The notes beneath the pieces were generated by a model, which worked only from the letters and a program-made list of their open reading frames with translations, did no database searches and was not told the DNA's origin. The position numbers were made by a program, and so were the translations under genes. Of a stretch of DNA of 64,000 bases, positions 1-64,000 are shown piece by piece. The DNA is from Buxus sempervirens (lineage: Eukaryota > Streptophyta > Magnoliopsida > Buxales > Buxaceae): contig OX387185.1 in assembly GCA_947561395.2 (NCBI GenBank), positions 46,262,602 to 46,326,601 on the forward strand, read 5' to 3'. Positions within the stretch are counted from its first letter, which is position 1. Every line of letters starts with the position of its first letter.

Positions 1-621
1 ATATATATTTAAATATGTTATTTCTAAATAATTTAAAATAATAATTTAATATCTGACTAGCAAAGCTCTGGCTTGGACTATACCGAACCTTACTACGTCA
101 TGCAGATCCATCCTCACCATTTAAAAAAAAATATTATTAAACTAAAGAAAAACAAATTTCACGCTGAAAAATGTACCTATAAAACTAATTTTATTCATAA
201 CTTTGTATTTATCTTGTTTGCATGGGACCTAAAAGAGCTATGAGAGAGAAAATATGTACACGTGAAAGAGAGAGAATATTATACATGTGAAGGAGAGAGA
301 GTATGGGGCTTCAGTGCGGCCCAAAGAGGCCATTGGAGAAAGAAGGGGATGTCCACGCGGATGAGAAAAAAGGTGGTGTTTCTGTATTTTGCTTTACTAT
401 ATATATACTAGTTGTTTTACCCCTTGCTAAGCACGGGATCCTTTTTTTTTAAATAAAATATTTTTAATTAATTTATAATGGCTTTTACTATTAAATTGTT
501 AAATTTACTGTTATTGCTATAAGCTTTAATTATCCGAAACTTATTCCTATATATTTATTTCATATTATCTTCCAATTAATAAAAATATCATCTATTTTAG
601 AAAATTAATTTCCCTTAAAGG

Positions 622-884
622 GGAAATTGGTTTTTAGTGATGCTTTTTTAAAATAACCCATGTTCAGTTACTTAATTCTTGGTTATTGGAAAGCAGTGAT
701 ATTTTTATAATAATTGATAACGATATCATTTTACTAATCATAGAGGAGTTTTTCTAAAAATACCCTCACTTCTTAATGTAATTAAAAGATAATAATGAGG
801 GAATTTTTGGAAGACACATCCTTTGTACATAATAAAATGACACTCATTCTCAATTATTTTAAAAAGTATCACTGATTTCAAGTT
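622..884. mobile_element. Probable MITE relic inside the tandem unit
   Basis: The left end reads GGTTTTTAGTGATGCTTTTTT (about 629-649). An inverted, diverged counterpart, AAAAAGTATCACTGATTTCA, lies at about 861-880. The arms and part of the interior resemble the better-preserved MITE at 36636-36982, whose left arm has TTTTAGTGGTGCTTTTTTAA. The outer boundaries and target duplication are not clear. Confidence 0.4.
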
Positions 885-1990
885 ACAAAGAATTAGGTGA
901 CTTAATCTGGATTATATTTTAAGAAAATCACTAAACCAATTATCCCATAAATTTATCACGTGAGAATGACTAAATCATATAAAGTCTTCAATGAAAGATA
1001 TTGACGTGGAGAAATGAGGGCCATTAGATAAAGTCTTCATATAAAGTGATGCTTTGTTAATAGGAATAAATTATTTTAATGTGGACCCAAAGGGCCATTG
1101 GAGAAAAAATGGTATGTTCACGTGGAGGAGAGAGAATATGGTTTATTTAAAGATAGTTATGAGTTTTTGGGACTCTGAAAAGATAAGGATTAATCATATA
1201 ATATTAATTTAGTTAAATATAACATTAGAGAAAGGGTCATGTCCACGTGGAGGTAATATATATATTTTAAGAAATTTTTTATTTTAAATAAATTATTTAA
1301 AATAACCCATGTTCAGTTACCAAATTCTTGGTAATTGGAAAGCAACGATATTTTTATAATAAGTGAGAATGATATCATTTTACTATTCATGGAGGAGTTT
1401 TTCTAAAAGTACCCTGACTTCTTAACATCATTAAAAGATAATAATGAGGGAATTTTTTGGAAGACACATCCTTTATACATAGTAAAGTGACACTCATTCT
1501 CAATTATTTTAAAAAGTGTCACTGCTTTCAAATTATAAAGAATTAGATGACTTAATCTGGATTATGTTTTAAGAAAACCACTAAAACTAATTACCTATAA
1601 ATTTATCACCTGAGAACGACTCAATCATATAAAGTATTCAATGAAAGATATTGACGTGGAGAAAGAAGGGTCATTGGATGAAGTCTTCATATAAATTCTT
1701 CAATGAACGACTTTATAAAGTCATATAAAGTGATGCTTTGTTAATAGAAATAAATTATTTTAATGTGGGGCCCAAAAGGGCCATTAGAAAAAAAAAGGGA
1801 TGTCCAAGTGGAGGAGAGAGAATTAATGTGGTTTTAGTTATAGATAGTTATGAGTTTTTACGATTCTGAAAAGATAAGGATTAATCATACAATTTTAATT
1901 TAGTTAAAGGTATCATTGGATAAAAGGTCATGTTCACGTGGAGGTAATATATATATATTTTAAGAAATTTTTTATTTTAAATAAATTATT
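647..1990. repeat. Tandem duplication, two diverged copies of about 650-690 bp
   Basis: Copy 1 is about 647-1297 and copy 2 about 1298-1990. They align from CCCATGTTCAGTTA (657 and 1306, offset 649) through the shared AGGTAATATATAT stretch (offset 691 there, because copy 2 carries about 42 extra bases near 1680-1730). A partial third copy of the ATTATTTTAATGTGG... GGAGAGAGAATATG part follows at about 1980-2055. The copies differ by scattered substitutions, so the duplication is old. Non-coding. Confidence 0.75.
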
Positions 1991-3523
1991 TTGATGTGAA
2001 GCCAAAATGACTATTGAAGAAAGAAGAGAATGTTCTCGTGAAGGAGAGAGAATATGAGGTTTGAAGACTTTGCTTATATATGATATGATTAGTAGAAGTT
2101 TGAAGACTTTGCCCTACACATCCATACTCTATCCCAGCCGGTGGTTTCACTAAACCATCAGATTCTAGCTGTAGAGAAAATGCATTCATTTTTTATACCT
2201 TCTTGTGTGTTCTATGTTATGGGTCTTACGAGAAAAATCAATATATAAAAATAAATTTTGATCGTTCGATTTCGGAAAACCCATCATAGTGCATGGATTG
2301 ATTTCTTTAGACGGTAGGTCTGAAGCCGCAGAATATTTACCACCTGGCAGATTATTAATTACTACTTAGCGCGACATCAAGGAGAGGCTGAAAATATTTG
2401 CCACCTGGCAAATTATGATCGTGGGTCTTTCGAGTGATTTGAAACAAAAATTCCCCGCTTTCACACACGCACATGAACCCGACGCTGGTTACCAGGAAAC
2501 AAGGCTTTCGGAGAGAATGAAGCGTATCAGTCAAACTAGCCGTTCCAATCGAGAAATCCAAAGATTCCAAACAGAAGGGATTACAGTAATTATGGATTTG
2601 TTTATTAGTCAAGTAGGAGTGATCGTGACTCAAAAAAACAAAGCGACGGATGAGGAAGGTAGGAACCAGAGCTCAGAAAAGGAATAAAAATGGGGGGGCG
2701 TACTTTGATGGCTGACATTGACAATGCATAAGACTATATTTTACGGGCTCTTTTGTCTGACTTTTAATGGGGTTATGTTTTGTTTAACGGAAACTGCCAA
2801 CAAAGTTCCATCCGTGATCATGATGTGATGATTTAGGAGTCTCTTTTTTCTTAATCTCTTCAATTTTTGGATTTGGACCCCAAAAAAAAGAAATTTGAAA
2901 AAGGAAAATTTGAAGTGGCTCACGTTGGCTTGGATTTGGGACCCTTTCTTCCTTCCGCGTTTTGAGTTTCAACTTTTGCTTCCGACGGAGAAGTAGATGC
3001 TCTGCAGACCGGCTGGAATTTCCAAACATCATAGCATCTAAGACGATGTTCAGAAACCTGTCGATTAACAGTTTGATCGGTGTGGTGTGAAAGTAGGAGA
3101 GATTTCGGAAGACGAATAGTTCTGACAATTGAGCATTTGGGATTTTATCTGCTCCCAGTTTGATGATCTGGGTATGCTGCATTATGTCTTTGGAAAGATT
3201 GAGACTTCGAGACTTTCTATGAATCTTAAATTCTAAATTTTGCTGAATTCAGTTAAGTAACCTGGGTTTTGCCCATGAATCGGATTTTGCTTGGGACAAC
3301 TCTATTTTTTGGAGGATTGGTGTTGTGAAATTTGGCGAATGCGGAGTTAGTTCTTGAAATTTTGGAGATTCGGGGTTTTCTTCTTAAAAGAACGAAGCTG
3401 GCCTCTTGGTTTGGACGTAAATCTTTGATAGTTCTTCCTCAGAAAAGATTTGAATTGTGAAGGTCTGGAGACTAGTATTTTTATGCATCTTTTACGAAAC
3501 AGGGATTTGTAGATTTGGGTGAA

Positions 3524-6500
3524 ATGGCTTCCCCTCCACCCAATTCTTCTACCTCTGCAGTTCCACCGGCTTTGACTACTAGTCCTCCGCCATCATCACC
3601 TCCTCCACGGGTTCCTCCAATGGCATCACCACCCTCTACAACGCCGTCTACTTCATCTCCACCACCTCAGTCCCCTCCGGCATCTACAACTCCTACTCCT
3701 TCATCTCCACCGCCGAAGTCCCCTCCCGTAATTCCTGCTGCTCCTCCTCCGGTACAACTGTCACCGCCGCCGCCACCTCCTCGTCTCATTCCTCCAGCAT
3801 CACCACCTTCTCCTTCTGTGCTCCCACCATCTCCGCCTCCACCCAGAGTTGCTACACCACCCCCTCCAACAGTATCTTCGCCACCACCTCAGCCTAGTGT
3901 TTCGCCTCCACCACCTCCCACTAGAGGTCCCCCACCCCCAAGTTCTCCTTTGCCTCCTGCAGCCTCTTCTCCTCCTCCTCCTCAAGCAGTCTCGCCTTCT
4001 TCACCTCCTCCAAGCAAATTACCGCCTCCACTGCCCCCTAATCGTCCGCCTCCACTGCCCCCTAATCGTCCACCTCCACCATTGACAAAGCCACCCGAAA
4101 GCTCACCTCCACCTGCAGCATCTCCTCCTCCTCCTCCTCCTCAATCAGTCTCGCCTTCTCCACCTCCTCCTGTCAATTTAGCACCTCCATTGCCCTCCAA
4201 TCGTCCACCTCCACCGTCAACAAAGCCACCCAAAAGTTCACCTCCACCTCCTACTCCTAGTTCTCGATCAGCTCCTCCACCTTCCTTAAATTCCCCACCC
4301 CGATCTTCACCACTACCACCAAGAGATCGACCACAACCAGTCCCACCCCCATCTTCACTTCCCTCACGGTCTCCTCCTCCTCCTGCTTCTTCAGCTGGTG
4401 GAACTCCCCAAACTCCAATCCCTGTTCCAACTTCAAGCCCAGCAATTCCTAGTCCAAATGTACCAGCCGATGCCAATTCCACTAGCAGTGGGGGGATTAA
4501 GAAAGGAGATGCAATAGCAATTGGTATTGCAGTTGGCTTTGTAGTTCTTTGTCTCATAGGCATGGCTGTGTGGTTTATGACGAAGCGGAAGAAAAAGGTG
4601 TCCAGACGCAATGGTGATTATGTTATGCCTTCGCCAATCACCTCTTCCCAAACATCTGGTAATGGTTTCAACTTTGTTCAACTTGTATCATCTATTTGCT
4701 TATGAGTTATTGGTACTTCAGTTCTCCATTGCAGAGCACTGTTAACAATATTAATATTATAGTAAGGTTTGGCTCTTTTTGATGTTATTGTTTTATCTCA
4801 AACAATCACCATTCTCTTTGAAGTTTATTCTTCTCCCTGAGATCATATGCTTTGGGTAATAGTAAATTTTCAATGCTGTCTGATTGTAGGACTATATGAA
4901 TGCTTTGATGCTTATCAAACTGTGGCATATTGTAGATAATATTTCAATCCATGTTTTTGTATAAGACTACATTACTCATTTATACTCACCCACACCTGCA
5001 CCCAATCTTACATATGTGTGAATGTGAATGTTTTTATATATGCCTGTAGCTGTTACTGAATTTGAAATCCATAAAAAGGAAGTTAACAAGGCTACACATT
5101 TTTACAGATTCATCCTACATAAAGGCCCATTCTTCAACTCCCCTTGTCGTAAGTGGTTCTGGCAGTGATTTCACATATTTGCCACCAGAGCCAGGTGGGC
5201 TAGGGAATTCAAGGTCGTGGTTCACATATGAAGAACTATCAGAGGCCACAAATGGGTTTTCTGCACAGAATCTTTTGGGTGAAGGTGGATTTGGTCCTGT
5301 GTACAAAGGACGCCTAGCAGATGGAAAGGAAGTAGCTGTAAAACAGTTAAAGATAGGCGGTGCACAGGGGGAGCGTGAATTCAGAGCAGAAGTTGAGATC
5401 ATTAGCCGCGTACACCATCGCCATTTAGTTTCATTAGTGGGTTACTGCATACTGGAGCACCAAAGATTGCTCGTGTATGATTATGTCCCAAATAATAACC
5501 TCTATTACCATCTTCACGGTAGGATTTGCTTCTTCGGTCAATCAAAGTCAATTTGCTAATCAGCTAACATCAATTATTGGTCTCTCTTTGAATTTGTAGG
5601 TGAAGGTAGGCCAGTTATGGATTGGGCAACTCGGGTCAAGGTTGCTACTGGTGCTGCTCGTGGAATAGCTTACCTTCATGAAGACTGTAATTATCCTTCA
5701 ATTTTTTTCTGGATAATTTATGCTCTGTGTAGTCACCTATGCGTTCACCTTTTCTGCGAGCAATTCTGCACTTGCAAAACCTTAGATCAAATCCTTATAT
5801 GCATCATGTTCATATTATCCCTATAAAATTATTTGATCATATCTTACTATTTAGTTGCATTCTTTATATATGTTATGTCAGGATAATCAGAAAAAAGGAT
5901 ACACAATTTTTGTTAAGTCTCTGAAGGGCTTGTAGTGTCTTTCTACACAAATTGAGCAACTCTAGTTCTATCGTTATCCTACAGTAGTCCAGCCAAAGGA
6001 ATGACACAATTACAAACAGAATTCATTCATTTCATTGTGGTCAAATTGAGCTCTCCCATTCTGTAGGTGCTCCAGAGATCCTTTTTTACTTAGGAGCCAT
6101 AGAAGCAGGCATGTGCCAAACATGAATACCTCATTACCTTGGCGCCATGGGCTAAACACCTGGTAAATAGATTGATTGCTGATCTTTCCTTCATCTCAGC
6201 AGACATACCAAATATTCAACAGATCCTTTGGCAGACTAAAAATTTGGTTAAACATCATCCCTACCAGAATTTAATGTAATTCTTAAAATGAAGTGACTTG
6301 ACTAGAATCAATGATCTTTTGACCCAGCAACACAATTTCAATTAGTATCATAGAGCATTTATCGTGTTTTCTGCCTTTTAATTAATGAAATTGTTTGGTT
6401 GAAAACTTCCTGAAGGGCGAATTATTGGTTCTTCTCTCTGTTGGAAAGTAGGCTGTTATGCTCAACTCATGTGGTCATGTTCTATTTGCCTGGGGTTGGG

Positions 6501-9500
6501 AGTGGGGGAAGGAGGGAATAAATAAAGACTGTCTTTTAGAAAAATGGCTGATTTGGTATTCTCTTAGATTTTGTGCATCTGATATGTATTCCTTCTGTTT
6601 CTGCAAGCAAAGCCCTTTGCATCACAGTGCCTACACATACATATAGAATGATAAATATATATGCAGCTGTTTAAGTACATATGGCTAAACAATGACCCAT
6701 TTCAGATTTTTTTTTATTTGTTTTGCCGGTGGCAACCATATTCTTTTTGGAGAAACATTAGCGTTATATAGGTTGGTGTTGCTGATACAAAAGCTGATGC
6801 GGGAAGTTTGGTACCCATCTTGGGTTTAAGAATTGAGAATCTTGGAGTAATAGAGGAAGGACAACTGGCCAAGGTGCAGAATGAGTGTGGTGGTTGTTGT
6901 CATCTGAAAGAATAAGCAGGACGTTTAAACTAACAATAAAAATAGAAAAGATAAAAGGAAAATATAGTGAATTGAGTCACACAGCCCCAAAGTTCTATTT
7001 CTAGATTGGTTGCACAAATGAAGCCTGAGACATCTCACCTTTGAATGCAACTAACAATGGCTATGAAAACTTTACCTAAATGCTCTCTAATGCAGTACCT
7101 TAGCATAGCTAGACTAAAAATAGAAGTCGTAACTGGATTTTTATACTCCTAATTTTCTGTGGAAAGTTCAAGTCGTAAAGATTTTAATCTCAAATTTCTA
7201 GCACATAGAAACCCTAGAAATTCCAAAATATAGCAAATTTGAAACACTTATCTGAAATTGAAATCTGGGCAACTATTAGAAAGCTAACTTATGCTTAAAT
7301 GATAGCCTAAAACCTAGGAATTATGATGAGCTCTTCCTTCAGCCCAAAGCAAATTATTTTTGGTGGATATATCCTTGTTGGATCCAGTTTTGTTTATTAA
7401 TAAAGTGCAGACTGCAGATAGCAAATGGACCAGTTTCATTAATCAGGCTATCCTATCTTTTGTTGTATTAATTAGTCTTCAAAGAAGTTTTACTAATATT
7501 TCATGTTTTTGTCAGGCCATCCTCGGATTATTCACAGGGATATTAAATCATCAAACATTCTTTTAGATAACAAATTTGAAGCTCAGGTATTTCACATTTT
7601 TCTTCTGACAACATTGCCCAAACTCCTCTTTTCTACTAGTTTATGTTTTTGACTATTTGCATTTTCTTATGTAACAGGTTTCAGATTTTGGGCTTGCAAA
7701 ACTAGCACTAGATGCATACACCCATATAACCACACGTGTAATGGGAACCTTTGGGTATGCAACATGTCCATGATTAACATGAACATCCTGCTCAGTTTAT
7801 CAGGATCTTTCTTAAATAATGCATGAATCAAATAATTTGTGATAGATACTTCCAGATGATCTACAGCTACATGTTTTATGTTAATATATGTGAGTTTATG
7901 TGCAAATATGTATACGTACTTTATGTTATGAATGAAATTGGGTGGCTTTCCAGATACATGGCTCCAGAATATGCTTCAACTGGCAAGTTGACTGAAAAGT
8001 CTGACGTATACTCTTTTGGAGTTGTTCTGTTGGAGTTAATTACTGGTCGCAAGCCTGTTGATGTAGCTCAACCATTGGGAGATGAGAGCTTGGTAGAATG
8101 GGTAAGTTTTGCTGTGACTTATATGCTGCTTGTATGTATTTTCCTGGCATTGTTTCTCTTTGCCTACATAGTCACATAGGCTCTGGGGCTTATGGTTACT
8201 TTGGTTATTTTGGCAGCGGTGTTTTGTGATCACTGAGATGGTCATTATTACTCCTGTCTTCACCCACATAATAGATAATAGACTTCTGAGATAATGGCAT
8301 GCAATATTCATTGACAAAAAAGGACAATACTATTTATGTATGCACTTGTATTAACATAGATGTATTTACTAAAAATAATTAGCTGTATGCATTTCAAAAT
8401 AATAAAAATAACACTCTAAAAGTAATGATGCACAATTTGGCTTCAAAAGTCAAAACCATGTATGATATGGACTGCTTATCATGTTTTAATGGAAGAATTC
8501 ATCTTAAAATTTTAAAGTCTACCAGGATAAGTAACATCGGCTTAAAATACATGCCACAAAAGAAGTCCTAAATCTAAAATATTTGTCTATCTCAAACAAA
8601 TCTTCCTAGATTCGAGCATATATATACTTTAATGAAAAGAAAGGTGAAAATTTTTCCTTAACAAGAACTTTCAGCTTCATACCCCCTGAATCTACACAAG
8701 TTTTTTAAAATATTTTTCCGGGTAATGATTTGCATAATATATAGTTCGGCTTGATTCCTTTTTTTTTCAATTATAATTATTATTCTTAATTTAGCTTCTT
8801 TGTATAGGAGTCATGTACATTTGGCTTGTGATATTCTCTTTAATTTACTTTTATTTGTCAAAAGAAAATTAAACCTAGAAAGAAATGCATTTCATATTGA
8901 GAAGAAAACTCCCGCGGGGTGGGGAATGGGCAAACCCTTTTATCTCATGAATCCTATCTCTTTGGAGGAGTAACAGGTGTGAGAATCATTGTTTATTAAC
9001 TCTGGGATTGGATCAGGATCAGTCCCTGAGTCTATTTCAGGATTGAACAATCCAGTATTGGTTCAAATAAGGACTCAAAAGAGAAAAAAAGATTTTATTT
9101 GTCTTGGCAGATCTGTGTGACTTGGATGGAATAATCTGAATGGACCAAATTGAGTGTGATGGGAATTGATCCTGTTTTCAACTCAGGATCATATTATTGT
9201 TTAAACTACAATGAGAAGTCAATAATTGGCAATCAAACTATAATGTGAAAATTGTATTCTATGGAAGTGCTATTTGATGTTCCTCACCACACGCACACAC
9301 ACGCGCACACACATATGCACACGCACGCCCGTGCACATACACGTGCACACACATATGCACACGCACGCCCGTGCACACACACACATACACATGCACAGAG
9401 ACACAGCCACACACACCCACACACGCACACGCAAAGAGGAGGCAGGAGTCCCCGGATTATATTTTGTGATTAAAGTTCTTGCATAGAGACAAAGCCTTGT

Positions 9501-10545
9501 TTAGATAACTCTTATGGTTACAGTCACACAAATAAAAGTGAATGTAGTGTGCATGGATGATTATGTTATTCTCTAGTTGACAAAATCATCCCATCTTATC
9601 ATGAATTACTGTCAACAAAACTAATATGTATATCATCGGTAGGCAATTTGGTTATTGTAAACAATGGTATGGGTAGTTGATCGTTCCGAAGACTTTCTTA
9701 TTTAGAAAGCATTATAGCATATGCCCCAAAAAAACATTTCAGTGTTGCAGCTAATTTACACATCAGGCACACAAGCAAAAATATGCTTCTAACCTGATGA
9801 GTTTCATGTAGTTGAAGTATTTTTGGACTTGATTAAGAATATAGTGATTGATACTTCATTAATTAACATTATGATTTATGCCTCTTTAGCATATGTCCTA
9901 AAGATTAATTTTGAACCTTGCTCTTTTTCATTTCTGGCTTAGGACTGGAATTAGTCTTGTGAAGTAAAAATCTAGGAGCAGTGCTGCCATCAAATATATG
10001 TCAGAAATGTAGTCTTGGAATCTCTATAAATGAAAAAAGCTGATCAAATTACATACTTGTTTTTCAGGCTCGTCCAATGCTTAGTCATGCAATTGATACT
10101 GAAGAATTTGAAGGATTGGTAGATCCAAGGCTCGAAAAAAACTATATAGGAGGTGAAATATTCCGGATGATTGAGGCGGCTGCAGCTTGTGTGCGTCATT
10201 CAGCTGTGAAGAGACCGCGAATGGGACAGGTACTTAACTATTAGTCAAAGAAAACCTTTCTTTTGTTTTTGTCTCGTTCAATTAATATTGTGGAGTCAAT
10301 GGGAGAAAAGTTCCCCATCATGTTTATTTGTTCTTATATATAATTTTCAGATAGTCAGAGCTTTAGACAGTATAGGTGATCCCTCGGACCTTATCAATGG
10401 AATGAAGCCAGGCCAAAGTGAAGTCTTTGATTCTGCACAACAGTCTTTAGAGATCAGAATGTTTAGGAGAATGGCATTTGGTATTCAAGACTATAGTACA
10501 GATTTTTTCAGCCAAAGTAGCTTGAGGAGTTCAGAGCAGGGGTGA
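3524..10545 (+). CDS. PERK: PERK-family proline-rich extensin-like receptor kinase
   Basis: Predicted plasma-membrane Ser/Thr kinase of 761 residues. Exons: 3524-4658, 5108-5518, 5600-5686, 7516-7586, 7678-7754, 7954-8101, 10068-10229, 10351-10545; all introns are GT-AG and phases close. Residues 1 to about 320 are Pro/Ser-rich with repeated SPPPP blocks, an extensin-like cell-wall-facing segment. No classical signal peptide is seen, as is usual for PERKs. A single membrane span lies at about 330-352, followed by TKRKKK. The kinase domain begins near 430: glycine loop [11 protein letters not shown], Lys457 in VAVK, catalytic HRDIKSSN with Asp553, DFGLAK with Asp571, and GYMAPEY. All key residues are present, so it looks active. 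Family members sense cell-wall state and act in root-hair, pollen-tube and growth control. The ATG at 3524 is chosen because it gives the typical MASPPP start; no in-frame ATG lies just upstream. Which PERK paralogue this is cannot be settled here. Confidence 0.93.
4023..4070 (+). repeat. In-frame 24-bp tandem duplication in the Pro-rich region
   Basis: Two adjacent copies of a 24-base unit (4023-4046 and 4047-4070), starting CGCCTCCACTGCCCCC, encode PPPLPPNR-type repeats. The frame is kept, so it lengthens the extensin-like stalk by eight residues. A looser, longer repeat ([19 protein letters not shown]-like) surrounds it. Confidence 0.85.
9288..9433 (+). repeat. CA-rich microsatellite/minisatellite in a PERK intron
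   Basis: About 145 bp of (CA)n-dominated sequence lies in the intron between PERK exons 6 and 7. Within it a 33-bp block containing CACATATGCACACGCACGCC occurs twice (9305-9337 and 9345-9377), a 40-bp period. Open frames through this tract are low-complexity artefacts. Confidence 0.9.
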
Positions 10546-12885
10546 TCTTGGCAAAGATGGATATGTATTGGATCCATGGATGTCTAGACGAGTTGAAGGT
10601 GTTCAGTTGTAGTTATGTTCATATAAATGTTGGTGGGACATGGCTGAAAGAATATCACTTGTCTCTGTCTTGGAACCTCCAGATTTCAAGGCCCTTCATT
10701 GAGATCCTTCAAATCAGGTTACCGAGCGGGGATAATGGAGAATGGGAGTACATATCTTTTATTGTTTTTTTGTTACCTGGCTTTCAATCTTTCTGGTAAA
10801 TATTTGTACATTTCCATTTGCATAATTCTTTATTCTTAGAAAGTGACATAGATTCTTGTGTGGGATACAGACCCGCCATTTATTCTGAATTTTTTTTTTC
10901 TTGAGCTATCAATAAAAGTTTTTGATTCATTTTTTCTATCTCTTCCAAATGCATAAAATAATCAATGATATTTAATATAATCTCTTTACATTCTTCTCCT
11001 ACTTGATACTTCTCAGCTGCTCCACTCCAAGGGCTCCATTTGCATAGAAAGAACCATGCACAATCAACATTTCTTGTATAAAATGCATTTGGAACTGAAA
11101 ATTTGTAAATTTTTGGTCCCTATAAATCTATAATGGATCTGGAAGTAACTGCTGCAGACTGCGAGCTAACAAGAACTGGAATTGAACCCCATGAATGAAC
11201 CCATGAAATTTTTTTAAATGAGTCTCCAAGCCGGAAATACAAGTGAACTTTATCCAAAACCTCAGCTGAAACCGAACAAATGATTCACACAAATATTTAC
11301 GCATAGATCTTAAACAGATAGAACATAATGAATGCATGCAATTACCCACAAATGGAAATAACATCTAGACAAGGGAAAGAATTGGATGAAATACAAACGA
11401 AGAGAAACCAAAGGAGGTAGGGTGCATCCTTCCATTCTCCAAGTAACAAAAAATATACAAGGTGCCAAAAAAAGTTTCTTACAGTTTTCCTTCCTTCTAT
11501 TCTCGGCTTCTTTTCTCCTTTTCTTTTTGGTATGTGGGGAGGGTGCATAATAAAATTGTACCACCTCGCTATAAAAGGAGAACTGTGCCTATAGGAGATG
11601 TCCTACATTAAAAGCATCTCCCAAAAATTTTTATTTATTTATTTTTTTGTTTTCGATACATTGTTCTCAAGCCATTGCTTGCCCAACACATAGCTGGGAT
11701 TTTAGGGTAGTTGGGGATGGGGAACACACACACCCACAACTTTCTTCCAAAGGGGAGCATGACGTTCTTGGACTCATGTGAGCTGCACTGTGCGGCAATT
11801 CAAACATCAGGATCAAATGAGGTTGACTGAGCTAGAGATAATCTCTGAGCATTTCTCCCTTTTATTCTGCTAAAGGCAGGAGTTGATCCTTGGTCAAAGG
11901 TTACAACAAGCCTATGACCTTACTGCCAACGCACGTGGCACTGTCAAAGGCATCCCCAAAAAGTAAAGGTGGGTTGAACCCTAACAGTAGGAGTAACATT
12001 CTCAAGGCCTTAACGCTAGGACAACGGTGCCTTCACTTTCTCACATTCTCTCAAAGATTGTGACCCGATATTAACTTTCAATACCATCGGGAAATTTTAA
12101 AGATATTAATGTTCCAGTAACCACACATATCAACCTAAAGAATTTGTCGACATTAAGCATTAAATTTTACAAGTAGGAAGACTTTCTAAGGAATTTGAGT
12201 AGATAGATAAGAGCAGAGCTCTATAAAGCTTGAAACTATCTTTCTTAAAGAAATTGGTTTTATATTGGGTTTTTTGAGTCTATTGTTATAAATGGATTTT
12301 TAGGCCCTACGTACAAGACTAATACCCACTATTCATTGGTACCAACTAGTTATTTAATAAGATAGAAATGTTTTAGAATGTATAATAAGTTATATGGTAG
12401 CCTGCAACAGAATTAATAAAATAAATCTCCAAATTAACCAAATGGGGCCTTACTCCCTTTTCAATTACCAAAAAAAAAAAAAACCAAATAGGGAATATAA
12501 AAAATATTTTTATATAATATAGAAGTGAGATATTAGATTTTTTCATTCACTCACAGACATGGTCTACGAGTGGACTTTTGATATCTGATTGTTGTTCCAA
12601 GAACGAACGGTTCTCAGCCCTGCACATGTGTCGCATGAAAGATGCTCGCGAAACACGGCACCTAACAGAGCAACTAACGTGAACTGGTACCGTAGATTCC
12701 TTTCTCAGATTAGAAAAAAAAGAAAAAGAAAAATCATCTGGACCCTAATACATTTCTCGGATCAGAAATGACCTCGATCCTTCTTCCATTGAAAAGGAAA
12801 GTACGTCCCGAAGAAAAAACGGCGACCGGCTTTAAAGAAATTTTCTTGGACTGCAAGTCGTAGGTGGGAGTCGTCTTTGCCAGTA
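10546..12885. other. Intergenic spacer between PERK and the TMEM33-like gene
   Basis: The first 370 bases are probably PERK 3' UTR. The remainder is AT-rich with homopolymer runs (for example poly(A) near 12471) and no coding signal I trust. The last 200 bases or so should contain the promoter and leader of the downstream gene. Confidence 0.5.
10911..10916 (+). terminator. Candidate PERK polyadenylation signal
   Basis: AATAAA lies 366 bp after the PERK stop codon, preceded by a T-rich stretch (10890-10900) and followed by T-rich DNA. The position is plausible for a plant 3' UTR, but transcripts would be needed to confirm it. Confidence 0.4.
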
Positions 12886-15800
12886 ATGGGGGAAGATCAA
12901 GATCCACAGCACTTAAAGAGGATTGCGGCAGCATCGTACGACTACGAGAACGACCCACGATGGGCGGATTACTGGTCCAACATCCTCATCCCTCCCCACA
13001 TGGCGTCTCGTTCCGACGTGGTCGATCACTTCAAGCGCAAGTTCTACCAGCGTTACATTGTTAGTAAAGCCCACGCTTCTATTTCCTTTCCTTTCTTCTT
13101 CCACTTTGTTCCAAAGTTTTCATGGGATTGGAACTGATGGCTGTAAATCTTATCTGGGTTTTGGTTTTCTGCCTTTCTTTTAAGACTTTGGGATTGAGAA
13201 TTATTTGTAATGTTCGTTTCTAAGAGTGGAGCGTTGTTTATTTGGTTCTTATATCCTTTTTTTCTCAATGCTCTTGATACGTTATAAATGTTTGGTTTTA
13301 TTAATTTTCCTAGTCATTATTTCTGCAAGTCAACTGTGGATAATTGTTCTGTTGATGGAATTCACGTTTAGTGTCGTGGGATTTTAACCAAAGTTCAGAA
13401 CTATCATATGGGTATTAGGGATTTGAATGTTAGACTGTTCACGAGTTCCCTAATCCACTGCCCTGGATCCTCTTTCGTGTTGGTCCTTTATCGTTTCTCT
13501 TATTTCTTCCCATCCATCAAATTTCAGGTTCTATGTTTTTGTTTTTAATTTTCTTTTTTTACTACTTTGGTTCTCTTTTTTTCTTTTTCCCCAGAACACA
13601 CAATTCATATCTGGCTTAACCATGCAAAAATGAAGTTGTCTTGGGCTCTGGCTTTTGATTGTGGACCTTTAAAAGCATGACCTTTTTCAGCTCCAAGTTG
13701 AATCATACAGAAATTAAATAACTTTGTTATCCTTTCTAGTACGTTCAAAGTATTTGATCTCCAATTCTTGACAGATTATCGTTTTCTATTAACACTCAAG
13801 TGTTTGTTTTTGTGATTGTTTGCTGCAATCTCATTTCATGAAGTCCTAAATATGTTAATACAAACACTGGAAATGTTGGAAGACCATGCTATTTTGGTTT
13901 TTATCCATTACTTTCTTTAAGTGTAGGCATTTCCTTGCTATAGTATATGCCTTCTATTTTGGCCTTCCTAATCGTCCAGTTACTTCAATTTAGGCTAATG
14001 AGACAACTTGTGTTATGCTTCATGATTTGCCTCAAATGCTAGAGCCTTGGCTTTGATATCATTTTCTTTCAAAACCACACATCATTCTTGTCTATGTGCA
14101 AAACTGCAAATCAGTGGATGAAAATCATTAGTATAAAGAAAATGATGAAATGAAAACTTAAATTTTATGTGGAAGCAAGCAAGAAAGAGAGTACACCATG
14201 TGACTAATAGGGTATAGATCCTCCCCTAAGCGAATAATAGGAGCCGCAAATTTGTCAAGGCAAAGCTAATGGCTAAATTATGCACATGTTATCTGCTAAT
14301 ATCAGTTTTTCGTTGCACAAGCAGGATCCTGATCTTATAGTTGAGGCAAGGTCTTCAAACAGTACCTCTCAGTCAGCTAGACCGTCAGTTTCCTCTTCAT
14401 CGTCATCTACAGCAGAACAAGCACGACAACGGAGCTCAGGTAGAATAATTCTGTTGCAGTGGTATTGCTAGCTTCTACTTCAGATAATACAAGGAATACA
14501 GGAATAGCTGCATAAATTACATTAAGATTCACACAATGCCATTAATTCCATTTTGGTAGCATCTTTGCTTCATTATTCTTAACTTTATGGTGTAGGATCA
14601 AATACGAGAACATCAGCGGCAACATCAACAGATTCAACACCAGGCCCAAATCCAAGTTCTTTGCGCTGGAACAGACAAACCGTACAGTTTTCTGTCAATG
14701 CCTGGGTCTGTAAACAATGAATGCACATTAAAGCTTTAATTCCGTGATATTGTACATTTTAAATTGAAATTTAAGTAATATATGCCTGGCATGTTTTTGA
14801 TGTTGCATGCATGTTTGTGTAAAAGTTTATATGTAGGGGTTATCACAGAAGGCCATTGTTTCTGCAAATTCCTTTTCCGGTATTTTAGTGATAGTACTTA
14901 AGAATTATGTTGTTACTGGGATGTGAATATAGAAAAGTCATTGCACTATGCCATAGGACTAAAATTTAATGCAGGACAAAATATTCATCAACAATTAACC
15001 TTGTTGATAATTGTAAGCCAATTATAAGTTTATACACAATAATTCATTTTTTTTTTAAATTTATAACGTGATTCGATTCTGAGCTTTCCTATTTGTACCT
15101 TTAGTACCTTAGGTTGAATTAGAATGTCTCTTTGTAGATTAGAGGCACCATGAAATGGTGATGTAGATTAAGCAATAACAGCAGGTGCTTGAATTGAAGA
15201 ATGTCTCTTTGTAGATTAGAGGCACTGTGAACTGGTGATATAGATTTAGCAGTAACCTCAGGTTCTTGACACAAGTAATCATCAAAATGTCATGTCTCCT
15301 AATTTATATTAAAGATAAGTACTTTGGAGAGAAACTCAGTTTTCTGATTGTAATTTTAAATTTTATCGTGATTGGCAGCCTATTTTATTTCCTATTTATA
15401 TTAAAGATAAGTACTTTGGCTAATTAACTCAGCAACCCTCTCTACAGGAGACCTACCTACTTATTATGTTGCATCTCCCACACAACAAACACACAGCCAC
15501 ATCCACCACCCGGAACATCCCCCTCCCTCCCCCCAATACAACCCAAACACCTCACCCGCAACAAAAAAAGGGGAAAAACACCCAAAAACACACCTTGCCC
15601 TGCCCCAACCTTACATGGCTGCCTTTGTAGATTTCCCCTGACCACTATTTCCACACACCTTTCTCTCTATTCCCCAATCTCTCTTCAATACATAGGCACC
15701 CATCACCACCACCGCCTCCTCCTCTTCCATCACCAACTTCTCAATTGCTATTATCAAGTCTAATCGAGCTTATTCCACGCTTCTAACCAATCGTCTGTGA

Positions 15801-18800
15801 AAATCTCAGTTTTAGAGATTTTAAGAGGATGGCCAGTTACTGGCTTGTTGTACCCAGGGTCCAAGCATTACCGTGTGCGTCCATGCAGGAATAGGGGCCA
15901 TGAAGCTGAAATTTTTGGTCCATTGGAGGTAACCCAGCTCCTGCTCGATTTGGTGGCACTTTCAGGTATCAGAATCGCGCTACTACGTGTTTATTCTAGA
16001 CCGATAGGTGATGGGGATCCACACAGGTTGAGATGTTTATCACTTGTAGCAAGGTTGAGAGAAGTGTGAGTGCTTGAGGTGCCTAGTTTGGAGGTGGAAG
16101 GGGATTATTTATTCAATTATTTTGGGATGAACTCTTCTTATCATTGTTGTTGGAAATATTTGCTTTGTTCTTATATATCTTGTTTACTTGTCACCTGCTA
16201 AGGAGCCGGGTAGATATTTTGGTTTGAGGTGGGTTGGAGAAGATGTGATTTCAACAAAAGGGATCATAGGTGATGGTGTAAGAATCATTCTTCAGAATCC
16301 TCATATCATGTTACTTTTTATATCAAGGAAGCATATTAATTCATGAAGGCTTAGACATGACAATTTGCTTTATTTCCAGTCCAAAATTAAATTTGATTTG
16401 CTGATAGGGGAAGGAATACTCAAGGTATTTAAAATAAGTGACAAGAGAGCATAGATAAATATTTAACAAATGAATAGACAAGAATATGCTTGGAATTTGA
16501 TAATTTGTTTGCAAGCCATGACCCTGCAAATTTACTGAAGGGCATCATTGTTAATTCATTATGTTTTATTGACAGAAAGTAGTGGCAGATGACAGTTTAT
16601 GTTTTTTTTAGATACATTCTTGTTTTTATTGGAGTTGACCACTAGCATTTGTAGTGCATAAATTCTTTTTGATATTTTTCATAACTTAAAGCTCATCAAA
16701 CGGGGAAAAAAGATGTTGCATTTTAGGGGAAAAAGCGTTTGAATGAAGATTCTCTGAAGCTTTAGTTTATAATCCACAATAGAGACGCAGTGGATAGTTT
16801 GACAGGAGATTAACATTTGGACATCGTCAATGATGTGAAAGAGAATGTCATTTATCTGACTATGTTAGAAATGGAAGTTGCATTTTTTCATGAAGTCATT
16901 TTCCATCATGCTGTTGTGGAAATTATGGTCTATCCATTGTTAAATTTTCTCTTTTACATGGTTGTTCTTTCAGGTCTTTGTTGTGGCTGTGCTTGCAATT
17001 TTTCCACTTGTACCTAAAAATCTTTCAAATAGGGCATACCGATTGGCCTTCTTGGGAACGGCATGTTCCTCTCTCTACTCGTTGTACTCACTATATGGGG
17101 TAATATTTACTGTCAAGTTTTCTTGGGAAACACATGAAGTATAATGAAGCTTATTTGTTGTTAAGATTTTATTACTCTTTCATTAACCAGTTTCTTGTTT
17201 CAGAAACCTAGGGCATGGAATCTGCAAGCTATCCAAATATGGTTTCAATCAATAATTGCAACCAAGGATTTTATCCACTTCATGTATTGTCTTATGTTTG
17301 TCTCCTCTCACCTTCGCATCAAATGTGAGCATCACTTGCCCCTGATATGTGTTTAATTGAATATCATTTCTGTGGTTGAAAAGAATCTGCCTCTTTTCCG
17401 TCTTTCACTCAGTATTTGCTGATGTTTATGTCAGTTGCTTTAATACCCATTATTTGCCAATCTGTTGAACAAGTTGGAAAGTTCTTAAGGCGCAATTTTT
17501 CTCGATCCTCCTTGTACAGGTAAAGCACTGTTGGAAACTATTCTTCTCTTGTTGAATGAATTTTATTGTTTAATTCTGTTGTCTCCTGCTAATAAGAAGC
17601 AGACTTCCCTTATATTCATAAAATCCCATGAAGTTTGGGAGATATATTGGAAGTGCAACTTTTGTCCCTGTATGTGATCCTCATTGTAGCTATTTAGAAT
17701 ACTTAGAATTTAGGAACGACATATCACAGCCAGCCTGAGGATTCCAACGGTCATCTGTTGGTATAGGGAAAATTGACCAATTGAGTTAACCCATATATGC
17801 AATGAACATTAAATTATTTTTCACAATCCTGAATTCAAATGTACTTTTCTTATTTTCCTTAATATTTAGGAAATATTACTGGAATTGTAATACTTGTGTG
17901 AAGTCCCACTTGCAGTCAGTGGATCTTAAAAAAAAAAAAAAGATAAAAAGGAAAAATCATTAGAAGCAAAATTATCCAGATGAGGATGTGGGTGGATGTG
18001 ACAATTTGTTTCCCAAGAGAGATGGATTTTGAAATTGTTAGTTTACCCGATCTTTTGGTGAATTTCGTTTTTTATTTTAGTTTTGTTTTAGAAGCTGGGT
18101 TTACTGTTCAGATGCAGCAGAGTTAGTAACCTAGAAATGCATTTAGTATTTGGACATTTATTTGGTGAACTCATATAATATTCAGTTGACTCGGTCTACG
18201 CAAAGTTTCAGCCCCAATGCATTTTCCACTGACAAAATGGTTTCTTTAGTTTAACTGTTTCTTATGTAGAATTTAAAAAAATTACAAAAAATTGATGGCT
18301 GATGTTGCATGTGAAAAAATTCACTACACGTGTTAATAGCGATTATCTAGGCTGAAATGTTATTTACATGCCTAGCAAAAGTGACCCAGATCATGTAGGT
18401 AATCTGGGTTGGCCACATTATCTTTCCATCTGGCAGAAAAACCCATGCTCATATACCTTTTGATACAAATTAGCAGACTTTTCTTATTTGTTTTAATCAA
18501 AGCTGTATTGTTTAATTTATATTGCATGGATAACTGGATGAAACTTGTATAGTGGTCACATCTTTATGGTGACAGCCATCTCAATATAATATTGATAGAT
18601 ATTATCTGACAAATCAAATGTAGAAATTGTTGGGAGTAACTTATCATTGATTTTGGAATTTGATTCTCCATTTATGAAGATATATGTCATGGTTCCAGTC
18701 ATAAGGTAAATTTATATAGTAGTTTCTGGATGTTTTGTGCTTCTGAAATAATTTTAAGGTTTGATGTAGTAATGCTGATGTATCCGTATTAAGAAGGATT

Positions 18801-21800
18801 TATTTGTGCTAAGGCTGTAGATTTTTTTTTGGAGGACTCAATGCATTAATTTGTAGAGGATACATGAACCCATTTTTTTTTTTTTTTGAGGGCTAAAGTA
18901 GAGGGTGGCATGTGCAGTACTGAACGCGAGTAATTGAAAATTAACTTAAAATTAATAAAAGGGGTTTATTTGTGGTAAGTTGGTTTTTTACAAGAAAAGT
19001 TGTATTTGTTAAATCCCAAGCATCGAAAGAAGACGTTTCTTTGATAATTTTTTATTAAAATTAAAATTTTGATATATTAATATTTATAATTGATTGATCA
19101 AATGGTAGAAATCACATGAATTAGCCGTCTTATAACTTTTTATATTATTTTAGAAAATAAATAGGGACGGCAGGGTGGTTGGAAACTTGGAACAGGTTAC
19201 AAAGAGTCTCTATGTCTCCTGGGACTTGTATTGGAAATTTTCAGTGCTAATTGATACTGAAATGGTAGGAGTTTGAAGGAAACATTGCAAATTTACAACT
19301 TCATCAACTTCTAAAAATATGGAAAGACCATCCCCTGTATGCTATATTAAGGTATTGCAATGTTTTTTTGCAAAGAAAATTTTGTTTTTGGCACACTCTC
19401 CAAGTTGCCGTCTTGATTTATGTGTAGTATAGATTGTGATTTAAGAGTGAATTAGGAAGAAAACACAGAAAGTCCTCTGTGTAATCTATAAGATGTACAT
19501 TATTTTCCATCTGTTAGGGGAGGTGTCCATAATTAATGTCTTTGCTGTTAACTCAGGTCCGTAACCTCATCTATGATGTATGCTCTGTCCATCACGTAAA
19601 TAATGTCTTTGCATTTAACTCAGGTCCGTAAACCTCATCTATGATGTGTTCTCTGTAAAGACAATTCTCCTGAAATAGGTGTTGGCATGGTTTAAGTACC
19701 AGTCTTTGGGCATCAACTGGTAGTTAGATAGTAAGAATAACAGAGTTTGTGAAGATTTTCAGTAGTCAAAGGATACTTTCTGCCCATACTGATGCATCAC
19801 ATTGATAAGTATTGGTGATTCTATGAATATCAGTTAATACAATACAAATGTATGGAGGTATTAATCTGGTTTTACAAGTTCTTTTCTCAATGTCACGTTG
19901 CAGCCCCAAGTTTGAGCCCCTCGTACCCATCCATGTTTCTTCACATTCCCTATTCAAAATTATCGATTCAAAGTTTATACTGGGACCTAATCATATATTT
20001 TATATAAAGCTACCAAGATATTATATGTTTTGTGTAAAAAAAGGAATTTACTTACAGTATATTGTGAATTTGAGTCTTTCTGACTAGGTGCAATAAGGTT
20101 CTGAGTGGGTTTGGCATAGGCTAGAATCCTAATGACCGATTAGGCTTATCAAAATCCACCCTGTTACCATCCCTAAGGTAGTTGAATTAATTCTTGATGT
20201 AGGCGATTTTAGTTGAGATACATAAGCTTTATATGTGTAATTTATGAGTGTTCTACATAGAATTGTGTAAATTGTATATGTAAATGCTGCATATGTTATG
20301 TTTCTGTGCTTATGTACCAACTTTTTCTTGAAAATATCTCCTTCCGCCCCTTTTCTCTATTGATGTCCATAATTCTTGTGCCCACCAGGCATGAAGACAG
20401 TTTTTTTTATACAAACGGCAGAGTTGCTCATAATGCACCAGCCTTGATGCAGAAATTGATCAATGACAAATTTTTTTTCCTCTATTTATCTGAGCGTGTT
20501 GCTTAGATGAAATGCATGCATTATGACTACCCATCCTGCACCGCTGTCTGCTGCTGTTCACCTTCTGGTCAAAATCTGCAGTACTGTCTTCTGCCTGTCT
20601 TAGGTTGGCCTTAAGTTTATACCTGAAAGATTCAGCGCTATAAATGGGGAAGAGTGTTAGCAATATTTTGGAGGGATATTATACCATCTCAACTTGTCAT
20701 GTCTCAACAACTAGGCTCAGCTACTCATTTTGTTGCCGTACCAAGTTACTTGATTTGTTTTCTGGTTGTTTCAAATTACAAATGACAGAATTACAATCTC
20801 TTCCCTTTTTGTTTTTTCCCCTTCCCTGTCTGTTAGTCCACAGTAAGCTTCATTTTTAATTGATTCTTCACTTTCTTCTATTGAAATAAATTTCTTCATA
20901 TTTTGTGAGCAGGAAGTACTTGGAGGAGCCTTGTGTATGGATAGAGTCAAACACAACTACCCTCAGCATACTGACCTCACATGCAGAGATTGGACTGGGC
21001 TTCCTTTTAATTATATCTCTATTCTCGTCAGTTGCTAAACATTTATTTCTTCCTTGTTCCCACATGTTAAAGTTCCCTTTCTTGTTCTCTTAAACATGAC
21101 TCCGGATAAAATTTGTGGATGCAGGTGGCAACGCAACATTATACAAACGTTTATGTATTGGCAGGTTAGTTGCACATCACGATCTACTGATTTTCTGATA
21201 TCATATAACTATCTTCTAATGTGGGAGAGAGCAGTCATCAAATGGGGCCAATGCCAGCTCCATCATCTGAAGTCTGATATGTTACTGATGTGAAATGAGG
21301 GAGGGAGGGATGAAGTAAGAGAGCCAATAAACTTGACAGTGAGAATCCTAAAGCGTAGTTTATCAGTTTTAAGTTTTAACTTGTAGGATTTTTGATATAT
21401 AGTGATCAGAGGTAACCATCCCCACCGGAAGGGTCAGATGATTTCACTAGACATTTTCTCCAATCAAAATGATGATATAAACCAGGAAAATAATAGGTTA
21501 CCCTGAATTTTCTGCCTGCATCCTGTGTTGACACATCTAGGATGCATCATACTGAAATCTGGATGCCTTATTGTGGTGGTGTTTTTTTTTTGGTGGGGGT
21601 GGTGTGGGGGTGGGGTGTGGTCGGGGGCGCTTTTAGTTTAGAGATCTTGAACAGACTTGTTCTTCCAGTATCTGTAACATAGATTAGTTGTCTTTATCTG
21701 CAACATTCTGATGCTTTTGCTATCTTGTGTTTTTCCAGCTCTCTCCCTCTTCCCAATCTACACCTTTTTCAGTGCTTGTTTTATTATATTTAGAGTTTCA

Positions 21801-22002
21801 GAAAAGCAATCTAAATTTACTTTTTCATCACTTATTGGAACTGTGGCAGCTGCTAAAGCTCATGTACCATGCTCCTGTAACTGCGGGCTATCATCAAAGT
21901 GTGTGGACTAAGATTGGCCAAACTGTATATCCACTTGTCAACCGCTATGCTCCATTCTTGAATACTCCAATATCTGCTGCTCAAAGGTGGTGGTTCAGGT
22001 AG
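12886..22002 (+). CDS. TMEM33/Pom33-family multi-span ER membrane protein
   Basis: Predicted protein of 345 residues. Exons: 12886-13059, 14325-14439, 14596-14705, 16974-17099, 17204-17324, 17435-17519, 20913-21026, 21125-21164, 21850-22002; all introns are GT-AG and the spliced length is a multiple of three. A soluble N-terminus (ending in DHFKRKFYQRYI) and a Ser/Thr-rich linker (about residues 59-115) precede hydrophobic segments around FVVAVLAIFPLVP, SSLYSLYSLYG, FIHFMYCLMFVSS and LGFLLIISLF. The C-terminus ends RWWFR. The order of parts matches plant members of the TMEM33/Tts1/Pom33 family, which in yeast and animals shape ER tubules and help place nuclear pores. That role here is inference. 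The 3.4-kb intron 6 and 2.3-kb intron 3 contain local duplications but no gene. The ATG at 12886 is the first in-frame one. Confidence 0.85.
15121..15420 (+). repeat. Two nested local duplications in intron 3 of the TMEM33-like gene
   Basis: AGAATGTCTCTTTGTAGATT recurs at 15121 and 15198 (77-bp period), followed by similar flanking sequence. A second pair, TTATATTAAAGATAAGTACT, recurs at about 15303 and 15394. Both are imperfect short-range duplications and non-coding. Confidence 0.7.
15470..16080 (+). other. C-rich, strand-asymmetric intronic segment of unknown origin
   Basis: From about 15470 to 15720 the plus strand is strongly C/A-rich and poor in G (blocks such as CCCCCTCCCTCCCCCC). From about 15790 to 16080 it turns GC-balanced, with a 90-codon open frame. 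It differs from the AT-rich intron around it and may be the promoter or 5' part of an old inserted element. No protein family is recognised. Confidence 0.35.
19535..19656 (+). repeat. 67-bp tandem duplication in intron 6 of the TMEM33-like gene
   Basis: AATGTCTTTG...ACTCAGGTCCGTAA...CTCATCTATGATGT occurs at 19535 and again at 19602 with a few changes. Non-coding. Confidence 0.75.
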
Positions 22003-22294
22003 AAGGATGATCATCAGAGAGTCAGAAGGACAAAAAAACATTAACACGAGATTCACTTTATCAACTGAATCTCTTTATGAAAAGCCTTATTTCTAAAAGA
22101 ACTAAGAGGCCATCTTTAATTAAATAGATAGATGAACCTTTATTAAGAATCTTTTGTTTTGCTTTTCAACTTTTCCCAGTCATCCTCCCACCAAGTGTAC
22201 TTATTAAAGCTGTGCTTGATTGATTTAGTACTGTGGATATAGTCAAGTGCATCTATGTATTATCCCCAGTGTCTTTATCTCACCTAGAGTAGCG

Positions 22295-22624
22295 ATGGCA
22301 GCTACACCATTGCCTGATCAGCAAGAACAGCAACCTGTAGTGTATCCAGAAGAAGCTGCATCAGGTACTGCTTGGCGAAATTCTGGATCCATAGGCCCTT
22401 TTTTGGCAGTAATCTCTGTTCTGGCGGTTCTAGCTGTACTTTCATGTGGTTTTGGTCATCTCTTGGTGAGGAAAATGGTAGATCCATTGGCAAATATTAG
22501 GCGAGGGAACTGTCTGGGGTGGTCTAAGTGGAGACGTCGACAGAGCATAACTGATGTGGAAGGAGGTGTGAAGGTTGCTAAAGAAGAAGGTAATCTTGGA
22601 GCTGAAGACAGTAACTCTCTGTAG
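22295..22624 (+). CDS. Small plant-type single-span membrane protein (unknown function)
   Basis: An intronless frame of 109 residues starting at the ATG at 22295. The N-terminus is acidic and Pro/Gln-rich (PLPDQQEQQPVV). One strong hydrophobic segment, FLAVISVLAVLAVLSCGFG (about residues 38-56), is followed by a basic, Trp-containing tail (CLGWSKWRRRQ) and an acidic Ser-rich end. I recall similar short proteins with a GSIGPF-AVISVL core being annotated only as hypothetical in many plants, so it is probably a real conserved gene; no function is known to me. It starts only 292 bp after the stop of the TMEM33-like gene, on the same strand. It may have its own short promoter, or be a downstream cistron on a read-through transcript. 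CCCCAG just upstream could be an acceptor for a 5' UTR intron. Confidence 0.7.
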   Translation: MAATPLPDQQEQQPVVYPEEAASGTAWRNSGSIGPFLAVISVLAVLAVLSCGFGHLLVRKMVDPLANIRRGNCLGWSKWRRRQSITDVEGGVKVAKEEGNLGAEDSNSL

Positions 22625-22978
22625 CCATCTCCAGCTTGATGGTAAGGTTTGTTTCATGCAGGTGAAGCCAGATGACATAACTTTGTTGTTAAGGATTCTG
22701 ATTGTAGCTTAATGGTTAGCATTTCAGTTGGATTTGAGTGTTTTCTTTAAACTTTGACGAATTTTGTGAAGAACTCAGTTGAAGCACTTTCTGATTGTTA
22801 CATAATTGGCGGCCAAGCTGATGTGTGGTTGACTGTTTTAGGAGATTGGGTTAGGTTTGTTTTGATATGTAGTTGAATTTTATGATTGAAGTACGCGATA
22901 GGATTATTTAGGCTTGATTTGCTACCTGTGCCAAGTAAATCATCCGAATTAATCAGGGTTCTCAATCTCAACCGGTAT

Positions 22979-24474
22979 TAGAGCTGTAAATTTGGCCCGG
23001 ACCGCCCGAAGCCCGTCCAACCCAGCCCGATTTAAGAAATAAGTTTGGGTTTGGGTTTGGGCCGGGCTCAATCTTGAGCCTGAAGTTGAGTTTGGGCTGG
23101 GCTAGCTCACAAGGTACAACCCGAAAAAACCCGAATAACCAAAAATATATATACCACTAAAAACCCTTCCTGCAAACCTCCATACGATTGTCTCCTGCAA
23201 ACCTAAAAGTTTCTCGTCTTCTCCCATATCTCTACCACAGAAGTTGGAATTACTCGCCCCTCTCACTAACTCACTGTCCCTCTCTTCTATTATCAATACC
23301 TCACATCTCAAAAACAACCTAGCTAGAGAAACCCCTAACAAATGAGCTCGATTGGCAATAGCTAGCAATATAGTTGCCGTTGGCGTTGCCATCAATACAG
23401 TGGGATACAGTTCCAGCAGCAAGGGATTTGCGATACATTTCTATCGCTCACAAGTCACAAGGGATTTGAGATTACTATTTTTGTCAAATCAGGCATTTCT
23501 CTTTAAATCGGGCATCTCATCTTTAAATTTTGTTCATTGCTTTAAGGTACAGTTTAATTCCTCTCTTTTCTAGTACTCGATCTAGATAAGATCCATTAAT
23601 GTGTGCTTGGGAGGGTTTGTTTCTCTTCCTCGGCTATGCACCATATAATCTAAAACTATATACCTACCTTTGACTACAAAGTTAGTTCAGATATTTCAAT
23701 CTCCATTGCTGGATGCAAAATTTCATTAAAATTTGATTTCCGATAAGGTAGTAAAACATAAAATCTTGTTACTTTAGTAGTATTTTATTTTATGTTATTT
23801 TTAACATCAATATATATCCCCTAAAATCTTGATTTATTGTTCTTGTTTGGTCATATGCAAATGAGTTATGTGTTTCTTATGTAATTTCGTGGTTCTAATA
23901 TTTGAAACGTAGATTCTAATTCAGCCAAAAAAAAAAAAATGTAGATTCTAAAGTAATTGGAAGAGATAGTAAACATGAATATTAAGTCTACTTAAAATTA
24001 CAAAAGTTGATTGATTTTGTAAAAAGTGTTATTTTTAGATTAAGGTTTGAATACTTAAACAATGTGAAAATGTAATGAAACTAATTCTGGAATTTCAAAT
24101 AGAGTAGGTCCTGTATGCAACATTGCACTTTTTGTGAAACAATGATTGAGTGGGAAATGTAGGGATGCGTTGCTAATCAAGTAATCATTTTCTATTTATT
24201 GTTTCTTTGAGAGTAGAGGATGCCTTGTTAGGATTAATTCTGCTACTGTATTTCTTAAGTCTTATATATGTGAATGTATCATTGTATCAAGTAGAAAAAA
24301 ACATTTGAGCTGGCCCGAACCCAACCCGAACTCAAGAAATAATTTTAGGGTTGGGTTTGGGCTCAAAGAGTTTGGGTTAGGGCGGGCCGACGAGAGTTTG
24401 GGTTCACCAATTTTAGTTAGGGTTGAGCCCGAACTCATTGAAACCCAGCCCAACCTGCTCTACTTACAGCTCTA
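22979..24474. mobile_element. Non-autonomous hAT-like element with GGGCCCG-word ends
   Basis: A 1496-bp insertion with 11-bp perfect terminal inverted repeats TAGAGCTGTAA / TTACAGCTCTA. It is flanked by ACCGGTAT (22971-22978) and GCCGGTAT (24475-24482), an 8-bp target duplication with one mismatch. TAG-type ends and 8-bp duplications are typical of hAT elements. About 130-170 bp inside each end consist of degenerate GCCCGAACCC/GGGTTTGGGC words in both orientations. The AT-rich middle has no transposase, so it would depend on another copy for movement. Confidence 0.8.
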
Positions 24475-24482
24475 GCCGGTAT

Positions 24483-26015
24483 CCCTCAATCCAGAAAATC
24501 TGGCTATGCTCAAACCATTTCCTTGACGAACTACTAAAGAGAAACATAAATAGTAAATATAAATAATGTAGACAGTGGTTGGTTTATAAATTTGGGAAAG
24601 CAATTATCTAGGTTGCTGTATCAACTTGTGAGGGTCTCAACTTGTGAGGGTCTTGATTAAATTACGAGATTGATGCAAGTGTATTTGATTTTGAAGATCA
24701 TGAGAATCCACGATGGTAGGTCATATTGAAGGATCAAATGTGTAATTTATCATTTTGTGCAACTGATTTTAGCCATTATATATTAATTATATAATTTATT
24801 ATTTGTATGGCTGCGACTGACGTATCCTATTTGAAAAATCAATTTTCTTTTATTTTCTTGACGCTAAAAATCTCTTGAATTACTGTAATAATCACAACAC
24901 AAATTACATGGTGCCATGAAGATATGCCTAGAATAAAAAACTTTTACTCCAATCATCGTGGAAGCGCATTCAAAAACTGGCCTAATTGAAACAAAGGGGT
25001 GGTCCCATCTTTTCTAGGTTCATCGATATTGAATCAATCGAACGCACTTCTAAGATTTGTTCCGGGTTTTGGATGACGACCCTGAGTTATATCATCAGAT
25101 CTTCGAAGATGAACTTGTTCCCTTGCAATAGTCTAGAATTCTTGACGGTATCGAGCTGGAACAACCTGTTCTTCCTGAATACATGGACAACTATGTGGAC
25201 CGATGGACTTGCTAGCCTTGATCGTTACAAAGGACAATGTGTGAATTTTCAAGTTCAACCAACCCATTTTCAGTAAGTGAATGAATAAGAATCTCGTTAA
25301 CCATTCTACTCCCCCTTGAGAATTCAGAATATTTTCGAGGAAACCAATTTAGCAAATTTGGCTGACAGTTTAGCAAATTTTGCTTTGGATCATTTTTCTT
25401 GTACATGGGGTTAACCCCCTAAACTTTCGTCGTCCTGCCTTACAGCAGACTTATGCGGTCGATGTTCCATTGGTTTTGTTCGTAAGTAATATATTTATAT
25501 TCTTGTTTACCAATAAATAAATAAATAAATAAGGTGATATCGACTTAACTTAGCTGATATCGGGCTTTGGGCTTGATTTTGAATGTGAGGCCCGAATATC
25601 GGTCCGGGCCGGGAAGCCCTATAGATCTTATGCATAAGCCCGGCCTGTATAAATGTTAGCCAACATCTTCTGCACTATTCCCGTACATTTATCCGTGCAC
25701 TCTCAGAGGGACCTGGAGCGGGTGCATCAAACTGTAAAATTGGTTAAAAATGGGCAATAATACCGTACTCACTTCTCAGGTTCCTAGAACTTTCAGTAGC
25801 CCAACAAAAAAATTCGAAACTGTCTTGTGCCACATGCTACGCCCACATAAAATTCACCGACGCGCTTTCTTCTCTTCGACCATTTCCATAAAAATTAAAG
25901 AACCAGCACCATCCGCTGCACATCTGTGACCATCCCAATTTGAATTTCACAAACCCTACTTCCTCCATAACCAAAATAAATCCTTTGTGCTTCTTCTCCT
26001 CCTCCTCCTGCTTCA
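24483..26015. other. Intergenic spacer before the calmodulin-like gene
   Basis: Mostly AT-rich. It contains an orphan coding-like stretch (about 25070-25215, see findings), an AATA microsatellite at 25512-25532, and a short GC-rich remnant at about 25550-25640 with GGGCTTGGGC/GGCCGGG words like those of the hAT ends at 22979-24474. A pyrimidine-rich leader (TTCTTCTCCTCCTCCTCC) immediately precedes the ATG at 26016. Confidence 0.5.
25512..25532 (+). repeat. (AATA)n microsatellite
   Basis: About five AATA units form a simple sequence repeat in the intergenic spacer. Confidence 0.85.
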
Positions 26016-26498
26016 ATGGCTTCTCTCCAATCCGACCAGCTGAAACAGCTGAAAGACATCTTCTCGCGCTTCGACATGGACTCGGACGGCAGCTTGACCC
26101 ATCTAGAGCTCGCAGCGCTCTTGCGCTCGCTCGGCCTCAAGCCCACAGGCGATCATATCCATTCCTTGTTAGCCAACATCGACTCCAACGGTAATGGCTC
26201 TGTGGAGTTCGAAGAACTACTGAACGCGATCCTCCCGGACATCAACGAGGACATTCTCATCAACCAAGAGCAGCTCCTCGAGGTTTTCCGGTCGTTTGAC
26301 CGTGATGGCAACGGCTACATCACGGCGGCCGAGCTCGCCGGATCAATGGCCAAAATGGGTCATCCATTAACGTATCGAGAGCTTACGGATATGATGCGAG
26401 AGGCTGATGCTGATGGAGATGGAGTCATTAGCTTTGACGAGTTCACCTCCATCATGGGCAGGTCCGCCGCTGATTTTCTCGGTCTCACCGTCTCCTAG
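26016..26498 (+). CDS. CML: Calmodulin-like protein with four EF-hands
   Basis: Intronless gene for a 160-residue calcium sensor. Four canonical EF-hand loops are visible, each with Asp at position 1, Gly at 6 and Glu at 12: 20-31 (DMDSDGSLTHLE), 56-67 (DSNGNGSVEFEE), 95-106 (DRDGNGYITAAE) and 131-142 (DADGDGVISFDE). All four should bind calcium. Length, lack of introns, the MASLQSDQLKQLKDIFSRFD start and the short hydrophobic tail DFLGLTV fit the plant CML15/16/18 group rather than true calmodulin (149 residues). It is probably cytosolic or nuclear and relays calcium signals to partner proteins. The gene is more GC-rich than its surroundings, as is common for intronless CMLs. It is convergent with the P4-ATPase gene downstream. 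Confidence 0.95.
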   Translation: MASLQSDQLKQLKDIFSRFDMDSDGSLTHLELAALLRSLGLKPTGDHIHSLLANIDSNGNGSVEFEELLNAILPDINEDILINQEQLLEVFRSFDRDGNGYITAAELAGSMAKMGHPLTYRELTDMMREADADGDGVISFDEFTSIMGRSAADFLGLTVS

Positions 26499-27694
26499 CT
26501 AGCCCTAACCGCCTCAGGAAGATAGTCGATCATGGCATCCCCGTCATTTACCATCAACATACATCATCACATCATTGTTACCATTACCATCATCTCTCTT
26601 CCAGAGTCCAGACTAATCCTCGTCGTAGTTTGACTTTGACTTTTGTGCTCCAGCTTTTCTTCAGTTTTTTAAATAGCTTTTCCACAAGTTGTATTTATTA
26701 ATTGAAAGAATAATTATTCAACCTTCAATTCCATGCTCAAAACCGCTCTTTTTTATCAGTTTTATTTATTTTTTGGGGGGTTTTGTTGCATATTACATCA
26801 GAACAATGAGGAATTCAAAATTGGAAAAAAAAAAGGAAAGAAGAAAAAACGAAACCTTCCCTTTTTATTCTTCTGGGGCTTTGTTGGATAGAATATGTTG
26901 TTATTCTACTTTTAATGGTTGTGATATCTGTCTGAATCATTTGCATGTGAGGGTTGAACATGTTCACTACAGATGCCTCCATCTATGGAATGGAACCCAT
27001 ACAATAAACTTACCTAATTGATTAAAGGAGATAAAACTATCCTGTGTTTGGCAGATGAAGCTAATGTGGATTGTTGATTGCTTGTGATTGTACAACTATA
27101 GTTTTATTTTCATAGTCTAGGTGGGGACATCCATGCCACCACCCATGTGATATGGTGCAGATTCCTCAATCAATCTGTCTGTACAGTGACCCACACAGTG
27201 ATACATGTCCCTGGAGAATCTCTAGTGGAGGCAAGGAGTGCATACTACATTCCAGTTGTTTGCTTGTGTAAGATGGAGCCTCTAATTACAGGAAGGTGGG
27301 TGCATTTTACATCAATAAAACAGAAAAGAGAAATACAAGGAATCCAATATCCAAAACTGGAATAAGTATTTACACTTAATTATTGAGTGAATTGCTGCAA
27401 TAATGCAACATGAATGAAATGATACCAGTTGTTTTGGGCTTTCTTTTGCCCATATAAAGATCTGCAGTACAACCCCATCTCTGAAGATCATCATCGCTCT
27501 TGGAGCCACAGCAGTAGTTAACCTATTGAAAAGTGTGGTTTTAAATGATTTTCCATGTGAAGCCTGTAAATAATCCTGTATCAAACCCCTCATAAACATT
27601 GCCCAGACTTGGCCTTCTAACAAATTGCCTCCACCAGTAATGATAATGATCCAATAGCTAACCATTTCAAGAAAATCTTCTTGTGAAATGTTTT
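26499..27694. other. Spacer between the convergent CML and P4-ATPase genes
   Basis: Contains the probable 3' UTRs of both genes. The short open frames present (such as 26689-27021) show no family features. No RNA gene or repeat of note was recognised. Confidence 0.5.
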
Positions 27695-30600
27695 TTATGT
27701 TCGGATGTGAAGCTTCTCTGTTAACAGGTTGGATTTTGCTGCTACGCGTGCTGTAAAACCGACTGTGATAGGCCTCAAGGATCTTTGTTGCACCATATTG
27801 CAATATTCTAAGTCATCAGATTGCCCCTCCCACCTTATCCACTGTATCATTTCGTGATACGACGGGAAGAAGCGCATCTGGATGGCTGAGTATGAGAAAT
27901 ATGGGATCAGAGTCGAGATCACCACGAAGAATGTGACTATCCAGTATGAGGGAGCTGGAGCACAGGCTTCAATGAAGACCTTGTAGGCAGAGGTGGATAT
28001 CAGAGGGGGCATGGCTCCATATGCCAGCAGGAAGAGATACCACAGTGCAATTCCACCCCAGATGAAAAGATGCTGTATCACAGTGAAGTAACTGATGGAG
28101 AGAGCCATCTGGCAATTGACAACCCAGACAATACACGTGTACAAGGTTGCCCCCAGGATGTCCAACCCAACAACCTCCCCGCCCTTACGGAAGGATTGGT
28201 GCTCTAGTGCACTTATGCAGAAGAAGAATATGGTTATGGCACTGCAAACCCCATTTACCATCCAGCTGAGTATCCGAAACCAGCTGAAGAGGATGTTCTG
28301 CACGCCTTCTTGGTAAAGAAGAGGAAACTGCCAGCAGAAATGGAAACATAATGAGAGACCATTGCAAAGCATTTATCACTGCATTCTTGTGAGGTAAGGC
28401 AATGGGCCTACTACCTTAAGACAAAAACGTGCAGAGACATCTTGATCAAAAACCCCGAGAGCAATCACTGGAAGTGATGTGAAGAAAACATTAAATAGTG
28501 ACATATACCAGTCATTATATTCAGGTTGCGCTGAATATGATGTGTATGCCTCAAACAAGAAGAGAGTGAAACCAAATACGATGTTCTTGTAGAAGAAGTA
28601 GCATATCTGGCAAGCAGCAGAAGAAAACATCAAAAGCTGTTATTTGTGTGACAATTGGGTTGGGGTTGGCATTGAATAGAAATTCTGAAAATGTAAGACA
28701 AGAAACATGATTCTAATGGTTAATGCACGCATTATTGTCAAGAAGCAGATCCAATAACTCATTTAACTCCATGCAACTTATCCTAAGTTTAAGTTTGAGA
28801 TCCCAAGAAATGGAAGTTGTTACCATGGATGAGATCCGTCTGTAACACCAGTGTCCATGCACAAGTAACAAACGTTCTAAAAATCGGAACTGAGCAATTG
28901 CAATGTCACTTGACATGACTGCCTACAAAATAATCAACAATAGAATACTTCAAAACAAATGAGGTGAAGCTGTACCAAGAATATCATTGATTAGTAAACC
29001 AGTAATCAAAACTTATTTTGCCATCTTTGGCTAACCTGCATTCCTTCAATACCACTGATGCCAACTCCGATATCTGCCTCCTGAAGCATTCCCACATCAT
29101 TTGCACCATCACCAATTGCTAACGTTGTCTTACCTGTTCTGGTTTTAACCAGTTTCGTAATCTGCATAATTTTTTGTTCTCTTCATGTTACTCAGATGTG
29201 GTTGTTTCTATACACCAACATATGCACATATACATATGTGTGGGTATGTGTGTGTAAAGAAAAAGAATAAAAGAATGTGCACTGAAGAAAATTATGTTAA
29301 CTCACAATTGCTTTCTGTTTTGGTGATGAACGGCAGCATATAACAGATGCACAACCAATTGCCAATTCCAGAAACATGTTCTTGATGTCTTCTTCTAAAG
29401 CATAAAAAAGAGACTTACCATCAATAATCAAAGCAAATGCTTTAGAGCTTCCAATTGATGCAGTAAGCCTTTTCCTCCCTTCATCCATCTGATGTACAAC
29501 ACATGCTTTTGATGCCTAAAACAAAAGTCAGCAATATCCTATCACAATCACAATTACACAACATCTTTCAATGCAACATTAGAGTTAAACAAGTTAACAT
29601 CATCTTTGAATGGCAAATAAACTGCAAATCAAGAAGGGGGCAACTTGATTGGAATTGATTTGCTGCAGGTAAAAAAGCAAGACCACATGGCAAATAATTT
29701 CAGTTGGGTGGGGCTGCTTAATTTTATGTGTCAAAGAAATGGTTTTGAACATATGCTTCTAACATAATGAAATTTGAGACCCTGATTGGGGTGAATATGG
29801 GATTGCACTTTGAGCTTGAGGTTGGGCCTGAATGTGCTTGAGCTTATTAGGCATTGTCAGTTTTAGGTACATTAGTTGAGCCTGCCCCAAGTCCAATCTA
29901 TTGCCTTCTCTAGTCCAATTTATAAAAGGATAACACCTGAATTAACACCTGTCTTTCGTGAGCCTTTAAAAGGGAAATATAAGATACTTTAATAGAGCAC
30001 CAACATTTATGTTCATTATGTTTCTCATATACGTGGAGTTTACAATTTTTTAATAAGCCCATAAAATTCAAATCCGCGGACAGTATTTACTGGCAAAAGA
30101 TTCCACATAATAAATTTATAGGTTTATATCTAAAGGAAACAGAACAAGAACCATTTGTTTGAGTTCCCATTCAAAAAGGTGAAATCAAGCCTGACTGGCT
30201 TGCAATGTCTAGTGCTTACAAAATTCTTGACTCTATTGAAATTTACTTCACGTCTAGGTGTTCTACTGATTCTACAGATTGATAAATTGTCCTCAAGAGT
30301 TGTTTTTGCCTTTACTTTCTTATATTTGATTTTCCCTAGGTAGTGTTATGGCCATTTCCATTCATGTTTCAAAGAGGTCTAGTTTCATTTCTTCTTAAAC
30401 ACTCAAAATTAACAAAATTTCTTATTTCCATTTATGGGAAATAAGATTATGCCATTAAAACGAAACTAGAACACACTTGGATATTAGTCTAATATGTACA
30501 TCTCAGTAGACTTGCATTTTTGTAAATATGTTACGCTTAAGATTTGCCCTTAATCCTAGGATAAATGTAAACTAGCTGAACTAGTTGGGATCTATATATA

Positions 30601-33600
30601 GCAGAATTGTTATGTACATTGGCATAGCTACTTCATTCTCTAAGGTACCTATGCGACAGAAGTTAGATGGACACCTTTGTTGTTAACTTGCTTGTCAGAA
30701 ATTCCAATGGTACTTCCACTAGCCGCCCCAAAATGCCATGAAAATAGAAACCAAAGCAGAAGTTTTTTTTTTCAGAAAATTGATAAGATTCTATTAAGAT
30801 GTTAGAAGAGGAAAAGATATACATCTCATAGGATCTGTGAGAAACGGGAAACCACATATGAAAAGAAAGGAAAGAGAAGTTAAAATACTTTAATTTACCT
30901 TGGCGATGGCAGCCTTATCACCCTCTTTTTCCAATACTTTAACTTCTGGTTTATCCAAGTTGATAATTATTTGCTCCATTCCTTGTCTAAGCAAACTACA
31001 AGCATAACTGTGAAATTCAAATTGTTTTGGTCAGAAACATGTGCACAAGGTAGTCATCAACATATATCGATGACATGAATATCCAGAAATCATACCCAAT
31101 GTTGATAGCAGTCTCCATCTTATCACCAGTCAAAACCCAAATCTTTATTCCAGCTTGTGCAAGTTTGTCAATGCATTCAGGAACCTAGCAGGCAGAGAAG
31201 AATAAAAATAACTCAAAAATTCCCAAGTTCAATGAATTATAATTCATTTATTTAGTATCTTCTACCCACCCCATTTTGGAGTTTGTCTTCCACAGCTGTA
31301 GCACCAAGGAGAATCAGATCCTTCTCTATCTTCTCTGCCACTTCATCAACTATTTCATCATGATCTGCACAAACTGAATTCCTGGCCTCAGTGAATTCCT
31401 CATTAAACTCTTTGTATTCCTCTTCACTAAGTTCACGATAAGCAAGTGCCAAGGTCCTCAAGCCTGCATCAGCATACTCATTCATGTGTTCTCTACTTGG
31501 CTCTTCAAACTCCTTTCCATTATTTGCTAGCCTTTCAAAGATCACACTGTTGTGAAAGTTGTAGGAAACTTATCATGTACATTGCAATTATGAGAACTTT
31601 TCTACAATTGTAGTGATTCAAGATAACAATTACAAACCTGTCAGCACCTTTACAAAATAGTAATATCTTTCGTTCCTTGTTTCGCACTATCACAGACATC
31701 CGCCTCCTTGAGCTACTAAATTCTAAGATATTCAGAAGTTCATATGACCTGTAAAGGAATATAGAGCATCTACTGAATTAATGACCATTAAGGAGCAGTT
31801 GCATGACCTTTAGCATGGAAGATCAGAATATACAAGATGCATGCACTATAGAGATTAAATCCTGTTTGCCAATGCCTGTAGCTTCTATGTACCATACATT
31901 TTGATCCATCCTGCCTATTTGATCTATCTGACTATGATCAAATGTCAAGACCCCTCAACAATCGCATGGTGAACAATCTAATCAGATCCTAGTATTCCTT
32001 GTGGATCCAGAACTTCTGTTTACTTGTATGTTGTTTGCTGAGCAACCAAAGAGTCCAATTTGTGAATATGCCCTGTGTCTGGTTGATGTGAATTATAGGC
32101 ATTGATCATAAATGGGTAACTTGAATTATAGTGTGAAAGACTAACGTGCACCCCTGGCAGCTAAATAGAATAGCATGGTGAAGTAATATAAGAATACTTA
32201 ATGAAAAAGATTTTAACCTTTCAACTTTCTTGCCAGACAGAGGATCTAACTCATGCAATGAGATGCTTGTTTGTGTCCTCTTGTAAAATTCAAAGCCAAG
32301 TTCCCTTGCTGCAACCACAAAAGCTGCCTCGTCTGGTGATTCAGCTTCATATAAAATCTTCCCTGTCGCTTCATCCACTTCAGGTATTACCGTGTGGCAG
32401 ATTGCCAATACACGAAAGAATTTCTGAATGACATTTGAACGAGATTCTTTAACCCAGTTCCCATTCATGATCCTTTCATCCTTGAAGTTGAAGCCTCTAA
32501 TTGAAGATTTTGTATCTGGTGAATCCTCAACATGGTGTTCATCATCTTTCAAAAAGGATCCTTTTCTTCTAGCCACCGCCTTGTCTACCTCTGTAATCCC
32601 ATGGCCATAAGCTGTCCCAGCCACAGAACACTTGACGAATTCCATTGAATTGCAGGTAAGAGTTCCCGTCTTGTCAGACAGTATCGTATCCACTTGACCA
32701 AGTTCTTCATTCAAGTTGGAAGTGCGGGCACGTGCAGGCCTGTCAGTTTCCTCATAATACATGTGAAGATCCTGGTTGATGAATATGATCTGAAGAACTT
32801 TGACAATTTCTATGGAAACATACAAGGATATTGGGATCAAGTATCCATACAACATCATGGCTGTTAGAAAATGAAAAATTGCTGCAATGGGTGCTCTTTT
32901 GGGATCATAAAAAATAGTAGTATCATCCGGTCTAAGATACCACCTTGTCATCCTGCCATTTTCCAGGTCCTCCCTAGTTGCAATTCCAAAGAAGATTGAA
33001 GTAACAAACGACATCAAAAACAAGATCCAAAATAAAAAATAGATAATTCTGTCCAGCTTCTTTTCAACTTTGCTTCTCTTTGAAGGAGGATCCGTGGAAT
33101 TTTGAATAACCTTTGTGTCATGTCCAGTGAAGATGACAGCTCCATAGATATAATCTGTATTCCGGAGCTTTGAGTCCCTGAGGAGAAGTTGTTGAGGTGT
33201 GAGGGGGTACTGTTGCTCTTTAAACTCCATACTTCCAACAAAAGAGTACAGGTTTGCATTTGGGTCCTCGCATTTAACGACTGCCTTAAAGTCCTGGAAG
33301 CTAGAATCCTCATGTAAACCTGAAGTTACCCCCAATGCCTGTTTTACTTTCAAGTTCGTCTCCCCATCAAGATTCATGGTTTCTACATAGCAAATTGCAT
33401 CCTCGTAACTGGATGAAAGCAAAAGGAGGTCAGCTGGAAAGAATCCGTCCTTCTCCACCTTCACTATGTCCCCAACTCTGAGATTCTTCCATTCAGTATA
33501 GTTGAAAAGGCCACTAAGATGATGCATTTTAACCTTCCTATTATTCACCTCGATGTCCTGCAAAGATTCACATAAAAGATTGAGTCCATTGCAACACCTC

Positions 33601-34845
33601 CGTTGAATAGATAAAATACAAATACTAGCAATCTGGCTTATGAATTTTGGCATAAGGAAAAGATGACTCAAGAGGAGTTCCACATTTCCACTTAGCAAAC
33701 AACTAAGCCAAAAATCAAAGTAAAGACAAAGTGGCATACTCACATGATTTATTACCCTAAGAAAAAAAAAATACATACTCACATGGCTAACTCATGGAGA
33801 TTCTGAAAGAAGTGAGATTACAAACTAATGGATAGAAGATGACACCAGAAACTTTCTTCCCAAAAACCTACAACCTTGACTGCATATTTCGTATCTTTGG
33901 AAATCAGCTGGAATCAAGGTATCATAATAAACTAAGGTGAGAAAACTCTTCAACCTTTAACTTATATCCCCAATTTCATTTAATTGTTTCTTTAATTCCA
34001 TTACCAGCTTATTCCCAATTTCTTTCTGACAGCTCATGCCATGAAATCTGAAGAGATTGGCCTCACAATACATACCCTTACTGTATCCTATAACATGAAT
34101 TAGACACACCATAATATGCAGATATAGTAACAAAACTGCTTCAATCCCCCATAAAACAGAGATATGATGCCAAGATGTTTTCGTTTTATTTCCCTCTACG
34201 AAAGATTCAGGGAGAGAGGAACAGTGAGTGAAACCAACAAAATTTGCTCATATTTATGCTATTTCCTCATGCTTAATTGCGTGAAACTTTCCATTTTGCA
34301 AGACAATATTCAAAACAAGAAGAGACTTACTTTAAAGGCTGACATAAGCTAAGAAGATGTTGTAATCTAGTCCAGAAAGTATCCAATTTACATAAGTATA
34401 TTAACTACTAAGTGCATATTGATACTGACACCACAAAACATAAAAAGGATACCTGCTTTTTTCGTCTCCAATCTTCAACAGCTTCTTTTGCCATGGTTGC
34501 TCCAATCACAAAAATAAGAGGGAAGACAGAGCTGAAAGCTGTGAAAGGAGCAAGTGGTGTGAAGGACAAGCAAGCAACAATAAGGAAGTATATGTTGGCT
34601 ACCCTCCTGAACTGCTCGAACAAGGACTTGGGAAAAAATGTCGCAAACGTATACTTTGTGGTTCTAACATAATTGCCTCCATAATTGAGGAGTGTGGCCT
34701 CAGCACATTCCGGGTCATTGCAGTATACCACTCTATGGAAGCCAGGTCCCCCAATATGTGAGTGATCATCCTTGAAAGATGCTTTCCCGCATGTGAAGGC
34801 ATAGATCTTGCTGAAGTGCAGCTTCTTGCTTCTAGGACTACTCAT
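27695..34845 (-). CDS. ALA: P4-type ATPase, aminophospholipid flippase of the ALA family
   Basis: Predicted phospholipid flippase of 1192 residues, close to the usual 1200 or so. Exons in coding order: 34845-34453, 33557-32218, 31748-31638, 31546-31270, 31184-31096, 31007-30899, 29515-29306, 29161-29036, 28922-28824, 28606-28415, 28327-27695; all are GT-AG and phases close. Hallmarks: [19 protein letters not shown] before the first spans; DGETNLK in the actuator loop; phosphorylation motif DKTGTLT; nucleotide-binding [23 protein letters not shown]; hinge GDGANDV; ten expected membrane spans. The sequence best fits the ALA8-12 branch; members move phospholipids across plasma or endomembranes with ALIS (Cdc50) partners. 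No catalytic residue is missing, so it looks functional. The ATG at 34845 gives MSSPRSKK; no upstream in-frame ATG is used. The visible C-terminus is diverged, as in other members. Confidence 0.95.
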
Positions 34846-35844
34846 ACCTTCCAACCACCAACTCTAATCCCAAATCCAGTCAACACATAGAACCACTCTT
34901 AACAGAAACTAACTTCCTCCTTCAGGAGTAATTATACCCTGAGAAATTCAGCTTCTTCAAGCACAATCAACAAACACCTGTTCCCAGAATCAGAACCTCA
35001 TACAAACTTTGAAGAATAAGAGAAAATTAAATTGTTCACAAAATTACCCACCAGTAATAGAGACAAAATCCCCAGAAAAATTCCAACGCCACAAGAAATA
35101 CCAAAAAAGGAAATTCCAGAAATACTAAGATAAATTGATCTGAATGCCCAGCTTAAAGTGCAGAAAGTCCTTATATCAATTCTAGTTTTCGTCTGAAGAC
35201 GATCCAACCCGGAAGCAACCCCACTGATGAAAATTCAGTACAATCCTTTCACATTTTCAGAGGGCATATAGCACCAAAAACAGGGAAAACACATTCCATC
35301 CTTTTGATCTTGATAGACATTATTCTGCCATTTGCTCACCAAGAAATACAGATTAAAAACGTCGGTATGGGATTTTCCGGAAAATTTCAAATTCAACTAC
35401 TTTAAGACAAGTAACTACAAATTCATGTTAAGAATAACAACAAAATAATGCTCAGCTCTAGAAGCTACATCAAATCTCTGTACACATTAATGATTGACAC
35501 TCAGAGAACGTCAAACTGAAACAACCCAGGAATTTTACCGACGTGACTTTGCTTCTCGTACCCCAAAAAAGAAAAGGGGACTTCACTTCTCTTCCGGGTC
35601 TTGTAGGTTCTCTATCTCAAAAACAAAACTTCACAGAGAAACAGACCAAAACTACTTTCCATATTTTCCAACGCGGGCACATTAACCAGAATTCCTTAAT
35701 GGGATGTAAAAAGGAAGATGAAAAAGATGATTAGAACTGAAGAAAATTACCAGACTCTCGGTCACAGTGGGCTACGTTATGTGAAAAAACAGAAGTGCTT
35801 AAATTGGTTTCTTTTAGAAACAGGCATACGTGTCTCTGTGAGAA

Positions 35845-35865
35845 AGAGAGAGAGAGAGAGAGAGA
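35845..35865 (+). repeat. (AG)n microsatellite, possible ALA 5' leader
   Basis: About ten AG units in a row. On the minus strand this is a CT tract about 1 kb upstream of the ALA start codon, a common feature of plant 5' leaders. Confidence 0.8.
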
Positions 35866-36225
35866 ATGAAGAATCTGCATCTTCAACTTCAAGATCAACA
35901 GATGCCGTGAAGGCGGGGAAGACAGGAATGCGTTGCACAGGAATGCGTTGCTTCGAAGCATTTGGTTTATGTAGCGAAAAACCCTTTGGTCTTTGCAGCT
36001 CGATTGACCGTAAGAGCTATCTGCTCCACCTGAAAAGAGACAAAAAAAAAAAAAAGGGAATTATTGAAGTGCTGGATTTATGCACTTGGAATGGCAGTTG
36101 AACTTTCGGAAGAAAGGAAGATGAGTCAAATGAGGAAGATAGAGTTGCGAAACAAGACATGTTAGGATTAAAAAGTCATAAAGCATAACAAATGACAATA
36201 CACAAAGTGGATTAGAGAGAGAGAG

Positions 36226-36281
36226 AGGGAGTATACAAGCTTTTGTTTTTTTTTTTTTGGTGAGAAGGGAGTATACAAGCT
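36226..36281 (-). mobile_element. Minimal poly(A) retroposon with 16-bp target duplication
   Basis: The 16-mer AGGGAGTATACAAGCT occurs at 36226-36241 and 36266-36281, flanking a 24-bp insert. The insert is mostly poly(T) on the plus strand, that is a short TTCTCACC head plus poly(A) on the minus strand. This looks like an extremely 5'-truncated LINE/SINE insertion made by target-primed reverse transcription. Simple slippage is less likely because the duplicated word is not itself repetitive. Confidence 0.6.
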
Positions 36282-36577
36282 GGAAGTTTATGTATAATTG
36301 CTAAAGAATCAAACGTAGTGGGTTTAACTTTGAGGACCCCACTATCTCAAAAGGCCAAAAAAACAACAAAGTACGACTCTTCTGAAGTGTAAGCAAAATA
36401 AAAATCTTCAAGAAAGAAGCTACCTGCCTTTCCCTCATTGAAGACAGTGGCAAAGAAGACAAAAAGCACTATCCAGTAGTTAGATTCCTAGAATATCTCT
36501 CGCTCTCTCTAAGAAACTACCCCTCCATGAAAAGTGACTCAAATATCATGCATCTCATGGTTTGGGAGGCTAGATCA

Positions 36578-37040
36578 GGGTTTTTAAAACCCAATTTTCA
36601 TAATTGGTTGGTACCGACCGAATCGGTCGATATTAGGGAAAATTAAATTTTAGTGGTGCTTTTTTAAATTATTTAAGATTCAGTTCCCAAAGTTTTGAGT
36701 TTTAACTTTTAATATAACTTTATGACAATATTTAATTTTTAGTACCATTTCATTATTATGAATAAATTCTTCCAAAAAATACTCTTATACGACTCATTCC
36801 CAAGGTTTGTACAAGTCAATAAAAGGACTTGTACCTTAAATAAGTGGTGTTAGGGTATAAATAGTGAAATAGTACTAAAAATTAAATATTTTAATAAAAA
36901 TATATTAAAAGTTAAAACTCAAAACTTTGAAGACGGAATCTTAAATATTTTAAAAAAGTGCTACTAAAAATTAATTTTCCCCATGATATACAGTCCTTAC
37001 ATATATTAAAAAGTACCGGTATCGGCCGAGATTAAAACCC
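36578..37040. mobile_element. Short element with GGGTTTTAA ends and CGGTCGATA words
   Basis: The ends GGGTTTTTAA (36578) and TTAAAACCC (37040) are inverted relatives. Inside them lie inverted words ACCGACCGAATCGGTCGATA (left) and ACCGGTATCGGCCGAGAT (right). Without the MITE nested within it the element is only about 116 bp. No target duplication was identified, so the boundaries are provisional. Confidence 0.45.
36636..36982. mobile_element. MITE with about 80-bp terminal inverted repeats
   Basis: Left arm 36636-36715 and right arm 36903-36982 are inverted copies at roughly 85-90% identity by eye, beginning GGGAAAATTAA and sharing AAAGTTTTGAGTTTTAACTT. Total length is 347 bp and there is no coding capacity. 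The target duplication is unclear. It is related to the relic at about 622-884. Confidence 0.8.
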
Positions 37041-37796
37041 ATGCTCATTCTTGAGATATGGGTCCTACGTTACTTTGTGTCTGGTACTCAAGAAAATTTT
37101 AGTTCATGGTCACATCATAGCTAACTATGGTGGCTGGCATCATTATGTTAGCCTCAGAATGGATGTGGATTCACCTCAACATCAATTGGGTACACCTCAT
37201 GTGGAATATGTTCTAATATTCAATCCAAAAGTAGTCCCTTTCATTAGGTGCTGTAAGATGGCATTTATTCAGCTTAATCAAATGCAGTTCAATAGTTCAT
37301 TCACTACAAAGACAAAAGGTTTAAATTGAAGAAAATTGAACCCAATAAGAAACCCCAAAAATTAAATCCACTCTCCCCTTATCTAAATGAGATATTTTTC
37401 GGCAATTATGCGTCTCAACTTCATCACTTAACCAACCAATTCACTTGAGAAACAAAGATTTGTTTGACACGTTCACCGGCGAGATGACTAAGACCCAAAT
37501 TTTGAATGCAGGAAACGATAACATTCACATAAAATATTAACAAGTACGATGATGGATTCATTACCAAATACCAATACAAAACATGCATTCCATCCTGAGT
37601 CAAAACGTTTTGGGGTTTCGAGTAACAAGCTCAAAACCAAAGTAAGAATCTCTTATCTTTCTGGAAAAGTTCCTTGTTAATGGGGGCCTTGACAGACATA
37701 CAGTAAGCAGTGTTAAAACCCATAGATCTTGAATGAACTTCCCATTCAGATTGAGAGCATCATGAGTCGTTTCCGAAAACACATTGAAACTTTATC

Positions 37797-40700
37797 TCAG
37801 CGATGCTTATTATGCTGTGAATCGCGTCTGGAGGAATCAGAATCTCTTCCCCTGTCTCTGGATTTCTTGTCTCTCTTTATATCTACAGTATCTCTGTAAG
37901 TTCTATGATGAGAAGATCTACTAGAAGAGTCCTTACCATTCTTATGGTGTTTTGAGTGCTTTCTACTGCTAGTACTGCTCTTTCCTCGAGAACTTTTTCT
38001 CTTCTTTGATCGTGAATGGTCTTGGTGTCCATTATCGTCGGAGACATCACTGTTTGAAGTACTGTTCCTCATCTGGTGTCGTCTATGGCGCTTTCTCCTC
38101 CGTTCATCTTCCGAAGACACACTACTGCTCCGACTACAGTGCCGTCTCAAATGTCTTCTACCAGTTTTATCTTCTGACAAATCACTGCCACTCGAATGCT
38201 GGTGCAATCCTGAGTGCTTTCCACCCTTCTTGTGCTCTTGGGTTACCTTCTCCAGTTGTGCATTATCAGAATTGTCTTCAGAGTTGCCAGTAACCGCTGC
38301 TCTGTTACAGCTGCTCCCTGTTTTGCTAATGGGGATCCCATTTCCAATTGAGGAAACATCTGGGGTGACATTCTGATGGCTTAATAAATCATGTGCAGTC
38401 TCCTGACTCTTTGAAGGCCCGTTGAAATTCTGATGGGTAGAAGATGGCTTCACATCAAATTCCTGGATATTAACATCAGTGAAGGAACTCATGGTTTCTC
38501 TTTGGGAAACCAGGTTGTTGGACTTGTTTATTGAGTATGGAGGATCTGGGGGAACCTGTAGGCCAAGCTCTTTACCTAAAGACTCCAGAAAGTCCCCTGC
38601 TATTAAGCGATTTAGAGTTGTATTAGCTGTATCAGTCTGCTTTTGTTGATCCTCAACTTGGTTTTTATCCACTTCGTCATCCGAATCATCAGAGAAAATA
38701 GCCTGAAAATGTGGAAATTTTTATGTTTGCACATCAAAAAGATAGGCAAAATCCACCTAAGAGAAAAGGCGTATCTTCGCAGGTGTGTGCATGTATGGGT
38801 GGGTGGCTGTGTGTGTGTGGTAGAAGATGGGGTCATCCAAGCAAGATGTTCAAACAAGCAATTATGAACGTATATATACAAGATAACTGGCATTCATCAA
38901 ATGCGAGTTGAGCACAAATACAAGATTCCTTTATGCAGTCAATGAAAATTTTTCAGTTTCTAGAATCCGCACCACATCCTAGTTCATGTACGATACATGA
39001 TCAGTCCAAAAACTTGCAGTATATTTATTAGCCTTGTAATCTTGTTTTTTTTTCAAAGAGTGCCATGTAAATTTGGCAAAAGCTTTTATGGTCTGACTCA
39101 ATAGGTTCAGCATGTGGTCAATTCAGACCACCAACCTCGCAAGAAACTCTCTGGATAAACTATGTGCTTGTGTATTAAAAGTTATCATGTTTGGTAGCCA
39201 CGTTTTCTCTACATTCTGCACAAAAAAGACATTGAAAGTGATGCTCTTCGGCCATATGGAAAATGTGAGGATTGAAAACTAATGCAATCACACATGGCAT
39301 GTGAAATCCATGTAATTGGTGCTAATTGGTGCATCCCATTGGTATAATAATTTTTGTAATTAAATAGTAAGTGTACATACGCACCCAAAGTCACATACAC
39401 ATTATTACATATTAACAGACAGATTATAACATGCCTGTCTATTGTCATGGTGTATTTGACTAAGAATAATTAGTAAAAGGAAGAAGATAGGTAGACAAGG
39501 AAGCTTTTAAAAATGTAGTCCCATAAGCATCTAAATGTACCCCTCGAATGGCAATATAAAAAATTGTCACCCTTACAATGTACGAAATAAAGAAAATGAA
39601 AATATACCTTGTACAGGTCAACAGGCCTCTCAATATTTGTAACCGTTGATTCAAGTCCGTGTTCCCCGCTAGTCATATCTTCAATTATCTCATGCGATTC
39701 TGCTTGAGAAATGTGTAATGGCTCTTTATTTGCCACAGTAATTTCATTAGCTTTTGTGGTTTTTAATGAATCTGATGTAAAAATGAGAGCATCCATCTTG
39801 CTTCTCATTCTTGGAGCTGGTGGTGGCTGCAAATGTAAATGAGCTATTTAGTTTAGCCTGCTCTTGAAAAGAAGTTACATAAACAAACATTACAAGAACC
39901 TATTTTTGAGCGAAACCAGGAGACTCATAATACAAATGCATCAGGGATTGTTCTGTCAAAATTAAACAAGCAACTCTACAGAGAACAAGAATGGCTCTCT
40001 TGCTCCACCAAAACAATTAATTTCTCCATGAGCAAATGGTACATGTATTTGTACCTGGCCAATAAATGTGAAGAGATAAATAAAATAATAGTACCTTTCC
40101 CATGTATGGATCAATAATGTCGAAGCGCTTGCATAAAATAGGTGCAGGTCGCCATTGATACTCTTCCCTCTTTGGGTACATTTTCTTCATTATGGGATCT
40201 TCACCTTGAGAATCCTTGACTTGCTGAGACCAGATACTTTAGTTAAGGACATGAATAAAAATCTAAAATCTTGCAAAACTTTGCATAATATAAACATGCA
40301 AGGAGTCCCAATACCAACCTCAGCTCCACCAGAGGTAAACTGCAGCTTTTCAGCTGCTGAGATCTCCATAAAAGACTGGACAGAGGATATCTTGGCCTCC
40401 TTACTCCACCCCGCTTTCTCAATTGCCTCAACTGCAGCCTCAAAGTCCAACCTCTCACGAGCACGAGCAGCTTCTGACATATGACTTGCTCCACCAGAAT
40501 CTGTAGAACGAAGCCCTCCATGATACTTCTGCCTTAAGAACTGCTCAAATCTTTCTTGCTTTGCAGGATCATTCTTGAAAGGTTTTGCAACTTCAGGAAA
40601 TTCACTCTATTTTCCAGACAATATCAATATAAAAGAAAAAAGAACAGAAACAGCCTCAGTTTCAACACAAACCAAAAATGAAATAAATATAAAGCAAAAT

Positions 40701-43700
40701 AAAGTAAAATTTTATGGAGAGTAGAAATATGTTGCTTACAAGTGATGCAGGTTTTGTAAATGTGTCTGAAAGATTATATTGGAGCTGAATGGCATCAGCT
40801 GAAGCAGCTGGTAAGCTGGACTCCTTGGAGCTTCTTTCCAAAGGCCTCTCCCCTAAAATTCTACCACGGCTCTCTGCAGTCAACTTTTGCACACTTGGAA
40901 TAGATTTTGTATCCATTTGCTGCTTTTTCTGATCACTACGCTTCTGCTGTTCCTCCCACAGCTTTCTAGTGTAATATTCATGGCCACTTCCTCCAGTTAG
41001 AAAACAAAATAATTGATTTGCCTTATTCTTCTCTCTGGAGAGATCCTCAAATAATTTACCACAGCGAGCAACCAAACTTGCAAATCCTTCAATCAAGAGT
41101 TTCAGATTATTATCCTCCGGAGGAGGAACCTCAGGAGGAGGATCTGCCAGCTTATATTCAGTCTCAAGAGGAGAAGGAAATTTGTGATAGGGTTCAAAGC
41201 CCACTGGAATAACAGGAGGCTCAAATCTGGATAAGGATCAACCAAATAACAGTGATAACTCTATAAAACCAAAAAAATTAAGCCATTAAGATAGGAGAAA
41301 AAGGACAGATACTTATTGCATGCAAGTAAAAATGGATGATTAAATTTGAGTAACCACGATTATCAACTACCTTTCCAACTGGTAATCAGCATTTGATGCA
41401 ACTTTAAATCCAGGCAAAACCCCCTGTTCATTTTTTAACAACTTTTTGTCACTGTTACTGCTCAATCTTTGAGGTTCGTCAATTTCTTGAACATAAGTCT
41501 CTTCCAAGTGAAATCCTGAATAACAAGTTGCCCTTTAAGAAAGAAGAACTAGACCACTGATATGACGTTTATATCAAATGACAACTAGATCATCTAAATA
41601 AAAACAAAAGCCAACCAGAATGGATCACCTAAATTAAACTACTATTTAGCCATTTTCATTCAATATCACAAATGATCTTATTGATACCTAAGTGAACAGT
41701 TCATAAAACAGCATACGAGGGGCCTGTTCAAGAAGCCATTTTATGCTTTAAGGCCTCCAACTGAAACTATCTGAGACATCCCATTATCCTATAACCAATA
41801 ACCGTATTATTTTTTTTCAATTTCATAAAAAAAATTGTAATTTTTTAGAAAATGTTCAACAGAGTCCTTTCTATTTCTCAAGCATCCTTAAACCTTGGAT
41901 TGTTAAATTCATAAAATATGCAAAGATTTTGTCATATTAAAAATCCTCGACAATCCAATTAACTAATACATAGTTCTGTATTCCTCTACTTTTCAAGCAC
42001 TTTGATACATAGATTTTTAAGTTCATAAAACTTACAATGATGTACATATATTAGAAGCTTCTATCCTCTAATTAACACTCATAGAGATACATACATTATC
42101 ACCTCAAGTGAGAAAGAGATAGGGTATAAAGTCACATAGAGTGGGATTCAAAATCCATAGTATTGCATCCTAATAAACTATTTAACTTATTGATCAAAAA
42201 ATAAGAATAAACTATTTTTTTTTAATCAGTAAGCAAGTGTATTATATATATGATAAAGTAGAGTACAGGTACACAAAAAGTGTACCAGGACAGCCAGGTA
42301 ACTACATATCTAGCTTAGGGAGCCCTCTAGGACAGGGATGAAGTCATACAATCGAATCACACCTTTTCTTCTAACTCCTGAAAATTATTACATAACAGAA
42401 AATCCTCAATAGGTATGTTAGCCGCTTGACCTATAAACCAACCGTGCATTATCCTCAAGGTAGCTCTCTCTAAAACTATTCCACTGCTCTCGGAATTCCT
42501 AAAGATTCTCTTGTTCCTTTCGCCCCATATTACCCAAGCAATTACTGTGGGGGCTAAGTTCCAACATATGTCTCTATATGACTTCTTTTTTCTCCAACCC
42601 CAAGCTTCTAGAGCTTGTCTAAAGTCCTTTGGATGTACCCACACTACTTGTAGCCTTTGGCATATGCATCCCCATAGCCTTGCAATTCCTTTACAGTGAA
42701 TTAGTAAGTGGCTTACACTTTCTTCCTCCTCCTTACATATGATGCACCTATTTGCAAGCTGCCAACCTCTATGCTTCAAATGATCCACAGTTAGCAATTT
42801 ATCAAGTGCAGTAATCCACAAGAAAAATGCCACTTTACTTGGAATTTTGTTTGCCCAAATATCTTTAGACACCTTCACCTCCAGATTTGAACAATGTAAG
42901 TGATCAAAGGCCTCCTTTACTGAAAACAGCCCAGATTTGCTTTGTGTCCATATTCTTTTATCTTCTCCTTGTCCCACAGTCCTATTGTACAATTCATTCA
43001 CTAATGCTTCATAGCTGGTAACTTCCCAATCCATCAAATTTCTCCTTAGGTTGATGTTCCACACAATTCCAGCCTCTGAACTCGTTAAACATTCACAAAC
43101 CGAAACTTGATTATTCTTGCATATGTTGTAGATCGTGGGGTATCTCACCTTCAGTTTAGTCTCACCACACCAAACATCCTCCCAAAATCTGACTTTCAAG
43201 CCATTGCCCACCTTGTATTTGCAATCCTTCTCCACTGATCTCATTAATTTACTAATGGGTCTCCATAGACTTAAACCGAAAGACTAATTTGAAGGAGTTG
43301 GAAACCAATCTCCAGGAGTAGAACCATACTTCTGCTTTAAGATTTCTCTCTAGATATTCCCACTCTCGCATCCGAACCTCCAAATCCATTTTTGGAGGAG
43401 GGCTCTATTAAACAGCGATAAAGGTCTAAAGCCCAAGTCCCCCTTCCTTCTTTGGCTTACAAACCTGATTCCATGCAACTAAGTGATACTTGGCTTCTCC
43501 TCCCACACCCTCCCACAAAAAGTTCCTTTGGATTTGTTCCATCTTCTTTGCCACAGATTTAGGCATCTTTAAAATAGACATATAAAAAGCCGGAAGACTT
43601 GCTAGTACACTCTTGATCAATGTCAATTTACCTCCTTTTGAGAGGGTACAACTCTTCCATGATGCAAGTCTTCTTTCCATATTTTCTATGACTGGGTTCC

Positions 43701-46700
43701 AAGTAGTAGACTTCTTATAGGCAGCACCCAAAGGAATCCCAAGGTATAAGGTTGGGAATTTGCCTATTTTGCATCCTAGACCCCGACATAAGCTAGGCAT
43801 GTTCTCCACCTTCCCTATTTCAAACATCTTATATTTGGTTAAGTTGATTTTTAACCCAATACATGCTTCAAAACACAAAAGAATGCCTCTTAGCCACATA
43901 ATCTAAGAGTGGGTTGGCTTGCAAAAGGTTAAAATATCATCGGCAAACAAAAGGTGGTTGATGGATATAGATCTTCCAAATGTCACCCCTTCCAACATAC
44001 CTCCTTGTGAAGCTCCTAAAATCATCCTACTGAAGACTTCCATAATTATGGTGAATAAGAGAGGAGACAAGGAGTCTCCTTGACGTAAACCCTTTGAACT
44101 CTTGAAGAAACCAGCTGCCTTACCATTGACAAGAAAAGAGCTAGTGGTTGATGAAATACACGAGTAAATCCAATTCTTCCACTTCTCAACAAAGCCCATA
44201 CGATCAAGCATATATATCAAGAATTCCCAATTCACATTATCATACGCCTTCTGAAGGTCAAGCTTACACATGATCATGTTCTCCTTACGCTTCATACACG
44301 AGTTGATGCATTCACTAGCCACTAACACTCCATCCTGTAACTGCCTTCCTCCAACAAAAGCCCCTTGAGATTTAGAAATTAAGTGTTGTAGCATTGGTCG
44401 CATTCTATTGGCTAGCAACTTTGCTATTATCTTGTAAACACTTCCCACCAAACTTATTGGTCTAAACTCACTCAATTTGTACGTTCCTTCCTTCTTCAGG
44501 ATCAACACAATGAATGGGGCATTCATGCTTCTAAAAAATCTTCCACTCTTGTGAAACTCTTCAATAGTTGCCATTAGGTCATCTTTTAAAATCTTCCAAC
44601 ATGCCTTGAAGAATGCCAATGGATAACCATCCGACCTTGGTGCCTTGTCACTATTAAGTTGCCATATGACTCCTTTAACTTCCTCCTCTGAAAATGGCTT
44701 TTCCAATTCATCTCTACCTTCCTCCAATAATTTGTTAAACTCTAATCCATCAACTCTTGGCCTAAAGCTGGCCTCCTCTTTGTATAGCTTTGAAAAAAAT
44801 TCTGGTATCTTCATTCTAATGTCCACTTTCCCTTCATAGACAATCCCTTCGATCTATATCTTAGAGATAGAATTTACCCTTGTCATTGCATTTGCCATTT
44901 TATGGAAAAACTTGGTATTCTAGTCTCCTTCTTTCAACCATAGTACTCTTGATTTTTGTCTCCAAAATATCTCTGTTCTTCTAGCCCATGATCTGAATTC
45001 CACTTTGGTTCTTTCCCTTTTCACCCACTCCTTAAGATTTAGAGTCTCTTCTTCTTCTTGCTTGTCCAGCTCCTTGATTTGCTTTAAGAAGCCTTCCAAT
45101 CGATCGTCCACCTTCCCGAACTCCTTATTCCATATCTTAATTTTGCTTTTCAATAACTTCAGCTTTCTGTCCAAAACATAACTTGGGGCACCAACCACCT
45201 GAAAATCAGCCCACCAACTCTCCACCCTTTTAGTAAACTCCTCATCTTGCAGCCACATGTTCTCAAAGTGGAATGGGGCAGCTCTCTTGATCTCGTTATT
45301 GCAACATAAAATCAGTGGAGTATGATCAGATGTGGGTCTTGGCATTACTTCAACACATAGGTCTGAAAATAGATTTTCCCAATTACTCGACACTAAAAAT
45401 CTATCTTAGACATAGCAGGCCGTGACTGATTGCTTGACCATGTATACTTAGCACCTTTCAAAGGGATATCTACCAGATTTAAGCTATTGATGAAGTCTAA
45501 AAAACCTTTCATAGCTGTAGAAAAGTTCTTGCACCCTTTCCTTTCTGAAGGATATCTAATCACGTTGAAATCCCCGCCAATACTCCGTGGTAGATAAATG
45601 GTTCAAAGTATCGTATCGACGTGCCGTATCGGACGATCCAAAAATGGAAACGTATCGAGGATACGCACGGATACGCATGGATACGCACGGATACGCACTA
45701 AAACGGTGGATACGCATAAAAGATGGTGGATACATGAAACAAAACATATCTTGATAGAAAGATAAGTAAAAAATATGACAAATAAACATGTTTCTGACAT
45801 CATAGGTCTACACAAAGAATATTTATGTATTATGGAAACAAATCAACATATATGCAAAAAGACTTTAAGAAATTTAATAAAAAATAAATAAAAGCCATAA
45901 TATGCTAAATAAACAAATAAATAGAGTAAGAAAGGTTATTGTGCATACCAATTTAAAATTTAATATTAGAGTAATAATTATGATATATTATTATTAATAA
46001 TTTCAAGGAATATATTCTTAATAATAAATGTATATATACGTGTTTGTAAATAATAAAAAAATATTTTTTACAATTATGTATGTAGATTAAATATAATTAT
46101 CTAATACTATATTATATATGTGTGTACATAAGAATAAAATTTGTATAACTTTTTACCACTCAAATATTTTTTTGTATGTAAAATATAATTTTCTAATATT
46201 ATATATATATATACATACATATTTATAATTTTTCAATTTATATATTTATAATTAATTTTATCTTTATATATAAAATATAGCATTTAATATAGAAAACATT
46301 TTTATAAATTTTATTCAAGTTGACTTGTATAGAAAACATTTTTATAAGTTGATGTCTTCTCCTTCCAAAAAAAATAAAATTCAAGTCGACTGGCGACTCC
46401 GATTCGAGGGAGGAAACAGAGGTGGCGACGGCGGCAAAACCAGGTACGCCACCCATCCCTCTGCTCTCTCGCTCTCTCTCCCTCTGTTACTCTCGCTCTC
46501 CCTCTGTCACTCTCGCTCTCTCTCCCTCCCTCTGTTACGCTCTCTCTCCCTCCCTCTGTTACTCTCGCTCTCCCTCTGTCACTCTCGCTCTCTCTCCCTC
46601 CCTCTGTTACGCTCTCTCTCCCTCCCTCTGTTACGCTCTCTCTCCCTCCCTCTGTTACTCTCGCTCTCCCTCTGTCACTCTCGCTCTCTCTCCCTCCCTC

Positions 46701-49700
46701 TGTTACGCTCTCTCTCCCTCCCTCTGTTACTCTCGCTCTCCCTCTGTCACTCTCGCTCTCTCTCCCTCCCTCTGTTACGCTCTCTCTCCCTCTCTTTCTC
46801 TCGCTGTCTCTCGCTCTCTCTCTCGTTCCCTTTCTCTCGCTGTAGCTTGCTCTCTCCCTGTCTCTAGCTCTTTCTCTCTCCCTCTCTGTCTCTCGCTCTC
46901 TCTCGTTCCCTTTCTCTCCCTCTCGCTCTCGCTCGCTCTCTCTCGTTCTCTGTCTCTCGATCTCCCTCTCTGTCTCTTGCTCTCTCTCACTCTCTGTCTC
47001 TCGATCTCCCTTTCTGTCTCTTGCTCTCTCTTGCTCTCCCTCCCTTTCTCTCGTTCTCTTTCCCTCGCTCTATCTCTCTTTCTCAGTCTCTCGCTCTCTA
47101 TCGTTCGAGATACAGGTCGAGACGACCTGTACTCGAAACTGTATGGTGTTTCGTGCCGTTAGGCACGATACACGAAACGTATCGCGCGATACGCGCGATA
47201 CGGCACGATAATTTAAACCCTGAATTGCAACTCTGTCTGGCCACCACCAGTTCCTCCCATAAGATTGGGAGGGAGGAGTCTGAACAGGGGCCATACACAT
47301 TACTAACAAGGACCAGTGTTTTCAGTTTCGGCAGCACGCCACTGAAATTTCGATATTTTTCCCCCAGCGATGCGTTTCGCTAGAGGAAATTGCCAAGGAT
47401 GTTTCCCTGGCGAGATTTTGACAACACTTTTTTTTTTACTCTTTTTTCCCCTCGCGCGCGTGCGAGAGAAATATAAGGAGGTGTCGCTCAATTTGGGGCG
47501 AAATTTTGCCCAAATCGAGCGACGACATTACAGAGAAGGGAGAAACCTCCCCAACTTCAAATCTTTTGCCAAATCCGCCTGATTCAAGCTCAAATCAGTC
47601 CTATTATCATCACTCTACTTAATAGAAGTGATTTGAGAGAGATTTGTGTTAATTTAGAAGAGATTGAAGCGCTTTTACACATCTCATGTTTGGTAACGAG
47701 AAGGTAAACTCGTTTTTTTTTCATTTAGATTGATCAAAAGTTCATAGAATGGTTTGATTATTTGACATGAGCTAGGAACACTATCCATTCTACTATCCTC
47801 AGCAGCTTGGGCCAGCAGATTCATCGGATAATAGTAGTTACGGTACTTCATATGGATATCCTAGAGCATACATGCAAACATCTGATCCATTTGGGATCTT
47901 TCCAGTGAACCCATATCCGTACGGTTATTATGCTATGTCTATACCTACTCAAGCTGTAGCCCCTCCATACGAGCATCCTGGTTATCCTACGCCGTTTACT
48001 CCATCACCACCACAGCCAGAGCCAGATCGTTGCTACTACTATTCTGATTTCCTTCCAGTTGGTATCATAGCACACATGACACAGGAAGAGTATGAGCAGC
48101 ATGTCCGTTCATATCAGAGAGAGTATAGATTTCGGATGGGATGGAAACGTTACTGCCACTTTATTGACGAGAGAGCAGGGTTTGAGCCTTGCCATTCATT
48201 TCAGTACTGATTTGGCGGTATGATTGTATGTTTTTTACTCTTTATATTGTTGTTTCAGTTTAATTTAAAATTTGGATCCTATTTGTCATTTTGATTTATG
48301 CACAGCCCACAGCATCACCCCGATCATTACATTTACATGTCACATTGCGTTTACATGATTTTTTAAAGTATATAACTGCTACTTGTAGTAATTTCAGTAC
48401 AATTATACATGCAAATGCAATTATTTTACATATTATTATTGTAAATCATTGATTTTGGGACTAAACGAGGGCAAAAAAATTTCAGCAGCAAGCCCAGATT
48501 CACTGGAAAATCATTTTTCCAGTGAATGTCGGTACCGAAACTCAAAATCTTGACAAGGACTGATACTGCCAATTTCAAGATGAGGAAAGAGGCTGAAATT
48601 GAATACATCTTGATCCAACATTGACATAGCTTCATAACACCACTTTTCTAGGCCAATATTCTACCTCCCGATTTACCTCTCGATGGTAAGAACAGCCATC
48701 CGATTCTATCGTACTCCCATAAGCTTCTTATAATACATCTGTCTACTAACTCTATTTTAGATTCCTGGAGCATAACAATATCTGGTTTCCATACTCTTAG
48801 TAATGTCCTCACAGCATCCTTCTTCTCTACTGCGTTCAAGCCTCTTATGTGCCACGATAATATCTTAAGCTTCATCAAGACATGCAGGTCCCCTCTTGCC
48901 TTTCTTCCTACAACTGCTAGATATATCCTTCACTGACCAGGTTAGTTTCTGAAGCTCCTTCTCTGTTTTCCTATTTACCTCCTTCATTTTAGAGCTATGA
49001 GCTTCAATAACAGTGAATAAAGCCATGGCTTCTTTCTCAAATCCTTCAAAAGAAACTCCCAGAAATTTGCTCATCAAACTTATCTTATTTAGCAGCTCAA
49101 CTGGCTCATCTTTCTCCTTGTTAAAGCCTAATATTCACTCATTAGACTGAGTGTCCCACTGCTGATCTCTGGAAGGGCTTTTATCTTGAGAGATAGGATC
49201 GTCCTCTTCGGGATTTAAAATTTGAAGAGGAGGAATATTCTCACACTGGATAACCATGTGGGAACCACCTTCATATTGCCTTGTTTCTGCTACATAATCA
49301 GCAGGCTGTTCTTGGGCATCCAATTAAATTTGGTGGGTATCATCTTCCACACCACTATCCATTCTCCACTCCTTGGTCCCATCTGTTTCTACAGGAATCC
49401 CATCTCCTTCTACCTGATTTCTGACCATCAAGGTCCTTTCAGAAACACCGCCAGGAATTAGTTGACTGTGGATGTCATAGGACCTTCTTGCATGGCTCTT
49501 CTCATGATTATGGGCGTCAACCGACAGCTGCTGAAAAGAATCGGAGGTGAATTGAACTTCTTCTATGTCTGATTCCATGCGCACATGAGCTGGGTAGTCT
49601 CCAACTTCGCATGTCAACCCTCGAGATATGGTGCAGCTAATCTCCGAAACTCTTCCATCCTCCGCCTCCGAGTTTGGATTCCATAGCATTTCTACAGACT

Positions 49701-52700
49701 GTACCATTGGGTTGCAAACGTTAGAATCTCCTTTCGTCAATACTATCACGTTACCCTGTGATCTTTCCCTTTCCCGATGAAGTTCGCATTCCGTGTCTTT
49801 TTCCTGCAGCAAACTTCTCATTTCGTCATCCTCGTCAACCTCCCGTGGTCTTCGAACCAAATCAGATCCAGGCATAACAGCATTAGGTGGATTCAATCCA
49901 CCAATCTGTGGAGACAATCCATTATTAGTTTGTCCGTGGGCTTGGCTATGGGCCATCTCTGAACAGCTCCTGAGGTACAAAGTATGACCCATATCTAAGT
50001 TTAGATGGGGTCGGCCTGGAGACCTGATCGAACCGCGATTTTGAATTACAAATTCACCTGCTCCTGGACCTGCAGCATGATCTCCTGACATAGCAGGTCT
50101 GCCCTGCCCGGCCTACCTATAGCCGCCGCCATCGGCATGACCACTGCTACGCTGACTTCCATTCTACCTCCTTCCCTTCTATTAGCCACGTCAGCAGCTC
50201 CTTCTTCAGCAAAAAGACTGCTCCACCTCTTCACCCATTGCTGCCTGACTTCTGGCACCGGCGATATTAATGTTTCAAAGAACAATGAGCCATCCCACAG
50301 GCATACCAACCTGGGAATCCTTCATAAAAGCTGCTCCCTAACTAACATGCTTACCCGACAAAGCTCATTCTGCAATATGTCGATTCCACCCACCTTCAGC
50401 AGCCCGCCACCCATATCTCCAATGAGGATCAGGGTCAAACGCCCCAATAGATACAATGGGATACCTTCGATTTTAATCCATGTAGCACCAACAGAAAATC
50501 CCCGACACTTCTTCCACCTTCAAGCTGTAATCGATGAAAGAGCACGCTTCCTTTCCTCCCCAATCTTGCATCCTTCATATTGATCAATCTCCTAGAGTCA
50601 TTCACTGATTGAGGAAATAGAACTGCTTTCTTCGGAGATAGCTTCGAAATGGAACAAGAAATGCCAAAATCTTTTTGTAATTTCGACAGCACCTCCAACC
50701 AGCTTAACTCAGAGAAGAATTGTTGGCAAATCACCGCCAAGCTCCATTTATCATTTATCGGGCATAAACCGATAACAAGCGACCATCCCTGATTTTGGAT
50801 TTCCCCCATTACTCCATTAGACCTCACAAGCTCGTCCACCGGTGATTCATTTACATCTCTGTTTCGATCATCGCCAGATAACTGCTTTCCTTTACCTCCT
50901 ACATGTGCTTCGCTCCTTAGGACCTTCTTCAAGTCCTTCCATAAGTAATTCCAGTCACTTGATTCGTTATCCATGGGGAATATTAAACTTCTGGTCCTGC
51001 CTTTCCAAAACAAGGATAATTGAATAAACCAACCCCACTCATTGGATTTCCTCCCCAGAACGAGCTTCCTTTCCCTAAAGCGCCTACTGCTGATCACTTC
51101 GTAGCAGAGGCTCCCTCCAGAGTCTCTCAGATCCAGCTCAGTCATCCATTTAATTTCATCCCCCTAGAAAATCAACCACCTAGTACGTTCGCCTGAGCTT
51201 ACCGTTATACGAACATCTTTGCACACCGACTTATATATCCCTCCACCACAATCAATTTCCGTTGGATTCTCGTGGGACTTCATGACCCCACCTATTGACA
51301 TCATTGTCTCCGCAGCTCCACGCGCAAACCCAACGCCTCCTCCAACGATTCCAAAGGAAGTTGACACAGGGTCGACACAAATGACACTCAAAGTGCCGAC
51401 GATAGAACCAACCTTCACACGCCGACTGTCCAGTCCGACCGTCCCTTCTCACCGACTTACCAGTGCTATCACGTCACCTTCGCACACCGGCGCACGGCAC
51501 CTACCTTTTGCACTGTGTCACGATCGCCCAAACACACCGTCGCACAATGAACAGCACCGACCTCCTCCTGCTTCGTCACTGACGAACAGCGTCGGCGTCG
51601 CCCTTCGCACACCTTCAATGTCACTCACCTTCGTTGAACAGGGTCACCTACAAGTGAACAGGGTCACCTTCACTCGCCTTCGTCAAACAGGGTCACCTTC
51701 AACGTCACTCGCCTTCGTCGAACAGGGGACCCTGTTAACTTGGTGTATGATAATACTTATATATTCTAATAATATTGTTTACCAAAATTATCACTACTAT
51801 TATAAATATCCAGCAAGAAAACCTCAACTGCTTTTCATGTGATTTTAAGCATGCTAACTATAGATGAAATTATTTCAATAGTGAGACTTCATCATTATTC
51901 TTCCCAAAAAATCAGAAAATGGGACAGCGTATCAGACTAGAGAAGATTAGAAGACAGTTGTCAAGACTTTCTCGAAAAATAGATCATGTTAGTGGTTACA
52001 TATTTTTGTCCCCAAATAATTGCATACTGTTAAGTAGGGCATGGGAAGTCGTTTGACCACCTTTTTCTCCAATGCGACATTACTCATGTAGTATGAGAGT
52101 AATAATTACACATGGTTGAAATTGCAAGATGATGCTCTCAGGCATAAAGCAACAGAGATCAGAATTCTTAGGCAAAAAAGGGAAGATCGGCCTTTATCCC
52201 TTGTGATTCTGTTGATACTTTGGATGGGAATAACTGGAGTACACACTCAATTATGGACTCTAGCTTTTTCTAGGGGCTTTTTCAACCATGATTGACCCTG
52301 AGCTCAAGGTCGTGTCAAAGTCCAAGATTGGACAATCATTGCATGTCCCACTCACTTTAACATGGGCAGGAACTTTTTGGAAGGTTCTAAAGGAAGGAAC
52401 CACCAAACTCAACTTCTGTGGGGTGAATACTCCTTGGACAAATTAGGGCCGCCAAGGACAAAAGGAATTTTGTGAGATAATGATATTGTGCTTATCCTTT
52501 GTGGTTTTTCAAGGTCCATTGAGGCAGGAAATGCGATTTGTGCTGAAATTTTTGTGATGGTCTGCCATCAAGGAGGCTAGATATCAAGACTGTTGTTTAT
52601 TAAATGTGGATGGTGTCTCGACACTAACAATGTATTGGCTTGCTTCTACCTCATATGCCCTTTAGAGCCCTATGGATCTTGCTAGATTGGCTCGATGTTT

Positions 52701-55700
52701 GACAAATGGGATAAATATCACATTCAATCATGTGCCATAATCAGGTAACAAGTTACCATACAAGCTGGCTAGGATTGACCAGGATAGAAGTGTTCTTTTT
52801 TGGGTTAACTATAAAGAATATGTTATAGGATGAGAGACTATTTTTTGGCCCTCAAACTGCATATATACACGTCAGTAAAAATTTATCAGTAAATCATGTG
52901 CACAGGAGTGTGTGTGTGTCTGTGTGTCATTATATCATTTTCTATAAATAACATTCTATAGGGAAAAAGTTGCACAACCAAGAGGGAACACAATCATTGG
53001 ATGAATAGTTGATAGACTGAGAACAAAAAGTGGAACTGCCATGAAAAATAAGGTTAAAAATGAGCATGTTAAAGAGACCCAATGTATCTATCTCTTATAG
53101 GTGATGAAATAGAGTTGCTCATGATATCTGGACACACTAAAAATAGTCCACTCACAGCTCAAGTGAGAAGTTAGTTGGTGCAAGTTAAAAACATCAAATG
53201 AGCAAAAAGGCTAAAGATGAGGAAACGGAAGAAAAAGGCTAAAGATGATGTTGAAAGAGTAGATGAACAATACCAAAAAAAAATTATGTAACTCAAGAAA
53301 TGGCTCTTCAGATAGAAATTAAATAAAATAAGCAGATAAATATATAGTATATATACACACATAGTGAAGGAGAGAGGATGGAGGGGAGGAAAATGTCTTC
53401 CAGGCCAGGCAAGATATTGCTCCTTAGGTTATCATGCTGCTGTAGTGCATTATCAGTTTTGTCCTCACCAAAAAAAAATTGCAACCAAGAAGGCAAGTGC
53501 CACAGTACCATATGAAAATATCACATTTAACAGGTCTATGTATTATATCACACGATTCAAAACAAATCTTATGAGAAAATAAATCAGCACATTTGATGCA
53601 CGGTTCTTCCATTCACTTTTGGCATGATCTTTTGTGGAGCAGCGAGGCTTTATCACTTATATTCCCACGTATCTTTTCCCTTGCACGCCAACCTAATGAT
53701 TCTGTGTCTGATATCCTATCTTGATCCTCAGTTGGCTTATTCTGGAATTTGCAGTTTTATAGAGACCCAAGGCCGGCCAAGATAGAGGAGATAACCTCCC
53801 TTCTTGACTGCCTTAAAGAGATATCTCTTTATCATTCTAGTCCCAATAGAGTCGTTTGGTCCCTCCCCATTCCCTTCTGGGTCATTTTCTTGTAAATCTT
53901 TCTTTTTTATCTATTGTCCAGGTAGCCTGATTCTCCTCCTTCCAAGTTTGTTTCTCATTTATGGAAGCCTAGACAACCTCCAAAAGGAGAGGTCACATGA
54001 TCTATAGCTTAATGTTTAGGCGGTGGTGTAGCACATGTGGTTAGAGAGGAACCAAAGAATATTTCAGGACAGGCGGGCCAGCACCAAGTATGTGGTTGAG
54101 TCCATTCTAGTAGTGGTTGCCTCATGCATTTCAGTTCGATCAGAGTTTTGAGGATTGGGTATATCAGAGATTATTAGGGACCGGCACGGATGTTGCTTCT
54201 CTTCCCCCGACTATACTAGTTTTGCTAGTTTTGCTGTATCAGTTGGCACAGATGTTGCTTCTCTTGGTTAGTTTTTGCTATATCTGTTGGCTATATAAGA
54301 GATTATTAGGTTTGTAGTGCATGGTGTGGATTTTTTGCCAGATTTTTGCTTATATGTAGCTATACATGTGGTCCCCACATCTCATGGATCCACTGTCCTG
54401 TTTGTACTATCCTTTTCCTCTAAGATTTATTTATTATTCTTTATTACCCATAAAAAAAATAAAAAAGAGCAAATGCAATGCATTATCTAACTAACAGAGC
54501 AGTTTCTTCCACAAGGCATTAATCATATAAACATATCACCATGGTTTAAATTTCGCCAAAACTTCACGAAATTTTTCCCAAATTCTCTCTTTGGAAGATA
54601 TCAAAATTTTACTTGCATCAATATTTCCCCTACCTTTAATTTTTTTTTTTAATCTTTTAAATGGGATGTTCATGGGAAACATCCCGATATTTCTGTCGAT
54701 AACATTTCCTTATTCCAAAAGTGCAAAATTTTTGTCAAAATTGAAATTCAAAAGCATGATATTACTGCTGTAGCGTATCCAAAAAAAGTTCCCAAGTCCA
54801 CATGTGCAGTGGATAAATCATTAAGCCTCATGATTGGTAACTTTAATTCCAAATGACACTATGACAGCACTACTTACCAGGGGCATAGATATCCTCATCT
54901 TCAATGTCAAGTTCTTCAAGAGCTCCAATGCCAAAACCAGGAGCAACTTTTCCTGCTATAAAATTAAAAGGAGTTAAATTAATCCAAGAATTTCAAAACA
55001 AACTAATTTCCATGCAAGTTTCAGAAATCCAACAATTAGAAATATTACAATATGAAAATTTTAGAGAAAGATGACTTGTATAAATACAGTGAGATAATAG
55101 ATCTTACACTTGAATCCAAACTGATTATCTTGCACTAAACCAGATTTTCTATCTCCTGCTTCTTTATGGCCAGATACACGTAACCTTTTCTTTTCTGGGA
55201 AACAGACCAAATATTCAGATGAACTAATCCTTGAAGCAGATAGCAGCCATTACTGACTTTATTTGAGAATCTACTGACCTCTAAACTCGGGAGCATTCTT
55301 GTAAGGATCATAACCTAAACCATGCAAGTCCTGCTTAGGGTTGAGTACATAAACCTGAAATGTAGAAGTAATAAGAAGAGGCTTTCTCTTTGTCAACCAG
55401 AACAATGAACAATTCCAAAGATTTATTTAGCAATCACAATGTAAACTTATGGCAAAGTAGCATAAATAGAACAATCCAATCTGAAGATTAAAAAAAAGAT
55501 ATATTCCCACACTTCATTAGCAAAAGGGAAAAAATAAATGAATAAATCAAATGTCAATAAGAAATATAAATGAGCATGAAGATAACAGATAAAAAACCGT
55601 GAAGCCTAACAGACTGCAATAAAGGAGTAAGCAATTGAACCTCAGTCAGTTTACTAAAGCAGACAAGTACATGATGTGTACTTCAAAGAAATAAGAGTGT

Positions 55701-58700
55701 GTCAGAACCCCAATTTTGGGGGTGTAATTTGCAAAAACAAAAAAGGAACTTGTTGAGATAAAAGTTGGAAAACAGGGGAGGAAGTGAAAATTTAAAATTT
55801 AATTTTTAATCCCTGAACTGTTTAAAATACCAAGAAGGGATTTAAATTCTTTAAATTTGCAAAAGTCTGCCCCAATTTTTCCACGAACGAAAACTTGCTG
55901 TTTTCGTTCGTGGGTTGCCATTTTGCAACCCAAAATCAGTGGGAATCATCTAGAAATGATTCCCACGTTTTAGAAAAGAAGATTGGAAGGAAAATAGATG
56001 GGTTTTCGAATCAGAAAGGAAAGTTTTTCAATTTAGAAACTCGCGATTGGCCGTTTGGACAGTCGATCAAACCAGAAAATGCTATGGGGGTTCTCAATCC
56101 TTCTTCTTTCCTTCTTAGATGGTTAGGAAGTTTCCATTTAGCCGAAGCCCTCTCCCTTTCTCTAGCTGGACCGTGAAACAATCAATCAAAATCAAGGGGA
56201 TTTCTTTCGTTTCCAAAAGAGGAACTGTGGGGGTAATTTCCGAAGCTTTCCCTTTTCTCTCGATCTCATCTGGGATCAAGGATCTGTAATAACACAGGAG
56301 CTTCCACCATTGTGAAAGGGGGACGGAAAAAAACTCTGATCTGTGACGGAGATTCAGCAGCTCAACCAGTCTCTCGCTCACTTTTTGTCTCTCGAAACCT
56401 CACTCGCACACCTCCCTGTCGCACCTTTTCTTGTCGCACACTGTGTCACAGCTTCCCATTCGCCCATATTTCTCTCTCTCAGTCGCAACCCCACCTGCGA
56501 CAATCCTCGCACAAGTTTCTCTCTGTTTCCCTCATTTTTCTCTGCCGCAGTTAGCACCACTCTTCTCCCTGTTGCAGCAGCTCCTCCACGAAGTGTTTTC
56601 TCACTCGCAAGTCTCTGTTCGACTCCACTCCTCAACGAAAGAAACTTTAAGTTTCTGTATCTGCAACGTGAGACGCATTACTCATCTGCTTTCATTTTCT
56701 GAGGGTCAAGAGCTGATTAAAGCACTCATATTCGTCTGAATCAGGTAAGCCTTCCACTGTTTTTTTCTTTATGATGCCTGGGTGATTGGAGATCTAGGAT
56801 TTCTGTGAGAATTGTTGCTGTTTTAGTTGAATGCTCTGATTGTAATAAGGATTGTTTCAATTCGGTAATATCATTATAGACTCTTCTTTCGAAAGTTCTA
56901 TATTTTGTGTCTCTAGTTTTTTAAGGATGAGATGGAATCTGTATTCAGTTTTAGGATGTGCTTGACAGTCATTTGTTTTGTTGAACTTTTTTGGTATTTA
57001 CAGCAACTTTGTCACTTGGGTTAGTGTGTTTATAATTGTTAATGCCTCGGTCACATATTTATGTATATAATTGTTTTCAGATTTGTTAGGTGAGATTTTT
57101 AGTTTATTTATTCCATTACTTTACAGATTATTTGTCTCTCATACCATTTAATCCATCCTCGTAAGATTATTTCCTTCATTAAGGTTTAGGTATCTTTTTA
57201 GAAATAAAAATGGAAAATGAAAAATGAAAAAAATATAAAAATAAAATTAGAATCTTGTATTTTAGAAAATCTGAATTTAATATTTTATTTTGTCGGAATT
57301 TTGTATATATAGGATTTTAGCAAACTTAGAAATGTTGCATTTTTAGGATTTGGAAATATTAGTCAATTTAGAAACATTTAGAAAAGTAGAAACTTTCCCT
57401 TTTAGTAAATTTAAAAATCTTCCTTTTAGAAATTTTAGAAATACTTCTCTTGTACAAAATCTAAGAAATTTAGAAATGTTTCCTTTTTAGGATTTGTACA
57501 TTAACAAATTTAAAAACACTTAGAAGTTTAGAAACCTTCCTTTTAGAAACTTTCTTTTTTTAGAAATTTGTAAAGATTATTTTTTTTAGAAATATTCCAC
57601 TCTTGTAAAATTTAACAAACTTAGGAACTTTCCTTAGAATTTGTAAATAGTTAAAATTTTGAAATTGTAAGTAAGTAATTTCTTTTTAGGGTGAAATCTA
57701 GATAAGGTAACTGGTTCATTGAACCAGGGGTGGTTGGGTGCCTAACACCTTCCCAACCACTTAATTGAACCCCCTAACCCAGAAATCTGGTTGAATCACA
57801 TTTGAAACTCCCATGTAATTAATTATTTCTCTTGGTGTCCATCCACACCCGAAATCAAACCATGGATGGTGGCGACTCCATTGACCTGAACCGACCCCCA
57901 CGGGCCGTGTTCTCACAGAGTGCATTTATCCAAATGGATCATCAGATACTGTTGCAAATGCACAAGTGCACCAACTTGACATAAATACCTCTCCGACTGA
58001 CATAGTCAAAACATCCATAAAATGCCGCATGAAATATTCTCTAGGAGAGAAAAATATACTTCGTTTCTAATCATTAAAAAATAAACAAAAACACATATAA
58101 TCGAAAATGATGGTTAAAAAATAGAAACATTAGCATTTACAAGGCAAGAATCACTACCTGCCCTTTTTAGGAAGATCAATGTTTACTTCTAATTAATTAT
58201 ATATGCAACTAAAAATGAAAATTCAGTGGAGTTAGTGGCCCAAGTTCCAGAAACAAAATGAAATTGAAATTCGAGCTTCTCCTTTTAGAGGCAAAAAGCA
58301 AGATCCACAAAGACTAGAAAGTAGATAGGTTACTTGTGTCTCAAATGACCAGCTTTTTAACGACATGTTGCCATTTAGACAGCCATATCTTAAATAAGCC
58401 CGTTTAGACCCTAAAACAAATACAATGTACTTGTTCAAAGATGTGGGTCCATGAATTAACCAACAAGGTGGGCCAGTACATTTCTATATGTAGCAAATCC
58501 ATAAGCCAAAGCGTTAAAATGACAACAGTTTCAGATGCCTAAGGAACTATGCAGGCAAACAGAATTCAACATTTCAACCATGTCGTGATTTCTTGACTAT
58601 CAGTTCCCAGGCTAACAAACCACAACAATGAAATATGCTTATATTAATAAAGGAAAAGAATGCTGCTAAATAGTCAGAAGCAACCCGTTTCGCATGTTAA

Positions 58701-59757
58701 AGATGGAGTTTGATCTGGTCGCTTCTCTTGCAGTCTAATCACATCCCTTGTTTACAAGCACATAAAATTAATAAAGGAAAATAATTCTTCAAATGTATCA
58801 AATACTGAAGACTCATTCTCTGAGATCCAAAATTGGGCAAATACAATAAAAAAACAGAGTCGCATCCAAATCTCACTTAACAGTACATGAGAGGATTGGT
58901 TTATATACTTTTTTGTGGATCAGGAAAGCAAATGAAACTTAAGTATTCTTAAGAATTCTGTTAGTTTTTTTCTTGTTACTAAGTGGACAGCTATTTAAAT
59001 AACGGTTGCTTAACTTGTCCTTTGAAGTTGAATTGCAAAGACATAACTAATAGGTGGCTAAAATTTTGAATAAGGAATTTAAATATTATACCTGTACAAG
59101 CGTTGTATTTCAATACCCTGGGGACTGGGCACATCATATTGATTCATATAGGTTATTAGTGATAGTTCATACCTTTTAGGTGAATAATTGGATTCCTAGT
59201 GCTCTTTATAATTGGTATTCTATATCTAACAAGTTCGAAAGGATCTTTTTTTTTTTAGCAGTGTACTTTCTTTGACTCTTAAGTCTTCGTATTTTTTGTA
59301 TCTTCCAAGCTTTTAGGCATCCAGTGGCTAGTTTTTTAGTCAAGCACCTCTTGTTATAGTATGTTTAGTTGTTTTCCCCATTAGAGTATAGCTAATACAA
59401 ACATGCTCATTTACTGATAAAAAATTTCATCACATGGTCATTCCAAAAGAAAGGAAGAAGAACAAGAACAAGAACAAGGAGGAGGCTAGAAAGAAAAATT
59501 GATAACATGACATGAACTTTGATTTAAAGAAAGATTCAAGGATTTAACATATATCAGAAAAGAGAAGAATAAATCTGATCAGGTATAGATGAGGAATCTA
59601 CTCACAGGCGTACTTTGAGAAGCATGTATATCATCCTCAGCTGATTGTTCAAGAACACTTTCATGGTCGCTCTTATAAGTCTCAGACTGAGCAAGTGATT
59701 CTTTTGTGTGGTCAGACGAAAGTGCTATAAATGCTTTTCTAGCCTGTCGACGTGCAT
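37797..59757 (-). CDS. TGH: TOUGH (TGH) G-patch/SURP RNA-processing protein, 5' part missing
   Basis: Nuclear RNA-processing factor; Arabidopsis TGH works in splicing and microRNA biogenesis with the DCL1 complex. Ten exons are visible in coding order: 59757-59606, 55354-55279, 55194-55108, 54955-54878, 41515-41371, 41226-40740, 40606-40319, 40223-40095, 39826-39608, 38702-37797. Phases agree across all junctions, giving about 854 residues. Recognisable parts: [11 protein letters not shown] just after where the G-patch should be; [37 protein letters not shown]; the SURP domain in the 41226-40740 exon ([14 protein letters not shown]...); [56 protein letters not shown]; and an Arg/Ser/Lys-rich tail. 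The N-terminal DUF1604 and G-patch exons must lie beyond 64000, because the visible upstream intron is at least 4.2 kb. Introns of 13.4 and 4.25 kb are swollen by transposons, but no visible exon is damaged. Confidence 0.92.
42357..45590 (-). pseudogene. LINE ORF2: endonuclease C-terminus, reverse transcriptase, zf-RVT region
   Basis: From 45590 downward: IGGDFNV of the endonuclease (about 45585-45565), a linker, then the reverse transcriptase with [34 protein letters not shown] and [10 protein letters not shown] (about 43930). A downstream region (43244-42357) contains [13 protein letters not shown] and the Cys-rich [20 protein letters not shown], followed by [12 protein letters not shown]. 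The segments 45393-44920, 44826-43903 and 43899-43426 share one frame, interrupted by TAG stops. The last segment is shifted, so at least one frameshift exists. Not functional. Confidence 0.88.
45600..47220. mobile_element. DNA element with GTATCG-word ends and CT-rich core, nested in the LINE
   Basis: It interrupts the LINE endonuclease between the codons for ARQSCN (right side) and LPRSIGG (left side), so the limits are known within a few bases. The ends are inverted relatives: GGTTCAAAGTATCGTATCG on the left, and GGGTTTAAATTATCGTGCCG reading in from the right. About 130 bp inside each end are degenerate GTATCG/CGATACG words in both orientations. The middle has an AT-rich part (45720-46400) and a CT-rich part (46456-47105). 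No transposase was found and no clear target duplication, so the superfamily is unassigned. Confidence 0.7.
46456..47105 (+). repeat. CT-rich satellite with 24-bp higher-order structure
   Basis: A pyrimidine-only tract of about 650 bp, interrupted by GTTAC/GTCAC words. Starts of CTCTGTTACTCTCGCTC fall at 46482, 46554, 46650 and 46722, spacings of 72, 96 and 72 bp, all multiples of 24. After about 46790 it decays into irregular CTCTCGTTCCC-type sequence. Long open frames here in several phases are composition artefacts. Confidence 0.88.
47314..48552. mobile_element. hAT-like element with perfect 8-bp target duplication, nested in the LINE
   Basis: A 1239-bp insertion flanked by ACAAGGAC at 47306-47313 and 48553-48560. 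The ends are inverted and diverged: CAGTGTTTTCAGTTTCGG against CAAGATTTTGAGTTTCGG (reverse strand of the right end). Removing it restores the LINE endonuclease reading [13 protein letters not shown]. An 8-bp duplication and CA-type ends fit hAT. It contains an imperfect 41-bp palindrome (47483-47523), a second hairpin near the right end (48499-48525), and a short coding remnant at 47776-48210. Confidence 0.85.
47776..48210 (+). pseudogene. Tyr/Pro-rich protein tail, probable hAT transposase C-terminus
   Basis: An open frame of about 144 codons between an upstream TAG and a TGA stop. It begins [12 protein letters not shown] and continues Tyr/Pro/Ser-rich (for example NPYPYGYY), then [27 protein letters not shown]. 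Plant hAT-type proteins can end in similar YYPQQ/YG-rich tails, and the location inside a hAT-like element supports that reading. The BED finger and dimerisation core are absent, so this is an internal-deletion remnant. The possibility that it is a captured host gene fragment is not excluded. Confidence 0.5.
48650..48875 (-). pseudogene. LINE endonuclease N-terminus
   Basis: Starts at the ATG at 48875. [13 protein letters not shown]...[21 protein letters not shown] is the classic start of the plant L1 APE-type endonuclease. The frame breaks after GKSGGRILA. The rest of the domain lies beyond the two inserted elements, at 47221-47313 and below 45590. Confidence 0.85.
49324..51418 (-). pseudogene. 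LINE ORF1 (DUF4283-like) relic
   Basis: Broken into several frames. 51145-50435 contains [11 protein letters not shown]-like and [11 protein letters not shown] sequence and [20 protein letters not shown]. In another frame around 50480-50380 lies [21 protein letters not shown], matching the WVRIEGIPLHLW-type core of DUF4283 proteins that form plant LINE ORF1. The remaining 49324-50091 frame is the hydrophilic C-terminal part. ORF1 proteins bind the element's RNA; this one is not functional. The true start codon is uncertain. Confidence 0.7.
52380..52815 (+). pseudogene. LINE RNase H domain relic
   Basis: Heavily decayed plus-strand coding remnant. Pieces such as TKLNFCGVN (for a TKLNFDG-type start) and, at the end, ITFNHVP...[19 protein letters not shown] follow the order of the RNase H domain found at the end of some plant LINEs. 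Stops and shifts are frequent. It runs opposite to the large LINE and is a separate, older insertion. Confidence 0.5.
53790..54140 (+). pseudogene. LINE C-terminal (zf-RVT) relic
   Basis: Plus-strand pieces [15 protein letters not shown] (about 53860-53905) and [17 protein letters not shown] (about 54025-54090) resemble the conserved W.P.G.FSVKS and WLERN.RIF blocks of plant LINE ORF2. Frames are interrupted. It is distinct from the minus-strand LINE. Confidence 0.6.
55700..57917 (+). mobile_element. Solo LTR of a Gypsy-like retrotransposon
   Basis: A 2218-bp sequence beginning TGTCAGAACCCC and ending GTGTTCTCACA (TG...CA ends; TGTCAGAAC against TGTGAGAAC inverted), flanked by a perfect 5-bp duplication GAGTG at 55695-55699 and 57918-57922. 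GGTGGCGACTCC near the 3' end is typical of long plant Gypsy LTRs, so the orientation is probably plus. No internal gag/pol or second LTR is present, so the internal region was removed by LTR-LTR recombination. It sits in the TGH intron between exons 59757-59606 and 55354-55279. Confidence 0.9.
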
Positions 59758-62700
59758 CTGCAATTGATGATAAGGATTTAAAGTGACATATGCTTTCCAC
59801 CTCAATATGCAAAAAGCAGTTGTTTAAAAAAATATCGATGAGAATAAATCGTGCTTCAAGAAATTATATATGCAATACAACTAAATGTACAACTGTCCTT
59901 ACAATAAAATTAAAATAGAATAAATGTTTTTAGACCAATAAAGGAATGTGATGTGAACCATAGACACAAATAGTTTTGCAAATACATGCACTTTATAAGA
60001 GAAGAATGCAAACAGCCCCTTGAAAAATTTGTTAAAATTATCCAGTTCATACTTGAGGAAAGCATATGTAAACAATAGTAATCAGACTGAAGCTTTTTCC
60101 TGCAACACACCATTTCCTACTTCTTCTTTTTCTTCTTCTCTATCTCTCTCTTTCTTCCTTTTTTTCCCCCATTGGGAAGGGCTCCAAGCTTTTGATAAAA
60201 CAAAAAACCAATCTAACAAGGGGAAGAGCCAGAAATTTTTTACTTGGGAAAAAAAAGCAAATATAGGCGGAAACGGAAAGGTTTTAATCCAGGAAAATAC
60301 AGAGAACTTTCAGATATGGACCAGTCAATTACCCAAAAGACAACTGCATTGAGCAATGGTTTGTCCAGCCAGTTCAGCTGCTCCGACATTAATGCAATTT
60401 AAATGAAAATATAAATAATTATTTTTAATTGACTATCTCACATTTTCAAATTTGAGAATCAAGAAAACATGAAGAGAATAATTCTTGGTTTTTCAATTCA
60501 ACCATCAATATGGTTTGATTCTAGAAACAATGATACAAATCCTCAATCTTTTTGGGAAAATTTACTAGTCATATGCACCAAAAACCTGATGAGAAATGGA
60601 TCCTACATATTGCAGCTTCTTTTTCAAACCACACATCTACACCACCCCTCCCCCACTTCCACATTTCCACTTGAATCCACTGAACACACTAATTTTAACC
60701 CCTAACACATTATTTACTGGCCAAAACACTTCTCTTGAATCTATTCCTTGTGATTAATTTAAAAAATATTAAATAATTTGACTGCTATTGTTATATGTTG
60801 GGTGCTAGACATGCATTATTAATAGGGTCTTACAATACATTTTGCCTTTATTTTTTTCTCAAATCTATTAAAATTGAAAAATATGTATGTAAAGCCTTAT
60901 ATTATATTTTTCAAAGTGAAGATCAGCTTTGAGTAGTGGTTTTTACAGTAAAAGTTAGCCCTGTCAGTGTGATGTGCTGAGCCCACATAAAATATAAAGC
61001 CAGACTTAGATTTAACTCATTCAAGGACACGTTCAGCATGTTCCATCATTTCTTAAGGGAAAAAGCACACATTATAGCCAAATAATGATTAAAGCAGTTT
61101 GATTTTGTAACTGAATACAGAAGCAAAATATCACTTTATTGATCAATATTTTTTCTTTTAACCATGACTTATTTATCTCACATAAATCCATGTAGGATCT
61201 ATCAATCTGATGAATTGATAATAGTTCTTGCAAAATTAATCTTTTTTTTATATCAAAAAACACTTTCAAAATTTTGTATTTTTTAATAATTATTCATCTA
61301 TGTTCTCACTCTTGCTCTATAATTTAAACTCTTGTGAGCTTGTGTTTTCAATACGGTACCTAAAACATAGCTAAGAATAAGGCTAATATAATGCTTTTCT
61401 TTATGATTTGGAAGTTTATGTGTTTTATTATAACTCTCTCTTACATTTAATCATCATATGCTTTTACGAAAGCAAGGTTCATCATGCCAGTTTTAACACC
61501 GTTATGTGCATGGCTTGTCATGCTATTTCAACATGATTTCACTGCACAAAACTCATGCACTGCATTTTTTTTTTTTTTTTTTGCTGCCATACCAAGAAAT
61601 TATTAAAATCTAAAAAAGTTAAAAATTAAAAAGGTAAAAAAATTATAAAAATGATATTATGGTAAAATACTAGAATCTACACTACATATAATGTGAAGCA
61701 GTCCCTTGGAGGACATGTCAAACATAATTTTTTTCCCAGAATAAACTTATAATACCTTATTATCGTACAATTTTAAAGAGGTAACTTCATCTTTTTTGTT
61801 TTCAATTTTCAAAAAAAATACCCTTAACAATTTTTAAGCCCTTAGATGTCCCAAACAATTACTCATATTTCCTTTTCAATGACATACATGCAATACTGTA
61901 CTTGCCAACCGCTAGTATATTATAAAGAAACCAATATATGTATAAATGCCCCTTCACTTGATGATAATTCCAATAACTACATCCTCATTATTATCTTCTT
62001 ATAAAAATTTTACTATTTCATGGACAACAATCTCTCTCACACACAAACAAAGGGTCTTAGTGTTTGCAAACTTTTATATTCCAATAATACTTTTCTAACA
62101 ATATTCTTTATTCGTTGAATCATGTTAGCTAGACCTTGGTGATGCCCCAAAATTGATCAGTCATTCTAACTTTCAGATCAACCACTATGTTTCTAAAATT
62201 TTTATAACTGCTTCCATTTATTAATTGGTACCTAGACTAGGACTAATGAGAATTCTAACTATCTTGTGTACCATTGACCCTCTCTTTCATGATGCCCAAA
62301 TTTTGACCTTGATGTTGTAGAGGGAGGTAGCCATTGGTTGATGAGCTCTACGAAGTAGCCCAAGTTTCCCACAAATCAAGTTGATCTATGAATATTTACC
62401 CCTTTGATTTCATCACATCCAGTTAGACACAGATAAAACTTCTAAATGTTTGTGAATGTCTTAAAATGATTACATAAAAAAAACCATTAAAATTTTTTGA
62501 TATTTATTAAACGTCCCCACAAATGAGTTTTCATCCACCGTGTATATACCTTCTCATTCTCAAATTGTCTATGCAATCAGTCCCGATGATACTCTAATTA
62601 TTCATCAAAAAAATCAGTCCTAGTGATAATTTTTTTCCAACCAGTGACTTGCTATGTCATGGATGCTCAGAAGTTGCAATCATTCACCTGGGTAATTGTC

Positions 62701-63089
62701 CTAGATGATCAGAAGATATAAAATATCTAGTATGTATAAGAGCGATGTTGGAGCTTGGGAAGAAAGGAAACAAAATTTCTGTTGATGACATGTACCCTCT
62801 CTCATCTATGTCTAGAAATGCAAGATACAATGGAACCAACAAATTTCAGAGGATTCCACCAATTTCATGTAGATTTTAACCGGAATGGTGTGCCACTCTG
62901 CTGGTCAATATGTGGGGTATCCGAACTCCCCATGGAACCTAGTGGGTTCCATTTGAACAGCCTCCAGCACCGGCAACTACACATTATTTTACATTATATG
63001 ACTGGGTATGTGATATCAAAAGCATGTTTATTTCTTCTCTTTTTAAGCTTATCTTTGAATTCAGGTGCGTCTTATTTTAATATGGCTAT

Positions 63090-63372
63090 GATGAGGAACC
63101 TAATCGTGGTTAAATATGGCTATGATGAGGCAAGGTGGTTCCCAAATCAGGTGAATGGTAGAATTGGATGCAACTTATGGAGGCCTATATGCAGATTGTC
63201 TCCTTTGGTTGAGGCAGGAGTTAAGTTTCAGGTGGGAAGGGGAGATAGGGTCAGGTTTTGGTCGGATCCTTGGTGTTCTAGTGGGGTTCTTAAGGATCAA
63301 TACCCTATGTTATATAGCATATCCACATCCCCACAAGCCTTTGTTGCAGACCTGTATTCCCAAGGAGTGGGA
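63090..63372 (+). pseudogene. LINE ORF2 fragment upstream of zf-RVT
   Basis: Plus-strand frame containing LWRPICRLSPLVEAGVKFQV and RGDRVRFWSDPWCS followed by LKDQYPMLYSI, the conserved GRGDRVRFW.D.W block of plant LINE ORF2. It is cut off at about 63380 by the following element. Non-functional. Confidence 0.75.
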
Positions 63373-63384
63373 GGCATAGTTATT

Positions 63385-64000
63385 AAAGGCGGTCACCTAG
63401 GCGACCAGGCGTTCCAACAAGGTTCAGGCGTGGTGTCGCCTAGGTGACCTGTGCCTAGGCGACATAGGCGATAACCTGGGCAAGAAGGCGACCGCCTGTT
63501 CACCTGGGTGAGCAAACATGAAGATAAAAAAAAAAGTGTTTCCCTCAACGCATGTCTTCGTCGAGCTTCATCAACACGCAAGAGACAAGCTTCGTCGAGC
63601 CTCTCCTCCATCGTCAGCTCTCGCTCTCTCTTTCTCTGTCGCTCCCTCTCTTTCTCGCTCTCTCGCTCTCTCTTTCTCCTCTGTCTCTCTTTCTTTCTTC
63701 TCCTCTCCTCTGTCTTTCTGTTTCTCTGTCGCTCTCTCTCTCTCTTCTTCTCCAATCTCTCACTCTTTTTTCTTTTTCTTTTTTTCTCTTCTTCATCGAG
63801 CTTCGGTCCAGTCGCTTAGTTCTTCTCCAACGAACTGAGCGACTGGATCGACTCTCCTCTCTCGCTCTCTCTTTCTCTCTCTCGCTCTTTCTCTATCCTA
63901 GAAAATTTGAGTGGTTACGTGAGAACAAGGAAACAGGGCCTGTATTTTTATTAGTTGTTATTGTTCTTTTTAAAGTGCACAATATTTAGGTCTTTTTGAT
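63385..64000. mobile_element. Element with GGCGACC-word end and CT-rich core (runs off the window)
   Basis: It starts where the LINE fragment stops, TTATTAAAGGCGGTCACC. The first 130 bp are degenerate GGCGACC/GGTCGCC/CCTAGGCG words in both orientations. A CT-rich tract follows at about 63610-63900, with a hairpin at about 63805-63845 whose 16-bp arms (TCCAGTCGCTTAGTTC and its near-perfect inverse) enclose a 9-base loop. The right end is outside the window. The plan closely resembles the element at 45600-47220. Confidence 0.6.

What the first reader, a model, noticed from the sequence alone, without database searches (positions are those of the whole stretch)
22979..64000. Several DNA elements share one plan: ends built from a short degenerate word, a different word in each
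Seen directly: the element at 22979-24474 has GCCCGAACCC words, 45600-47220 has GTATCG, 63385-64000 has GGCGACC/CCTAGGCG, 36578-37040 has CGGTCGATA, and a remnant at 54541-54740 has AAATTTCG. In each, a word of 6-10 bp is repeated imperfectly in both orientations for 60-170 bp just inside the end, around an AT-rich or CT-rich core without a transposase. Known: hAT and some other elements have subterminal repeats that bind transposase. Inference: these may be one superfamily whose binding word has diverged with its transposase, a coevolving set of 'word locks'. I do not know a published description that unites them.
Basis: partly seen in the sequence, partly recalled or inferred. Interest (0 to 1): 0.72.

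Follow-up and report, generated by a model that had tools for sequence, protein, structure and literature searches.

The report
Plant hAT transposons with private end-words
Most of the odd word-studded elements in this plant DNA are ordinary jumping genes of the hAT type, which share one short end sequence but each carry their own repeated word next to it, most likely the tag that their own enzyme recognises.

Summary
The word runs are real at three of the five places (22979, 45600, 63385), and these three are hAT transposons. I reached the window's genome (676.5 Mb, unnamed; by its genes a plant) and examined copies: perfect 8-bp target duplications flank 25 of 29 copies of the 22979 family, 17 of 23 of the 45600 family and 8 of 10 of the 63385 family. 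The words recur at nearly every copy's ends and are almost absent from cores. The 63385 element spans 63375-64137. A sixth element, 47314-48552 (8/8 duplication), sits in a LINE whose frame continues when it is removed; a longer relative carries a hAT dimerisation domain. 54541 is probably an old hAT element (6/8). 36578 stays unproven, and its core is a separate nested inverted repeat. Between families the first 11 bp are alike, while hexamer content inside is not (0.06, against 0.21-0.63 between the two ends of one element): a shared cap and a private word. That hAT enzymes bind subterminal motifs that differ between families is published, so these are new members of a known kind. Whether word and transposase co-diverged was not tested: the genome server did not answer the search that it needed.

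The parts
22979..24474 (.). Non-autonomous hAT element, ends TAGAGCTGTAA.., word run CCCGAA/AACCCA/AGCCCG; 8-bp target duplication at 22971-22978 and 24475-24482 (7/8)
   Evidence: 25 of 29 copies with 8/8 duplication; CCCGAA in 53 and AACCCA in 56 of 56 ends (one of the 28 elements, L039, was mis-assigned)
45597..47222 (.). Non-autonomous hAT element, ends CATGGTTCAAAGTATCG / CAGGGTTTAAATTATCG in copies (the window copy starts AATGG), word GTATCG/GATACG; the window copy lacks a clear target duplication (3/8)
   Evidence: 17 of 23 copies with 8/8 duplication, 3 with 7/8; words in 41 and 42 of 42 ends of 21 copies, 1 and 2 occurrences in all their cores
47314..48552 (+). hAT deletion derivative, ends CAGTGTTTTCAGTTTCGG / CAAGATTTTGAGTTTCGG; duplication ACAAGGAC at 47306-47313 and 48553-48560 (8/8)
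   Evidence: duplication; LINE frame continues when flanks are joined; 40 scored places, the window copy included
47776..48207 (+). Probable 3' exon of a hAT transposase kept inside 47314-48552
   Evidence: similar reading frames in L061 lie downstream of a frame with PF05699 (similarity seen by eye); no Pfam hit of its own
54541..54758 (.). Old, short hAT-like element, ends (C)ATGGTTTAAATTTCG / CATGCTTTTGAATTTC; duplication ATATCACC / ATATTACT (6/8)
   Evidence: 9 genome matches, six of which (itself included) end at its last or last but one base; relative L072 also 6/8
63375..64000 (.). Left 626 bp of a 763-bp hAT element that ends at 64137 (in L059); ends CATAGTTATTAAAGGCG / CATAGTTGTGAAAACGCC; word CCTAGGCG/GGCGACC; duplication GTGGGAGG (8/8), left copy at 63367-63374
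   Evidence: 8 of 10 copies with 8/8 duplication; CTAGGC, CGCCTA and CCTAGG in 20 of 20 ends, 0 in cores; LINE frame continues across the joined site
36576..37043 (.). Putative hAT-like element, ends CAGGGTTTTTAAAACCC / CATGGGTTTTAATCTCGG, word TCGGYCGATA; membership unproven
   Evidence: no convincing target duplication; genome search did not complete
36636..36981 (.). Nested inverted-repeat element inside 36576-37043, not part of the word plan
   Evidence: arms of 122 bp, 88% complementary

Best explanation
These are non-autonomous hAT transposons of several families in one plant genome. Each end has two layers: a terminal cap of about 11 bp starting CA or TA, mostly with G at position 5 (hAT type), and inside it 60-170 bp studded with a family-specific word in both orientations. 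Shown: hAT-type 8-bp duplications, caps, recurrence of words at the ends of copies, and hAT-domain genes in the same genome, one beside a matching end (L061) and one inside a complete word-ended element of another family (L076). Inferred: a hAT transposase supplied in trans binds the words through its N-terminal BED finger, several copies giving cooperative loading, while the catalytic part acts on the common cap; the word decides which enzyme moves which element.
For: 8-bp duplications: 17 of 23 (45600), 25 of 29 (22979), 8 of 10 (63375) copies at 8/8, the window copy of 47314 at 8/8. Empty sites: the LINE reading frame continues across two insertions when one duplication copy is kept. Words: 41 and 42 of 42 ends, 1 and 2 occurrences in all cores for 45600; 20 of 20 ends and 0 in cores for 63375; 53 and 56 of 56 ends for 22979. 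Cap: between-family identity in bp 1-11 is 0.549 against 0.248 expected for the four window families whose ends are fixed by a duplication (0/2000 shuffles). Private word: hexamer similarity of the two ends of one element is 0.21-0.63, between families 0.055 on average. Enzyme link: L061, with a right end like that of 47314, has Dimer_Tnp_hAT E=1.1e-5. L076 is a 3523-bp element with 8/8 duplication, CGTGCC 16 times in its ends and 6 in its core, CGGCAC 13 and 1, and an open 696-aa frame with zf-BED, hAT-like RNase H and Dimer_Tnp_hAT. Mechanism from print: Hermes BED fingers bind subterminal repeats (PMC10368747, passages); Ac transposase binds AAACGG repeats (PMC3260210, passages); Herves binds CG/AATTCAT (PMC3143072, passages).
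Against: Binding was not tested. The transposases that serve the 22979, 45600 and 63375 families were not found. Within families the word columns are not better conserved than other end columns in 5 of 6 end alignments. The window copy of 45600 lacks a duplication, and 36578 has none that is convincing. L061's left end was not found in 9.5 kb and its gene is broken up. In print, words are not the whole story: some Ds1 elements without the Ac hexamers still move, while Ds-like elements with them did not (PMC3260210), and mutating inner BED sites of Hermes left about 70% activity (PMC10368747). In L076 another word-like hexamer, CGGGCC, is as frequent in the core (15) as in the ends (13), though the core is far longer.
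Confidence: 0.8

Rival explanations
1. The words are by-products: short inverted and direct duplications arising near ends during gap repair, copied along with the element, with no role in recognition.
For: Words are not more conserved than neighbouring end columns in 5 of 6 end alignments; the left end of 45600 holds a plain tandem run (GGATACGCAC at 45659-45698).
Against: Three families show the same layout, words at both ends of nearly all copies examined and nearly absent from cores; [quoted passage not shown]
Confidence: 0.15
2. The five places are unrelated: different superfamilies (CACTA and others also carry subterminal repeats) or local satellites.
For: 36578 and the window copy of 45600 lack a clear duplication; 36578 and 54541 word counts are weak.
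Against: 8-bp duplications in copies of three families and at 47314; CACTA would give 3 bp and Mutator 9 bp (table in PMC4423477, passage); caps alike beyond shuffles.
Confidence: 0.04
3. The caps are shared and the words private because each family was founded by a separate old hAT lineage, with no continuing co-divergence of word and enzyme. This is compatible with the best explanation and rivals only the novel reading.
For: 22979 (TAGAGCTGTAAG) and L076 (TAGGCATGAGC) differ in cap from the CANNGTT group; the hAT-domain frames read in this genome are diverse.
Against: Five families share a CANNGTT-like cap at 0.67 between-family identity, though two of the five had their ends set by eye; 47314 and 54541 have the most alike hexamers of the 15 family pairs (0.17), as gradual drift would give.
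Confidence: 0.45

Closest known systems
Ac/Ds of maize (hAT)
   Same: 8-bp duplication, 11-bp inverted ends, cooperatively bound AAACGG subterminal hexamers, many derivatives (PMC3260210, passages)
   Different: Different words and caps; here several families with different words sit in one 64-kb window
nDart/Dart of rice (hAT)
   Same: Non-autonomous hAT sharing ends and similar subterminal sequence with its putative autonomous partner (PMC4423477, passage); a TAGAG-type end is recalled, not checked
   Different: The partner of 22979 is not identified; words of nDart were not compared
Herves, Hermes and Tol2 (animal hAT)
   Same: Family-specific subterminal motifs bound by transposase, in Hermes by BED fingers (PMC3143072 and PMC10368747, passages)
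   Different: Animal elements; binding shown there, only inferred here
CGGBP proteins derived from hAT
   Same: Diverse 8-mer specificities of hAT BED-type domains; the four hAT proteins that gave motifs have matches in the subterminal regions of their elements (PMC8097297)
   Different: Proteins of animals and a fungus in the parts read; that work starts from proteins, this from DNA ends

Membership tests
hAT superfamily (22979, 45600, 63375, 47314) | 8-bp target site duplication | tested here: met
   25/29, 17/23, 8/10 copies at 8/8; for 47314 only the window copy was tested, 8/8
hAT superfamily (22979, 45600, 63375, 47314) | Short inverted ends of the form YANNGNNNNR (consensus recalled) | tested here: met
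   first two letters fit at 8 of 8 ends, G at position 5 at 7 of 8, purine at position 10 at 6 of 8
hAT superfamily (47314) | Relative encoding a transposase with hAT dimerisation domain next to a matching end | tested here: met
   L061, one of three frames scanned has PF05699 (E=1.1e-5), right end 2 mismatches in 22; left end not found
hAT superfamily (22979, 45600, 63375) | Autonomous partner with matching ends | not tested
   the DUF659 search (PF04937) did not complete; of 150 listed PF05699 places I fetched 6
hAT superfamily (54541) | 8-bp target site duplication | tested here: inconclusive
   6/8 in the window copy and 6/8 in L072; no paired end in the four other matches fetched; three further matches not fetched
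hAT superfamily (36578) | 8-bp target site duplication | tested here: inconclusive
   the best candidates lie off the ends and are of a chance kind; copies not retrieved
CACTA or Mutator (22979, 45600, 63375) | 3-bp or 9-bp duplication | tested here: not met
   8-bp duplications; lengths from the table in PMC4423477
Word as transposase binding site | Binding by the cognate transposase | not testable with these tools
   needs protein-DNA assays

The most novel reading that the evidence does not exclude
One plant genome hosts a set of six or more hAT families with a common catalytic cap and mutually exclusive recognition words, each paired with its own BED finger: an evolved set of orthogonal transposase-DNA codes, in which changing the word is how a lineage escapes cross-mobilisation by its relatives.
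Probability: 0.3. Interest if true: 0.6.

Novelty: new member of a known kind. Interest (0 to 1): 0.36.

Why it matters
If the words are the binding sites, this genome gives many natural word and enzyme pairs side by side, three of the families with ten or more copies already seen here. That would let one derive a recognition code for BED fingers from sequence and test how transposon families stop moving each other. As found it mainly clarifies annotation: several non-autonomous families whose ends look like satellites are hAT elements.

Tried and rejected
Own-word shuffles are biased because the words were picked by eye, so I added a word-free scan. A generic duplication-plus-end scan of the window gave 8 pairs, within the range of 20 shuffles (2-9); only 22979 reached 11 of 12 end matches; 63375 runs off the edge and others have mutated ends. 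Pairwise end alignments alone were too weak to prove kinship (1 of 55 pairs at p<=0.005). Searching papers for end sequences as text listed 25 of 251 papers, whose titles looked unrelated and whose hits were to CCTAGGCG alone. Searches for an earlier account (2 of 2 listed; 20 of 50; 15 of 1066; 3 of 3; 12 of 20) listed family-by-family work and no paper that by title or abstract start unites such plant families; this covers only the open-licence library and the listed part. Excess conservation of words within families was tested and not found in 5 of 6 end alignments; the exception is the right end of 45600, 5 of 137 shifts. The fall of letter-by-letter identity inside the cap is no proof of different words, since the two ends of one element fall as far (0.267 at bp 23-45); I therefore compared hexamers. 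Ends of the transposase loci L077 and L078 were not found in the fetched DNA, and L079-L081 gave no pair or only low-scoring ones; these may be longer elements or domesticated genes. A transposase tree against a word tree was not built, because the genome server did not answer the search needed.
Full report
WHAT WAS CLAIMED. Five stretches of the window were said to share one plan: a 6-10 bp word, different in each, repeated imperfectly in both orientations just inside the ends of an element that has no transposase.

THE WORDS. Against 500 dinucleotide shuffles the words at 22979, 45600 and 63385 were never matched (0/500 at each end tested; the right end of 63385 lies outside the window); 36578 (13/500, 4/500) and 54541 (11/500, 86/500) are weak. 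A scan that picks no word (2130 windows of 120 bp, 146 of them scored against 40 shuffles each) put its four strongest inverted-word peaks at 24301, 63391, 51631 and 47131. The left end of 45600 did not stand out in that scan, probably because its repeats are mostly direct.

THE GENOME. The window lies in a 676.5-Mb genome held without a name. It looks like a flowering plant from its genes (recalled: a PERK-like kinase, a P4-type ATPase, LINEs). The 45600 element gave 1780 first-look candidates (40 scored), 22979 gave 1555 (40), 63375 gave 418 (40), 47314 gave 837 (40), 54541 gave 9 (9). These are loose candidates, not copy numbers.

hAT IDENTITY. For 45600 I examined 23 of the 40 scored places: 17 have 8/8 target duplications, 3 have 7/8, and 3 fail, the window copy among them (two of the failures, L017 and L026, were left out). 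For 22979, 30 of 40 scored places were fetched; L039 was mis-assigned and dropped; of 29, 25 have 8/8, 3 have 7/8 (the window copy among them) and 1 has 6/8. For 63375, of 10 of the 40 scored places (8 fetched, L060 and the window copy), 8 have 8/8, one 7/8 and one 1/8. The window's own 63375 element continues to 64137 and is flanked by GTGGGAGG on both sides; joining the flanks with one copy kept lets the LINE frame run on as ..QGVGGIQWNLHFRRGMFDWEL, up to a stop just beyond, in line with the LINE at 42357-43283. Eight base pairs is the hAT length; the table in PMC4423477 (passage) gives 3 for CACTA and 9 for Mutator.

A SIXTH ELEMENT. At 47314-48552, 91 bp from the 45600 element and inside the same LINE, lies an element with an 8/8 duplication ACAAGGAC; joining the flanks gives ..[18 protein letters not shown].. 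in one frame (the LINE itself has stops elsewhere). All 39 other scored places match from query 455-495 onward, and one of them also at 102-355. One of them, L061, has a hAT dimerisation domain (E=1.1e-5, in one of three frames scanned) upstream of the matching right end, and between the two lie frames similar by eye to window frame 47776-48207. I read the window element as a deletion derivative of a hAT gene. L061's gene is broken up and its left end was not found.

THE WEAKER TWO. 54541-54758 has ends (C)ATGGTTTAAATTTCG / CATGCTTTTGAATTTC and a duplication of 6/8; six of the nine genome matches, the element itself included, end at query positions 217-218, and L072 is a 199-bp relative with hAT-like ends and also 6/8; four other fetched matches gave no paired ends. 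It is probably an old hAT element. 36576-37043 has hAT-like ends by eye only; its core is another element with 122-bp arms, and its genome search did not complete.

WORDS IN COPIES. In 21 copies of 45600 the hexamers CGTATC and CGATAC occur in 41 and 42 of 42 ends (163 and 180 times) and once and twice in all cores. In 10 copies of 63375, CTAGGC and CGCCTA occur in 20 of 20 ends and never in cores. In 22979, AACCCA is in 56 of 56 and CCCGAA in 53 of 56 ends, none in cores; that set of 28 includes the mis-assigned L039, leaves out L033 and L034 (too many end mismatches), and its empty-word row is an artefact of L039. The word runs are therefore parts of these families, not local satellites. Copies of 47314 and 36578 were not tested for words.

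CAP AND WORD. Comparing ends letter by letter between the four window families whose ends are fixed by duplications, identity is 0.549 in bp 1-11 (shuffle mean 0.248, 0/2000), 0.367 in bp 12-22 and 0.225 in bp 23-45, which is background. With all seven families, including two whose ends I set by eye, the values are 0.541, 0.313 and 0.247. This shows the cap. It does not by itself show different words, because the two ends of one element also fall to 0.267 at bp 23-45. Hexamer content does: between the two ends of one element, cap left out, similarity is 0.508 (22979), 0.257 (45600), 0.208 (47314), 0.465 (63375), 0.248 (54541) and 0.628 (L076), while the mean over the 15 family pairs is 0.055 (36578 not included). 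The most alike pairs are 47314 with 54541 (0.17) and 22979 with L076 (0.128). So ends share a terminal cap and mostly carry private words, with a hint that two words are related. Where the cap meets the word, the first word copy often begins at once.

AN AUTONOMOUS EXAMPLE. PF05699 gave 2045 candidates, of which 150 were scored and all pass the cut-off; about four dozen of the 150 rows show a 696-aa open frame (my count). One of them, L076, is a 3523-bp element with 8/8 duplication CCAACCAT, a different cap (TAGGCATGAGC / TAGGGGTGCGC, 8 of 11), word runs CGTGCC/CGGCAC (16 and 13 in the ends, 6 and 1 in the much longer core; CGGGCC 13 and 15), and zf-BED, hAT-like RNase H and dimerisation domains. 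It shows the same plan on an element that encodes its enzyme, with yet another word. I fetched only 6 of 150 places, and for the other five found no convincing ends.

MECHANISM. In print, Hermes BED fingers bind subterminal repeats and several protomers engage one end; Ac transposase binds AAACGG repeats cooperatively; Herves binds CG/AATTCAT, and its authors say that such regions differ between hATs, ensuring specificity (passages of PMC10368747, PMC3260210 and PMC3143072). PMC8097297 (two of three parts read) finds diverse specificities of hAT-type domains, with matches in the subterminal parts of the elements concerned. By this analogy the words here are binding arrays for BED fingers and the cap is the catalytic end. 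This step is inferred.

AGAINST. Word columns are not more conserved than other end columns within families in 5 of 6 alignments; no partner enzyme is known for 22979, 45600 or 63375; there are no binding data. In print some Ds1 elements without hexamers move and Ds-like elements with them did not (PMC3260210), and mutating inner BED sites of Hermes kept about 70% of activity (PMC10368747). That word and enzyme co-diverged is untested, because the DUF659 search needed for it did not complete.

VERDICT. The principle is published, so this is a group of new members of a known kind, with a neat cap-plus-word layout that makes this genome a good place to test a BED-finger code.

Noticed in passing
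36636-36981: Nested inverted-repeat element (arms 122 bp, 88% complementary) that forms the AT-rich core of the 36578 element.
   Followed up: partly
621-1991: A 700-bp direct duplication (85%: 644-1298 and 1293-1991), each unit holding an inverted-repeat element (621-946 and about 1299-1568).
   Followed up: no
42357-51750: A LINE on the minus strand (zf-RVT and RVT_1 domains at 42357-44850; its extent to 51750 is inferred) into which two hAT elements of different word families inserted 91 bp apart.
   Followed up: partly
51610-51727: Direct repeats around GAACAGGGTCACCTTCA beside the LINE's reading frames, the third strongest peak in the unbiased word scan.
   Followed up: no
L076: A seemingly young, abundant autonomous hAT family: about four dozen of 150 listed domain hits show a 696-aa open frame.
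   Followed up: partly
45659-45698: The left end of 45600 holds a four-unit tandem repeat GGATACGCAC; the number of units differs among the three other copies printed.
   Followed up: no
25531-25650: A short run with GATATCGGGC, GGCCCG and GGGCCGGG words and no recognisable ends; may be a remnant of another such element.
   Followed up: no
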